Shown here: piece by piece, positions 1-64,000 of the stretch
Layout: the number at the start of each line of letters is the position of its first letter
Position numbering within the stretch: the first letter of the stretch is position 1
The notes under the pieces: model-generated
The model's input: only the letters and a program-made list of their open reading frames with translations
What the model was told of the DNA's origin: nothing
The model's database searches: none
Position numbers and translations under genes: made by a program
Assembly: GCA_034440635.1 (NCBI GenBank)
Contig: JAOTON010000056.1
Location: forward strand, 1,149,501 to 1,213,500
Direction of reading: 5' to 3'
Length of the DNA stretch: 64,000 bases
Source of the DNA: Lepas anatifera
Taxonomy: Eukaryota; Arthropoda; Thecostraca; Lepadidae

Positions 1-1235
1 GGGGCCCGTACATGATGGGGGCCCGTAATTTTTTAATGAAAATGTGACCGAAAAAACGTATTTTCGACCGTTTGTTGTCGAAAACTGACTGCAAAGGTTA
101 AATAACAATTTTTAGCGCGCTATTCGTCACTGTTCCTGATTTGCACTATTTAGCCCAAAAAGTAGTCAGAAGACCCAATCTTTTGAACGAGCTGCCAAAC
201 TATGTAAGGATATTGGACAAGTAGGTGCCTACTTACCGTCTTCGTCGTCCACGTGGATGCTCTCCTCCGGAGGTACAACGGGATCAGCCCCGGACGACGC
301 AGGAGGGATGGATGCTGGAGGGTCTTTTAGCAAACGGGATCCGGCTGGTGGGCTGGCCGAGGAAGATAATGATCAGGAAAAGAAGGATTGGAATTACAAC
401 CTTACTTTACCGTTTTGCTGGAAACTATAGACATTGCACTTTTCCGAGTTAGTTTTAAATTGGGGTTTTAATTTTTGCGGTCGATAAATGAACGTAGCTT
501 GCAAAGTACCAAAAATAGTAGTGATATGAACTACTTTAAGTGGACGCGTACGTTGCTAGATATTAAATGCAAATATGATCAGGGTCATTTTATAACAGTT
601 TGCAAAATTAGCAAGACGATTCTAGATTCATAGGTTACCTGAAAAATTAACAAAGTTTGGGTAGTTTTGCCAGAGCAGCCCCTCGGTATTGAATGTTCTT
701 TGTTTTAAGCTTTTGTGCACCCGACTTATGTTTATACTGTCCAACCATTTTAACATTCACACCTGGAACGAAATCGCATTATCGCGAATAATTTGATAAA
801 AATGGAAGGTAGAGATCGAAGTGCGAAATTCCTTTATCAGCGGGGATACTGATATTTATCTTACATGATCAAGACACTTTTTTCTGATCCATTCACCTTG
901 CCAGTTCATGACATTTTACAACACTGGGTACTGGTCAAGGGGTACTATGAATAGGTGGTACTGCCTATTTCCCTTTACAATCCTCATATAGGATCAGTAC
1001 AAAAGGAATGGGGGGGCCTAAAATTTCTCACGCCCCATCCATTTTTCCCCGAATGTTCTAGGAGGCATGGGACCGGCCGCACGTTGCCCGGGAAAACCAC
1101 AGGGGGCCCGCAAGCATGGCAGGGGGCCGGTTTCGGCAACAGGGAGCACGGATACACTACCTGGGGCACGAAACTGCTCACAAATAAGGAACTCCTGCAA
1201 ATACGCGACTAACACAACAGCTTCAGTTTCTGCAC
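1..1235. other. Unassigned, mostly AT-rich DNA
   Basis: No recognisable gene or repeat, apart from a possible minus-strand exon at 237-352. The first 35 bases resemble the GGGCCC-type minisatellite found further on. Confidence 0.4.
237..352 (-). CDS. Possible internal exon, unknown protein
   Basis: On the minus strand an open stretch reads a proline- and serine-rich segment that ends in an acidic run (HVDDEDG). It stops exactly at a strong splice donor, GTAAGT (plus 231-236). Upstream a pyrimidine-rich tract leads to a possible acceptor AG (plus 353-354), and an in-frame stop lies just beyond it, as expected for an intron. I do not recognise the protein and no partner exon is visible. The composition fits a disordered linker. 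It could equally be a chance open frame. Confidence 0.25.
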
Positions 1236-1239
1236 GATA

Positions 1240-2320
1240 TTCTTAGACCACAAGGGGCTCAGACAGACCACAGAGGGCCTGAGCACACCAAAGGGGCCGG
1301 GCAGACCACAGGAACCCAGAAACCATAGGACGCCGGTAAGCCCAAAAGGGGCCCGAGCAGACCACACACAGCCAGCAATTTGGCTGGACTCTGCCCGATA
1401 TATGCTGGGCTTTGACTGGGCAGAACCCGCGTACATGGGCTCAGCCCAGGTCCGGCTCCGCTGCGCCTGGGCAGAACCCATGGTCAAGCAAGACCGGGCT
1501 CTACCGCTCGGGCAAGTTGTCATCCACCGACCTAATGTTGGGCTCAGCCCGAGTCTATGTGGCTCAGCTATGAGTCTTAGGGCTCGGGCAGAGCCTGGCC
1601 CAGCCTGCTCTGGGCCCGGTCGGAATTGCTGGCTGGGCAGCGGGCCCGGGCAGACCACACGGGGCCTGGACAGATGAAAGGACCCGGGCAGACCACAGGG
1701 ACCCGAGCAGAACACAGGGGCTGGGTTAGCCACAGAGGGGCCCCAGTCTGGAAAGTATGGCAGCAGACCCGACGAGTCCGCACCAGCCTTGTAAATTTTT
1801 CGCACCACCAGCAGCCTAAAATTCACACCAAGCATTGGTGAGAAATTTCACTGACCTGGAAATTTCGATGTTTTTACCAGTTTCTCCCTTCTCAGACCTC
1901 TGTGGCTGTTTGATTTGAGCTCCCTCGCACCATACAGCAAAAGTGGGCATTTGTTTGCTCCAAAGTTCGAACCACCTGAAGGATGTCCGCACCACGAGAT
2001 CTCGCCAAAAGTGCCATACTTTGCAGACTGGGAGGGGCCCGGGCAAACCACAGAGGGCCCGCGCAGACAAAAGGGGCCCCGAACGGATAAAAGGGGGTCC
2101 GCAGAGGCCACACAGAGGCCCGGACAGACCAAAAGGGTTCCGGGAAAACTACAGGAGGCCCGGGCAGACCACAAGGGGCTCGATCAGAACAAAATGGGCA
2201 CTAGCAGACAAGGGGTCCGTGCAGACCAAATGGGACCCAGCCAATCTGCAAAGTATGGCAGCAGGCCAGACGAGTCGCACCAGCCATCCAAAATTATCGC
2301 ACCACCAGCCTAAAAAAATC
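1240..2320. repeat. Minisatellite A, block 1 (~19-20 bp units)
   Basis: Degenerate tandem units of the form GGGCCCGGGCAGACCACAG alternate with diverged spacers (e.g. 1255-1320, 1650-1720, 2035-2235). A segment of about 80 bp around 1740-1810 (CCAGTCTGGAAAGTATGGCA and a run of CACCAGC) recurs near 2235-2320, so there is a higher-order repeat. The open frames here are a by-product of low stop-codon content. Confidence 0.75.
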
Positions 2321-2579
2321 GCACCAATCTGCCATATACCAGGGAGAAAAACGCACACATTTCTACCCACACGATGCAATACTACCTCTCTTATTAGTTA
2401 GTTAAGGACTTTTTATAAGGCCCCTCCCGTGTCTTCCTAACTATTCAGTCATAATTTTTTTTTAGTTTTCAGTGTCAACTTCCTCGCACCAGTCTTGCAA
2501 ATTCGCACCAGGCTGATAAAATTCGCACCACTCGCTCCTGTCTCCAAGGGCACTCACACCGACGAGATCTCGTCGAAAA

Positions 2580-2720
2580 TGCCATACTTTGCACACTGGG
2601 GCCCGGGCAGACCACAGGGGCCCGGACAGGCCACAGGGGGCCCGGTCAGACCAATAGGGGCCCGGGATACCACAGGGGCCCGCATGGCAAGCATGGCAGA
2701 GGCTGGTTGCAGTTACACGA
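2580..2720. repeat. Minisatellite A, block 2
   Basis: Short run of GGGGCCCGGRCAGACCACAG-like units, continuous in style with 1240-2320. The preceding ~60 bases (ATGCCATACTTTGCACACTG) also occur near 2010-2030, so whole segments have been duplicated. Confidence 0.7.
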
Positions 2721-3640
2721 ACCGCATCCATGGCAGGCCCGTCTGCATCCACAGGGTATTAACTACTGGGAGTAGGGACCCGGCTGCAGCCACCAGGGGG
2801 CGGGGCGAATGGGGTGGCCACCAGGGGGGGGGCGAATGGGGCAGCCACCCCTTAAACCCAAGAGCCTCTGAGGACGAAATGCTTCCCCCAAACCCTCCCC
2901 TCCCCCAGGATGCGACGATTGGTCGCCCTTTGGGTGAAAAGTGCGCCCTTCGGGTGGCTAAGTGCCACCCTGTCCCCTGAAGCTTTGCCCCTACCCTTAC
3001 TCAAATTCTAGATACGTCACTGGCGGCCATAGGGGGCAAAAGATTATCCAAGTCTTGGTATTTAGCCATCAGGGGAGCCGGACAGGGGATCATCACTCAT
3101 TGAGGATTTAGCCCGACAGGAGCTAATAGCAAACAATCACTTCATTTGCCATTCAACACTGCGCATCGGAGCACGATTTGGATTGACACGAAAAGCCCAA
3201 ACGTAAAATCCAAATCAGAGCCTAACGAAACTTTTCCAGAATAGACACAAGCCGATTGAATCATATGCATGCCAATTTTACTGTTCAACGCAAACTTTGT
3301 GCAAATCATTCGCCTCGGCGAATGCGACAAGAGAGCCAGGAGCATGCCTTAGATTCCTTCGCGCTGCGGTGACAATCCTGGGAAATTAAGAGGCTACCAT
3401 TCGCCGGTGGACGCACATTATTTGACCCGGATTTGACGACAAGATATGATACACTTTTTGACAGACAAATTTAAGAGGCTTAAATTTGTCTGTATTTAAA
3501 ATTCCACTTGAACAAACAAAAATGGAAAACTTCATGCACATTTCTGACAAAAATGCCTAGAAATATATCAATGAAGAAAAGTAGTGCCGGCGGAAAGATG
3601 CCAAAATAACAAACATATGTCAATGTAATAAACCAGTACT
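2721..3640. other. Unassigned; possible transposon 3' end at 3008-3022
   Basis: The GC-rich part ends in TTCTAGATACGTCACTG (3006-3022). This resembles the inverted CAGTGACGGATC termini of the hAT-like elements elsewhere in the window. I could not find a matching left end or a target duplication. The stretch 3023-3640 is AT-rich and shows nothing recognisable. Confidence 0.35.
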
Positions 3641-3803
3641 TATCGGAAGGGGCCCGGCTGCGCACAGTGGGGGGGGGTGAACTACGGGGGGTCGTAAGCA
3701 AGACAAGGAGCCCGGCTAGAGCCAGAGGAGGCCTGGGTAGCCCAGAGGGAGCCTGAAATTATAGCACGGGTTCCCGGATACAGCGAAGTGGGAGGAGTGG
3801 AAT

Positions 3804-3976
3804 CAGGGGTGGATTCAGGCCGACGGTGGGTGGAGGGGGGCAACGGGGCCCCAAATCGTGAAAAACATATGGTTTTTGTTTGAAGAAAACCCGTAAAAAA
3901 TCGGTAAAATCGGGGGGATTTGGGGAGGGCATCAAATCCCCCGATTTTACCTTTACCCCCCTGGATCCGCTAGTGC
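3804..3976. mobile_element. MITE-like copy with internal hairpin
   Basis: The left edge CAGGGGTGGATTCAGG and right edge CTGGATCCGCTAGTG are imperfect inverted ends. An inverted repeat (3903-3922 with 3933-3951, one bulge) forms a stem with GGTAAAATCGGGGG arms. The internal sequence (CAACGGGGCC, CGTGAAAA, then AT-rich) is also found at 7249-7381 in the same orientation, so the two copies bracket the minisatellite at 3985-6950. No 8-bp target duplication is evident. Confidence 0.5.
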
Positions 3977-3984
3977 TGTGGTTC

Positions 3985-6950
3985 CTTGCAGACCACAGGG
4001 ACACGGACAAACCATAGGGACCCGGGCAAATTGCAAGGGGCTGGGCAGACTGCAGGGGGCTGGGTAGACTACAGGGGGCCCGAGCAGACCACAGAGGGCC
4101 CAGGCAGACTAAAAGGAGCCCAGACCGCCCACAAGGGGCGCGGGCAGACCACAGGGACCCGGGCGGACCACACAGGACCCAGGCACACTACAAAAAGCCC
4201 AGACCACCTACAAAGGCCCCGGGCAGACTAAAAGGGGCCAAGGCAGAATACAAGGAGCCCGGTTGCAGTCACAGAGGAACCAAAAAGGTCCCGAGACTGT
4301 CAGAAATAGGGCCCCGGATGCAGTCAAAATGGGCCTGAGAATATCGTTAGGGGCCCGTTTACGGACACAATGATTATGGGTGGCCCTAAAGGGGACTGCA
4401 CCCAAGCGAGCATGCCAGGCAAGCATGCCAGGGAGCCCGACCGCAGCCACAGCAAGCCCAGATAGACCACGGGGCCCCGCACTCATGGCAAGGGCCCGTC
4501 CGTGGCATTAGAGGACCCGCGCCTCCTGGACTACAGGGAGCCCGGTTGCAGTCACAGGTCCCGGTTGCAGTCACAGGGGGCCCGGGTGGATCACAGGCGC
4601 CCGGTTGCGGTGACAGGGGCTCGGGCGGATCACAGAGGGCCCGGTTGCAGTCACAGGGGCCCGGGTGGATAACAGGGGGCCGGGTGAATTCCAGGGGCCC
4701 GGTTACAGTCACAGGTGGCCCGGTTGGACCACAGGGAATCCGTTTGCAGTCACAGGGGGCTCGGGTGGATCTCAGGGGACCCAGTTGCAGTCAAAGAGGG
4801 CCCGTGTGGATCACAGGGGGCCCAGGATGGATCACATGGGACCTGGGTGGATCACAGGGGGTCCCAGGTGGATTACAGGGGGCCCGATTGCAGTCACAGG
4901 GGGCCCGGGTGGATCAAAGGGGGCCCGGGTGGATCAAAGGGGCCCGGTTGCAGTCACAGGGGGCCCGGGTAGATCATAGTGGGCCCGGGTGGATGAAAAA
5001 GGGCCCGGTTGCAGTCACAGGGGGCCCGGTTGCAGTCACATAGTGCATGGTTGCAGTCACAGGGGCCCCGAGTGGATCACAGATGGCCCGGTTGCAGTCC
5101 CAGGGGCCCGGGTGTATCACAGAGGGCCCGGTTGCAGTCACAGGGGGCCGGGTGGATTACAGGGGGCCCGGTTGCAGTCACAGGGGGCCGGATGGCTCAC
5201 AGAGGGCCCGGTTGCAGTCACCGGGGACCCGGGTGGATCACAGATGGCCCGGGTGGATCTTAACTGGCCTGGTTGTAATCACAGGGGGTCCAGTTGCAGT
5301 CACAGGGGGGCCCGGGGGATCACAGGGGGCCCGGTCGCAGTCACAGGGGGCCTGAGTGAATCATAGGGGGCCCGGTTGCAGTCACAGGGGCCTCGGTGGA
5401 TCACAGATGGCCCAGTTGCAGTCACAGGGGGCCCGGGTGGATGACAGGGGGCCGGTGGATACAGGGGCCGTTTCAGTCACAGGTGGCCCGGTTGGACCAC
5501 AGGGAATCCGTTTGCAGTCACAGGGGGCCCGGGTGGATCTCAGGGGGCCCGGTTGCAGTCAAAAAGGGCCCGAGTGGATTATAGGGGGCCAGGATGGATC
5601 ACATGGGGCCCCGGGTAGATCACAGGGGGCCCCAGATGGATTACAGGGGGCCCGATTGCAGTCACAGGGGGCCCGGGTGTATCACAGGGGGCCCGGTTGC
5701 AGTCACAGGGGGCCCGGTTGGATCATAGGGGGCCCGGTTGTAATTACAGGGGGCCCGAGTGGACCACATGGGGCCCGGTTGCAGTCACAGGGGGCCTGGG
5801 TGGATCATAGGTGGCCCGGTTGCAGTCACAGGGGCCCCGGGTGGATCACAGAGAGCCCAGTTGCAGTCACAGGGGGCCCGGGTGGATGACAGGGGGCCCG
5901 ATTTCAGTCACAGGGGGCCCGGGTGGATCATAGATGGCCCGGTTGCAGTCACAGGGGGCCCGGATGGAGTCACAGGGGGCCCGGGTGAATCATAGGGGGC
6001 CCCATTTGTAATTACAGGGGGCCCGGGTTGATCACAGATGGCCCGATCCCAGTCACAGGGGGCCCGGTTGGATGATAGGGGGCCCGGTTGTAATCACAGG
6101 GAGCCCGGGTGGATTACAGGGGGCTCGGTTGCAGTCACAGGTAGGCCGGGTGGATCAGAGAGGGCCCGGTTGCAGTCACAGGGGCCCAGGTTGGATCACA
6201 GATGGCCCGGTTGCAGTCACAGGGGGCCCGGTTGGAGTCACAGGGGGCCCGAGTGGATTACAGGGACCCCGGTTTCAGTCACAGGGGGCCCGGGTGGATC
6301 ATAGATGGCACGCTTGCAGTCACAGGGGACCCGGTTGGAGTCACATGGGGCCCGGGTGGATCATATGGGGCCAGGTTATAATTACAGGGGGCCCGGGTGG
6401 ATCACAGAGGGCCCGGTTGCAGTCACAGGGGACCGGGTGGATCGCAGAGGGCCCGGTTGCAGTCACAGGGGCCCTGGTGGATCACAGTTGGCTCTGTCCC
6501 AGTCACAGGGGGCCCGGGTGGATGATAGGGGGCCCGGTTGTAATCACAGGGAGCCCGGGTGGATCACAGAAGACCGACCCGGTTGCAGTCACAGGGGGCC
6601 GGGTGGATCGCAGAGAGCCTGGTTGCAGTCACAGGGGCCCCGGTGGATCACAGTTGGCCCGGTCCCAGTCCCAGGGGGCCCGGGTGTATCACAGGGGCCC
6701 GGGTGGATGATAGGGAGCCCGGTTGTAATCACAGGGGCCCGGGTGGATCACAGGGGGCCCGTTTGCAGTCACAGGGGTGCGGGTGGATCAAAGAGGGGCC
6801 CGGTTGCAGTCACAGGGGGCCGGATAGATCACAGGGGGCCCGGCTGCAGTCACAGGGGGCCCGGGTGGATTACAGGGGGCCCGGTTGCAGTCCACAGGGG
6901 GCCCGGGTGGATCACAGAGGGCCCGGTTGGATGACAGGAGGCCCGAGACT
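3985..6950. repeat. Minisatellite A, main array (~20-21 bp units)
   Basis: About 2.9 kb of tandem units. The first ~250 bp use the GACCACAGGG type. From 4530 on, two alternating units dominate: GGCCCGGTTGCAGTCACA and GGCCCGGGTGGATCACA, each closed by a run of G. The two types alternate over long stretches, giving a ~41-bp dimer as a higher-order unit. Most units differ by one or a few bases. All plus frames stay open for hundreds of bases and encode Gly/Pro-rich collagen-like strings, which I regard as artefacts of the repeat. Confidence 0.9.
4285..4505. repeat. Direct repeat flanking array A, left copy
   Basis: Non-minisatellite segment containing GGGCCTGAGAATATCGTTAG, a GCAAGCATGCCAGGGAGCC stretch and ATGGCAAGGGCCCG. 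It is matched by 6945-7137 in the same orientation, with visible divergence and small indels. Confidence 0.7.
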
Positions 6951-7137
6951 GCCGGAATTAGGGACCCGGCTGCAGTCAAGAGTGGGCCTGAAAAATATCG
7001 TTAGGGGCCCGGTTGCGGACACCGAGGTTAAGGATGGCCCACAGGGCACCCGCAAGCATGCCAGGGAGCCTGGTCTCAGCCAAAGCTAGCCCAAGTAGAC
7101 CACTGGGGCCCGGAATCGTGGCAGGGGCCCGGCTCTG
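6945..7137. repeat. Direct repeat flanking array A, right copy
   Basis: Second copy of the segment at 4285-4505 (shared GCCTGARAATATCGTTAGG and GCAAGCATGCCAGGGAGCC). The pair brackets the densest part of array A. The same arrangement, a terminal segment repeated inside the array, is seen in the other large minisatellite elements. Confidence 0.7.
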
Positions 7138-7248
7138 TCCGCAGGGGCCCGCAACTTGGGATTGGGGGGCTCGTCGGGTCATTGGGGGGGCTTCTCCGAG
7201 CATTGGGGGGCTCGAGCCCCCCAAATATATGGAAACTTGCGCCCCTGG

Positions 7249-7381
7249 CGGGGATGGATCCAGACCAGTGGTTTGGGGGACAACGGAGCCGAAAAGCGTG
7301 AAAATCATGTTTTCTAAAAAAAATAGGTAAACATGGACGAAAACTGGGGGTTTAGAAGGCACCTCCCTGAGTCCACCCCTA
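7249..7381. mobile_element. MITE-like copy, related to 3804-3976
   Basis: The left edge CGGGGATGGATCCAGACC and right edge CTGAGTCCACCCCTA are inverted versions of each other and resemble the ends at 3804. The interior shares GGGGGACAACGG, the CGTGAAAA motif and a long A-run. No perfect target duplication is visible. Confidence 0.5.
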
Positions 7382-7389
7382 GTTTTGCG

Positions 7390-8084
7390 CGATCGCTTCG
7401 TTTCTCCCCGTTGTCTTAGGTCACGATCTGGGAAAACACGGCACTTCTCCCCGGTGGTACAGCACCTCTACTCTTCCATGAAGGGGAGCGATATGTGGCC
7501 AGATGTGGCCTCCGCCTGAAAGCCACCGTACCCACCGACAAGGTCGTAAGTTAAACGGTAAACAGCGGTGAGAACATCCATACCGGCGCGACATGTGGTG
7601 ACGTCATCGCTCCGCTGGGGACGATGCCGGCTGCTCGCGCCTGCGCGGAAGGGACGATCAGTCGGTGCCGTGATCCGTCGGAAGGTGGTCTGCGCGCGCA
7701 GGTAAGCCACCGTGGCACATTGGGTGTGCGGCAGCAGCTTTAGCGTGAAAATACTCCTGCAGATCAGGGTCCAGATGAAAGGTTCTGTACCACTAGGAAG
7801 CCGGAAATTGCTGCTTCTTAGGTGATGAATCTAATGCTTCCAATTTCATATGTTTCGTGGAAATCACGTTTGCTACGTTATCCGCAACATGGCTGATCTG
7901 TGGTAAATTTGTCGTTTTCATTTGGTTAAAACTTGTTTGAATTTTTGTAACAAGTTGCAGAGGTGAGGGAATGCTGAGAGAAAAAATTATTGAGTACTTA
8001 CTTAAAGCCCAACGAAAATCGATACCCATTAGGTTTCGACCAATAAGCATAGGCAGATCCAGGAGCATGGGAGCACTTAACCCA
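7390..8084. other. Unassigned
   Basis: GC-rich at 7490-7720, then AT-rich. Short frames are present, but nothing is recognisable and there are no convincing splice sites. Confidence 0.4.
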
Positions 8085-8565
8085 CGATCGACCCTTGGTG
8101 CCCCCTGAAATGATCAAGATGCCAACGAAATGTCTATGGCACCCCCTGAAACTCGGGTCATGGGTGGTTCAGTAGATATCATCCATGCTCCTGAGTCAGA
8201 GGTCCCGGGTTCAAATCCCCGCAGAGCCCGTGAATAAGTTGGCCTGATCCCCAAATCCCTCCCAACAGGATCAGAACTAGCGATGCTGTATGAACTTGGC
8301 AGTTGGAGTGTCAAACCCTAACAATGATTGCCCCTCCCCCTGAAATGTCGCTTCCCCCGCCCCCTCCCCAGAATGTATCAGCGCCTTTGTGGTAGGGTTT
8401 GGCACCCACCTGACGGGTTTTGCCACTTTAAATTGGTGCACCCTGGTCTGCATGCGCCGAATGACCACAGATGTCGGCGCGCCCTAAAACAGCAGCAGCA
8501 GCTGGTCTGCATGCCCCCCCACCGACTATGCGCCCTTCCCCTGACCGGAAATCCAAGATCAGCCT
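8085..8565 (-). mobile_element. Dispersed repeat family R, interrupted by a SINE
   Basis: Shared segments (CCCCCTGAAATG, CTGACGGGTTTTGCCACTT-like, and an end near GGAAATCCAAGATCAGCCTATG-like sequence split over 8550-8571) also occur at 29540-30133. The end, read on the minus strand as CATAGG...GATC..GGAT, resembles 34820. A tRNA-derived SINE sits at about 8157-8326, with similar CCCCCTGAAA sequence on both sides. Confidence 0.45.
8157..8326 (+). mobile_element. tRNA-derived SINE, diverged
   Basis: The tRNA-like head has an A-box-like TGGTTCAGTAGATA and a B box GGGTTCAAATCCCC (8208-8221). The body (AATAAGTTGGCCTGATCCCC, CCAACAGGATCAGAACTAGC) and tail (GTATGAACTTGGCAGTTGG ... AACCCTAACAATGATT) match the SINE at 12066-12247. 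RNA polymerase III would transcribe such an element, and movement depends on a LINE reverse transcriptase. The tail resembles that of the LINE at 20131-21953. Confidence 0.75.
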
Positions 8566-8574
8566 ATGAATCAG

Positions 8575-9497
8575 AAAAGCGTCAAAGCACATCCCGGCAT
8601 CCATCTATGCGGCCCCGAAACATTCCGGGGAGGATGGCATACTCGTCGGAATAGGGGTCAGACCACACTTCTCAAAGGAAAATTCACGATTTCAACCAAT
8701 TTCAGACGTGGGAAAATATGTAACCACCCAGTGCGGAAGACTGCAATGAGCACAAACCTGATGAGTATTTGACTATGCAGGGGAAAGCTTCTGCAGCAAG
8801 TGGAGAAAATGACTGGCCCCTTCACCTTTTTACAGGTGGCGACGCCTATGTAGGATTGAGTCGGAAGGGGTGAGTTTTGAATATTTTTCTTGACAGGTTT
8901 GTAACGTAGGGCAGTCCATAAACTCCGTCGCACAAAGTTGTGGGGGCGGGGAAGACAGCCGCGGCGTTATCTAAAGTTACACGTGGGCGTCAAAAGCATT
9001 AGAGGGGAGAGGAGTCGGAAATAGAAGTATGCTTTACGTATTGTCTGGGCAACCCCTAATCAAAGTAAATTTTTCAACCATTTATTTCAATGCTCGCGTT
9101 ATACGATCCAACGTTTTATAGATTGGTTGTACCAGTTCAACATACACAAATAACGTGACCCCAGGTCGAGACAATGTCTTGTGACCAAATCTGGTCATCA
9201 TACATGTCAATTTAATCGCAATCAGAAACAAAGTGACATCAAAATGGAGGCGCTCAACTATTATAATCAGCCGTATAACTTCAAAGTTCACCATCCCTTG
9301 CGAAGCAATTGATCAAATCCATACAGACTCACTTAAGCTGTCCCAGATAAGCTCTCAGAGATTACTGGTCATAGCTTTAATTTTTTCAAGGTGTTCACAG
9401 ATGTAACTACTGAAATGAACAATTTTCTGGTCTTTTTTAGTTGCCATGTATATCCAATGGAGAGTTCATGGCTCATATCCGACCCTAGGTCATTGAT
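8575..9497. other. Unassigned
   Basis: No repeat or gene recognised. Composition is moderately AT-rich, and the ORFs are short and unsupported. Confidence 0.4.
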
Positions 9498-10348
9498 TTA
9501 ACACGCGCATTGACGGGGGGCGGGTACCCCCTCAGGTTTTTCGGAGATAGCATAAAAACGACGGCGTGTTGCGCCGCCGTACTTGGTATACCTTTTCTCT
9601 CATCATTTTCATAACTTCTATCAAATTTTTAAGGTTATGTCTTCCCAGGTCAGGTCACCATTATAGGTCAAATGACACCTGACCTAAAAAAAGTTTAAGA
9701 TAGCATAAGTCGGAACAGGGTGAACTTTTCGGAATTGAAACTCATATCACATAATTGGCCCACCGAGTTCTCTAAAATATGTTCGGTAATTTTTATATCG
9801 ATGACCTAAGGTCAGGTACGAGCCATGACCTCTCCATTGGAAATACATAGGAAAAATGGTTTTAACTTAATAACTTAGTAACGGGCGGTGATAGAGCGTT
9901 CATTTGACTGAATTAGATTTGCCTTGTCTTTTCAGTTCTTATGATATGCATTGTATCTAATTTGACCTTGACCTGACCTCAGGTCAGGTCAAATCATTGA
10001 TTTGACCGATCAGGTTCATATTATATATCATTTGATTCGGCTTGCTGTGAGGATTCATACAGTTTAAATCGTTTTGCTCTATCTTTACTTGTTCAGATGT
10101 AATGACCGAAAACCTTCATCTACATGTTATCCCTATGACGCCTTGCTTTGACCTCCAGTAACCTTAAATGTGACCTGAAAAAGAAAATGGTTCAAATGTT
10201 TTCGATGGATAAATGGATGGGGTACCTAAAGCCGTTTACCGTTTTTCGCTACCTAGCGTGGTTCTCGAGATCTTAGGGGGGTGGGCGGGTACCCGCCACC
10301 CCTCGTCAAAGCGAAGGTGGCCCAGACCCTCGTCAGTGCGCGTGTTAA
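9498..10348. mobile_element. TTAA-flanked DNA element, family T1
   Basis: Bounded by TTAA at 9498-9501 and 10345-10348. The inverted ends read TTAACACGCGCATTGACG on the left and TTAACACGCGCACTGACG on the right (reverse complement). A subterminal palindrome, GGCGGGTACCCGCC, lies at 10284-10297. The interior carries many AGGTCA/TGACCT hexamers, for example around 9640-9690, 9800-9830 and 9960-10010. The region after the left end (TTTTTCGGAGATAGCA, CGACG.. GTGTTGC, CATCATTTTC) aligns with the element at 14236. There is no transposase, so it is non-autonomous. TTAA targets are typical of piggyBac and Kolobok; which of them applies is open. Confidence 0.85.
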
Positions 10349-10635
10349 ATTACACTACCAAATATCGTAGTATTCGGTGGCCACTCGGGTGGTATGAGTC
10401 TGAGATGAGTAGACTGAATGTTATGTCACCGCTGTCACTCACAGTTTTTTTTTGGAGGTCAGCTTACTTGACCTGCCTGGGTGATCTGATATGAGGTAAA
10501 CCGGACGTGTAATTTTTTAGAAGATGCGGGGAAGACCAGGGACAAGTTTGCCTACTTCGGCGGTGCCTTATGCCGCATTGTCCAACCGCTTGGGAAATCC
10601 CCTAGGGGGAGAGGTGTTCAAATATATCCCCCTCT

Positions 10636-10832
10636 CGGGCACGGGCTAAGGGAGATCCTCCAGGGCGAGGGCTTAGGGAGATCTGAGGGCATGGGCTAAG
10701 GGAGGCCTTCTAGGGCGAGGGCTTAGGGAGATTTGAGGGCACGGGCTAAGGGAGGCCTTCTAGGGCGAGGGCTAAGGGAGGACTGAGAGCACGGGCCTTG
10801 GGAAGTCTCCGAGGGCGAGGACTGAGGGAGGT
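10636..10832. repeat. 60-bp tandem repeat, ~3.3 copies
   Basis: The unit contains two related halves, GGGCACGGGCTAAGGGAG and AGGGCGAGGGCTTAGGGAG. The period is exactly 60 bp over the first copies. It lies 290 bp after a T1 element. Confidence 0.9.
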
Positions 10833-11790
10833 TGTGTCGTTATCTTTTCGAAGTGAGTCGATGATGGATTATCTGCGGCGTGGCCTGTGCCTGTCAGCCA
10901 TTCACTTTCGAGTGTTCGGCGACCAGGCTGTGAAATGCACGGCGAAGTGAAATGTGCTCCTGAATCGAGGTCATGAAAAGTGATATCTAGATTGACGGCG
11001 GAGTTAGTATTTCGTGGCAAAGTCAAGCAACCATGCAGTAAGGACAGCTATTTATACACAAATTTTGAACTCTTAAAAATTGTTAGCATCAGTAAAAACA
11101 CATTGAATTTTTACTCAGAAAACAATCGCTCGGCTCCCATATGCCCAAATTAGATATCATTATTGGAAGTAATCGTAAAAAATGCAGAGCTTATTCGAAT
11201 GATTTCAAAGCAAAACGTTTTCAAGGAAAAACTAGCGGAGGCGTTTCCCCTAGCCTATGGTTTAGATACGTAGAAAACAGCAACCAAAAGCGCAAAACAA
11301 GCAGTTAGATGAATGTGTATAAAATATTGATAAGAAAATAAATTAAATTCGGGCATTTCGCGTGACTCGATGCTTAAGTAGCAAATTAATTAGACGGGGT
11401 AGGGGCACACCACCTGTAGCATTTCAATCTCCTTACATATTTTTCATTAGCACGCACACTGGCAGGGGCTTCGAAGGCCTCAATCGCCCTCACATATTCT
11501 CCGATTTGGCCTGAGAAGTGTGTACAGAGCTGTGAAACGTTACCTTGAAACGTTACCTGACATTACGTTGAAATTTTGACGGGTCGTGACTTGTTCTGGC
11601 CAGATCACAGCATATTGTAATACATCCTGAGGATGTTGGATATTTGTCATTGCCGACTTCGTTTGGCTTTGAAGATATTGGCCCATGTCGATAAACCTCT
11701 GCTGTTATGTTTATCACCATATCCCCCTAGAAAACTAAAATCGGACGTTTTTGTCGTTTTGAAGACCTATGGCGGCCTCTCAGCTCGCCT
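10833..11790. other. Unassigned
   Basis: AT-rich, with no gene or repeat recognised. Confidence 0.4.
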
Positions 11791-11902
11791 CCAGTGCGCG
11801 TTAGTGCCAAGTCCCTCTCCAGTGCGCGTTAGTGCCAGGCCTCTTTCCAGTGCGCGTTAGTGCCACGCCGCACTCCAGTGCGCGTTAGTGTCAGACCTCT
11901 CT
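11791..11902. repeat. 28-bp tandem repeat related to T1 termini
   Basis: Four copies with starts at 11791, 11819, 11847 and 11875. The core is CCAGTGCGCGTTAGTGCCA. Its reverse complement matches the 28-bp terminal segment of the T1 elements at 45404-45432 and 63350-63378 (CACTGGAGAGGGG...GCACTAACG). This is probably an expanded terminus of a T1 copy whose other end I cannot locate. Confidence 0.8.
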
Positions 11903-12065
11903 CCACTGCAAATTTTAGATATAAAAACAGGTTGGAGAGCGGTCAGCTTACAAAAATCTTTAAATCCTTTAACCTTTACACAGATGGCGGGTATGAGCCT
12001 TCTTCTCCATGATGGGGGTCAAAAGAACCAATCCAACTAAAAAACTAGAGGGCTAAGAGGATGCG

Positions 12066-12247
12066 GGGATGAGGTGGTTTAGTGGATAGCACCCCTGTCT
12101 TCTAAGCCACTGGTCCCGGGCTCAAGTCCCGGCGGAGCCTCTGAATAAGTCGATCTGATCCCCAAGATCCCTTCCAACAGGGTGAGAGTTGGCGACGCCG
12201 TATGACCCTGGCTGTTGGTGCGTCGTTAAACCCCAACAATTATTAGG
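12066..12247 (+). mobile_element. tRNA-derived SINE
   Basis: The head is a clear tRNA relic: A box TGGTTTAGTGGATAGC, an anticodon-loop region TGTCTTCTAAGCCA (resembling tRNA-Arg), and B box GGGCTCAAGTCCC. The body has AATAAGTCGATCTGATCCCC and CCAACAGGGTGAGAGTTGGC. The tail reads GTATGACC..GGCTGTTGGTGCGTCGTTAAACCCCAAC, split here, ending in AATTATTA. Head, body and tail match the copy at 8157. The tail shares GTTGGTGCGYC and TTAARCCCCAAYAAT with the LINE at 20131-21953. Confidence 0.85.
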
Positions 12248-14235
12248 GCTAAGAGGATGCAAAAGAACTAAACGGAAGCTTTTAAAATACAATTGAAGAT
12301 ATGTTGGCAGGGTTTTCGTTAAATCTGGATTGAGGCCACGAGAGGAGGTCAAAGTATTTCAACATTTTTGAAATGGGTTATGCTTCCAAAATCTTACTTA
12401 TCTCACAAGTTGAAATATAATATTTTGTTTAACACCACTCGAAGGCGCTCAAACTGCGCTTGTATTACCTCACCATCGAATTTTGAGTCAGGTCAAAGGC
12501 TAGGACACTGTAGATCACGTAACATCTTGAATGAAAAATACGTAAATCGGCTACAATATCAATTAAGCTCAATTTAGACCAAATTTATCCCACCTAGCTA
12601 AACAAGCTTATGCAAGCTAAAACATTTTTTGTAAGCTCATTGTGTTTTTGTTCATTTTAGGGCTGATGGGAAGAAAAGTCGATAGTGCCTTCCATGTTAA
12701 GATTTAATTTTACATTTTGGTCAAGCGAGGTCGAGGACGATAAAGTACTAGTTATACATTTTTTTTACTTTTCTCACTAATGATTTCCGCACCAAATAAT
12801 ATCTGACAATTGAGCTCAGGGTGAGCAACAGATTGAACAGGACTTTGTAATTTTGGTGAAAGCAAAATTGCGTTATTTATCATATTGTTACTGGACTGAA
12901 TCTGCAAAAACGGAACGTTGAACTTATCAATTAATAATAAAAGTTACACAATGACAAATTGGATATAAAATGAACACGTTTCGATTCTTCCTCAGCGTAT
13001 TTTTGAAAGCGTAGACACTAGCTAGACATGTCTGCCGACAAATGCAGATTTCTTGAGGAAAAAGGAGAGGTTAAAAAAGTGAGGTTATTTATGAAAGGCT
13101 CCTCAAAGTTTCGATCCAATGTCACAGATGATAAAGCAATCGGATCTGAAAGTGCCAGTTCAAATCCCGCCCGCTCCGCGGAATTACTCTTGAAAAATCG
13201 GGCAGTCAGACGATCTACTCTGTGTTGTATCCGAGATTATATCAACATTGCACAAAATGTATCAAATATGTAGATATGGCTTAAATTGCTGTTTAGGATA
13301 TAATTAGCTGTTATCGGCAACGGCTTCAAACAAACGCAAGCCCTAAACCCTCAACGAACTCGCCGGGACAGAACTCCGGGACAGTGGCGTCATTACCGTT
13401 GGATTGCCATATAATTCTACGGGGCGATCTCCCGAGTGTTTGTTCAGTGGGTTGGTGAATTGGCCGGCCCGGCGGCCTGCGGGGGAACGCTGTGATGAGC
13501 CCATCAGGACTCCGGCGTTGCCAAACGACAGGTCCTTTCACCCTGCCACCTGCGTCCCGCCGGTCCAATAGGGTCGGACCGATAACCGGCAGTCGTTATT
13601 GAGATGAGATCATTTTTAAGGCGAGCGGCGCAGGTCGATTCCCCGAGCAGTGGAAGCAGAGCCAGTCTGTCATCATGAGCCTTAGCAAATATGAATGTAG
13701 ATTTCACACTTGCTCACCCGCCGAGTTGTAGAGTTAACCAGCTTTGACGATGAGAGGGGACCGCCTTGCACCCAGCTTATCTAGAAAGTGATTTTTGGTG
13801 GTGGGCGGATATTTTAAAGTCGATCAAAATTGGAAAACTCGAATTGCGATGTGAACGGACCAGTCTGCCAAAGTAGCATCAGGGTGACCACCCATAGATG
13901 TTATGTGGGCTCGTGATCAAGCTCCCTGGAGTTACAGAGCATACATGGGATGAGAGAAAGTTGGGGAGTGTGTAAAAGTCAGCCTAATTCAAAACAGAAC
14001 TTTTAAGGGAAATGTTCGGCTTTGTCGAAATTATAAAAAGGTTTCTTTATTGACAAAAGTATCCTGGAAATAAGGAAACCACCCTTTCTTTTCACCTTAA
14101 ATGGATCGGAACAATAAGATGACATTTTGTCTTCCAATTTATGATGTCATCCGAACAGAACGTGGCTCGTTTGGGGTTGAACTAACCATCGCGTGTAACT
14201 CCGAGAATGGCCGCTGGGGTGCCACTCGCAGCATG
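12248..14235. other. Unassigned
   Basis: Mostly AT-rich, with a GC-rich patch at 13330-13720. Short ORFs on both strands show no recognisable domain, and no repeat structure is seen. Confidence 0.4.
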
Positions 14236-15265
14236 TTAACCCTCGCCCCACCGGGGGGCCATCGATGGCCCCCTAAAGTTTTTCCGGGATAGCAGAAAAG
14301 CGACGAGGTGCAGCACCGCAGTTGAGAGCTCTATCTCTTACTGCATCATTTTCCCATCATCCCTGAAATTTTTTACCCCGGGTCTCCCAAGGTCAGGTCA
14401 CCAGACGAGGTCAACCAAGGTCACCTCACTTCAACTTTAGAGCTCTGTAAGAGCTACATTTCGAAGTCGATCGATTTGAAACCTCCTACACTTCATGACC
14501 CCTCCAGGGTCTACAAGGTGTATATCCGGGACTTTTCGATTTCGTGCCCTGAGGTCAGGTCATGAGGTGACCTCTCCCATTGAAAAAGCATGGGGATAGC
14601 TATCTTATGATCTAAAACTCACCAAAACGATTTAAAATGCTCCGCTTGATCAGAAAAGCGTTCTTGGACACCATTTTACGAATTCCACGGGCCATATTTG
14701 CCCTTTAACCTCCCCAAGGGCATCCAAGGCCACCAGGGCTAAAAAACAGTATTTTGACAATAACTTTTGACTTAATTAAGCTAGAGCGCTGAAACAAACA
14801 CCATCGTGTTTGTCTTGTCACTGGCTTTCATTTGATATACGGTAAGGTCACTTTCTGACCTTTTGTGACATCAGGTCATATTAGGTCACGAGGTGACCTC
14901 TGGAGGTCAAACCACTGGCAAGAGGTCTTTACGTTCCACATAGCGGAAAAAGGACTGTCAATTTCCTATCAAATGTACTTTAACAGACCTCAATAGCTCT
15001 AATGACATAAGAGTTATGCCCAGTTAGCTTAATCACTGCATATTTGAGTGAAAATATCCGATCTTGACCTAATTTGACCTCTGGGGGTCAAACCATTGAC
15101 CTGAGCACTAAAAGATGTGAAGTAATTTCTCACTGAATTCATGCGAGCTTTCTAGTGCACTTTGCAGATTTGCGCTAACGCCCATATTTTCGGAGTTAGA
15201 GGGGGCCATCGATGGCCCCCGGTGGGGCGAAGGTGGCGCCGGACCCCCGGTGGGGCGCGGGTTAA
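14236..15265 (+). mobile_element. TTAA-flanked DNA element, family T1 (palindrome subtype)
   Basis: TTAA at 14236-14239 and 15262-15265. The ends are inverted (CCCTCGCCCCACCGG on the left, CCGGTGGGGCGCGGG on the right). A perfect 20-bp palindrome, GGGGGCCATCGATGGCCCCC, occurs near both ends (14254-14273 and 15201-15220). The right arm is longer, with GTGGGGCGAAGGTGGCGCC inside it. The interior carries well over ten AGGTCA/TGACCT motifs, many in pairs (14385-14440, 14550-14575, 14870-14920, 15060-15100). There is no coding capacity. A full-length copy in reverse orientation lies at 57504-58536. Confidence 0.9.
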
Positions 15266-15676
15266 CGTTCAGTGCTACCATTCACTTTTATCACGCAAGC
15301 TGCGTGGTAGTGGGAAAGGGGTAGTGGGGAAGGGTTCAGGATTTCAACCAATTACATTATTACAACCAGCTGGAAAGGGACTCCTTCATGGTTTAGGTTA
15401 AGGCCTTTTGGCTTTTCTTTTAAACTTTAAATTGTTGCAGAAATTTGATACAGGGGGCTTTGGTTGACCTGAAATTTGCCAATAGTGACTTCTGGACACG
15501 ATCTGCTAAACTGCTGGCTCAGGTCAAACCCCATAATAAAAATGAAACATTCCCTTAAAACAGACGGCACCAAAAACCTGTGAGCTGAATGAGTGTTGAC
15601 AGGATGAATCTGACAGAGTTGGGGCGGATGCATCCGTCAGGCAGTTGACCTCCGGTAGCCGTCAAGATGCCAGATA
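15266..15676. other. Unassigned
   Basis: No gene or repeat recognised. Confidence 0.4.
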
Positions 15677-16188
15677 ATGTGACAATCCCGTAGTGGCAGA
15701 TCTCAGTCATGTGACAATCCCGCAGTGGCAGATCTCAGTCATGTGACAATCCCGCAGTGGCAGATCTCAGTCATGCGACAATCCCGCAGTGGCAGATCTC
15801 AGTCATGTGACAATCCCGCAGTGGCAGATCTCAGTCATGTGACAATCCCGCAGTGGCAGATCTCAGTCATGTGACAATCCCGCAGTGGCAGATCTCAGTC
15901 ATGCGACAATCCCGCAGTGGCAGATCTCAGTCATGTGACAATCCCGCAGTGGCAGATCTCAGTCATGTGACAATCCCGCAGTGGCAGATCTCAGTCATGT
16001 GACAATCCCGCAGTGGCAGATCTCAGTCATGTGACAATCCCGCAGTGGCAGATCTCAGTCATGTGACAATCCCGCAGTGGCAGATCTCAGTCATGTGACA
16101 ATCCCGCAGTGGCAGATCTCAGTCATGTGACAATCCCGCAGTGGCAGATCTCAGTCATGTGACAATCCCGCAGCGGCAGATCTCAGTC
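15677..16188. repeat. 32-bp satellite, exactly 16 copies
   Basis: Contiguous 32-bp units containing ATGTGACAATCCCGC and GTGGCAGATCTCAGTC; 512 bp is 16 whole units. Variants are few: GTAG in the first unit, ATGCG in two, GCGG in the last. There are no spacers, so this is not CRISPR. The homogeneity points to recent expansion or gene conversion. Confidence 0.97.
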
Positions 16189-16852
16189 TAGACACAGTAT
16201 CTGGTTCTGCCACTGTTGTGCAAGTTCACTTACCATGTATCATATATGTGTTTGTGATTTGGTCACAAATCGCCGAAGTTTCCCCGAGGATTCATCGATA
16301 TTTCATAACTGGATATTTATAATGGAATCGCGAAAAAATATATCTGGATCACAAGCAATGGCGGCCGTTAAAAACCTTCTGATTGCCTGTCACAATTGGG
16401 CCTTGGTGCAGACTTCGTAACACACCATCCAATACAGTGAGCGACAATGTCGGGTTAGTTTTGCATCAGCTTTGGTCGTTGGAGTGCCCCCAAAGTTTGG
16501 ATCTCTCTCGTGGCAGACGTCGTAATATCGAACTGAAAACATGCTGTGGGTGAGCTTGCTCCCAAGGACCAGATAGGGGAAAGTGGGGGGGTCATGGACA
16601 CCGTGGGTAAGATGGACACCCCCTGTTTGGGACGAACTGACAGCGCCGCGACCGGGAAAAGCGTTTAATACACTTCCTTTTAGCGCGCGTCGGTCGCAGA
16701 GCAATGCTGGGTCCGGTAAGCTCTCTAGATTTTATACAGTTTTCATAAAAGTAAAAACTGCAACTCATGTGCTATTTTCACAATGGAATTCTTAAGATCA
16801 TTGCATGGATGTTTCTATAGATACATTATTAGTATTACGTTATATGGCTCTT
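16189..16852. other. Unassigned, with a GGGTAAGATGGACACC motif
   Basis: The segment 16573-16625 (AGGGGAAAGTGGGGGGG, GGACACC, GGGTAAGATGGACACC) resembles sequence at 29268-29320 and, inverted, at 30560-30592. This is probably a fragment of another dispersed repeat. Confidence 0.4.
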
Positions 16853-17944
16853 CAGGGGCGCAGCCAGAGCTTTCGTATGGGGGGGGGCACACCAACTTTG
16901 AGGGGCACCCCGGGAAAAAGGGCACTTTTTAACGTAACCTAAAAAAGCTTACTATATCTTTGTTTATATCATTTTTTGGCATCTTTGGTTCAATAAAAAT
17001 GCAAAGAACTCATTGACGGAGAAGGAAAACTCGATTAAAACCGAAAACAGGAACACAATATGGCCAAAATGCCATGGAAGTAGCCAAAACACTACTTTTT
17101 TGGGATAGATTTAAGGACAGCCAACTCATGCAAGTACTTAACATCAGCGGAGCATGTGATGTCTGTTACAATGTGCAGGTTAAGGCATATTGGAGTCGAA
17201 ATTTTTTTTGTTATGCCCACTGGTTTTGTCGTGACGAGTGAGCCCTGGCTGAACGAGGATTAAGTTCCTTGCCTCCCACAATCGCCGTGGGACGAGGAGT
17301 GGCATAGTGTCTTTGGAAGAACATATTTTTGCTGCCGGAAAAATTTGGGAGATACCTTTTGAACTCGTTTATTAAGTTCCATATTCTCAGGGATCGGTCC
17401 CAGTTAAGAGTAAATAAAAGGTGAACAGGCCGGTGGTTTGGATGGGGATGGTGTGACAGGGCTGAAAATTGTAACAACTAGTTCTTCATTTAAATTAATT
17501 AGTAGAAATCCTGGTTTAGGGGACTGTGCTCTGAGCTCAGGGGCACATGCCTTTTTACATCCCTTCCCAGAATCCACCAGTATACTAAACAATTTATATA
17601 ACCTGGGGTGCCTAGGTATCACAAGCCGTTTTAAAGATTCCTCATTCCTCGTTAGCTCCGTTTTACAAGGGGAGTTTCCATTGTGTTCTTATTCCCCATC
17701 TATTCAAGACCAGCTCTGGGGCCCCCAAATGTGGATCAGAGGCCCCCAGAGCAGCTTCCCCCATCCCCCAGTTGTGCCTCCAGGGACTAGACTAGCTCAG
17801 TGACCCCGCCCCGAAATGATGGGAGTTGGCCTTGTGTTATTATTATCTGTCTATTCAAGACCACCTCAGGGGCCCCTGATGTAGATCAGGCCCAGTGACG
17901 GATCCAAGGGGGGCCCAGGTGGCCCGCCCCCCCCCTTAGCTCCC

Positions 17945-20117
17945 AAGCGCCCCAGTATATCTTAGCTCATATCGGGCGCCGAAGGCGCCCAATATAAGTG
18001 GCGCGCCTGTACCCATCTCGTGCGCCAAGGTGTAGATACCACGTATTCCACTTGAATTAACACATACTCCTTAAAACCATGGCAAAGCGCCCCTGCCCAA
18101 ACATTAGACGCCTTTACTGGTCTTTTGCGCCCCAGTAAAATGTTGCAGATGAAATTTAGAAAGCTTACAAAAGCGCCCCGGCAAAGAAAAGGCGCCACTA
18201 GATAGCAAGATTGCGCCATGGGGAACTAATACACCCCTGAGTAGCCTAGGTGCCCCCTGGATGAAGCGCCCCTAGGTAGCCTAGACGCCCCCCTGGATGA
18301 AGCGCCCTACGGATATCATATGCGCCCTTGGCTAGGAAAGGCGCCCCTGGGCAGCAAAGGCAAATCTCGGTAACATATGTACCCCGGACAGCATAAGCGC
18401 CCCTTAGATAGAAATAGGTGCTTTAGGAATATGAAATGCTCACCTTGGGTAGAAAAGGGCGCCCTTTGATAGCCTAGGCGCCCACTGGAAAAAACGCCTT
18501 ACGGATGTCGTATGTACCCTTGGATAGCAAAGGCGCCCCTGGACAGCAAAGACAACCCTGGATAACACAAGTGCTGTGGACAGCAAAGGCGCCCCTGGGT
18601 AGCAAAGGCGCCCCTAGGAAGGCACCCCTTCGATAGAAAAGCCGCCTTTGGATAGCCTAGGCGCCCACTGGATGAAGCGCCCTACGGATATCATATGCGC
18701 CCTTGGATGGGAAAGGCGCCCCTGGGCAGGCAAAGGCAAATCTTGGTAACATATGTACCCCGGACAAAATAAGCGCCCCTTAGATAGAAGTAGGCGCTTT
18801 AGGAAAATAAAATGCTCACCTTGGGCAGTAAAAGGCGCCCTTTGATAGCCTAGGCGCCCACTGGAAAAAGCGTCCTACGGATATTATATGCGCCCTTGGC
18901 TAGGAAAGGCGCCCCTGGGCAGCAAAGGCAAATCTTGGTAACATATGTACCCCGTACAGCATAAGCTCCCCTTAGATAGAAGTAGGCGCCTTAGGAAAAT
19001 AAAATGCTCACCTTGGGCAGAAAAAGGCGCCCTTTGATAGCCTAGGCGCCCACTGGAAAAAGCGCCCTACGGATATCATAGGCGCCCTTGGCTAGGAAAG
19101 GCGCCCCTGGGCAGCAAAGGCAAATCTTGGTAACATATGTACCCCGTACAGCATAAGCGCCCCTTAGATAGAAGTAGGCGCTTTAGGAAAATAAAATGCT
19201 CACTTTGAGCAGAAAAAGGCGCCCTTTGATAGCCTAAGCGCCCACTGGAAAAAGCGCCCTAAGGATGTCATATGCACCCTTGGATAGCAAAGGCGCCCCT
19301 GGACAGCAAAGACAACCCTGGATAACACAAGTGCTGTGGACGGCAAAGGCGCCCCTGGGTAGCAAAGGCGCCCCTAGGAAGGCACCCCTTCGATAGAAAA
19401 GCCGCCTTTGGATAGCCTAGGCGCCCCCTGGATAAACTAGGAGCCCGAGAAGGAAAACGAGCGCCCCACTGGGAAATACAGGCTCCCTCTGTATAACATA
19501 GATGTCCCTTATCCACCTTCAGCTGCCCTGGATTGGAGCAGCGCCCCCCAAGAGCAAAGGCGTTCTTGGACAAAAAGCCGCCTCCTGGCATCAAAGGCGC
19601 TCCTAGATAACATATGCGCCCCTTAGATAGAAATAGGTGCTCCAGGAAAGCAAAATGCGCCCCTTGGTTAAGAAAGGTGCCCTTGGATAGCAAAGGCGTC
19701 CCTGGACAGCAAAGGCAAATCTGGGAAACATAGGTGCCCTGGACAGAATAGGAGCCCCTTAGATAGAAATAGGCACTTCAGGAAAATAAATGAAACCCTT
19801 GGATAGAAAAAGTGCCCTTTGATAGTCCAGGCACCCACTGGATAAAGCGCCCACGGATATCATATGCACTTTTGGAGGCGCCACTGGACAGCAAAAACAA
19901 CCCTTGACACAAGTGCTTTGGACAGCAAAGGTGCCCCTAGGAAGGCACCCCTTCGATAGTAAAGGCGCCTTTGGATAGCCTAGGCGCTCTCTAGATAAAC
20001 TAGGTGCTTGAGAAGGAAAATGAGCGCCCCATTGGAAAGTACAGGCTCCCCCTGTATAACATAGATGTCCCTTATCCATCTTCAGCTACCCTAGATTGGA
20101 GCAGCGTCCCTCAAGAG
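17945..20117. repeat. Minisatellite B (~19-20 bp units), left part
   Basis: The units follow GGCGCCCCTGGATAGCAAA, with variants such as GCGCCCTTGGCTAGGAAAG and GTACCCCGGACAGCATAA. Longer blocks recur: the series around ATATGCGCCCTTGGCTAGG appears near 18315, 18690, 18885 and 19075, so a higher-order unit of roughly 190-370 bp is superimposed. Segment 18500-18670 recurs near 19270-19430. Open frames through it (e.g. minus 19268-19693) are repeat artefacts. Confidence 0.9.
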
Positions 20118-20130
20118 CAAAGGCGCCGCT
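20118..20130 (+). repeat. LINE target-site duplication, left copy
   Basis: CAAAGGCGCCGCT, repeated at 21954-21966 directly after the LINE 3' tail. The sequence belongs to minisatellite B. Paralogous minisatellite at 19550-19590 shows the uninterrupted order (AGAGCAAAGGCG.. then GGACAAAAAG). Confidence 0.8.
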
Positions 20131-21953
20131 AGCAGTGGACACGACTCTCGCCCAGAGTGCTAAATCGGAAATGAGTCCCCAAGAATTGAAGGCTCTAACT
20201 CTTGAACATATTTCACAATATCATCGACATGCAATGTTCTATACAGATGGGTCGAAGACTGACACTGGGGTAGGTTGTTCGTTCGTTATCGGCACAACTT
20301 CTCGGACATTTTCACTTCCCCCTCTTGCTTCTGTTTTCACAGCAGAACTGACTGCTATTGACAAAGCTCTGTGCTTTTTAGATATTTCTGACCAAACAGA
20401 TTTTGTCATTTTTACCGACTCGTTGAGAAGCATCCAGACCTTAATGAGCTTTAATTCTAAAGACAATTTTGTTCAGAAGATGCAGCTCCGCTTAACCTGT
20501 CTGGCCAAAGATGGTAAAAATGTTACTTTGTGTTGGGTGCCCAGCCATGTGGGAATAGAGGGGAACGAGAGGGCGGACGCAGCCGCCAAGCGTGCCTCAA
20601 GCCGCCCCTGTACACGCAGGCTACCAATCCCGGCCCGAGACCTACTTCCCCATCTTTCTTTGCACCTTCGGAATTCCTGGCAGCGCTGGTGGATGACGCA
20701 TACGCACCATAAATTGCTGGAGATAAAGCCAGAGATTGGTGAGTGGCTCTGTTCATCGCGGCGATGCCGGCGCGAAGAGGTGGCACTCTGTCGATTACGT
20801 ACTGGTCACACCCTGGCGACCCACCGATATCTTCTTTGCGGGGAGGCGAGACCACTCTGCCGACGCTGCCTGGAACCGCTCTCAGTCCGCCACGTACTGG
20901 TGTCGTGCCCTGACTATGACCTTGAAAGAGACAGATACTTTGGCCCTCGAGAACAAGAACTGACATTGATTGATTTGATAGGTAGGAATGCTGATATGAT
21001 CAGCCAGATCCTCGATTTTCTCAGAGCCATATGTTTCACAGTCATATATGACCCAGGGTGATTGCTCTGCTCAGGGGTGCAGAGTGTGGAGCTTACTGGT
21101 GAGTGCTGACTTTTTACTGTGGATGTTTAATCTATGTAACTGTTTGTCCGCCCAGTGATGGGGATGGGAACGTGGGATTTTTTTTATTTGTACCAAGTGC
21201 TTGTCTTACTGCAGACCTAACCGCTTGAATCATCTATGACCCTGGTTAAGCGTAACATGTTCCGTGAGGACCTAAGCTGAACACTGTTTGACATACTTCA
21301 GCCTAATGCCTTAGTACACATACCGTGAGTCCTCCGGGTGACGCTGCGCGGAGGGCTGCCTGGCGCGGAGCGCCTGACTCCCCCTGTGGAGTCTCACGCC
21401 CGTGCTGAGACTACACTGCCGTCCGGCGGGGGCGGGCGTGGGTCACATGAAAATGTGACTTGCGCCTGTCTTCCGTGGGGGGGGCAGCGCAGGGGGAGTC
21501 CGCCTAGGTGCCCAGCTGTTTGCTGGGCGCCCGGGCGGACTCAGGGACTTCCCCGTACTCCCGGGCCCCCTGGGTCCGGGGGTACGGAGTGGGCGTCGGA
21601 ACTGACGCCCCGACGCCTCGTGCCGGGCGCTCTCTGCGCGGCGTTGCCTGGTGGATCTTGTAGGGTCTAGGTTTTGTTTTCAGGATAGGAAGGGCTGATG
21701 TTAGTAGTGTGTGTGCATCACGCGTTCTTCTTGTTCCAGATGGAGCACTTTTAGCGATTGTACTGTTCTGGGCGCTATGTGGCGTTGCCGGCTGGTGCGC
21801 CCTCTAGGCCCAAATAACTAACTTACTAACTGCTTGAAACAGACCATAAACATGTATTCAGGAAGAGGTTATTAAAGGCATTAGCCTTAGTTGATCTGGG
21901 CGCTATATAACCACTAAGGTTGGTGCGCCCTTAAGCCCCAATAATCAATCAAT
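20131..21953 (+). mobile_element. 5'-truncated I-group LINE (non-LTR retrotransposon)
   Basis: About 1.8 kb bounded by a 13-bp target duplication (20118-20130, 21954-21966). It holds the RNase H and C-terminal zinc-knuckle part of ORF2, a GC-rich 3' UTR (21300-21680), and a tail GGCGCTATATAACCACTAAG-GTTGGTGCGCCC-TTAAGCCCCAATAATC ending in AATC repeats. A similar sequence (GGGCGCTATGTGGCG..GGTGCGCCCTC) sits upstream at 21769-21810. Endonuclease and reverse transcriptase domains are lost through truncation. RNase H after the RT is characteristic of the I group (I, Nimb, R1 and relatives). The tail matches the SINE tails in this window. Confidence 0.9.
20132..21061 (+). pseudogene. LINE ORF2 C-terminus: RNase H plus CCHC knuckle
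   Basis: The open frame runs from 20096 (its first dozen codons are minisatellite) to a stop at 21061. The RNase H core is visible: YTDGS with Asp at residue 51 of the open frame, Glu84 in FTAELTAIDKA, Asp108 in IFTDSL, and Asp161 in NERADAAAK, preceded by WVPSHVGIEGNE. All four acidic catalytic residues are present. The CRLRTGHT motif follows, then a zinc knuckle with Cys255, Cys258, His266 and Cys271. RNase H removes the RNA strand during reverse transcription. The frame is intact but lacks the endonuclease and RT, so it is an inactive fragment. Confidence 0.93.
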
Positions 21954-21966
21954 CAAAGGCGCCGCT
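21954..21966 (+). repeat. LINE target-site duplication, right copy
   Basis: CAAAGGCGCCGCT, identical to 20118-20130. Confidence 0.8.
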
Positions 21967-23098
21967 GGACAAAAAGGCGTCTCCGTATATCAAGAGCACT
22001 CCTAGATAATATATGCACCCCTTACATAGAAATAGGCACTTCAGGGAAGTGAAAGGCGGCCTTTGGTTAGGACGGCGCCCTTGGACAGCCTAGGCGCCCT
22101 CTGCAAAAAGCGCCCTACATATATCATATGCGCCCTTGGATAGCAAAGGTGCCCCTGGACAGCAAAGTTAACCCTTCTTGAAATAGATGATCTGGACAGC
22201 ATAGACAGTCATGGATAAACTAGGCGCCTGAGAAAGAAAACAAGCGCCTCACCTGAGAGTACAGGCGCCCCCAGGATATCATAGGTGTCCCTTTCCATCT
22301 TCAGCTTCCCTATTGTCTATGGTTTGGCACACCTGTCTGACAGTCGCGCGCTCTGTTACAGGGCTCGAGCGCTCAATTTGAGCATGGACTGCCTTAAACT
22401 ACATTTCGTTAACCTATAACTGAAGGCTTAGTGCTCCATCGCTGCAACCGGGTGTCTTTTTCAGTATGTGCGCCCCACTTCCGAGAACGCTGCCCTCACC
22501 AACCAGCAGTCCTCCCCGCTAAGCAGATGAGCGCCTCTTTCTGATAACTAGGCACTTTATTTCAGTGTTTGAGCGCCTTATTTCAGAATTTTTATTCTCC
22601 ATCTATTTTGGGATCCCCCTGGATTGCAGAGGCGCCCCCTCAAGTGCAAAGGCGCACCTGGATAGAAAAGTGCGCCCCATGTTTGCAAAGGCGCTCCAAG
22701 ACAGCATATGCGCCGCTTAGATGGAAATGGGCACTCCATTAAACTAAAATGTTCCCTTTGGGTAGCAAAGGCTCCCCTTAACAGCGAAGGCAGCCCCAGA
22801 TAACAAAGATTCTCTGGACAGCATAGGTGCCCTTTAATAAACTGGTGCCGAAAGAGAAAAATAGCGCCTCACCGGAAACAAAAAGCACGCCAGGATAACG
22901 TAGGGGCATGTATTTCAATCATGTCTGTGATTGAAAAATACATCTAGACAGCACATGCGCCCCTGGATAGAAAGGCACCCCTGGGCAGTAACGGCGCCCC
23001 TGGAAAGCAATAGCGCGCCCCTGTGGAGAAAAAAGCCGCCTCCTGAATAACCTAGGCACCGCCCCCGAAATATCAGATGCCCGTGGATAGAGCAGACT
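21967..23098. repeat. Minisatellite B, middle part (degenerate)
   Basis: Continues the GGCGCC..GGATAGCAAA units after the LINE. It is more diverged, with a non-repetitive patch at about 22310-22600. Confidence 0.8.
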
Positions 23099-23626
23099 GC
23101 CTTGAATAAAACATCCTACCATACTGAGCCTGCCAGTGCCGTCCTGGACTACAAGTCCCTCCTTAGTTTGTACGATGTGCAATCCCTTCAGGCTAGGCGC
23201 CACCAAAGTGATATCTTGTTTTTATGTAAAGTTTTTAGAGGCCTCATCTCATCATCACATATTTTACAAGGTTTTACGGTACATGTGCCGGTCAGAACCA
23301 CTAGAATTTCACGTTCTACTTTGTTTAGTGTACCGCCGGCTAGAGTGAACACTGTTGCTTCCGGAGCTTTTAATCGCTTACCTCGTCTGGTGAACAGCTT
23401 TTTAAACGTGTCAACCCTCAGTGATATATTCTGTGATCCGCTCGGGGTACTGAAGAAAAATATAGCTGTGTTTGCGGCAGCCGAGCCAGTACTGGTGTGA
23501 TGTGAGTATTTATGTTGTAGTTAGGCCTCCATGTGTTTTTAGTTCTTCTGACTTCACCTGTTATTGGGTTTTTAAAGACCTGTTGGTGATTTAATACAGA
23601 TACAACAGATACAACAGATACAACAG
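23099..23626 (+). mobile_element. 5'-truncated CR1/Jockey-type LINE fragment
   Basis: It contains the C-terminal end of a reverse transcriptase ORF, followed by a short 3' UTR and a terminal microsatellite of three GATACAACA units (23599-23626). Short 3' tandem repeats are typical of CR1-like and Jockey-like elements. It is inserted in minisatellite B, which resumes with GCGGCCCTGGATAGTAAAGG. The left edge is approximate and no target duplication was identified. Confidence 0.75.
23102..23500 (+). pseudogene. Reverse-transcriptase C-terminal fragment (LINE)
   Basis: A 132-residue frame with the pattern typical of the thumb and C-terminal end of CR1/Jockey reverse transcriptases: LYDVQSLQARRHQSDILFLC, a KVFRGLI segment, VPVRTTR, LFSVPPARVN, then a FNRLP..VN motif and a final F..PLGVLKKNI. 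The catalytic YxDD part is missing. The frame is open to a stop at 23500, suggesting a fairly recent insertion. Confidence 0.8.
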
Positions 23627-23681
23627 CGGCCCTGGATAGTAAAGGCGCCCTTTGATAGGATAAGCGTTCCTTAGCAACAAT

Positions 23682-23748
23682 ATGGGCACTACATGAGCTC
23701 AAGGTTCACGCGCACCTAAGCCCAATAATAGAGCAATCAATCGATGCC
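23682..23748 (+). mobile_element. Solo 3' tail of I-group LINE or SINE
   Basis: GGGCACTACATGAGCTCAAG, then GCGCACCTAAGCCCAATAAT and an AATC-rich end. It corresponds base by base to the last ~65 bases of the LINE at 20131-21953, so it is an extremely 5'-truncated copy. Confidence 0.6.
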
Positions 23749-23984
23749 AAAGCATTCCTTAAATGTCTTCCTTATAACTGTATTATTTGCTCATCGGGCT
23801 TCAGTTAGCGTCAGTGGGTGCTTTCAGCATTTTCTACCAAGGTACCAGTCGTTAGCTGGCCGGAAATATGCTTGATGGTAAACGTGAAGATGTCTTTACT
23901 AAGAGGAAGCCTTCATGAAAATAAGCATTTACAAATACTTTTTTAAACGCGTTTTACATTGACACTGGCCGCCTCTTGGGTGGT
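23749..23984. other. Unassigned interior of element B
   Basis: AT-rich sequence between a LINE tail and the MITE, with no recognised repeat. Confidence 0.4.
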
Positions 23985-23992
23985 AAATTGGC

Positions 23993-24498
23993 CAGTGACG
24001 GATCCAAGGGGGGGCAAAAAGGCATTCCCCAAACGGAAAAGCTCGGGGCAACACTATGTTTTTGACCCCCAAAGCGATCGACCTCTTTTTTCCCTACTCC
24101 TTTTTAGTTTATAAACAAGATTTTGGTGTTTCAACTCTCAACTTCAAACAGAACATAAGTTGATAAGATGTTCCCTGGCCTGTCCCCTCGAATCCGGAAA
24201 TGTAAAAAACACTGAAGATTATGTATTCGGGCACAGCCCTTCATCAAAATCATGGAGTAAATATCAATAATTCTCAGTTATAATATAGCCAGTCATAGCA
24301 TAGCCAGCCTTGGATAGGAAGAAGTATCTCGAGCCCATCGTTTTCACCCCGTGACGTTTTTTTAGCTTTTCGCACTGAAATACCCAAAATTCTACCGGAA
24401 AGTGATATTGATAGCGCAGCTTTTTACTGCGTGAAGTTTTTTTTTGCTTTTCGACTTTGGTCTGCCCCTCCCAAACCGACCGGCTACATCCGCCACTG
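23993..24498 (+). mobile_element. hAT-like MITE (506 bp)
   Basis: The ends are CAGTGACGGATCCAAGG and CTACATCCGCCACTG. The target duplication AAATTGGC is at 23985-23992 and 24499-24506. It is non-coding. Motifs include GGCATTCCCCAAACGG near the left end and T-runs ending in TGCTTTTCGACT near the right. A second copy with the same flanks is at 24951-25464. Confidence 0.9.
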
Positions 24499-24506
24499 AA
24501 ATTGGC

Positions 24507-24586
24507 GCCCCTCAGGTTCGGCGCCCCCAGGTTCGGCGCCCTCCGAGCCTGGCCCCCCTCTTAACGAAATCCTAGATCCGTCACTG
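24507..24586 (+). repeat. 3'-terminal segment of element B, internal copy
   Basis: GCCCCTCAGGTTCGGCGCC, GAGCCTGGCCCCCC, then AACGAAATCCTAGATCCGTC and ACTG. It is repeated nearly unchanged at 25473-25554, where it forms the true right end. Confidence 0.85.
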
Positions 24587-24950
24587 CCTTTACCAACACA
24601 AAACTAGGTCCACTCAGGTAAAAGGAAGAAAATATAAAAAGCCTAGGACGAGTCTGACAATTTCGGTGAGACGTCCCCTCATTCACGAGGTGAGGGTGCG
24701 TTTCCCTGTCCCCACACCGCACTTTGGACACCCATGGTAATCGGGCTACTATCGCTGTAAAATCCGATCGTTCATGTGTCTGTAATACAGACACAGGACT
24801 ATTGTATGAATAATGGTGGCAATGCACCTATTACGTTTGCTTACATTGGCCAGTGGCGCTTATTGGTTTACATTGCTTTATTGCTTACATTGGCCAGTTG
24901 CGTACATTGGCCAGTGGCGCTACCTATTACGCTTACGTTAGTACATTGGC

Positions 24951-25464
24951 CAGTGGCGGATCCAGGGGGGGCAAAAATGGCATTCCCCAAACGGAAAAGC
25001 TCGGGACAAAACTATGTTTTCGCCCCCAAAGCGATCGACCTCCTTTTTCCCTAATCCTTTTTAGTTTATAAGCAAGATTTTGGTATTTCAACTCTCAACT
25101 TCAAACAGAACATAAGTTGATAAGATGTTCCCTGGCCTGTCCCCTCGAATCCGGAAATGTAAAAAACACTGAAGATTATATATTCGGGCACAGCCTTTCA
25201 CCAGAATCATGGAGTAAATATCAATAATTCTCAGTTATAGTATAGCCAGACCTCCACAGTATAGCCAGCCTTGGATAGGAAGAAGTATCTCGAGCCCTTT
25301 TTTGGCTTTTCGTCTGAAATACTCCAAAATTCTTCCGGCAAGTGATATTGGTGGCGCAGCTTTTGACTGCGTGACGTTTTTTTGTTTTTGTTTGTTTTTG
25401 TTTTTTTTTTTGCTTTTCGACTGTGGTTTGTCCCTTCCAAGCCGACCGGCTAGATCCGCGACTG
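24951..25464 (+). mobile_element. Second copy of the hAT-like MITE
   Basis: The ends are CAGTGGCGGATCCAGG and CTAGATCCGCGACTG. The right flank is AAATTGGC as in the first copy, and the left flank is ACATTGGC (7 of 8). Because the host flank to the right is also identical to that of 23993-24498, this copy arose by duplication of the whole 3' part of element B, not by independent insertion. Confidence 0.85.
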
Positions 25465-25562
25465 AAATTGGCGCCCCTCAGGTTCGGCGCCCCCCAGGTT
25501 CGGCGCCCTACGAGCCTGGCCCCCCCCCTTAACGAAATCCTAGATCCGTCACTGATCAGGCC

Positions 25563-27250
25563 ACAAAGCAGCTCATGCTTCACCCAGGGACTAGACTAGC
25601 TCATTGGTCCCAGAGATGAGGTCATCAGACTAGCTCAATGGGCCACAGATAGGCTCATAGGACCTTAAAACAGTTCAAGAAGCCCCAGAACAGTTTAAGG
25701 CGCCAGATCACCTCAGGGGGCCTCAAGCCAACTTAAGGGGCTCTCACAAGCTCAGCGCCCAGACCAGCTCAGGGTACACTCAGAACCTAGACCCGCTCTT
25801 GGGCCCCAGATCAGCTCTTGGGGCCCCAGATCAGTTCAGGGGCCTCAAGTCAGGTCAGGGGGCAGGATCAAGTCAGGGCCACTAAATCAGCTCAGGAATC
25901 CCTCACCAGCTCGGGGCCCAAGCAATTCAAAAGCCCCAGAGCTGCTCAGGGAACACCAGATCGGCCCATAGGGCACCAGATCAGCCTCGGGGACAAATAA
26001 TCAGATCAGTGGTCCCCGACCAGCTCGGGGCTCAGATCAGCTCGGGAATACCAGATCAAGTCAGGAGGCACTTCAGCTCAGGAGCCCCATACCATCTCAG
26101 GGGCCCTCACCAGCCCCTGTGGGCCCAGTTCAGCTCAGGGCCTGGGAGCTGCTCAGGAAATCACGTAATCAACCCAGGAGGCCCGAGTCAGCTTAAAGGG
26201 CACCATATTAGCCATGGGGCACCAGACTAGCTCAGAGGGAATAAGATGGGCTCAGGAGACACACTGATGACTCAGCAGGCACCAGATCGACTCAGGGGGC
26301 ATTAGTTAAGTTCAGGAGGCAGTATATCTGCTCAGGGTGCACCAGATCGATCAGCACAGGGGCATGTTCAAGTCAGGGGCACTAAATGAGCTCAGGGATC
26401 CCTCATAAGCTCGGGGCCCAATCAGTTCAAAAGCCCCAGAGCTGCTCAGGGCACACCAGATGCCCATAGGGCACCAGATCAGCTCCGGGGACAAACAATC
26501 AGATCAGAGGTCCCCGACCAGCTCAGGAATACCAGATCAAGTCAAGAGGCACTTAATCAGCTCAGGAGCCCCATACCATCCCAGGGGCCCTCATCAGCCT
26601 CTGTGGGCCGAGCTCAGCTCAGGGCTTTAGATCTGCTCATGAAATCGCGTAAGGAGGCCCAGATCAGCTTAAAGGGCACCAGATTACTCAGGGGGGGCAT
26701 CAGATGGGCTCAGGAGGCACGAGATCGACTAAGGGGCATTAGTGCAGCTCAGATGGCACCAGATCGATCCGCTCGGGGTCCAGATCAGCTCCCAGCCCCC
26801 AGACTATGGCAGGAGCCTAAATCAGCTCAGGGAGCAACGTAACAGCTCGGGGGACACAAGGTGGGCTCAGGGCCCACCAAACCAGCTCAGGGGGGACCAG
26901 ACCATCTAAGGAGATATCAATAATCAGTTGAGGGGGCACCTAATCCGCTGAAGAGGCACCATATTGACTTAGGAGACAGAATCAACTTGGGGAGGCATGA
27001 GATCAGTTCGGGGGCCCGAATCAGCTCAAGGGGCACTAAATCAGCTATTAGGGCACCAAACAAGCTTGGAAGCATTAGACTAACTCAGAGAGCATTATAT
27101 AGGTTCAGGAGGCACAATTATTTGCTCAGTGGGGCACTCGATTGACTCAGGGGCACCAGATCAGCTTAGAGGGCAAGTAATCAGCTCAAGGGGCCAAGAC
27201 CAGCTGAGAGGCCACGAGATGAGCTCAAGGAGCACCAGATTGGCTTTACC
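25563..27250. repeat. Minisatellite C (~20 bp units)
   Basis: Tandem units CACCAGATCAGCTCAGGGGG with variants (GACCAGCTCGGGGCCCA, ATCAGTTCAAAAGCCCC). Sub-blocks recur at larger scale: 25875-26130 resembles 26365-26600. It shares its first ~900 bases with 59812-60721. Confidence 0.92.
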
Positions 27251-29172
27251 CGTACGATTATTGGCGACAATGAGGCATTAGGTGGGCACATACTAGGTGC
27301 CCATACTCTTCCCGGGTGCTTGGAAAGGCGATAGAATGCCCTAGCTGACCGAGAAAGGTATTAAGTTGTCCAACAATAGTTTCAATTGCTACATGCGGTC
27401 CAGTTACATCTAGGTTTAACGGCTAAGGCACTAACTTTAGAGCGGCACGGCCCAAATTGGGTACACCACCCGGTAATCAAAAGGGCACCCCGGCAGTGAT
27501 GGGGGCACGTGCCTCCTGTGCCTTCCTGGCTGCACCCCTGGACAGTAGATCAACTCCGGGAGGCATTAAATAAGCTCAGGGGTCCGGATCAGCTCAAGGG
27601 GCACTAAAACAGCTAAAAGGACTCCAGGCAAGCTCGGAGGCATCAAACTAACTCAGAGAGCATTTTATAGGCTCAGAAGGCACACTTATTTTCTCAGGAG
27701 GGCACCAGATTGACTACGAGGGCACGAGATCAGCTCAGAGGGCACATGATCAGCTCCAGGGGGCACCAGATGAGCTCCGCCCGTACGATTATTGGCGACG
27801 AAGAGGCATTATCTGGAAACGGATTACGCGCATATGCTTTTCCCGAGTGCTTGGAAAGGCGACAGAATGCCCTAGCTGACCAAAAAGGCACTTAGTTTTC
27901 AAACAATAGTTGAAATCGCTAAATGCAGTCTAGTTACATCTAGGTTCAACGGCGCAGGGCACTAAATTTCGAGCGGCACGGCCCAAAGAGGGTAGGTACA
28001 CCACCTGGCAATCAAAAGGGCACCCGGCACCGATGGGTGCACGTGCCCCCTGTGCCCCCTGGACAGTAGATAAACTCCGGGAGGCATTAAATAAGTTCAG
28101 GGGGCCCGGATCAGCTCAAGGGGCACTGAAACAGCTAATAGGGCAGCAGGCAAGCTCGGAGGCATCAGACTAACTTAGAGAGCATTATATAGGTTCAGAA
28201 CGCACAATTATTTATTCAGGGGAGGGGGGCACCAGATTGACTACGAGGGCATCAGATCAACTTAGAAGGCACATGATCACCTCCAGGGGGCACCAGATGA
28301 GCTCCACACGTACGATTATTGGCGACGATGAGGCATTATCTGGAAACAGATTACGTGCCTATACTATTCCCGGGTGCTTGGAAAGGCGACAGAATGTTTT
28401 AGGTGACCAAAAAGGCACTTAATTGTCAAACAATAGTTGAAATCGCTAAATGAGGCCTAGTTCCATCTAGGTTCAACGGCATAGGGCACTAAATTTCCTG
28501 CGGCACGGCCCAAAGGGGGTACACCACCTGGCAATCAAAAGGGCACCCGGCACCGATGGGGGCACGTGCCCCCTGTGTCCCCTGGCTGCGGCCCTGGACA
28601 GTAGATAAACTACGGGAGGCATTAAATAAGTTCAGGGAGCCCGGATCAGTTCGAGGGGCACTAAAACAGCTAATAGGGCACCGGGCAAGCTCGGAGGCAT
28701 CAGACTAACTCAGAGAACATTATATAGATTCGGAAGGCACAATTATTTTCTCAGGGGGGCACCAGATTGACTACGAGGGCATCAGATCAGCTCAGAGGGC
28801 ACATTATCAGCTCCAGGGTTCAGGACCAGCGCTCAGGTGGCACCAGATGAGCTCAAGAGGCACCAGATTAGCTCTGCCCATACGATTATTGGCGACGATG
28901 AGGCATTATCTGAAAACGGATTACGTGCCCATACTCTTCCCTGGTGCTTGGAAAGGCGACAGAATGCCCTACCTGCCCAAAAAGGCACTTAATTGTCAAA
29001 CAATAGTTTAAATCACTAAATTGCAGTCTAGTTCCATCTAGGCTCAACGACGTAGGGTACTAAATTTTGAGCGGCACGGCCCAAAGAGGGCACACCACCT
29101 GACAATCAAAAGGGCACCCCGGCACCGATGGGGGGGGCACGTGCCCCCTGTGCCCCCCTGGCTGCGCCCCTG
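27251..29172 (+). repeat. Four ~535-bp tandem copies of the element C 3' end
   Basis: The anchor CGTACGATTATTGGCGAC occurs at 27251, 27782, 28319 and 28879 (last slightly changed), giving spacings of 531, 537 and 560 bp. Each copy runs AGGCATTA, CTTGGAAAGGCGA, a CACGGCCCAAA segment, CAATCAAAAGGGCACCC and GGGGCACGTGCC. Copies end at relics of the terminal repeat: CTGGCTGCACCCCTG (27526-27540), a shortened CTGG near 28058, CTGGCTGCGGCCCTG (28582-28596), and the true end (29158-29172). After each internal relic GACAGTAGAT joins straight into minisatellite units. Confidence 0.92.
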
Positions 29173-29180
29173 TGGCTCTT

Positions 29181-29539
29181 CAAGATGTTATATTTTGTTC
29201 ACCGCAGTCGCTGACTGTGTAATCGCAATGGTATCCAATTCATATCCAAGTTTGTTTAGGAAGAGCAAATGGGGTAAGACGGACACCACGTGTGGGGCAA
29301 GATGAACATGGTGTCCATGTTATCCCACACAGGAGTATGCTTAATTTTATATGATATAAGCGTAAATAAATAAAATAAGTTTATCAAGGGCTTTGGGGTC
29401 CAGCGATACACCTGAGCGGAGGTGGTTTTGGCTGATGGTTGGGGGGAGGGGGTAGGGGACATAGGGCCCGAAATGCTGGAGAAATATATAATTAAATTTT
29501 TGAGTCATCCAGGGGCAGGTGTACCGCTCGATCCTCAGC
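29181..29539. other. Unassigned, with GGGTAAGACGGACACC motif
   Basis: 29268-29330 contains GGGGTAAGACGGACACC and its partial inverse GGTGTCCATGTTATCCC, a hairpin-like terminus related to 16600-16625. Nothing else is recognised. Confidence 0.4.
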
Positions 29540-30133
29540 GCCCCCTGAAATGGTCACGGTGCCCTCTGAGAGATTGATGGGCCCCCTAAAGTGTCGCCTC
29601 CAACCCCTCCCCTCAGGAGCGAGGGAGAAGCGCTCTTAGCCCTGCGAGAGGATTCGCCGCCCACTTGATAGGTTTTGCGTTCCAAAAGTGGCACCCCTGG
29701 CAGGCGCGAACCCAGGATTTTTATTTGGGGGAGGGTCACGAGAGGGGGCAGCAGGCCGGTGGAGGGGGCGGAATTTTTCTCGGGGGGGGCACACTCGTTC
29801 ACCCAAAGGGCGGCCAATTTTCGCATCCTGGGGGGAGAGCAAATTGTTTTAGGGGGCGGCGTATTGGGTGCAGGGGCAGCAAAGTCAGTGTAGGGGGCGG
29901 CATGTTGGGTGCACGGGCGGCAGTCAGTGTAGCACTGCCTCTAAAAGTCAGGTGAAGGCTCATCCTTTCCCTCGATGGGCACCTTCGACGCCCCACATGG
30001 ATGGAGCCGGCACTTTGAAGCTAAAGCGTTTGGGGGTCTGGGCCCGCTGCCCCCCTGGGTGCGCACCCACCCCCTCATTCGGATGGTGCCCTCCGGCAAG
30101 GTGCCGCTCCCTCTGATCGGTGATCCTGGATCA
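29540..30133 (-). mobile_element. Dispersed repeat family R copy
   Basis: Shares CCCCCTGAAATGGTCA and the TTGATAGGTTTTGCGTTCC-like segment with 8085-8565. Read on the minus strand the right end begins CATAGGTTGATCCAGGAT, like the element at 34820. The middle contains GGGGGCGGC-rich short repeats (29840-29930). It is non-coding. Confidence 0.5.
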
Positions 30134-31625
30134 ACCTATGCACACCCATGCACAGTTCCACGACAGCCCTTGATACTTTAATCCTCCACCATAAAAAATC
30201 AGAAAAGGCATGACCCTCTTTGACCCTTTGGCGGAAAAGGTAAAAAATGCCTCCTTCCCCGCGACCCGCGACGGACGACAGTCGCCTAATGGGTGGATGC
30301 AGATGTAAATCTTTAAGGCCTGGTTCGATCACTTTGTTCATCTTGTCCATCTTTCCCCATTGGGTGACCATGTTACCCCACTAGGTGGGGCGAAATGGAC
30401 TTTTGCTACTTTTTTCTAAACTTTATGCAAATTTTAATAGGATAATTACAGACGCCTAGCTGCTTGCACAGTGGTAGATAAATGTCTGAAGTATCTCTAC
30501 AGCAAAAATGGGAACGAAACAAGCTCATTAAGTCATTGAAAACTCACACCATCGTTACAGTGTCCGTGGCCCCCCACTTTCCCCTACATGGGCAGCCTCA
30601 GGACGGTACCGACCGCCGGAACGGCCCAATCGACTCACGTATGCAAGTGTCTGGTAGGTTTACACCGCCCTGTCTTGGTCCTCTCCGAGAAGGACCATGG
30701 AGAAAGTCCGTATCGCGTAGGAATGGATACGTATCGCCGAACGAATGGACGCTCGACCAAAACAAGGGGAGACTGCCCAAACTCGACCCAAGGTCAATAA
30801 GGAGAGTGAGCGCGCTGCGGACCTACGATGGACCAGCCAGTCATAAACAAGGAGGGAGAGAATGAGTTTGACGTCATTTGTACACTTTGAGCACATGTAG
30901 CCGGATTTTGATGGATAGTACAGTTCGTTGCCTCAGCTGTCTACTCATGTATCCGGTGTGATGCTGGCCGAGTCTGCCTCCGGGCCGTGCTAGTCAGCGC
31001 TGCGCACTGTTAGAAGCTGATGTCTTAGCTGTGGCTAGCTTCAGGCTCTTCCACTGAGTGATTTGAGAAAGGATGCTATTCAACATTACTTTACACAAGG
31101 TTGGCCCATGAAGGGAGTTCTGTGCCCAGGGTGACGTCACACGAGGCATAGGACGTCGTGACGGCCACAATGTCGATTCCGAGCGTGAAGCCTGCCTGGT
31201 TCGTGTGAAAGTAGTAACACATGGAGAGGCAAGGTTCTCTCGACTTCTTGCTCCAAGCGTGATTTTTTCACCTGCGCCGAAGATACTGCGGTGGTCACTC
31301 CAGGTGGCGCTGCCGCCGCTGTTTTCCGTGCCGAGGCTGGAGGTGACCTTGAACCTGCACGTGCGGCGTGGCCCCGCGTGGCACTGACCTTCAGCATGGG
31401 CAGGGTCGCCGGCAGCGTGAGTGCAGGCCAGTGACCCCTGCTGCTGCTGCAGGCGGAGACACAATGAACCGACAATGCAGGCCCATGGCAGCCTCTGGGA
31501 CTGGCTCGAAGGAAACGAAGAAGAGTAGCCGACCAACACTCGTTTGGTGGGGTGACTGAGCGCTGCAGAACCAGTTCCGGAGGCCATGTCCGTTATTAAG
31601 CTAGATGTTCGTGTAGCGGATTTTC
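30134..31625. other. Unassigned; GC-rich patch at 31120-31590
   Basis: Long frames exist on both strands in the GC-rich patch (minus 30994-31587 is the longest), but no domain is recognisable and no frame is clearly favoured. 30560-30592 resembles the inverted terminus of the GGACAC repeat at 16573. Confidence 0.4.
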
Positions 31626-32079
31626 TTAAAGGGAATGTGGCACCTTGGTCGAATCCTGCAATTCAGTGTAATTAGGGAAGCTTTTAGCTGAAAATCAAGG
31701 AGGCGTACATGATTTCTCTGCCAAATGTACAAAAAGCTCAATATTTTGATTTTTAAAATCCCAATCTAGGGAAATAAATAAATATCTGCCTGTGGATGAT
31801 GTCATGATCTGGCAACCACTACCATATTCAATACGCTTCAAGGACTTCGATTGGCTGATACTGTGACGTCAGCATATGTCGTCACACCAACAGCCATGAG
31901 AACTGTGGCCTGCTGCTAAGGGTACATGAGGGGTACATTTGAGGTAGGTTTCAGCTTTTTTCTACGGAAATCTCGAGTTCCAAGACAAATAATATATTGA
32001 GTATCGGGTTTTCGGACTTGCGTTACAACTTGGCTATCTCAGTTAAAATGACGTTATGAAGGTGCCACATTCCCTCCAA
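31626..32079 (-). mobile_element. TTAA element, family T2
   Basis: Left TTAA (31626-31629) is followed by AGGGAATGTGGCACCTT. The right end is the inverse, AAGGTGCCACATTCCCT, with the flanking TTAA changed to CCAA. The interior is non-coding and AT-rich. It matches 51841-52586 in opposite orientation, once a MITE inserted in that copy is removed. Confidence 0.88.
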
Positions 32080-32143
32080 GAAGATGCTCGTTTCCGCAGA
32101 TGTTAGTAAGCGCAAACGTCGGGACACCAGACGTGCTGACGAA

Positions 32144-32291
32144 CAGCGGCGGATTCAAGGGGGCTCAAGTCCCCCTCCCCCCGAAATGTCAGTGTCTACC
32201 GTTAGTACATAACCAAAGGCTGTTCGGAAGCAATGACAGAGGAGACTCGAGCCCCCTAGCCCCCCCGAATTAAGTTCTAGATCCGCCACTA
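32144..32291. mobile_element. hAT-like MITE (148 bp)
   Basis: Left end CAGCGGCGGATTCAAGG and right end TTCTAGATCCGCCACTA are inverted. The flanking octamers CTGACGAA and CTTATGAA agree at 6 of 8 positions, consistent with a decayed target duplication. Confidence 0.7.
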
Positions 32292-32925
32292 CTTATGAAC
32301 ATGTGTCCATGGACGTCTGCTAACTTTTTCGCTACGAATTCTGGCGGCTACAAACATTTGTCCGGGTACCCGCAGAGCCTGCTGACTCCGCCGTGCTATC
32401 AGCTAGTTTCCGGCGTGTCGTGACTCCGATTCTCAGGCAGTGGCGGATCTACGCCGGTTCTCTGGGGAGGGCAACCATTGGCGGACGCAGAGGGGGCATT
32501 CCGGCCATGACCCCCCCAAGTGCTGGAGGCGGCCAAACTATCTTTTGCCCCTCTCAAAGGCTGGATAAATTTTTGAAAAACGTGTTAACACTTTTTGTGT
32601 CGAGCAAAAAATATTCACTCCCACCCCCCCCCAGGAGAGCTATCATGTACTTGGAGAGGTAGCCTATCTAGGTCTGTCGACCATCCAAACTGCACATCCC
32701 ACCCCTCCCTCCTCCGCCTAGGAGGAGAGGCAGACATGGGTTTGGCCCCCTCCCAAAACTCGGGTCTGTGTCCGCCCCTGAGGGAGCCATAAATCGCTAA
32801 AAACTCTTCTATATTAGGGCCACTCCGAGCAGGCATACTTGCCCAATTATAGGAGGTATTGGCATGGGTGTTTAAGAATCCTCTCCACCGGGTCAGATCG
32901 GACACGGAAGGTGGTTTCCCGCCGT

Positions 32926-32998
32926 GGGGATTGAACCCACGTTAATCCATGCTATCCGATATGAAGACGGGCACTCGGCCACCACGGGAGGGGGCCAC
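32926..32998 (-). mobile_element. tRNA-like sequence, probable SINE head
   Basis: On the minus strand the A box TGGCCGAGTGCC and B box GGGTTCAATCCCC are spaced as in tRNA. The 5' TCCCGTG can pair with the 3' end CGGCGGGA at most positions. A type with GTGGCCGAGTG resembles tRNA-Leu or tRNA-Ser, but the long variable arm is missing. The sequence continues on the minus strand into GAAACCACCTTCCGTGTCCG and beyond. This suits a tRNA-derived SINE better than a working tRNA gene. Confidence 0.5.
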
Positions 32999-33049
32999 CC
33001 GGCCCCTCCCGATTAGAAATCTGTACAAGCACAAAATTGACTCTTTTTT

Positions 33050-33268
33050 TCTCCTTTAATTTTTTTCATTTGTTTTTCTTTCCCTTTTTTGGGAAATTTT
33101 TTTTGAAAAAAAAAAAAAAAAAAATTTTTTTTTTTAATTTTTTTATTAAAAAAAAAAAAAAAAAAAAAAAAATTTTTTTTTAAAAAAAATTTAAAAAAAT
33201 TTTTTTTTTTTTTATTATAAAAAAAAAAAACCCACCCGGGGGGTGAAAAATTTTTTATTTAAAAAAAA

Positions 33269-33305
<37 letters not shown>
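33050..33305. repeat. Poly-A/poly-T low-complexity tract
   Basis: Alternating long runs of A and T with almost nothing else. The CCCACCCGGGGGGTG interruption sits inside. The pattern looks like decayed homopolymers or sequencing/assembly noise. Confidence 0.85.
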
Positions 33306-33308
<3 letters not shown>

Positions 33309-33388
33309 CCTGATTTTATAAAGTAAATCAGACAAACAATCGTGGGTTTACACCTTCCCCCTCCCTCCCACCTCTGGATCTGCCAGTG

Positions 33389-34120
33389 CACGTGGATCTG
33401 TATGCACGTGCACGGACGAAACTGAGGCAATGACGCAACTGAGGCCGCTTTAAATGACCGGGTGTGACTGCCAAGGTCAGACAGTGACGACACACCTGCC
33501 CGATCGGTGCCGGCCGAAGGCGAGATACCCTTACCACCACTGTGGGGAAATCCACTTTCACTACATTTTGTAGTTCAGATAGATTTAGATAGTGCTTCGA
33601 TCTTGTATCAGCTTTTTATATGTTTGTCTTACGAAAATACACAAACAGCGCGTTATAACACTGGGTGCACGACCGCAGACATGTTTAGTATCTGTCAATC
33701 TGGGTGCTCGACCACAGGTATGTTAAATATCTGTTAAACATCTGTACCACAATCACATGTTTTGGGCCTTTTTATGTGATGATGAGGTGAGAGTGACTTA
33801 AGATGAGCATGATCTCCCCTCTCCGTTACCCGGTCAGACCAGCGAACGAGGTTGATCCTGCCGATCACCGGACCTCACGGGCAACAAAGAGAGGAAGGTT
33901 ACCTGGTAGGGAATGTAGCCGATCCATTGGTCTCGTCATGTTGTCGTGCCATAGTCGAGTCAAGAAAAAGAGTCTGGTCTGCGCTGATCTTTTTTTGCTA
34001 ATAAGGGTTAGTTGATTCCCTGCGCCCTCCCCGAAAAGAATAGTGAAACTAGTAACATTCGGGGAGAGCACAGGTACTACATCATTCATGCATGCACACA
34101 GATGCATTTCCACAATTTTA
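33389..34120. other. Unassigned
   Basis: No gene is recognised. A ~44-bp direct repeat is visible at 33661-33740 (GGGTGCACGACC.. and GGGTGCTCGACC..). Confidence 0.4.
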
Positions 34121-34445
<325 letters not shown>

Positions 34446-34539
34446 GCAGTCACCCACCCACGCACCGCAGACATCCACCTTCCCACCCACAAGCACTCCC
34501 TCTCAGTTGATGTCACATTTGCTATCATTGATTGCATTG

Positions 34540-34775
34540 GCCAATCCAGGATTTCCGATTGAGCGAGGGGGTACATGGTCGGGAGGAGGCGTCATTTGAG
34601 TCAGGTAGGGGAGGGGGCGCACCAAAATCTATCGAGTAGGCGTTAACTCCTATTGCGGGGGCGCCGATTTTCGCATCTTAGAGGGGAGCGGTGGGAAGTG
34701 ACAATTTAGGGGGCGCCATCAACCTTTCAGGGGGCGCCGGAGCTTCGTTCGAGGATCATCTTGAACATTTTGCGC
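34540..34775. mobile_element. Dispersed repeat family R, fragment
   Basis: CCAATCCAGGATTTCCGATT followed by a G-rich stretch and GGGGGCGCC motifs. The left end resembles 34820 and the minus-strand end of 29540-30133. The right edge is uncertain. Confidence 0.45.
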
Positions 34776-34819
34776 TTTACTTAAATGGTCTGTGTCAGTA
34801 ATTGCAATATTCTTCCCAT

Positions 34820-34961
34820 CATAAGCAGATCCAGGATTTCCGATGGGGGAAGCATGGTCATAAGGGGGCGGCGTCCGGCAGGGGACAACAGGGGGCCTCA
34901 AAACCTATCCAAGTGGGTGGGGGAAAGTGCCCACCCTCTTTACCCTTTAGATCCTCCTATG
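34820..34961 (+). mobile_element. MITE of family R (142 bp)
   Basis: Left end CATAAGCAGATCC, right end TAGATCCTCCTATG (inverted). The flanking octamers CTTCCCAT and CCTCTCAT agree at 6 of 8 positions. It is non-coding. Confidence 0.6.
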
Positions 34962-34969
34962 CCTCTCAT

Positions 34970-35461
34970 ATTGTATCTGAATAATGGAGTGAAATGTATT
35001 GTCCTTTGCAAATACTTTCCCACTTATTTGTAAATATTTCATTTATTTGTTCTCCCTTGCGGTGATTTTTTACCAAGCTAAATAGAATATCAGCTTGATC
35101 AGAACTCGACGCGTTTGGAGTCATTTTCCACACAGAAGGACCAAACATTAAAGGATGTTGCACAAGCTCTGGAGCGCACTTCCAAACCTAGCGAAGTTTT
35201 CTGTGTCGATCAGCGGTAAATGCGTAATCTCTCGCCCAGATGACGTCACAACATGTCGGCTCGTAACCAGAGGCTGGACTGAAGGCAGGGCGGTTGACTG
35301 AAGGGGCCGGACCGGCTTCTCCGCCGGGCAACCACATGGGTAGCAAAGCATAAGCTGGCTGACCAGAGCCTGGGGAGCCACTCTTGTTGTTGAAAATGAG
35401 CCTTTACAAACCCGAAACTGAAGACTTTTGGAACGTTTCCGAGTTCTGCTTGGCATGCACC
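34970..35461. other. Unassigned
   Basis: No repeat or gene recognised. Confidence 0.4.
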
Positions 35462-35463
35462 GC

Positions 35464-35622
35464 GTTGGCGGATCCAGGACTTCATTCCAAGGGGGGGTCT
35501 AAGGTGCTCGAGCCTCCTTCGCCATAGCCTGGGAACAGCCTCCGGCTGTAAAATTATTATAAACATTCTGACATGTCGGATCAGGACTTGAGCCCCCCTA
35601 GCCTCCCTTGTATTCGCCACTG
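35464..35622. mobile_element. hAT-like MITE, probable
   Basis: Left GTTGGCGGATCCAGGAC, right CTTGTATTCGCCACTG, with inverted ends like those of 49248-49428. A matching target duplication is not visible. It lies 17 bases downstream of the stop codon of the candidate exon on the minus strand. Confidence 0.5.
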
Positions 35623-35639
35623 ATAGCCACTATCTCTTC

Positions 35640-35834
35640 CTACAAATGACTGGCCCGGACTGCGGTGCGACTGCCACTGCTGGACGCCGGCTGAGAGCGA
35701 GCAGGGCGCTGGTGACGATTTCCCCGTGCCAGCCCAGATCTCGGCTGCTGGGTGCCGGTCACCACCCGACAGCAGTACTCGCAGTTCTGAGATTTCGATG
35801 CTTCCTCTGAAAGTTCCATCAAATTCGCGCAGAG
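35640..35834 (-). CDS. Possible terminal exon, unknown protein
   Basis: The minus-strand frame starts after a plausible acceptor (T-rich tract, then GTAACAG at plus 35835-35841). It encodes 64 residues and a stop. It begins LCANLMELSEEASKSQNCEY, then has a CEYC pair and a basic, Ser/Gln-rich tail. Codon choice and the exact fit of an acceptor to a frame with an upstream stop make it a candidate. No upstream exon or polyadenylation signal could be tied to it. A longer overlapping minus frame (35581-35940) has a hydrophobic start that reads through the putative intron. Confidence 0.25.
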   Translation of the reverse strand, partial: LCANLMELSEEASKSQNCEYCCRVVTGTQQPRSGLARGNRHQRPARSQPASSSGSRTAVRASHL

Positions 35835-35839
35835 CTGTT

Positions 35840-37495
<1,656 letters not shown>

Positions 37496-37862
37496 TAGTC
37501 CTTCATTCTGTGCTCTAACCCTCGTCTCAGCCAGGGAGGGGTGTTTGAATATCCCTTCAAGTTCTCCCAACACAGTCCAAGAACAGATAATTTCTTTGTC
37601 GGATTTCTCGCTCCACGAAACGTTACTCAAACAATGAAAAACAAATAGAGAAAAATCCAGCCGAAGCACGAGAAATGGGACCAAAGCACTAAAAGAACAG
37701 CATTTTATGGTTGTTCCGCCGTACACGCTAAAATTTTAAGGAAATGTTGATATTTTTGGTCAACATGTGTTTGGTATTTTTGCAAATATAATTAGTTGGT
37801 TATGATTTATTGACGGGGTTAAATGACAACATTTATGGAGCACACACAACGACAAAAACAGA

Positions 37863-38212
37863 GCCTAAGATCCAAAAAACAACGCGGTTCTGCGTGTGCC
37901 TAAGATACAAAAAACAACGCGGTGCTGCGTGTGCCTAAGATACAAAAAACAACGCGGTGCTGCGTGTGCCTAAGATACAAAAAACAACGCGGTGCTGTGT
38001 GTGCTTCAGATACAAAAAACAACGCGGTGCTGTGTGTGCTTCAGATACAAAAAACAACGCGGTGCTGTGTGTGCTTCAGATACAAAAAACAACGCGGTGC
38101 TGTGTGTGCTTCAGATACAAAAAACAACGCGGTGCTGTGTGTGCTTCAGATACAAAAAACAACGCGGTGCTGTGTGTGCTTCAGATACAAAAAACAACGC
38201 GGTGCTGCGTGT
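37863..38212. repeat. 35-bp satellite, 10 copies, in galE intron 1
   Basis: Units with GATACAAAAAACAACGCGG followed by TGCTGTGTGTGCTTCA; 350 bp equals ten units. The first three or four carry the variant TGCGTGTGCCTAA, the rest are almost identical. Since 35 is not a multiple of 3, all frames cycle, which explains the Cys-rich open frames. Confidence 0.95.
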
Positions 38213-39044
38213 GGCATCGATTGGACTGAGGACATGTGTTTCAAAGAGTAATGCTTTGTTTTTACTACCTATCCTGGTTTAGATCATGACGTCATAGAAA
38301 ACACGAACCCAAATTTATTGCTTAAGTGTTCAGCTAACACGTGAAAAAATGATATTTGTGAAATAGCCGGAAGGGTCTACATCATAGTTTGTATCGTACA
38401 ATTAGGACAGCTGTCTGGTGCTGACCTTAACATGGCCAGGGCCCTCATTATCATGATAGTGATAGTTTTTAGATGCTGCAGCTCTGCTTTGATGATTGGC
38501 GTACATACCGCTAGATGAGTCTTCACACCAGGGACAGGAAGCTCCAACTGACTGGTGGGTATATTATTCCTCTTCTGTTGCTTATTCATCTTTTTTGCTA
38601 AATATTTTTTGCTTTGGGTTTTTTTGTTTCCTAGATATATGCTTAGTGCTCAGCCAAATCAAACTTTGAAATAACAGGCAGGGCTGAGGTGTGGAATTCT
38701 ATCTCTGAATTTTGGGGTGCCCATTTACCTATATTTTTCATATTAGGCAGTGCAATTCGGTTTCATATGTTTAAAGGTCCCGTTGTACCGTTCTGTACTG
38801 TTTTGAAAACAGTTCCTTTAATGTAATGTTTCTCTTAACGCTGTCGTAATTGACAGTTTTCGGATTTGGGCGCCACCCAATGGTTTTCGAAAATCCTCGT
38901 TGGTATGATAGGTCTATTGAGAGTACCCTCCTTAGACAAGAAGTTCCATCGCCAAGGACTTTGGGATTCGCCACGGAGTTTAATTCTCGCCGTATGATGT
39001 TAGAAAGGTTACGCTAAAACATCCACAATTTATTTAGTTCCGAA
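38213..39044. other. Unassigned intron sequence
   Basis: No repeat or exon recognised. The last eight bases (GTTCCGAA) are the target duplication of the next element. Confidence 0.5.
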
Positions 39045-40251
39045 CAGTGGCGTAGCCAGGATTCGGCCAAAGGGGGTCCGACTACCGTCGGGGGCCCCCC
39101 AGGCCGGGGGCCCCCTTAGTAGTCGGGGCCCATCTCCTATATGTGTCGTATAATATTTTGGCATTATAAAATTTACACGATGGAAATTTTTATATCCCTT
39201 TTTAAATGTTTGTTATTATTTTGTTTATAGTTTGATTTTTCTCGATCCGACCACGTGTTGGTAAATTTAGGTCACCAAATATTAAGGCTGGCCCATACCT
39301 ATATGACAGCGTGGCTATAATAATAGTTTTGTGGCACATTTCGGGAAATCAAATGTTGCTGCGTGCATGATGTTAAACCTGACTTTACCTCAATTCACTC
39401 TAGTAATCAGGTATGAAGTCATTGAAGGTCAGTCGTTTTGAGTACGAATAAATGGTCTTCTACGGAAAATGATTACAATTTTTTTCCGGGTGTCGAATTC
39501 ATGAACTTCCGGGTGTGGAATTTCATCAGAAAGTTTCCAAAGAAATGGAAAAAATGAATAAAAATACAAGGGATATGGTGGATGGTGGTGTATTCCGGAC
39601 GTCATATAACGTCTATTCCGCGGAAAGATCCTGATGAATTCACCACAGTTACTTTCGTACCCTTGCTATGTTGTAAATGAGCAAATTACCAAAACAATAG
39701 GCGCCTGAGATAACTATCGCCTTGGATTACTCTGTCATTGTTATTTTAAACCTTTCATACCTATTTTTCTTTTTGAGATTATGCTCATCAATATGTGTCA
39801 TTTTCCCGTGTTTGTGTGGTTTCCTACGAAAATATTTGAAAGTTGTTTATTTCAGAATATTTAGGACGGTAGTTATGGGGACTAAGGTAATAGATTGAAA
39901 ACCAGCTGAAGTTCCAAATTCCCTGTTCGATTTGCTATTATGGATGCTAAAATAAGATTAATTTTTGCCTTTCCTTCAGTAATGGTGCCTGATCGACATG
40001 TTTCAATTTGTCTTTTTGTTAAGCAATGGGAATATATAAATTTTTCCGAGGCATATGATTTTCGAAATCTTCTTTGAGCCTAGCATCTCAAGCGATATCT
40101 CTGGATTGTATTCTGAAATCTAAAAGAAATGGAAAGGAAAAAGGACGCTCAATAAGAAGGATATATGACTGTGCTCAGATGCTATATAAAACCTATTCCA
40201 TGGACGATCCTGCTGATGAAACCGCTCACTTACTCCTCCCTAGCCATTGGT

Positions 40252-40410
40252 TGGAGATCCCGGGGGCTTGGGGAGGTGAGTACTTCCTTGGACTTTAGGT
40301 CTCTGATAGGCTTTGTACAGGGCTTGTATTGCTATGCCAGTGTTAAGCCATTCAGGACCATCACCCACCGCCCCCCGCCCCCCGACTCCTGGGTCGAGCA
40401 GAGATCTCCA
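40252..40410 (+). mobile_element. Short inverted-repeat element, copy 1
   Basis: Ends TGGAGATCCCGGGGG and CAGAGATCTCCA. The interior has TTGGGTCTC-like, CTTTGTACAGGGCTT and CCAGTGTTAA motifs. It is matched by 56513-56645 in the same orientation. Confidence 0.7.
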
Positions 40411-40411
40411 G

Positions 40412-43400
40412 GGGCCTAGCACTTGACAGGGCGCCGAAACCAGTATCTGGGACCCCCGAAAACAACACTTTTCCCGCAAATCAGTATTTACGTCCCCCAA
40501 AACCAGCATTTGGGGGTACCATGAGACTACCTACTGGGACTCCTTGGAACTTACTCTCGTGGGGCCCTGAGGATAACTTTGAGGGGAGGGGGAGGAAGGA
40601 GAGGAATGCTCGCTGAGACTAGCTTTTGGGGACACTTGAGGGCAGCTTCTGGGGAACCCTGAGACTAACTCCTGGAGACCTCGTGAGACTAATTGTCGGA
40701 TCTCTGAGATTAGCTCTCCGGCCCTCCTTACACTAGAACTGAAAGGTCCCCTGAAAGTAACTCGGGTTTCCGAGATCAGTTCTTGGGGGACCTGAGACTA
40801 GCTCTGGGGCCGCCTAAGACCAACACTTGGCGCTACTCACAAGATTAATTTCTGGCCCCTCTCCCGATTAGATCTCAGGGAGTCTCTGATGTTGATTCAC
40901 GGCGCCTCTTGACCAAAATTGTGGACTCCTGAGAATCTCTCGGGGCTCCCTAGATTAGTTATCGGCAGCACCTCTGGGCCTATTTATCGGGCCCCCAGAT
41001 TTGCTCTGGGGGAGGGGGCTGAGACTGACTCTCGGGGCCATCCAGATTAGCTCTTGGGGATCCCCTGAGGCTGTCTCTGGGGTGGGGCGGGGAGCTGGGA
41101 ATGACTTCCGACAGCCCTCTGAGACTAACCCTGGGTCGCCCTCTGAGACTAACACTCGAGGAGGAAGGCGTGGAAGCACCCCTAAAACTGAGTATTTGGC
41201 ACGGCACTCCCGAGACTGCCTCTGGGAAGCCCAGATTAGCCTTCAGAGGCCTAAGGCTAACTCGGAGCCGTGAGACCAAAATTCGGGAGCACCTCTGGGA
41301 ATTACTCTCAAAGCCCCAAAATTAGCTCTTGGACCAACCGGAGACTAGCTCCCGGGAGCACTCTGAGACTAACTTTTAGGTGCTCCCTGAGATTGACTCT
41401 CGGGGCCTCTTATGCAACAACTAGGGGGGCACAGCCTCAGGCTAAATCTCGAGGGTTCCCAAGATTACCCCTCAGGGGCCCCCTGAGATCAGCACTCTGC
41501 GGATCAAATGAGACTAACTCTCGGACCCCTAGATTAACTCTCGGGGCCACCTGAAAGTAAATATTGACTCCTGAGAGAGACGCCCGTAAGACTATGGGAC
41601 CGAATATCGGGGATCCTCTAAGACTGACTCTCGGGGTCCCCTTGACCGACACTAGGGGTTCTCTGAGACTGACTCTCATGGAGCCCCCTGAAATAGTCTG
41701 TCGCAGGGCCCTGAGAACCACTCTCTGGGGGACGCTGGGACGAGCTCGGCCCCCTGAGACCGACTCTCGGGGCCCCTGAGACCGACTTTCGGGATCCCCT
41801 GAGACTAACTCTCAGGGACCCCTGAAATCTACTTTTGGGGGTCTTGAGACTGACCCTCAGGGCGGGGCCCTGAGGCCGACTCGGGACACCCTGAGAACGA
41901 ATCTTCAGTGGCTTCTGAGACTGATTCTGGGGGCCCCGTGATCAGAGAATGCTTTGCAGTGGTTCAGATTGGCCCAAAGGGAGTCCTCGGTCTCCTAGAA
42001 CCCCTTGGCTACGCCACTGCATTCACACATTCGGGGGCCCACCGAGATCAGCACTTGGAGGCCCCTGAAATCATTGCTTCCCCCGATACCAATACTCCGG
42101 AGCCCCTGGATACTGATGCGCGGGGCTCCTAAGACCAAGCTCGGGGTTCCACTTAGATCAGATTCGGGGGCACCCTTAGGCCTATGCTTGCGCTTTTCTC
42201 AGGAGTAACTCGACACCGTTGTTCGGGGAGCCCCCAGATCAACATTCGGAGCCCCCCCGAGACTAATGCTCGGTACTCTGGAGCCCCCCTCGATACCAAT
42301 GCTCGAGGACCCTGAGCCCAAGCCTGGCCCCTGAGACCAAACTCTGGGTCCCATTGGGCCAATTCTCGTGCCTCGCTCATAAGTCCCCTCGATATCGATA
42401 GTCGGGGGCACCCCGAGATCAATATTGTCCCCCCCCACTTCCCGAGATCAATGTTCGCTGCTCCGGAGCCATCGATACCAATGCTCGGGGGATCCCTGAC
42501 ACCAGCTCTGGGGCTCCCTACGACCAAGATCGAAAGACCCGTGAGACCAAGCTCGGGGCCCCCTGAGACCAAACTCCGAAGGCCCGTGAGACCAAGCTCG
42601 GGCCCCATGATGCAAAGCTTGGGGGCCCTGAGACCAAGCTCAGGGCCCCTGAAACCAAGCTCGGGGGGGGCCTGAGACCAAGTTCGGGGGCCCTTGAGAC
42701 CGAGCTCAGGCGGCCCCTGAGATCAATGTTCGGTACTCTGGAGCCTTAAATACCGATGATCGGGGGGCCCCTGAAACCAAGCTCAGGGGCCCCTGAGGCC
42801 AAACTCGGAGGGCCCCTGAGACTAAGATAGATAGGCCCCTGAGACTAAGCTCAGGGGTCCCTGAGACCAAGCTAGGGGGCCGCCTGAGACCAAGATCGAA
42901 AGGTCCGTGAGACCAAGCTCGGGAGCCCCTGAGACCAAGTTCGGGGGTTCCCTGAAACCAAGCTTGGGGGCCCCTGAGACCGAGCTCTGAGGCCCCCTGA
43001 GACAAAACTCGCAGGGCCCCCTGAGACCAAGATAGAAAGGCCCCTGAGACTAAGCTCGGGGTCCCTGAGACCAAGCTAGGGGGACCTTGAGACCAAGATC
43101 AAAAGGCCCGTGAGACTGAAGCTCGGGGGTCCCTGAGACCAAGCTCGGGGGCCCCTGAGACCGAGCTCAGGGGGCCCCGAGATCAATGTCCGGTTCCCTA
43201 CAGTCTCGATACCGATGATCAGGGGCCCCCTGAGACCAAGCTCGGGGGCCCCTGAGACCGAGCTCTGAGGCCCCCTAAGACAAAACTCGGAGGGCCCCCT
43301 GAGATCAAGATAGAAAGGCCCCTGAGACTAAGCTCGGGGTCCCTGAGACCAAGCTAGGGGGACCCTGAGACCAAGATCGAAAGGCGCGTGAGACTAAAGC

Positions 43401-43945
43401 TCGGGGGCCCCTGAGACCGAGCTCAGTGGGCCCCCGAGATCCATGTTTGGTACTCTGGAGCCCTCGATACCGATGATCGGGGGCCCCTGAGACCAGGCTC
43501 GGAAAGCCCCTGAGACCAAGTTCGGAGGTCCCTTGAGACCAAGCTCAGGGGCCCCTGAGACCAAGCGCGGGGCCCCTGAGACCGAGTTTGGGGCCCCCTG
43601 AGACCAAGCTCAGGAGGCCCGTGAGACCAAGCTAGGGGACCCTGAGACCAAGATCGGGGGCCCCTGAGGTCGAGCTCAGTGGGCCCCCCGAGATCAATGT
43701 CTGATTCCCTAGAGTCTCGATACCGATGATCAGGGGCCCCTGAGACCAAGTTCGGAGGTCCCTTGAGACCAAGCTCAGGGGCCCCTGAGACCAAGATCAG
43801 GGGGCCCGTAAGACCAAGCTTGGGGGCCCCTGAGACCAAGCTCGGAGGTCCCTTGAGACCAACCTCGGGGGCCTGAGATCGAGCTCGGAGGGCCCCCTGA
43901 GACCAAGCTCAGGGGGCCCCTGAGACCAATGCTCGTGTTTTCCAG
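40412..43945. repeat. Minisatellite D (~20 bp units)
   Basis: Units CCTGAGACCAAGCTCGGGGG with GGGCCC joins. They are more diverged on the left (40412-42200: GAGACTAACTCTCGGGG types) and more regular on the right. Higher-order blocks marked by CTCGATACCGATGATCGGGG recur near 42750, 43205, 43470 and 43715. Long minus frames are repeat artefacts. Confidence 0.92.
41949..42019 (+). repeat. Internal copy of the element D 3' terminus
   Basis: The segment ends in CCTTGGCTACGCCACTG (42003-42019) and parallels the true right end at 43945-44009, including the preceding CCCAAAGGGAGTCC / CCCAAGGGGGG part. After it minisatellite units resume. Confidence 0.8.
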
Positions 43946-44164
43946 TGCATAAGGTCAGCCCAAGGGGGGGTCTGCGGACCCCAAGGACCCCCCCTTGGCT
44001 ACGCCACTGGTTCCGAATTAGGTTGTGTTTTTTTATAAATTTTGTTCAAGTTGTTCCTGGTAAGGCTGCTGGAGTCGGAGTCTCACTAAAGTCATCAAGG
44101 GACTTGTCACGGAGACCCCGACCCCACCACCCGAACGAGCAACTCCCTCAATGGAGGGTTAATT

Positions 44165-44392
44165 TAGAAGCCAAAGTTTAACGTCCCACAAAGCACAGGG
44201 ACGGCCGCCCCGCTCAGGTCACCCTCTCACCAGTCAGTTGCCAGCCGACCTGTACGTCGGGTAAACTATTGAGCGCCGGAGCGTCTCTGGGGAACCGATC
44301 CCAAGCCCGGACATGCACTGCCACTGCATGATTCTGAGCAGCGGGCCGGAGCCCAACGCTCTACCAACTGAGCTACCGGGGGGGCGGCTTTC
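44165..44392 (-). mobile_element. tRNA-derived SINE with GACGTTAAAC tail
   Basis: The minus strand starts GGTAGCTCAGTTGGTAGAGC, a perfect tRNA 5' half with A box. GGGCTCCGGCCC and a B-box-like GGGATCGGTTCCCC follow, then a body (GTACAGGTCGGCTGGCAACT), and a tail TGTGGGACGTTAAACTTTGG. The GACGTTAAAC tail is the common 3' signature of tRNA-SINEs mobilised by I-group LINEs. It corresponds to GTCGTTAAACCCC in the 12066 SINE. Confidence 0.8.
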
Positions 44393-45394
44393 ACCATCGA
44401 ACGCGGAGCAAAGCAGCATGCGCTTCCCTACTCTGGTATATTATCTGGTTGTACTTCGGCAGCGCTCTCTATTAGTCCTCACTCATTATAACTCTTACGA
44501 CGGTTAAGTTTAGTTTTATGTATGTACGCCTCTCTTCTCCTACTCTTGGGCCGGGCCTCATTCCTCTTCACTTGCAGAAACCCATCACGACACGCCTGAC
44601 TTCGGCGAACTCGGCCGCTGGCTAGCCTGTGCTGACTGCCGGCGTCCCGCCTGTACCAAAGAGCAGCCTCGGATGGTGGATTATACCATCAAGCCAATAT
44701 AGTAAAAAGTATGGCTAAGAATGTTTTGAAAACGCAATTTAATTACATTCCCTGCGTCATGGCTTAAAACTCAACATATTCATGGAGAAATTTCCGTTGG
44801 ATCTCTCGCAATACAAGTGAACGCGCCTCCACCAATCAGCGGCCGCCATCCGCTGGCTGCCGCTTGCCTGCGGGCACAGAGGCTAGAGTCACGCCGCACA
44901 TAGGCCCTAAATGCCTCCGTCCGTGGCCAATATTACATTTCGTGGAAAACTTCTTCGCAATACCGCAAATTCCCCCCGATTTTTGGACAAAGGAGCTCAT
45001 TTGACAGATAATTGAACAGCGCATAAAACTTGCATTCGACATATAGGCTTTATTTTACATGGGCGTAATGAGGACAGTGAAAAGAGGGGAATTTGGGGCA
45101 ACTTAATCCAGCCCAAGGTGTCAGTAAAATATTTTGCAGATGTTGTCGTTGCGCCATGAATTGTGACCGAATTGTAGTTTGAAACACTGCAAACAATAAA
45201 CATGTAATCCATGAACAACGATACAGCAATCATGGTGTGCCATAAATTCATAAGCGTCACCACGAACAACAAAACGGGAGGCATCATAAATGTGTATTTG
45301 AGCTTGGTTTTTCTTTCTAAGCCAGCTTTTTGGTATAATTGTAACTCCTTTTCTGCATGGGAATGTTCTATTATAACTGGTATTCGAGTGATTA
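44393..45394. other. Unassigned intron sequence
   Basis: No repeat recognised. A splice-acceptor-like TTCACTTGCAG at about 44569-44579 precedes an open stretch, but nothing resembling epimerase follows. Confidence 0.4.
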
Positions 45395-46283
45395 TTAACA
45401 ACCACACTGGAGAGGGGTCCGACATTAACGCGCACAGGATGGGGGGCTGGTAAGCCCCCTGAGATATCGGAAACTTAGAGGTTTAAGAAATGCCGATTGG
45501 GGGTGGGTGGGGGCTATGGTGATCTACATCATAACTAATTTTCATTGACCTAAGTCTATATTGTCAAGGTAAAACGAGGTCATAAAGGTCAAATTTTGGC
45601 CATGTTGGGAAATGCCCTGATAATGCGTGGAAAAAGCCGGGAGTAAGCAAAAGCCGGACCACGGTCATAGAGGTTGTGTCGCAAAGAATCTTTCCTTCAT
45701 TTTTGAGGTCTAGGCCATTCAAGGTCATCGACCTACGACGTCACAATATGGTATATCCCTATTATGCACACTTAAAGTAGCACTATAGCAAACCTTGTGC
45801 TGGAAAGGAGGATTGACCTTTACCCATGATCTTTAACCTTGACCTTTGACCTTGAACTTACAACTGGGTTACCATTAGTATGACGTCATAGCATAATATA
45901 CGTCAGACTGGGACACGTAAAGCACCGGGGTCAATGACCTTGAAATTGCTGGTATGACTTTGAACTTTGACCTCGACCTTCACGTGAGGTGACCTTGACA
46001 TATCATCCCGTCTATATGACACTGTGACGTCACCACTTGGTTTCCAATGCAAGCAAACCGGTTCGACTGCGCGGTCGCGGTGATTTCAAAATGTAGGTCT
46101 GACTTTAGAAGCCTATAAATCAAACAATTTTCGACAAATTTTCAGAATTATTTTACTATTCGACGCCCTGTTAAATGTTCTCAAATGCGACCGATTCCCG
46201 TGTTTTGGCTACGAGCGGTTCTCCGGTCATCCCGGAAAAAATAGTTGGGAGAGTATCCGAGGCCCCTCCAGTGCGCGTGTTAA
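45395..46283 (+). mobile_element. TTAA-flanked DNA element, family T1, in galE intron
   Basis: TTAA at 45395-45398 and 46280-46283. A left 28-bp terminal unit (CACTGGAGAGGGG..CATTAACGCG) is followed by CACAGGATGGGG and a GGGGGCT..AGCCCCC hairpin. The right end is CCAGTGCGCGTGTTAA. The interior is packed with AGGTCA/TGACCT: 45545-45595, 45705-45735 and 45808-46010 hold many, including CTTGACCTTTGACCTTG. Confidence 0.88.
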
Positions 46284-49247
46284 CACGCAGAGTAGAAGAA
46301 AGGGGTACAATATATACCTACCTTGTGTTTCCTTAACAAGGCATATCAAAATATCAGTCCGTGAAGGTCAGTACGCTTCTCCCTACCCCCCCACGCCCAC
46401 CCTCCGCTACATATGATATCGCGGTATCGCCAACTATGGGAGGTAGGTCACCTGAGCAGCCCGGGCGTCATCTTGCCTCGGCTCGTGACAGTGGGAACGG
46501 CGAGGAAATTCGATTCCCGATTGGATCCCTAGGACACCTCGGAACTCCGATGGTTACGGCGACCGTTCATTTGGATGGCAAGGTATGACTGGTATTCACC
46601 ATATGTGGTTTAACGTGTGATATGCAGCAAAACAGGATTCTTAGGTATCGTTTTTTGCTGTCCCGGCATTGCTTAAAGGTGTTATAATAAATGTCTGAAT
46701 CCCGGGATCACGAGAGGCTTAATCCCGTGATTGGGGCTTTTGAAAATAGCGGGATCCTAATCCCGAGATTGACATACCTAGCAGGAACATTTCTCATGCA
46801 ATAAATGGTTCGTTGTCGGCAGTCCCTCCGGGTATTTGGATAACAGTCAACACAGCAATCAATACACAAATCTAGACGGTTATAGTGCTTTGAAATTGTA
46901 TAAACTAATTTCAGCACTTCTCAGCATTTCTTATAGCATCGTTCTCTGATAGTTCACTCATATTGCTCATTCTTGGCTGGTCCATGCCTCTATTCGGTAA
47001 CCCACGGCGTTGCGTTAGCACCGCAGCGGCCTGGTTGGAGCCACAACCTCAGTTATTATATGTCATCTGGAACGCGGGGCTGCAAGTGGACGCAAGATAT
47101 TTTGACTTGCCCTTGTAGAGCACATCCTGGGGAATCGTTTGATGGTAGTCTTATGCTGGGCCGGTGCTGGCCAAGTTTTAAATCCCTCTCTTTGTATTTG
47201 TAAATCGAACAGTTTTTGAGATATGTAGTATACTGAGAGAATGGTCTATAAAATAGTTATCAAAACTATTTTTGCATTATTTTATACCAAAACCCATTGC
47301 AAAGGGCTTACAAAACAGTGGTATTGCCATACTTTGACCTGTTCTTGCTTTCATGGTCGATTTTAAGCATAATGAAATGTACGTAGTTTTCGCTGCAGAT
47401 CTCTGGTCCGCGGGTGGCGCACCCGAGTGCTTACTTCAAGCAACTCTACAAAGACTTACAGAGCACGGTTTGTGTTTTCCATGCCTGTTTTAAGTGCAGT
47501 GAAGAATTCTCTATCAGTATATGTGCTCAGGAAATGATTTAGAAAAAGTTGCATTTTCGTAATATTGGCCACGGATGGAGGCGTTTAGGGCCTATGTGCG
47601 CCGGTCAACGCCGACGCCTTGTTCGAGCCGCGGTAGAGAGGGGGGAGGGTCGCGTGGCGGATTGTAAAATCGACATGCGTGGTGTAGAGAATGGTGATGG
47701 TTGCCCTTGCTGTTAGACTGAGGGAGAGGGACAGGTGTAGGAGACATTCCATAACGTGGGTGGATATATGGGTTGGGTGTTTGAACAATGTGCGGTGTCG
47801 ATAGCACTGGAAAATGAGAATGAGTTCATTAAAGGAGTTCAGTATGTGAATATGCTTAGCAGGAAAATGCAGGCACCCAGTTATAGTTCTAGTATGCCCG
47901 CCATCAGGGCACATGATGCAGCTTTTCCATACTTTTTAAATTGGCACACGCTTACTGGCAACACTTACACGCTTACTGGCACACGGTGCATGTGACGCAC
48001 GCGTACCTGACATATAATGCATTTGCAAGACTAGAAGTTTAAGACGCTAAAATGATTATTTTCGGCAAATGTTAAGTAGTAGTTCTGACCGTGCAAACAA
48101 GGAGAGTCCGGGGCAAACCACAGGATGCAAGAGATATGCAACGCGGCATGCCGCACGCTGCCGCAAGCAGCCGGATTCGTAATTAAACGCAACGCTGAGG
48201 TCAAACCAGGGTGGCAAGACAAGTGGCGATATTTTTGTTTTGAGCGATTGAAGATGGAAAAAATGTTGTCTTCTGATTTTCAGACCAATTCTGTACATCA
48301 ATAGTCCTTTTCAGAATTTCGGCAAAGTGGTCAATTCCATTTAACTGTCTCTAGGTCGTATCCGAAACTGAGAGAGAGGGGGTGGGGGTTTGGAGCACCC
48401 TTTATTGACGTCATGTTAGGTCACAAGCTATGGTCACGATTACGTGAACAATTTTCCGTAAAGAGCCGGTCTTTGCAAATGTTTCAATTAGTCCCCTGAG
48501 GACTTCAGTAATTAAAGTCACAATGGCTTCTTAACCTGTCTGATCGAAAAAATCAAAGGCAAAGCTAGGATACAGATCCGGTTCAAGGCTGTTCATATTG
48601 ATCTCATCTGCCGTTTTCACATATGATGCTCTTCAAAGCCTGGAATTGATGCCCATACCGCCACTACCCGAAGTGGTCACCAGTCAATTTGCAGAATGTC
48701 AACGACATGAATTAATTTGTGACCTCATTAACACAATACAGATTTCATATAGGAAAATCTGTGATCTTGATCTCCTAATGCATGTGGCTCACAAGAGCAT
48801 CCTGCCGGACACAAGGGAACCACACCAAAGCCAGCCTGTCAAATATCCGTTAAATCGAAGAAGAGATGGTGAACATTCTCTACAAAAAGTGGTCGACCCT
48901 TCCTGGAATTGCCTACTTTGAAATGCACCGACCCCGGTCCATCTAATCCAGCAGGGATTGGTCTAATTCCGGCTCGTCTGCCGGGAGCCGCTCCGACATA
49001 GCAGTTGTGTCTTGCGCTTTGTTGGCTGTGACGTCACGCTCTCCGCTGCTGACGTCACCGCTACCGTGCCTTAATTGCCCCGCCTTGAGCCGGACAGTCG
49101 GCCTTCGCAGGCTGACGCTTCTCTGTCGGAAACGATGTAGTTCGGGTTTCACGGTGGACTGACTCAGCGCACGTCGGACCCTCCAGCTTGAACGAAATGG
49201 TTTCATAAAACTGTATGCTGAGGGTACCTATTTCAGGTATCTGAAGG
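46284..49247. other. Unassigned intron sequence
   Basis: 46690-46780 has several short CCCGGGAT/ATCCCG inverted motifs. An ORF at 48598-48921 (107 codons) has no recognisable domain. Nothing else is supported. Confidence 0.4.
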
Positions 49248-49428
49248 CATTGGCGGATCCAGGAGCAACTTTTGGGGGCGGCCAAACCAAGGTTTCGGGG
49301 GGTTAGAATGAGGGAAAATCGCAAATCTTGGTATTAAAATCGGCTAAAATTGGTTTCTTAGGGGAAATATATTCTTTATGCTTTGGAGGGGTCAAGGCCC
49401 CTTTGGCTCCCCCTTGTATCTGCCAGTG
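49248..49428 (+). mobile_element. hAT-like MITE (181 bp), in galE intron 1
   Basis: Ends CATTGGCGGATCCAGG and CTTGTATCTGCCAGTG (inverted). Target duplication TCTGAAGG / TCTGAAAG (7 of 8) at 49240-49247 and 49429-49436. Confidence 0.85.
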
Positions 49429-50554
49429 TCTGAAAGGTATCATCATGTCTTTCGAATCGAATCCAACGAGATTTTGGTATTTTCTGAATTGTATGAAGTG
49501 AGGAAAAAGTCAATTCCCTGCGTTGAGTGACGGAAACAATATTGCGGCGGATTTGTTAAATCAAGTATTTCCACACAACTTCAGCGAACCTTCTGTCACA
49601 ACCTACCCAGTGACTATAACTCATCACCTACCACTTTGACCATGACCTACCACCAATTTGACTACCTCTTGACCTTACATCACTTTCATGTTACTGAATC
49701 TCAAGTCCAGGACATTTTAGGCCTCTGTTTATACAAAGCTTGTACACAGGCTTGTAGGCTTGTACTAGGTGCGTATACAAAGATTGTGGTCCTGCCAGCG
49801 TCAGGGCACACGTTATTAGAGAGTGTAAAAACGAACTGGCGAACGCCTTAAAACTCCTGTTTGAGAAATCCGTAAATCAGTAAACATTCCGCGTTAGGTT
49901 GGTAGAGGTCAAAATATGTCCAATTTTCAGAAAGAGTGCAAATAAATAGTCCGGGAGCTACGGAAGTGGCTTACCCTTTCCACTGTGCGGTAAGGTCCTG
50001 GAACGATGAGTATGCGTTCCATCTCGCACATGTCCAACCAGTTTGGACCCCAAAAACAATACGATTTCGTCCTACGCCAATACTGCGACACAAATGTGGC
50101 GACTCTTTTAAAAACGGTGTGGGAATATGTATGTATATTCTAGTCACCGAACGCACACTGGCATGCACTGACCGAAAGGGCGTGTTCGGGAGCGCAAACC
50201 ACGTACGCCTTATTTAAAAGCTCCGCAAATCATTCAATATTTCCAGCAACGAGTATGCGTTGTGAGTATTCCCTATTTCCGGCAATACGGATGATAGCAA
50301 ATCATTTGATTGAACCGCCTGTGCTCTGGAAGTCCTGAAGGCAGCTTTTGATTAATCCAATTTATTATGCATTCAGCTGATCTTCTCCAAGCGTAGAGAG
50401 GACTCAAAGCATGCTTCACCTGTAAAAGCTTTGGATAGCGAAAACATCCGTCTCTAAACGAGTGTCGTTTGATGTGCCACCGTTACCATTTAAGTATGTT
50501 TCGTCTTGTGGCTGTAGTTCTAAGCACCAACCCCAGCGCAGTATCAGCGCTAGC
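49429..50554. other. Unassigned intron sequence
   Basis: A short run of TGACC motifs occurs at 49600-49675 (possible T1 relic). Nothing else is recognised. Confidence 0.4.
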
Positions 50555-50749
50555 CACGGGCGGGTCCAAGGGGGGCCAAAGGAGCCGTGGCCCCCTCCAA
50601 TGCCTAAAATAATGTATTTTGGCCCCATGGGTCAAATTTTTACCGTTTCTCTTGAAAAATACTGTTTTCGCGATTTTTATCAATTGGAGCCCCCCCCCCA
50701 TAAAACGTTGGTTTGGCCGCTCCAAAAGTTGCTGCTGGATCCGCCAAGG
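50555..50749 (+). mobile_element. hAT-like MITE (195 bp), in galE intron 1
   Basis: Left CACGGGCGGGTCCAAGG, right CTGGATCCGCCAAGG (imperfect inverted ends). Flanking octamers GCGCTAGC and GCGCTGGC (7 of 8) at 50547-50554 and 50750-50757. Confidence 0.75.
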
Positions 50750-51334
50750 GCGCTGGCCGGCGCTCAGCCCCGTGCCGCGGCAGTTAGCTTTAGGCTGAGC
50801 GGTTTGGACTTGCATCCTGGAGTGCCTCTGGGCATTCTCGGCACCTTGAAATATGTCCTCAACCTGGAAGCGTTGAAGTTTTCGAGTCATTAGCAAAAGA
50901 GTGTATAACTTGTAGGAGTTGCCCGGCTCAGCTGTAAAGGAAGTTTTCAGAGTCTGAAGATAGGTGTGCCGTCATTGCTGTTCAAACACCTGGGCTTGTA
51001 GTTCAAGACGATTGCAAAGCGTGACGTGATTCCCGTGGACGGATATCTCGTGAAGAGTAACTCTTGCCACACATTAATCGGGTGCGATTTGATGAACATG
51101 GTGAACTAGAAGTGCCCTTTTCAAGGCTTTGAGGTGCCGTTTTAGGAAAAGTACGGAAAACCCTGAAAAGGCTTGGAAAACGTGTAAAAACAAATGATTG
51201 GATGGAAAAAAGACAAAATATAGTTTCCAATAGACATTTTGACAAGGGACGTGCTGTTTGCCAATAAATGGTCATCAATAACGCTTAACTTGGGAGGAAA
51301 AGGTAATTAAATATAACCTTTTCCTGTTCATCAG

Positions 51335-51455
51335 GCACACAAATGCTGGGGAGGCACCTGCCCTCAAGCGTGTAGAGGAGATCACGGGCAAGGAGCTCAC
51401 CTTCTACCAGATCGACCTCCTGGACGCACAAAAGGTCAACGAATTGTTCGACAAG
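51335..51455 (+). CDS. galE: UDP-glucose 4-epimerase, coding exon 2
   Basis: The acceptor ends at 51334 after a pyrimidine-rich tract. The first base completes the codon split at exon 1 (AG|G, Arg42). The exon encodes residues 42-82: RHTNAGEAPALKRVEEITGK then ELTFYQIDLLDAQKVNELFD and a final Lys. It aligns with the GALE region between the NAD-binding second strand and the helix before the AVIHFAGLKAVGES block. The donor is AAG|GTAAGC. The next exon, which should encode that block, was not found in the remaining 12.5 kb, so intron 2 is at least that long. Confidence 0.93.
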
Positions 51456-51840
51456 GTAAGCGTGCAGTCGTGATGCCTGCAGTTCCTGTTAGATAGTCTA
51501 TCACGTGCAATAAAACGTATCAGAGCAATAAACCGTGCGATACCGAACTGTCCCAGCTCCCACCGCCGCCCTGGCTTTGCCAATGGCCACTGTCGCCAGA
51601 GACAGACATGTGGGTTTCTTCTTTTTGGAGGTGCCCGTTTGGAGGCGCTCGGGACATAACAATCTCTGCCAGTTCCACAAAATCCAACAGAACAGATCAT
51701 TCACGGATTCATGTATGAGCAGTAGCAACTGGTGAAAGTTATGGTAACAGAATAAGAGGGGCATTGCATTAATTTTCGGCCAGGTTCCAACTCTGACCTG
51801 GTAGATATCGGGCGGAAGGGATGGTAGGCGGGGTCACGTG
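51456..51840. other. Start of galE intron 2, unassigned
   Basis: Follows the donor GTAAGC. No repeat recognised. Confidence 0.5.
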
Positions 51841-52586
51841 TTAAAGGGAAGGTGGCACCTTCATAACGTGATTTTCACTGAGATAGCCAAGTTGTAAAGC
51901 AAGCCGGAAAAACCCGGTACTCAAGATATTATTTGTCTTGGAACTCGAGATTTCCGTAGAAAAAGCTAAAACCTACCTGAAATGTACCCCTCATGTACCC
52001 TTAGCAGCAGGCCAAAGTTGTCATGGCTGTTGGTGTGACGATATATGCTGACGTCACGGTGAGTATCTGTCAATCGAAGCCCTTAAAGTGTATTGAATAT
52101 GGTAGTGGTTGCCAGATCATGACATCGTCAACAGGCAAATATTTCTTTCTTTCCCTAGAGGAGCATTTTAAAATAAAATATTGAGCTTATTATACATTTT
52201 TTTAAGAAACCATGGACTCCTCCTCAGGGGCGTAGCCAAGGGGGGGCGGCAGGGACAGTCGCCCCTCCCTGAGGGGCCCGAAGGGCCCCCTGAAGACACG
52301 AGCCGTGCAGAGCGCGGCTCGCCCGCACTATACTATGTGGCCAAATTTGGCATTTTATACCAGACAGGGCCCTCTTAAGCCCTCTTCGGCACTTTATTCT
52401 GTAACAAGCAGGGTCCTTTTTACCCATCAGGGCCCTTTTGGCGCTGTCGCAGGGGCCCTTTTCGGGGCGCCACCCCTCCCTGAGCGAAATCCTGGCTACG
52501 CCCCTGCTCCTCCTTGATTTTCGGCTGAAAGTTCCCTTAATTACACTAAATTCCAGGATTCGACCAAGTTGCCACTTTCCCTTTAA
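51841..52586 (+). mobile_element. TTAA element, family T2, interrupted by a MITE
   Basis: TTAA 51841-51844 and 52583-52586, ends AGGGAAGGTGGCACC and GTTGCCACTTTCCCT. After subtracting the MITE and its duplication (290 bp) the length is about 456 bp, equal to the copy at 31626-32079, to which it aligns in reverse orientation. Confidence 0.9.
52225..52506 (+). mobile_element. hAT-like MITE (282 bp) inside a T2 element
   Basis: Ends CAGGGGCGTAGCCAAGG and CCTGGCTACGCCCCTG. Perfect duplication CTCCTCCT at 52217-52224 and 52507-52514. The T2 copy at 31626 shows the same place without the insertion (CCTCCTTGATTTTC on its minus strand). The interior is GC-rich and non-coding. Confidence 0.95.
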
Positions 52587-53648
52587 TGGCTCACTTGAGG
52601 TCACTGTAAGCAATGGCAGTAGCTAGCTTCAGTTCTCATTCAAATCTGGCATGCATGCCCTCCAGGACAAGTGTATTTCAAACCTGTCACCAGGCTTAAC
52701 ATAAAAAGCAGACTGGTCTCTCTGCCTACAAGCCTGTGTTTATTCTTTCGATGGCGCACAGAGGCGGTGCTGGTCCCTCGTGACAGCCTGGGCACTATTT
52801 ACTCATTGCATATATAGGCATGTTTGTATGGAGGTAAGCACGTAATTAGGTGTCAATGTTAACAGTATTTGGACGACGAGTCAAATATGTGGGGCTGTTT
52901 ACTTGGACTGGTTGAGATTCATGCATACTAAGAACCATAAAATACTTGAACTTGTCGAAGTGACCTCCAGCAAGATCTACAAAAGTCTATTTGAATCTGC
53001 GGACAAATTTTCATTAAGCTCTAAGCTTGCAATATATGTTCTCATCCTTCATACTTAAACCGGCATTTCTGAGTTATTCAAAGGCACAGTTGTAATACAA
53101 ATGCAACTACGTAAAGTTCTGAGATGGCGTGGTGAAAAGGGCGGACTGAATGAGGAAGCACAGATCTCTTCCGACAGAGGGGTGATTAATGAAACAATTA
53201 GAATCTATAGATAAAGGTTATCTAAAGTTTGATTGAAGATTGGGTGTTCAGGCGGGCTCTAGAAATGACGTCCGGCCCCTACCTTGTGAACCGCATCAGC
53301 GTCTACGCAGTCTTCAAATAAGGCAGGTGCTGTAGTAAATCCCTCAGCAATCAAAGTTCTGATCAACACTGCCCAATGTAATTTGCCGATAGCAGCGTAA
53401 ACCCACTTCACATCCTCGTATTGCTATATTAAGAACCGAACTGCGAAGGCACTTACCCTAACTCAGCGGGCAGTACTTGCCCTGTGTCAGGATATACTAA
53501 CCTTACTTCATTACTACTCGACGGCGAAATCCTGGATGAGAAGGGAACAACTGTATCGCACACTAAGAGTTACGGTACCGCCCCTGGCAACACAGAAATC
53601 CTGAGATGATTTACTATATTTCCGAGCACATAGATAACGATGCTTTCT
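52587..53648. other. Unassigned
   Basis: No gene or repeat recognised. Confidence 0.4.
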
Positions 53649-53976
53649 AGGATGGCACAGTGTGAGATGCTCTGATCTCACTGGCCTTACTTGCTAGGAT
53701 GGCTCAGTGTGAGGCTCTGATCTCACTGGCCTTACTTGCTAGGATGGCTCAGTGTGAGGCATGCTCTGATCTTCACTGGCCTTACTTGCTAGGATGGCTC
53801 AGTGTGAGGCATGCTCTGATCTCACTGGCTTACTTGCTAGGATGGCTCAGTGTGAGGCATGCTCTGATCTTCACTGGCCTTACTTGCTAGGATGGCTCAG
53901 TGTGAGGCATGCTCTGATCTCACTGGCCTTACTTGCTAGGATGGCTCAGTGTGAGGCATGCTCTGATCTCACTGAC
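53649..53976. repeat. ~49-bp tandem repeat, about 6.5 copies
   Basis: Units AGGATGGCTCAGTGTGAGGC, ATGCTCTGATCTCACTGGCC and TTACTTGCT. Some copies have small indels (loss of GCAT, CTTCACTGG variants). Confidence 0.93.
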
Positions 53977-54254
53977 CAGTGTTGCATCCAGTTAACCCGA
54001 TTCATATCATGCAAGCAATTACTGATGCCCGACGCGCCGAAATGGAAGGGTATCGATGACAGTGTTACTACACTGTGTTACTGCTTGTTCCGGGTGGTTT
54101 AATCAAATTGTCAGTGGATCGATCAAGCTTACCGCAGAGCTACCATTGCAAGTCTTAGTCTTTGTCTTTCAGAATTTTGTGACGATCTCTTCTTCTAAAT
54201 CTTTTTTCCTCTAACAGTGAATGAATTCTGGATGTCCTCTTCCTTCCGTGTTTG

Positions 54255-54528
54255 TAGCTACTCGAGGTAGTGACTGCAGTGCTCTATTCTGCCAATTCTC
54301 CTGCTGTTGTGTCTGCAGCTATTCGAGGCTGCCATGATCTATTCTGTTAATTCTCCTGCTGTCGTGTCTGCAGCTATTCGAGGCTGCCATGATCTATTCT
54401 GTTAATTCTCCTGCTGTCGTGTCTGCAGCTATTCGAGGCTGCCATGCTCTATTCTGCCAATTCTTCTGCTGTCGTGTCTGCAGCTATTCGAGGCTGCCAT
54501 GCTCTATTCTGCCAATCCTTCTGTTGAC
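54255..54528. repeat. ~55-bp tandem repeat, about 4.5 copies
   Basis: Units GTGTCTGCAGCTATTCGAGG, CTGCCATGCTCTATTCTG and CCAATTCTCCTGCTGTC. Confidence 0.92.
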
Positions 54529-55952
54529 CTCATGAATCGCCTTTTGAAGGAAACAGCAAGAAGTGCAAATAACTTCCCATAACCATGGAGTGAATCTGAA
54601 AGAACCCTTCACTTATCCTGCTCGATATGGTCGTTCACGGAGTCGGCAAGATGCTGAAGGCTGGTCTAAACCCAAAAGTGGGCAGCAAATACTTTTTGGA
54701 ATGGGATCCGCGTGCATGCCTAACTAGTTATGTACCGAGAAAAGTATTTTAGAATCCCGCCTGTGAAAGCATTTATGCTGCATTGCTACACCTGTAGCAT
54801 TGCAGCATTTCTCTTATTTCAGACTAGCATGGTCACGTGGGGGCAATTATGATCTCTGGCTGCGGTCACGAGGGACGGGGGGCAGCTAATGGCTGTACCA
54901 GCTGTTCAAAATGTCAACGGAAGCTTTACGATGGTTGATAAGGTTGAACTCCGGAAACCGTACTGTCGATGTTTACTTTTGTTGACAATAATTGTAATAT
55001 ACCTCAACACAGCCATCACGCGGACCTACCGTGGTCTGGCCTGCCCTGACCTGACCTGGCGTAAGTAGAGATCATCATCATTGGTTTAAGCTATACATGA
55101 ACACCAATATTCACTCAGGTCCCAGCATGCTTGTTTTCCCAATATGCATGAATTTAGACCGAATTTCAGAAAAGTGCAAAAATTGCGGGTAAATTGACGA
55201 CCTAAAAGGTGAATGAGTCGAAGTATGCGATTAAAACAAGTATTGCATGAAAGCTTATTTACTTGTTTTTTGTGGCCTCTTTATCAACTTCTTTTTCATG
55301 TTTTTTTTTGCCAATTTTGAATAGTTGAAAGTTTTTAGCTCGGCGCGTGACGTCAAAATAAACCAAATTTGCTTATTTTGGTCTGAATTAACTCTGAGTG
55401 AGCAAAATAATGGGAAATCATCCCCACCCGAAAATTTCCAAACTTCATAAAGAGTGTCGTGCAGTCTCCAGCTCTTTGGATCTTCCTTCACTGGACAACA
55501 GTGCCCTTCTAGTTTTCTCAATACCTGCTGGTCTGTTTCCGAAGGGAAATGACCTTTGTAAGCTTTGCTTAAGGCCAACATGGCCCCCAACTAGAGATTT
55601 TGTGCAAGGCGGGAACGAGAAATACCCGATAAAGCAAACAGGATTGTCCTTCCTTCTCATGAAATTGCTGAGTCCCCCCTTGATGTGTGGTCTTTTCTTT
55701 ATTTAGTCTCCTGTAAAATTTGAAAATAAATGCACCGTGTGGTATCCTGATATACTGGTTTATCTTCCTCCCTGAACATCTTGGCTTGTCTGGCTTGTTT
55801 TCCTAACGTTTCATGCTTCCTGCCTTCTGACGCTGCACACTGATGGTAATAGTTGCACACTCGGGGTGAGCTGATCCGCACCGTGTATCCCTTACCGGGG
55901 CGCGTTGACCATAACTCAACAAGCTCAATCAACTTACCCCGACACCCCTCCG
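54529..55952. other. Unassigned
   Basis: AT-rich, with no recognised repeat. An open frame at 55398-55706 overlaps minus frames and lacks domain support. Confidence 0.4.
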
Positions 55953-56165
55953 CAGTGGCGCCGCCACGGAATTTCCGTGGGGGGGGGACGGACCCGGGCT
56001 GGTGCTGACCGGGGAGGCGAATTTTGGGCATATTCGGTACCTGACAGCATTAATGACGATTGACCTAAATATTTTTTGGGGGACATCCCCCCTGGTTGGC
56101 AAACAGGGGGACGCGTCCCTCCGTCCCTCCCCCGCTTTCGGCGCCCATGCCCCTCCGTCACTTTG
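55953..56165. mobile_element. Possible hAT-like MITE
   Basis: Left CAGTGGCGCCGCCACGG followed by a GGGGGGGG run. The right side ends in GCCCCTCCGTCACTTTGG. The ends match poorly and no flanking duplication was found. Confidence 0.3.
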
Positions 56166-56279
56166 GAGACAGCTGACGCAAAAACTGACAGATCGATTCT
56201 CACTGTTTTCAGCTCAAATACTTGAATACCCAAAAACTACTTATACCGGGCTCAAATACTACTCAAATACACTGTTTTC

Positions 56280-56460
56280 GGCTGAGTATTTAGCTTTAGT
56301 CTCTGGGTTGCTGAGTACTTGACATTGGTCTCTGGGCTGCTTTACGCGTGAACCCAAGAGGTTAAGCGTCTTATTCCTCTTCATGGGTTGCCGAGTACTG
56401 GGCAGTGTTTTCTGGATTGCTGAGCACCTGGCATAGGTCCCTGGGCTGCTGAATACTTGC
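56280..56460. repeat. Degenerate ~40-bp repeat
   Basis: GCTGAGTACTTGACATTGGT, CTCTGGGCTGCT motifs recur three to four times with divergence. Confidence 0.6.
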
Positions 56461-56512
56461 TAAATCAGGCTCAACCCGAATGCCGAGCCACTGGGATCGA
56501 ATGCAGCACGGG

Positions 56513-56645
56513 TGGAAATCCCGGGGGTTGGGGGGTCAGGACTCCCCCTGGATTTTGGGTCTCCCATAGCCTTTGTATAGGGCTTCTATGGCCGCACCAG
56601 TGTTAACCCACCCAGGACCCCCCCTGGATCGAGAAGAGATTTCCA
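56513..56645 (+). mobile_element. Short inverted-repeat element, copy 2
   Basis: Ends TGGAAATCCCGGGGG and AGAGATTTCCA. The interior has CTTTGTATAGGGCTT and CCAGTGTTAA, as at 40252-40410. Confidence 0.7.
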
Positions 56646-56739
56646 GCCATGGAATGCAGTATTTCTGGAGTCCTTACGCCACGGCAAAGATCAGTCTTGG
56701 AAAAACACTATTTAAACTGGAGGAAGCGTGACTAATCAC

Positions 56740-57085
56740 CTACCCAACCTGTCGAGTCCGTGTCGGGACAAAGCGCGGCCGGTTCTCCGTACGTGCCACG
56801 TGGCGCACTCCACCGAGGTTTTGCCGCTGTGCGCGGCGGCGCCGGCTTTGTCGTCGGCGGCGGCGGTAATGGCTCGGTAGGAAGCGATGACTGGGCTTTG
56901 TCGGGGGTCGGCGCCGCGGCCGAGTCTACCTGTCTGTGGCGGCTGCCCCCGGGCGCCGCGCCGCTCTCCACGCCGCGGCAGCGGTGTTTTTGTACGGAGT
57001 GAAGGTTGGGATGAGATGGTCTGTGACCTGAGGGCGATGTGGGGTTTACAGCCGGTCCGGTTATGGACACTCGGGCAAAACATGG
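56740..57085 (-). other. GC-rich island; uncertain minus-strand coding potential
   Basis: A 345-bp patch, far richer in CpG than its surroundings. The longest frame (minus, 56732-57343) encodes a Pro/Ala-rich segment (PPPPTTKPAPPRTAAKPRW) but begins in AT-rich DNA. Plus frames are open as well. It could be an exon of an unknown gene or a CpG-rich regulatory patch. No decisive splice sites were seen. Confidence 0.3.
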
Positions 57086-57251
57086 TCTCTTGGAATGTGT
57101 GCTGAGATGTGTAACTGCGGGCTGGGCCCCACCTCGTGAAAGGTGTAATTTACGTTGGAAGCATAGAATCAGCATTACGTGGCATGGAAAATGAATAATA
57201 CACCACAGTATTGTTTCATGAAAATACCGCGTGAAATGCGTGGAGATATTA

Positions 57252-57340
57252 TTGAAAGGGAATGTGGCACTTTCATAATTATATTCGAACTGAGATAGCC
57301 ATGTGAAAGAGCATACCGAGCATCCACTCGGTCGGAATTT
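57252..57340 (+). mobile_element. TTAA element family T2, left-end fragment
   Basis: TTGA (altered TTAA), AGGGAATGTGGCACTTTC, then CTGAGATAGCCA as in the other T2 copies. The match stops after about 90 bases. Confidence 0.75.
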
Positions 57341-57503
57341 CATTTGTTAGAGCTTACTGTTTGCGGAGAAAAATGTGAAAATTCACGACCTATTGACACC
57401 TCCCTCATCGACTGGTCACGTGGTATGAGGCGACCTTGGGAGCGTGACGTAATGCTCATGTCATGCCCTGCTGCGCTCACAAATATGTCTTGTTTGGACG
57501 TCA

Positions 57504-58536
57504 TTAACCTGCGTCCCACCAGGGGTCCGGCGCCACCTTCGCCCCACCGGAGGCCATCGATGGCCCCTCTAACTCCGAAAATATGGAGGCTAGCGCAAAT
57601 CTGCACAGTGCATTTGAAAGCTCACGTGAATTGAGTATGAACTTACCTCACATTTTAAGCACTCAGGTCAATGGTTTGACCTACAGAGGTCAAGTTAGGT
57701 CACGATAGGCCATTTTCACTAAAATATGCAATGCTTAAGCAAACTGAGCATAACTCTAATGCCATTAGAGCTATTGAGATCTGGTAAAGTACATTTGATA
57801 GGAAAAGGCCAGACTTGTTTCCGCTATGTGGAACGTCATCACCTCCCGCCATTGATTTGACCTTCAGATGTCACCTCGTGACCTTATATGACCTGAGGTC
57901 ACGAAAGGTCAGAAAGTGACCTTGCCGTATATCAAATGAAAGCCAGTGACAAGACATACACGATGATGTTTTTAATTTAGTGGTCTAGCTTTATTAGGTC
58001 AAAAGTTTTTGTCAAAATACTGGTGACCTTGGATGACCTCGGAGAGGTCAAAGGAAAAATATGGCCTCTGGGATTCGTGAAAGGGTGTCCAAGAACGCTT
58101 TTCTGAACAAGCTGAGCATTTGCTATATTTTTTGTGACTTTTAAATCATGGGACAGCTATTTCCCATGCTTTTTCGATTGGAGAGGTCACCTCGTGATCG
58201 GACCTCAGATCACGAAATCTAAAAATCCCGGATATACACCTTGTAGACCCTGGAGGGTTCATAAAGTGGAGGAAGTTTCAAATTGACCATACAAATTGAT
58301 CGACAAAGAAATGTAGCTGTTAGAGAGCTCAACAGTTGAAGTGAGGTGACCTTGGTTGACCTCGTCTGGTGACCTGACCTTGTGTGACCTGGGGTAAAAC
58401 ATTTCAGGGATGGTGGGAAAACGATGAGGTGAGAGATAGAGCCCTCAACCGCGGTGCTGCGTCTCGTCGTTTTTTTTTTGCTTTCCCGAAAAAACCTTAC
58501 GGGGGGCCATCGATGCCCCAGGTGGGGGAGGGTTAA
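57504..58536 (-). mobile_element. TTAA-flanked DNA element, family T1 (palindrome subtype)
   Basis: TTAA at 57504-57507 and 58533-58536. This is the reverse-orientation counterpart of 14236-15265 over its whole length, with the longer arm (GTCCGGCGCCACCTTCGCCC) now on the left. The palindromes are slightly decayed (GGAGGCCATCGATGGCCCCT and GGGGGCCATCGATGCCCC). AGGTCA/TGACCT pairs are kept at corresponding places (57660-57705, 57850-57925, 58020-58050, 58340-58395). Confidence 0.9.
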
Positions 58537-58789
58537 TACATACATGTTTGAAATGGCTTTGCCACTCGCAACTATAAACACGTTTAACATTCTTCAATAG
58601 CTACCTAGCTTCATCCCAGGTTCCATGGTCATTTCTGCATGCAGGCATGGTGCTGAATGGTGACAGCTGATGTTGGGAAACCCCCGGTACGTGCTATTCC
58701 CGTCCCTGTTGCTCCAAATTATTGCTTTTCCAAGTTCCAAACTGACACCTTTGATCACGTTACCTTTGGTGCCTTTACTCAGGGGCGCA

Positions 58790-60721
58790 GCCAGAGCTTT
58801 CGTATGGGGGGGCTCACCAACTTTGAGGGGCACCCCGGGAAAAAAGGGCACTTTTTAACGTAACCTATAAATTTACTATATCTTTGTTTATATCATTTTT
58901 GGGCATCTTTGGTTCAATAAAAATGCAAAGAAATCATTGACGGAGAAGGAAAACTCGATTAAAACCGAAAAAAGGAACAAAATATCACAAAAATGCCATG
59001 AAAGTAGCCAAAACACTACTTTTTGGGATAGATTTAAGGACAGCCAACTCATGCAAGTACTTAACATCAGCGGAGCATGTGATATCTGTTACAATGTGCA
59101 GGTTAAGGCATATTGGAGTCGAACTTTTTGTTATGCCCACTGGTTTTGTCGTGACGAGTGAGCCCTGGCTGAACGCGGATTAAGTTCCTTGCCTCCCACA
59201 ATCGCCGTGGGACGAGGAGTGGCATAGTGTCTTTGGAAGAACACATTTTTGCTGCCGGAAAAATTTGGGAGATACCTTTTAAACTCGTTTATTAAGTTCC
59301 ATATTCTCAAGGATCGGTCCCAGTTAAGGGTAAATAAAAGGTGAACAGGCCGGTGGTTTAGATGGGGATAGTGTGACAGGGCTGAAAATTGTAACAACTA
59401 GTTCTTCATTTAAATTAATTAGTAGAAATCCTGGTTTAGGGGACTGTGCTCTGAGCTCAGAGGCACATGCCTTTTTATCATCCCTTCCCAGAATCCACCA
59501 GTATAATAAGCAATTTATATAACCTGGGGTGCCTAGGTATCACAAGCCGCTTTAGAGATTCCTCATTCCTCGTTAGCTCCGTTTTACAAGGGGTGTTTCA
59601 TTGCGTTCTTATTCCCCATCTATTCAAGACCAGCTCTGGGGCCCCCAAATGTGGATCAGAGGCCCCCAGAGCAGCTTCCCCCATCCCCCAGTTGTGCCTC
59701 CAGGGACAAGACTAGCTCAGTGACCCCGCCCCGAAATGATGGGTGTTGGCCTTGTGTTATTATTATCTGTCTATTCAAGACCACCTCAGGGGCCCCTGAT
59801 GTAGATCAGGCCACAGAGCAGCTCATGCTTCACCCAGGGACTAGACTAGCTCATTGGTCCCAGAGACGAGGTCATCAGACTAGCTCAATGGGCCACAGAT
59901 AGGCTCATAGGGCCTTAAACCAGTTCAAGAAGCTCCAGAACAGTTTAAGGCGCCAGATCACCTCAGGGGGCCTCAAGCCAACTTAGGGGCTCTCACAAGC
60001 TCAGCGCCCAGACCAGCTCAGGGTACACTCAGAACCTAGACCCACTCTTGGGCCCCAGATTAGCTCTTGGGACCCCAGATCAGTTCAGGGGCCTCAAGTC
60101 AGGTCAGGGGGCAGGATCAAGTCAGGGCCACTAAATCAGCTCAGGAATCCCTCACCAGCTCGGGGCCCAAGCAGTTCAAAAGCCCCAGAGCTGCTCAGGG
60201 AACACCAGATCGGCCCATAGGGCACCAGATCAGCCTCGGGGACAAATAATCAGATCAGTAGTCCTCGACCAGCTCGGGGCCCAGATCAGATCGGGAATAC
60301 CAAATCAAGTTAGGAGGCACTTAATCAGCTCAGGGGCCCCAAACTATCTCAGGGGCCCTCACCAGCCCCTGTGGGCCCAGTTCAGCTCAGGGCCTGGGAG
60401 CTGCTCAGAAAATCACGTAATCAACCCAGGAGGCCCGGGTCAGCTCAAAGGGCACCATATTAGCCATGGGGCACCAGACTAGCTCAGAGGGAATAAGATG
60501 GACTCAGGAGACACACTGATGACTCAGCAGGCACCAGATCGACTCAGGGGGCATTAGTTAAGTTCAGGAGGCAGTATATCTGCTCAGGGTGCACCAGATC
60601 GATCAGCACAGGGAGCATGTTCAAGTCAGGGGCACTAAATGAGCTCAGGGATCCCTCATAAGCTCGGGGCCCAATCAGTTCAAAAGCCCCATAGCTGCTC
60701 AGGGCACACCAGATGCCCATA
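58790..60721 (+). mobile_element. hAT-like element C, copy 2, truncated
   Basis: Begins CAGGGGCGCAGCCAG and follows 16853-17892 and then 25563-26468 with few differences, so it lacks the 7.7 kb insertion of copy 1. The uninterrupted target reads GTAGATCAGGCCACAGAGC near 59800. The match stops inside minisatellite C at 60721, and no 3' end is present in the window. A duplicated flank therefore cannot be checked. Confidence 0.9.
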
Positions 60722-61519
60722 CAGAGCTGCAAAAAGTCGGGCTCTCGGGTCATAAAGTGCCCGACAGATTTTAGGGCACGGTATGGTCTTGCGACAGATC
60801 TTACAATCTGTGAGAAAAAAAAATCTTGAAAGGAAGCAGAAAATATTTTTTGTTCTAAAAAAACTCAATATTAGAATTGTCACCTCTTTCACTCAACAAG
60901 TTTTTCATGAATTTGCACCTCTCCCATATCAAGCCAGTGTGCGGCAAGAACCGATGGAAAATCGAGGGACTTATGAATCGAGGGACCTTTGAATAGAGGG
61001 CCTTATGCACAGAGGGTCTTTTCGAGGGACTTATGAATCGAGGAACCTTTGAATAGAGGGCCTTATGCACAGAGGGCCTTTTAAACGTCACCCAGAAAAT
61101 CCTCTGCTGGAAAAATTCCTTCACCGGCCTGTCGGGCCCGATTTGTATTCCATAGCACGCGACAGCTTGGCCCGACAGGCCGCCGTAAAGGTAAAGGCGA
61201 CAGGCAAAACAGTTTTTTTCCTTCGTTTCCTTCGTTTGGAAGTACGCTCAACGCTGCCGCAAGGGCGCTGTTTGAACAGCGCCCTTGCGGCAAAGCCGGT
61301 GTAAAAGGTATCTTTGGTTTGAAGAAAAGCAGCCCTGCGGTTTGGTGTGTTGCCTTGTGGATATGGCGGAGGCCAAGGCCCTAGAATCCCGTGGTGTGGT
61401 GGAGGCAATGCGTTGCAAGGTTGTGTTTTTGATTATTTTTCTCTTGCATTACTTTGGTATACATCTTGAGTAAACTGGTTGAGCCTGGATTTCATCGTCC
61501 ATAGTTGAAGGGCTGATAA
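60722..61519. other. Hairpin- and repeat-rich DNA
   Basis: Contains a ~60-bp direct repeat (60962-61085: GAGGGACTTATGAATCGAGG, CCTTTGAATAGAGGGCCTTA). It also has an inverted repeat with 14-bp perfect arms (61125-61138, 61169-61182: CGGCCTGTCGGGCC) and a near-perfect 38-bp palindrome (61255-61292). A short frame at 61363 (ATGGCGGAGGCC) is open to 61473. Confidence 0.7.
61255..61292. repeat. 38-bp palindrome (18-bp arms, 2-base centre)
   Basis: Arms TGCCGCAAGGGCGCTGTT and AACAGCGCCCTTGCGGCA are perfect complements, separated only by TG. It could extrude as a cruciform or fold as a hairpin in RNA. Confidence 0.95.
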
Positions 61520-61756
61520 ATGGCTCCGATTAAGCTGAAGCCCCTTCCACCGTCCCGTGTCAAGCTTAAATGTGGATTTGAGGGATGTGGGTATTTTGGC
61601 GAGAAACGTTTTTTTAAGGGGCATCAGCGAATCAAGCATTCTGGGCTGCCCTGCAAGTTCAGGAACAGTGGTTTTGGCCAAGGAGGTCGTTTTGAAGCAT
61701 GGATCAAACAGCGGGCAGATCAGAACAGCGTGGGGAGAAAACAAAGAACTAAGTGA
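61520..61756 (+). CDS. Small basic protein with zinc-finger-like motif
   Basis: A 78-codon frame from ATG at 61520 to TGA at 61756. Residues 18-41 read CGFEGCGYFGEKRFFKGHQR followed by IKH. This gives Cys-x4-Cys-x11-His-x4-His, close to a C2H2 zinc finger. The rest is basic, ending in KQRTK, which suits nucleic-acid binding. It sits downstream of a strong palindrome and lies in galE intron 2 or downstream DNA. It may be a small gene, an exon or a piece of a mobile element. No splice sites or homologue can be confirmed. Confidence 0.4.
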   Translation: MAPIKLKPLPPSRVKLKCGFEGCGYFGEKRFFKGHQRIKHSGLPCKFRNSGFGQGGRFEAWIKQRADQNSVGRKQRTK

Positions 61757-63340
61757 TGTGGTGTTTGTTGTAATTTCGGCAGCTTACATTTATTTCCACA
61801 CAGTATGTTATGCTCACTGTTGATCAATAATTTTAAATGATATTAATAAGGGAAAAATGAATTTTACCAGCAGACTGGTCAAATTAGACTAAAACATTTG
61901 ATTTTCCCTTCCATCTTCTTTTAAATCCAATGCCTGTTTGTCCAGAATTAACCACAAAAGTTGCATACCTTCATCAGTGGATTTGTAGATGCCAAAGAAA
62001 CAAAACTCTTCACCTTTCCACATTAATTTGAGTTTTAAGTACCAAACTATTTCTCCTATTTCATTTTATTCACTTACCTAAATATGCCTATGATCTATGT
62101 CAAGGGGACAAAGATATAACAAAAACACAGCCTAGTGCAACCTTTACTCATTCCTTTTACTCTTAACTTCCTTGGAAACATGATATTTATGTGACATTTA
62201 CTATCTAACTGACTTAAGGTTATTTATTAGCCTCATGAACTTCAGATCCTAAACCACGTACCCTCATGGAAATGAGCACGGCAATGCATGAAAAACTTTG
62301 AGATAGCAAACAGCTTCACAGAGGTGCAGAAACTTGCCAACTCGGCTACCGGAGTTTGTGACACATTTACAAAAATTGAGGTGCATAATTGTGACAAAAT
62401 AGCGACCCTGACTGTATGGCTCAAAATCAAACCACATATTTTCGAAATAGAGAATGAAGCGTGTAGGGAATATTTTAACTTAGCAGCTCTGTTCTTCAAT
62501 TGCACAGCGTACCATTAGTGATACAATATTGGTACTGTGTTCAGTTTCTCCTAAAGCGAGGGACCCCGCTGCAGAAAACCCGCCAACCGCTGTCACAGTT
62601 GCCAGATTTTAACATGCAGCCCAATGGCGCCGATTGTTAGTAGTTTGCAGAAAGTTGTCGCCTAGATACCGGAAATGTGACAGTCAATTTTTGCGAGAAA
62701 TACACGATTGTGGGCATATTTAAGGCATTAACGATAACGCAGATACTTTATCAAGTACTTCTCTGTCCATTTTTTCAGGTTAAATCAGATTTACAGTTTG
62801 AGTCTCTTCGATTTAGCGGCCCTATTTCTTCGAATTTAGTATTGAGTACGCCTAAAAGCTACTAATAAAAGTACTAAATGAGTGAAAGAAATAAACATAG
62901 CTGGCCAGCAATTCTACTCAAACTGCGCAACAGCGACAAGACAAGATAAAAATGTTTATGTGATGTAGAGCCTGCCAAAATTTAAACAGGCGGGAAGCCA
63001 CTTATTTTGAGGGCATATTTATTAGGTATATTTGAGATAAGTGTAGGCTAAAACTAGCTAGAATAAATATTGCTGCCCATGGTTAATCTAAGATGAATGT
63101 AGGCTATTGTAAGACTGATGCACTTTCCCATATCAGCTTGGTTTTCATTCCTTAGCCTGCTTGTGCCTTAGCTTACTTGTGCCTAGATTTGTTGGATAGA
63201 TTTGGAGGTGGAGGAAGTTGTAGAGTTGGCGCCAGCAACAGGCTGGCAACAACAGTGATTCAGGTGAGTTTTCATGATCAAATTATCATATCAATATTGT
63301 ACAGATAGCAAATGTGTGCTAATGCAGTCCTCCACAAGTG
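61757..63340. other. Unassigned AT-rich DNA
   Basis: An ORF at 62288-62518 (76 codons, MKNFEIANSFTEVQKLANSA...) has a protein-like composition but no known motif. The opposite strand is open too. Nothing else is recognised. Confidence 0.35.
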
Positions 63341-63475
63341 TTAACACCCACACTGGAGAGGGGCCTGGCACTAACGTGCACTGGATGGGGGCCGAGTAGA
63401 CCCCCTTCTTATCTCGAAAATCACAGCAAATATCAGAAAGAAATAGACTTCGAAAAACGCTGGTTGGGGGTGTGT
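63341..63475 (+). mobile_element. TTAA element family T1, left-end fragment
   Basis: TTAACACCCACACTGGAGAG, then GCACTAACGTG, CACTGGATGGGGGCC and a short stretch like 45440-45515. The AGGTCA-rich interior and right end are not visible, so it is truncated or interrupted. Confidence 0.75.
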
Positions 63476-64000
63476 TGCTTACACCAGTGGTGGTAGCAAC
63501 GCACAGGACCTGAACTGCATGGAGTTAAAGCAGGATTTTGACTACACTGGATCTTTTTTGGTATGTGAATTCCAATACCTCTGTACCTATTAGGCCAATA
63601 GACATAATTTTACATCTATGCAGGCTAGTTGCTTCTAGTTTTTACTGCAGAAGGAATGACCAGGCAGGTGATGATCCTGAGTGGGATGCAAATTTTAAGC
63701 ATTTGATGTGTTTATAAAAAGGCTACCTAAGGTCCACTTTACCAACACATGTTAGGTAGATCCAAATACTATGTTGACATTGATTTTTGTCCCTTTTGTT
63801 GATATGTGAGATAGAAGTTTAGTGGGGAAGCTGTGGTTAGGGTTCCCAATTGTGTGTACATGTACTCCCATTAATAGATAGGTATGTTCCCAATAATAAC
63901 TATTTTCATGATAATTGCTACATTTAATCATGTGGAAAAGTCCATAATTGGAAACACTCCTTCCAAAATGGAAACTTCTTCAAAGGAAATGCATGTCATT
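63476..64000. other. Unassigned
   Basis: AT-rich, with no gene or repeat recognised. Confidence 0.4.

Follow-up and report, generated by a model that had tools for sequence, protein, structure and literature searches.

Four ~20-bp minisatellites of Lepas anatifera lie inside hAT-like transposons

Introduction

In the genome of Lepas anatifera, a stretch of 64,000 nucleotides (the window) carries four different minisatellite arrays, A to D, with a period of about 20 bp. A preliminary description of this DNA proposed that a single ancestral unit had been re-amplified repeatedly as the interior of a group of transposons. We consider here what contains the arrays, whether their units are related, and how the elements that carry them have grown.

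Results

TRF finds ~20-bp arrays in the window at the places given earlier, and wraparound profiles define their units as ACAGGGGGCCCGGTTGGATC for A (about 117 copies), CCCCTGGATAGCAAAGGCG for B (104 copies), GGGGCACCAGATCAGCTCAG for C (83 copies) and GGGGGCCCCTGAGACCAAGCTC for D (82 copies, period 22). Profile scores for the first 800 bp of A-D are 0.70-1.24 bits/bp, against 0.13-0.26 in dinucleotide shuffles (three each). TRF also detects higher-order periods of 82, 192, 376 and 278 bp. All four arrays, that of the 1-7 kb block included, are found inside hAT-like transposons that have CAG(T/G)G termini and are flanked by exact 8-bp target-site duplications (TSDs; Table 1), in support of the proposal that they form the interiors of a transposon group. 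The three elements regarded as proven at the outset, B, C and D, are upheld by their ends and exact TSDs, and the 1-7 kb block (array A) can now also be placed within a bounded hAT-like element. A, B, C and D have CAGTG or CAGGG at both ends, with 14-15 of the first 16 bases inverted, and G-runs are present in the ends. In 284 kb, exact 8-bp duplications flank 16 elements in all (A, B, C1, C2, D and 11 others), where 0.25 would be expected from shifted 8-mers. B is nested inside C1; C2 lacks B, retains its empty site (near 59804-59811) and has an insertion of ~4.6 kb of its own. Within the elements the arrays occupy the interior, and in C and D they lie on one side. They had been said to make up most of the elements; the share of unit-like sequence is 71% in A, 75% in D, 66% in C1 with B left out and 49% in B, where a LINE piece and two copies of MITEs are also present.

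Table 1. Coordinates of the elements, arrays and right ends (positions in the window unless a locus is given)
Feature	Position	Strand	Details
Element A, window part	1..7247	+	right end 7247; left end at L009:9953, 48 bp before the window starts; whole length 7295 bp; TSD GCGGGGAT, right copy 7248-7255
Older, more degenerate A units	between 1245 and 4260	+	TRF, profile
Array A core, ~118 units of ~20 bp	4533..6945	+	TRF, profile
Element C1	16853..29172	+	ends CAGGGGCGCAGCCAG; contains B
C1 TSD TGGCTCTT	16845-16852 and 29173-29180
Small stretch of C array left of B	about 17690-17892	+	read by eye
Element B, nested in C1	17893..25554	+	TSD ATCAGGCC, 17885-17892 and 25555-25562
Array B main block, 19-bp units	18071..20135	+	TRF, profile
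Further B blocks	about 21958-22310 and 22600-23100	+
B internal right end TCCTAGATCCGTCACTG	24570..24586	+	same orientation as true end at 25554
Array C and right-hand modules (array parts, tail, right end)	25563..29172	+	TRF, profile
C1 internal right end	27524..27540	+	array directly after; shorter C copy L038 ends here
C1 degenerate internal right end	about 28060		module boundary
C1 second clear internal right end	28580..28596	+
Element D	39045..44009	+	ends CAGTGGCGTAGCCA
D TSD GTTCCGAA	39037-39044 and 44010-44017
D-type array	40385..43984	+	older block left of 41945, younger 42020-43940
D internal right end	42003..42019	+	same orientation as true end
Element C2, window part	58780..64000	+	right end L010:4027; 9248 bp; TSD CCTTTACT

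The array passes from copy to copy with its element. Early units are 82-96% identical between A copies, and units within one array are 78-82% identical. Re-amplification at each insertion is not supported, since in A each copy has received its array together with the element. Matching ends and an exact 8-bp duplication surround seven of ten A-array loci, hand-picked from 55 exact places, and one of two C-array loci sampled out of 56 places. One A copy (L027) has two right-end-like sequences, neither followed by the 8-mer of the left flank, and its outer border is not established.

An open hAT frame of 845 codons (DUF4371 and Dimer_Tnp_hAT) is present in an element in which neither TRF nor the profile scan finds a ~20-bp array. 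The 16-bp ends of this element equal the left tip of D; for the ends of A, B and C no such link to the transposase was found, and the connection is limited to D-type ends. Long frames do exist in A-D, but nine of the ten scanned have no Pfam match and the tenth is the RNase H of the LINE piece in B, so that coding arrays were rejected. Since no transposase of their own was found in these ten frames, A-D are at most non-autonomous hAT members.

B, C1, C2 and D carry internal right ends, a new observation. Their likeness to the true end reaches the last base in B, C and D (111/118, 101/120, 106/120 and 80/117), and in C the array follows directly. Over its full length, a shorter C copy (L038) aligns with positions 1-3018 of C1, and it stops exactly at one of the internal ends of C1 (27524..27540); the extra modules of C1 resemble one another. 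For the sequence that follows the internal end of B, no match is found upstream in B (score 18; shuffled maximum 28), and in D the first ~11 bases after the internal end are unmatched. No internal right end is found in the A element of the window or in seven bounded A copies; module gain is therefore not general in A.

Whether the four units share one skeleton was judged against dinucleotide shuffles. As a set, in the orientation first described, they beat the shuffles (p=0.0033, the floor of 300 shuffles), but among the six pairs only C-D stands out (p=0.0005); A-B (p=0.03) and A-D (p=0.02) are marginal, and A-C (p=0.31), B-C (p=0.41) and B-D (p=0.33) are not significant. A common skeleton is thus partly upheld, for the set and for C-D, and not pair by pair. 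Nor is the proposed single orientation supported for every pair: A-B and A-D both align best reversed, and the G-runs of B are found on the opposite strand (37 against 1). The best fit to C is forward for the main D array but reversed for the older D array and for a D-type array at another locus (L033), because the D unit is nearly self-complementary. The unit comparison supports descent of C and D from a shared ancestral unit; A and B may derive from the same unit or may have only a G-run motif in common. The chance that ~20-bp G-rich minisatellites simply tend to look alike, with only C and D related, is in our estimate a little short of even: the three non-significant pairs, the marginal and reversed fits of A and the strand of the G-runs of B all speak for convergence, but the set test without C-D still gives p=0.010 (with the older edge units of A) or 0.020 (with the A core), and among seven other minisatellites only one of 35 pairs reaches p<=0.05.

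Discussion

We consider it probable that the arrays are the interiors of non-autonomous hAT elements that carry them along and that lengthen by repeat turnover and by module gain. Transposases of the hAT type, encoded at other places in the genome, would presumably mobilise the elements in trans. One route of lengthening would be ordinary tandem-repeat turnover, to which copy-number differences and the higher-order periods point; the other would be the gain of whole modules ending in a right terminus, which would leave internal right ends with the terminal base directly joined to other element DNA (the array in C). We favour a reading in which an element, or one cut end, inserted in the array of a sister or same-family copy, after which the two were merged by array recombination, so that growth would proceed by self-insertion or end-joining plus array recombination. 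A nested intermediate, that is, a complete element inside an array of its own family, was not seen. We would read the change between the short and the long C form as growth; L038 may just as well have arisen from a longer copy by shortening, through use of the internal end.

A bolder proposal, which we regard as rather unlikely, is that hAT transposase itself builds minisatellite transposons by joining a cut right end into an array, either that of the sister or that of another copy of the family, all four families coming from one self-feeding element. Every alternative or abortive transposition would then add one module of array plus right end, and the arrays would be both a favoured target and a recombination substrate. 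It also seems improbable that the arrays are amplified transposase-binding boxes, a G-run box near the ends having been copied into them and more putative sites raising mobility. The ends do carry G-runs, and a consensus built from nine ends of the CCARGGGGG type fits unit B in reverse (p=0.002) and, weakly, unit A (0.06). Galileo is described as having internal repeats with additional transposase sites, and the same is suggested for Tetris (PMC4079207). However, C (0.10) and D (0.42) fail to match that consensus, no ~20-bp array is present in two small bounded elements or in the element with the transposase frame, and in Hermes further transposases binding inside the ends are judged unlikely (PMC10368747). 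Moreover, pairings of an array with the outer 60 bp of its own element rank only 13th and 14th of 24, on which ground seeding of each array from its own tip was also rejected. Over 90 bp the tip test had given a favourable result (z=5.6 for A; p=0.046 for B, 0.024 and 0.008 for D, and 0.06-0.07 for C), but it was set aside because in A and D these 90 bp extend into array units and because the A right end had been placed 4 bases short. Plain minisatellite turnover, by unequal exchange and slippage, with terminal-base breakpoints as coincidences or copying artefacts, agrees with the higher-order periods and with the mutual likeness of the extra C1 modules, which unequal exchange yields after a first duplicate, but is likewise doubtful, because the likeness to the true end reaches the last base in B, C and D, where random breakpoints would rarely fall, and because unequal exchange by itself offers no way to put a tip beside the array without flanking host DNA. 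A common single-strand structure was rejected: for one 120-base piece per array, on both strands, the fold is better than in shuffles for D alone (z -4.05 and -3.02), with z between -0.1 and 1.6 for A, B and C.

The 8-bp TSDs and short inverted ends of the CANNG type are those of hAT elements, and the ends may resemble those of Tip100. Like non-autonomous hAT elements and MITEs (Ac/Ds, Hermes group), the elements have 8-bp TSDs, end in CAG(T/G)G and show no transposase in the long frames scanned; unlike them, A-D have an interior that is mostly ~20-bp minisatellite, and B, C and D have internal copies of the right end. Helitrons and Helentrons are not known to make a target-site duplication or to have terminal inverted repeats; membership was rejected, as both are present here. 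Helentrons with central tandem repeats, among them CgHINE, likewise spread satellite-like arrays through a genome (PMC9659126); the elements described here differ in having exact 8-bp duplications and inverted CAG ends. Tetris and Galileo, foldback-like elements of Drosophila, also hold tandem repeats inside a non-autonomous DNA transposon, repeats proposed to derive from, or act like, terminal sequence; those repeats (~220 bp in Tetris) sit in long terminal inverted repeats, whereas here the arrays are interior and one-sided (PMC4079207). With the inverted likeness of the ends being short, and the unit-like sequence interior and one-sided in C and D, foldback membership was rejected. The body of the BrickBuilt MITE of Porphyromonas gingivalis is a minisatellite of 23-bp units, but this is a single bacterial family, with no hAT transposase (PMC4596501). 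In maize, end reactions between hAT copies make tandem direct duplications, from two nearby Ac/Ds elements and with 8-bp duplications at the junctions (PMC3744419); in contrast, here it is the element's own array-plus-end module that is repeated. The 'mirages' of amphioxus, exon-intron duplications (PMC3087553), were rejected as a match.

Minisatellites and transposons are often treated apart, and these transposons are half to three quarters minisatellite. They keep their arrays through transposition, and fossil ends record their growth. The C family has a short and an expanded form in one genome, which makes the proposed route, the joining of an end into its own array, testable in further copies. 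If general, such growth would explain the dispersed, related but non-identical ~20-bp arrays of large repeat-rich genomes.

Results

Reading of ends and flanks, followed by a scan for CAG-type ends with 8-bp target duplications (TSDs) over 284 kb (the window, 10 kb on each side and ten 20-kb loci), gave 16 elements, against 0.25 expected from a shifted-8-mer control. The preliminary description had recognised three hAT-like elements filled with ~20-bp arrays; since array A is bounded by matching ends and an exact TSD, the 1-7 kb block is a fourth such transposon. The site of B is unoccupied in C2; when B is disregarded, the two halves of C1 show 96.5% and 95.2% identity to C2. B's right-hand block is duplicated, and one small element lies at the matching place in both copies (23993-24587 and 24951-25554), with an exact duplication, AAATTGGC, in the first and one that is, by eye, one base off in the second. 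If the two putative epimerase exons are read correctly, element D lies in the epimerase intron. The 32-bp and 35-bp minisatellites are very uniform, unlike the degenerate ~20-bp arrays.

Elements and other features in the window and, where a locus (L) is named, elsewhere in the genome
Feature	Position	Remarks
Element A	-47 to 7247	TSD GCGGGGAT, exact; left end in upstream stretch L009
Element C1	16853-29172	TSD TGGCTCTT, exact; holds B
Element B	17893-25554	TSD ATCAGGCC, exact; nested in C1
Element D	39045-44009	TSD GTTCCGAA, exact
Element C2	58780-68027	TSD CCTTTACT, exact; right end in downstream stretch L010
Small elements without 17-24-bp array	23993-24498; 52225-52506	Duplications exact
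Element, L013+L014	11873-16513 (4641 bp)	CAGGG ends; exact 8-bp duplication CAGGGTTGCCAGATG; ~20-bp array 0 bp
Element, L019+L020	1377-5405 (4029 bp)	CAGGG ends; exact 8-bp duplication CAGGGATGCGGAGCCG; ~20-bp array 47 bp
~1-kb repeat	14240-15262; 57520-58530	Two copies, opposite orientation, GGGGGCCATCGATGGCCCC-like ends (all by eye); perhaps another transposon family
32-bp minisatellite	15677-16188	16 copies, 98% match
35-bp minisatellite	37868-38213	10 copies, 98% match
RNase H-bearing open frame	20060-21058	PF00075, 1.1e-12; LINE-like piece inside B
Apparent first epimerase exon	37307-37429	Pfam Epimerase, 5.6e-8
Putative next epimerase exon	51336-51455	By eye; no Pfam match
78-codon frame	61520-61753	In C2's insertion; by eye resembles a zinc finger; without Pfam match at E 0.1

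In the whole assembly (1.04 Gb, 2126 contigs), whose size and content suggest a eukaryote, the exact A unit, GGATCACAGGGGGCCCGGG, occurs at 55 places and its reversed control at none. Ten of these loci were chosen by hand and 20 kb fetched round each; the scan found A-type ends with exact duplications in six, and L025 is a seventh bounded copy (TSD TTCCAAAT) if one missing right-end base is allowed. The left end is missing from L011 and L013; in L027 a left end is present, but its flanking 8-mer follows neither of two right-end-like sequences, which leaves the outer border of this copy uncertain. For the exact C unit, AGATCAGCTCAGGGGGCACC, the count is 56 places (control, 0). Two C loci were fetched: L038 is a 2934-bp element with the exact duplication ACCAGAAA, and L037 carries a C-type array, with no element ends found in the fetched locus. 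A further C-type element (2779 bp, TSD GTTTAAAG) adjoins an A locus. Among the sampled loci, the proposal that the arrays are transposon interiors holds for seven of ten A loci and one of two C loci; no complete pair of ends was recognised at the remaining three A loci and L037.

The longest array row per locus comprises 47-140 units over the A loci and 76-140 in the seven bounded copies. Outside the core array, identity to window A is 0.95-0.99 in six of these seven and 0.65-0.95 in L023; it is 0.82-0.96 in the first core block (L023 lowest) and 0.79-0.95 in later ones. Because units within the window A array are 0.78-0.82 identical to one another, the first-block values point clearly to inheritance of the early A array along with the element. 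The lowest later-block values come down to the within-array level, so register is lost there, which requires some later turnover.

Unit profiles were matched to one another cyclically, in either orientation, and judged against dinucleotide-preserving shuffles. C and D units are alike (p=0.0005); C fits the older D array and the D-type array of locus L033 equally well (0.0005 each, best reversed), and the L033 C-type array fits C (0.001). As the D unit is nearly self-complementary, the C-D orientation is uncertain. A-B (0.03) and A-D (0.02) are marginal and best reversed, and A-C (0.31), B-C (0.41) and B-D (0.33) are not significant against shuffles. The four-unit sum in the orientation first proposed gives p=0.0033 (the floor); without C-D it gives 0.010 when A is represented by its older edge units and 0.020 when by its core, and reversing B changes these values to 0.050 and 0.037. 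Among seven other minisatellites, used as a control, 1/35 pairs reach p<=0.05. The ~20-bp skeleton said to be common to the four units is partly real, as a tendency of the set that is strong for C-D and unproven for B; their supposed shared orientation is not supported for every pair, A-B and A-D fitting best reversed and C-D being ambiguous. A C-type array and a D-type array, the latter with a D-like right end, are direct neighbours at L033:4830-6000.

In B the G-runs are on the minus strand (37 vs 1). The two end types of B are likewise reversed with respect to those of C and D, so that in element orientation B and C1 have the same G-rich strand; A would share it if its left end, judged by eye, is of the same type. 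Runs are balanced in D (77 G, 69 C) and in the C-type element beside L029 (20 G, 23 C). A consensus of nine CCARGGGGG-type ends matches the B unit reversed (0.002) and A weakly (0.06), with no match for C (0.10) or D (0.42). Pairing each array with its own outer 60 bp gives no better fit than the alternative pairings (ranks 13 and 14 of 24), and we make no claim for a seeding of arrays by their own tips.

The hAT dimerisation domain gave at least 150 matches at E<=0.001 (150 of 1241 candidates were scored; all pass) and no signal in 14 control genomes. Five of these loci were opened (L031-L034 and L036, with L035 joined to L032). At L032+L035 lies an element of 7056 bp; its 16-bp ends, CAGTGGCGTAGCCAGG, are identical, its duplication has one mismatch, and it contains an 845-codon open frame and no ~20-bp array. 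L036, where a single element end was found, has a near-identical frame (DUF4371, 1.2e-17; Dimer_Tnp_hAT, 9.2e-9); no bounded element was found at L031, L033 or L034. The left tip of D is the same 16 bases, and this sequence identity links D-type ends to a hAT transposase; in the case of A, B and C a link is suggested only by end likeness and duplications. Because nine of ten long frames from A-D lack a Pfam match and the tenth is RNase H, we call A-D non-autonomous.

Discussion

Extra right ends, in the orientation of the true end, occur in B, C1, C2 and D; those of B, C1 and D resemble it through the last base (111/118 in B, 101/120 and 106/120 in C1, 80/117 in D). They are followed by array in C1, by array-like sequence after ~11 bases in D, and, in B, by sequence without a match. 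Array likewise follows a right end that lies within the array of the L027 A copy; no internal right end is present in window A or the seven bounded A copies (L025's right end was covered by one of two scans). The only internal left ends found are the starts of MITE copies in B. From one end to the other, L038 aligns to C1 1-3018 (78.7% over 3110 columns), stopping at the first internal end of C1, past which C1 runs on with three more modules (about 520-580 bp). What is an internal end in C1 thus serves as the outer border of another copy. L038 could have arisen by shortening, with the internal end taken as its border; given that module junctions fall exactly at the tip, it is likelier an older short form, C1 having gained modules. 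For such growth, a cut end would be joined into an array, with breakpoints then expected exactly at the transposon tip. Either the element would insert whole into a copy of its own family, after which the arrays recombine, or the joining would be a one-ended (alternative) reaction, as reported for maize Ac (PMC3744419).

On balance, we favour, with moderate confidence, the view that the arrays are interiors of non-autonomous hAT transposons which grew by array turnover and right-end modules. Searches of the open-licence PubMed Central literature brought up no hAT family of this design, which does not imply its absence from print. The transposons and the arrays are real, and transposon-borne minisatellites are already known as a kind; array-filled hAT interiors with internal right ends are a new variant, with a testable route of growth.
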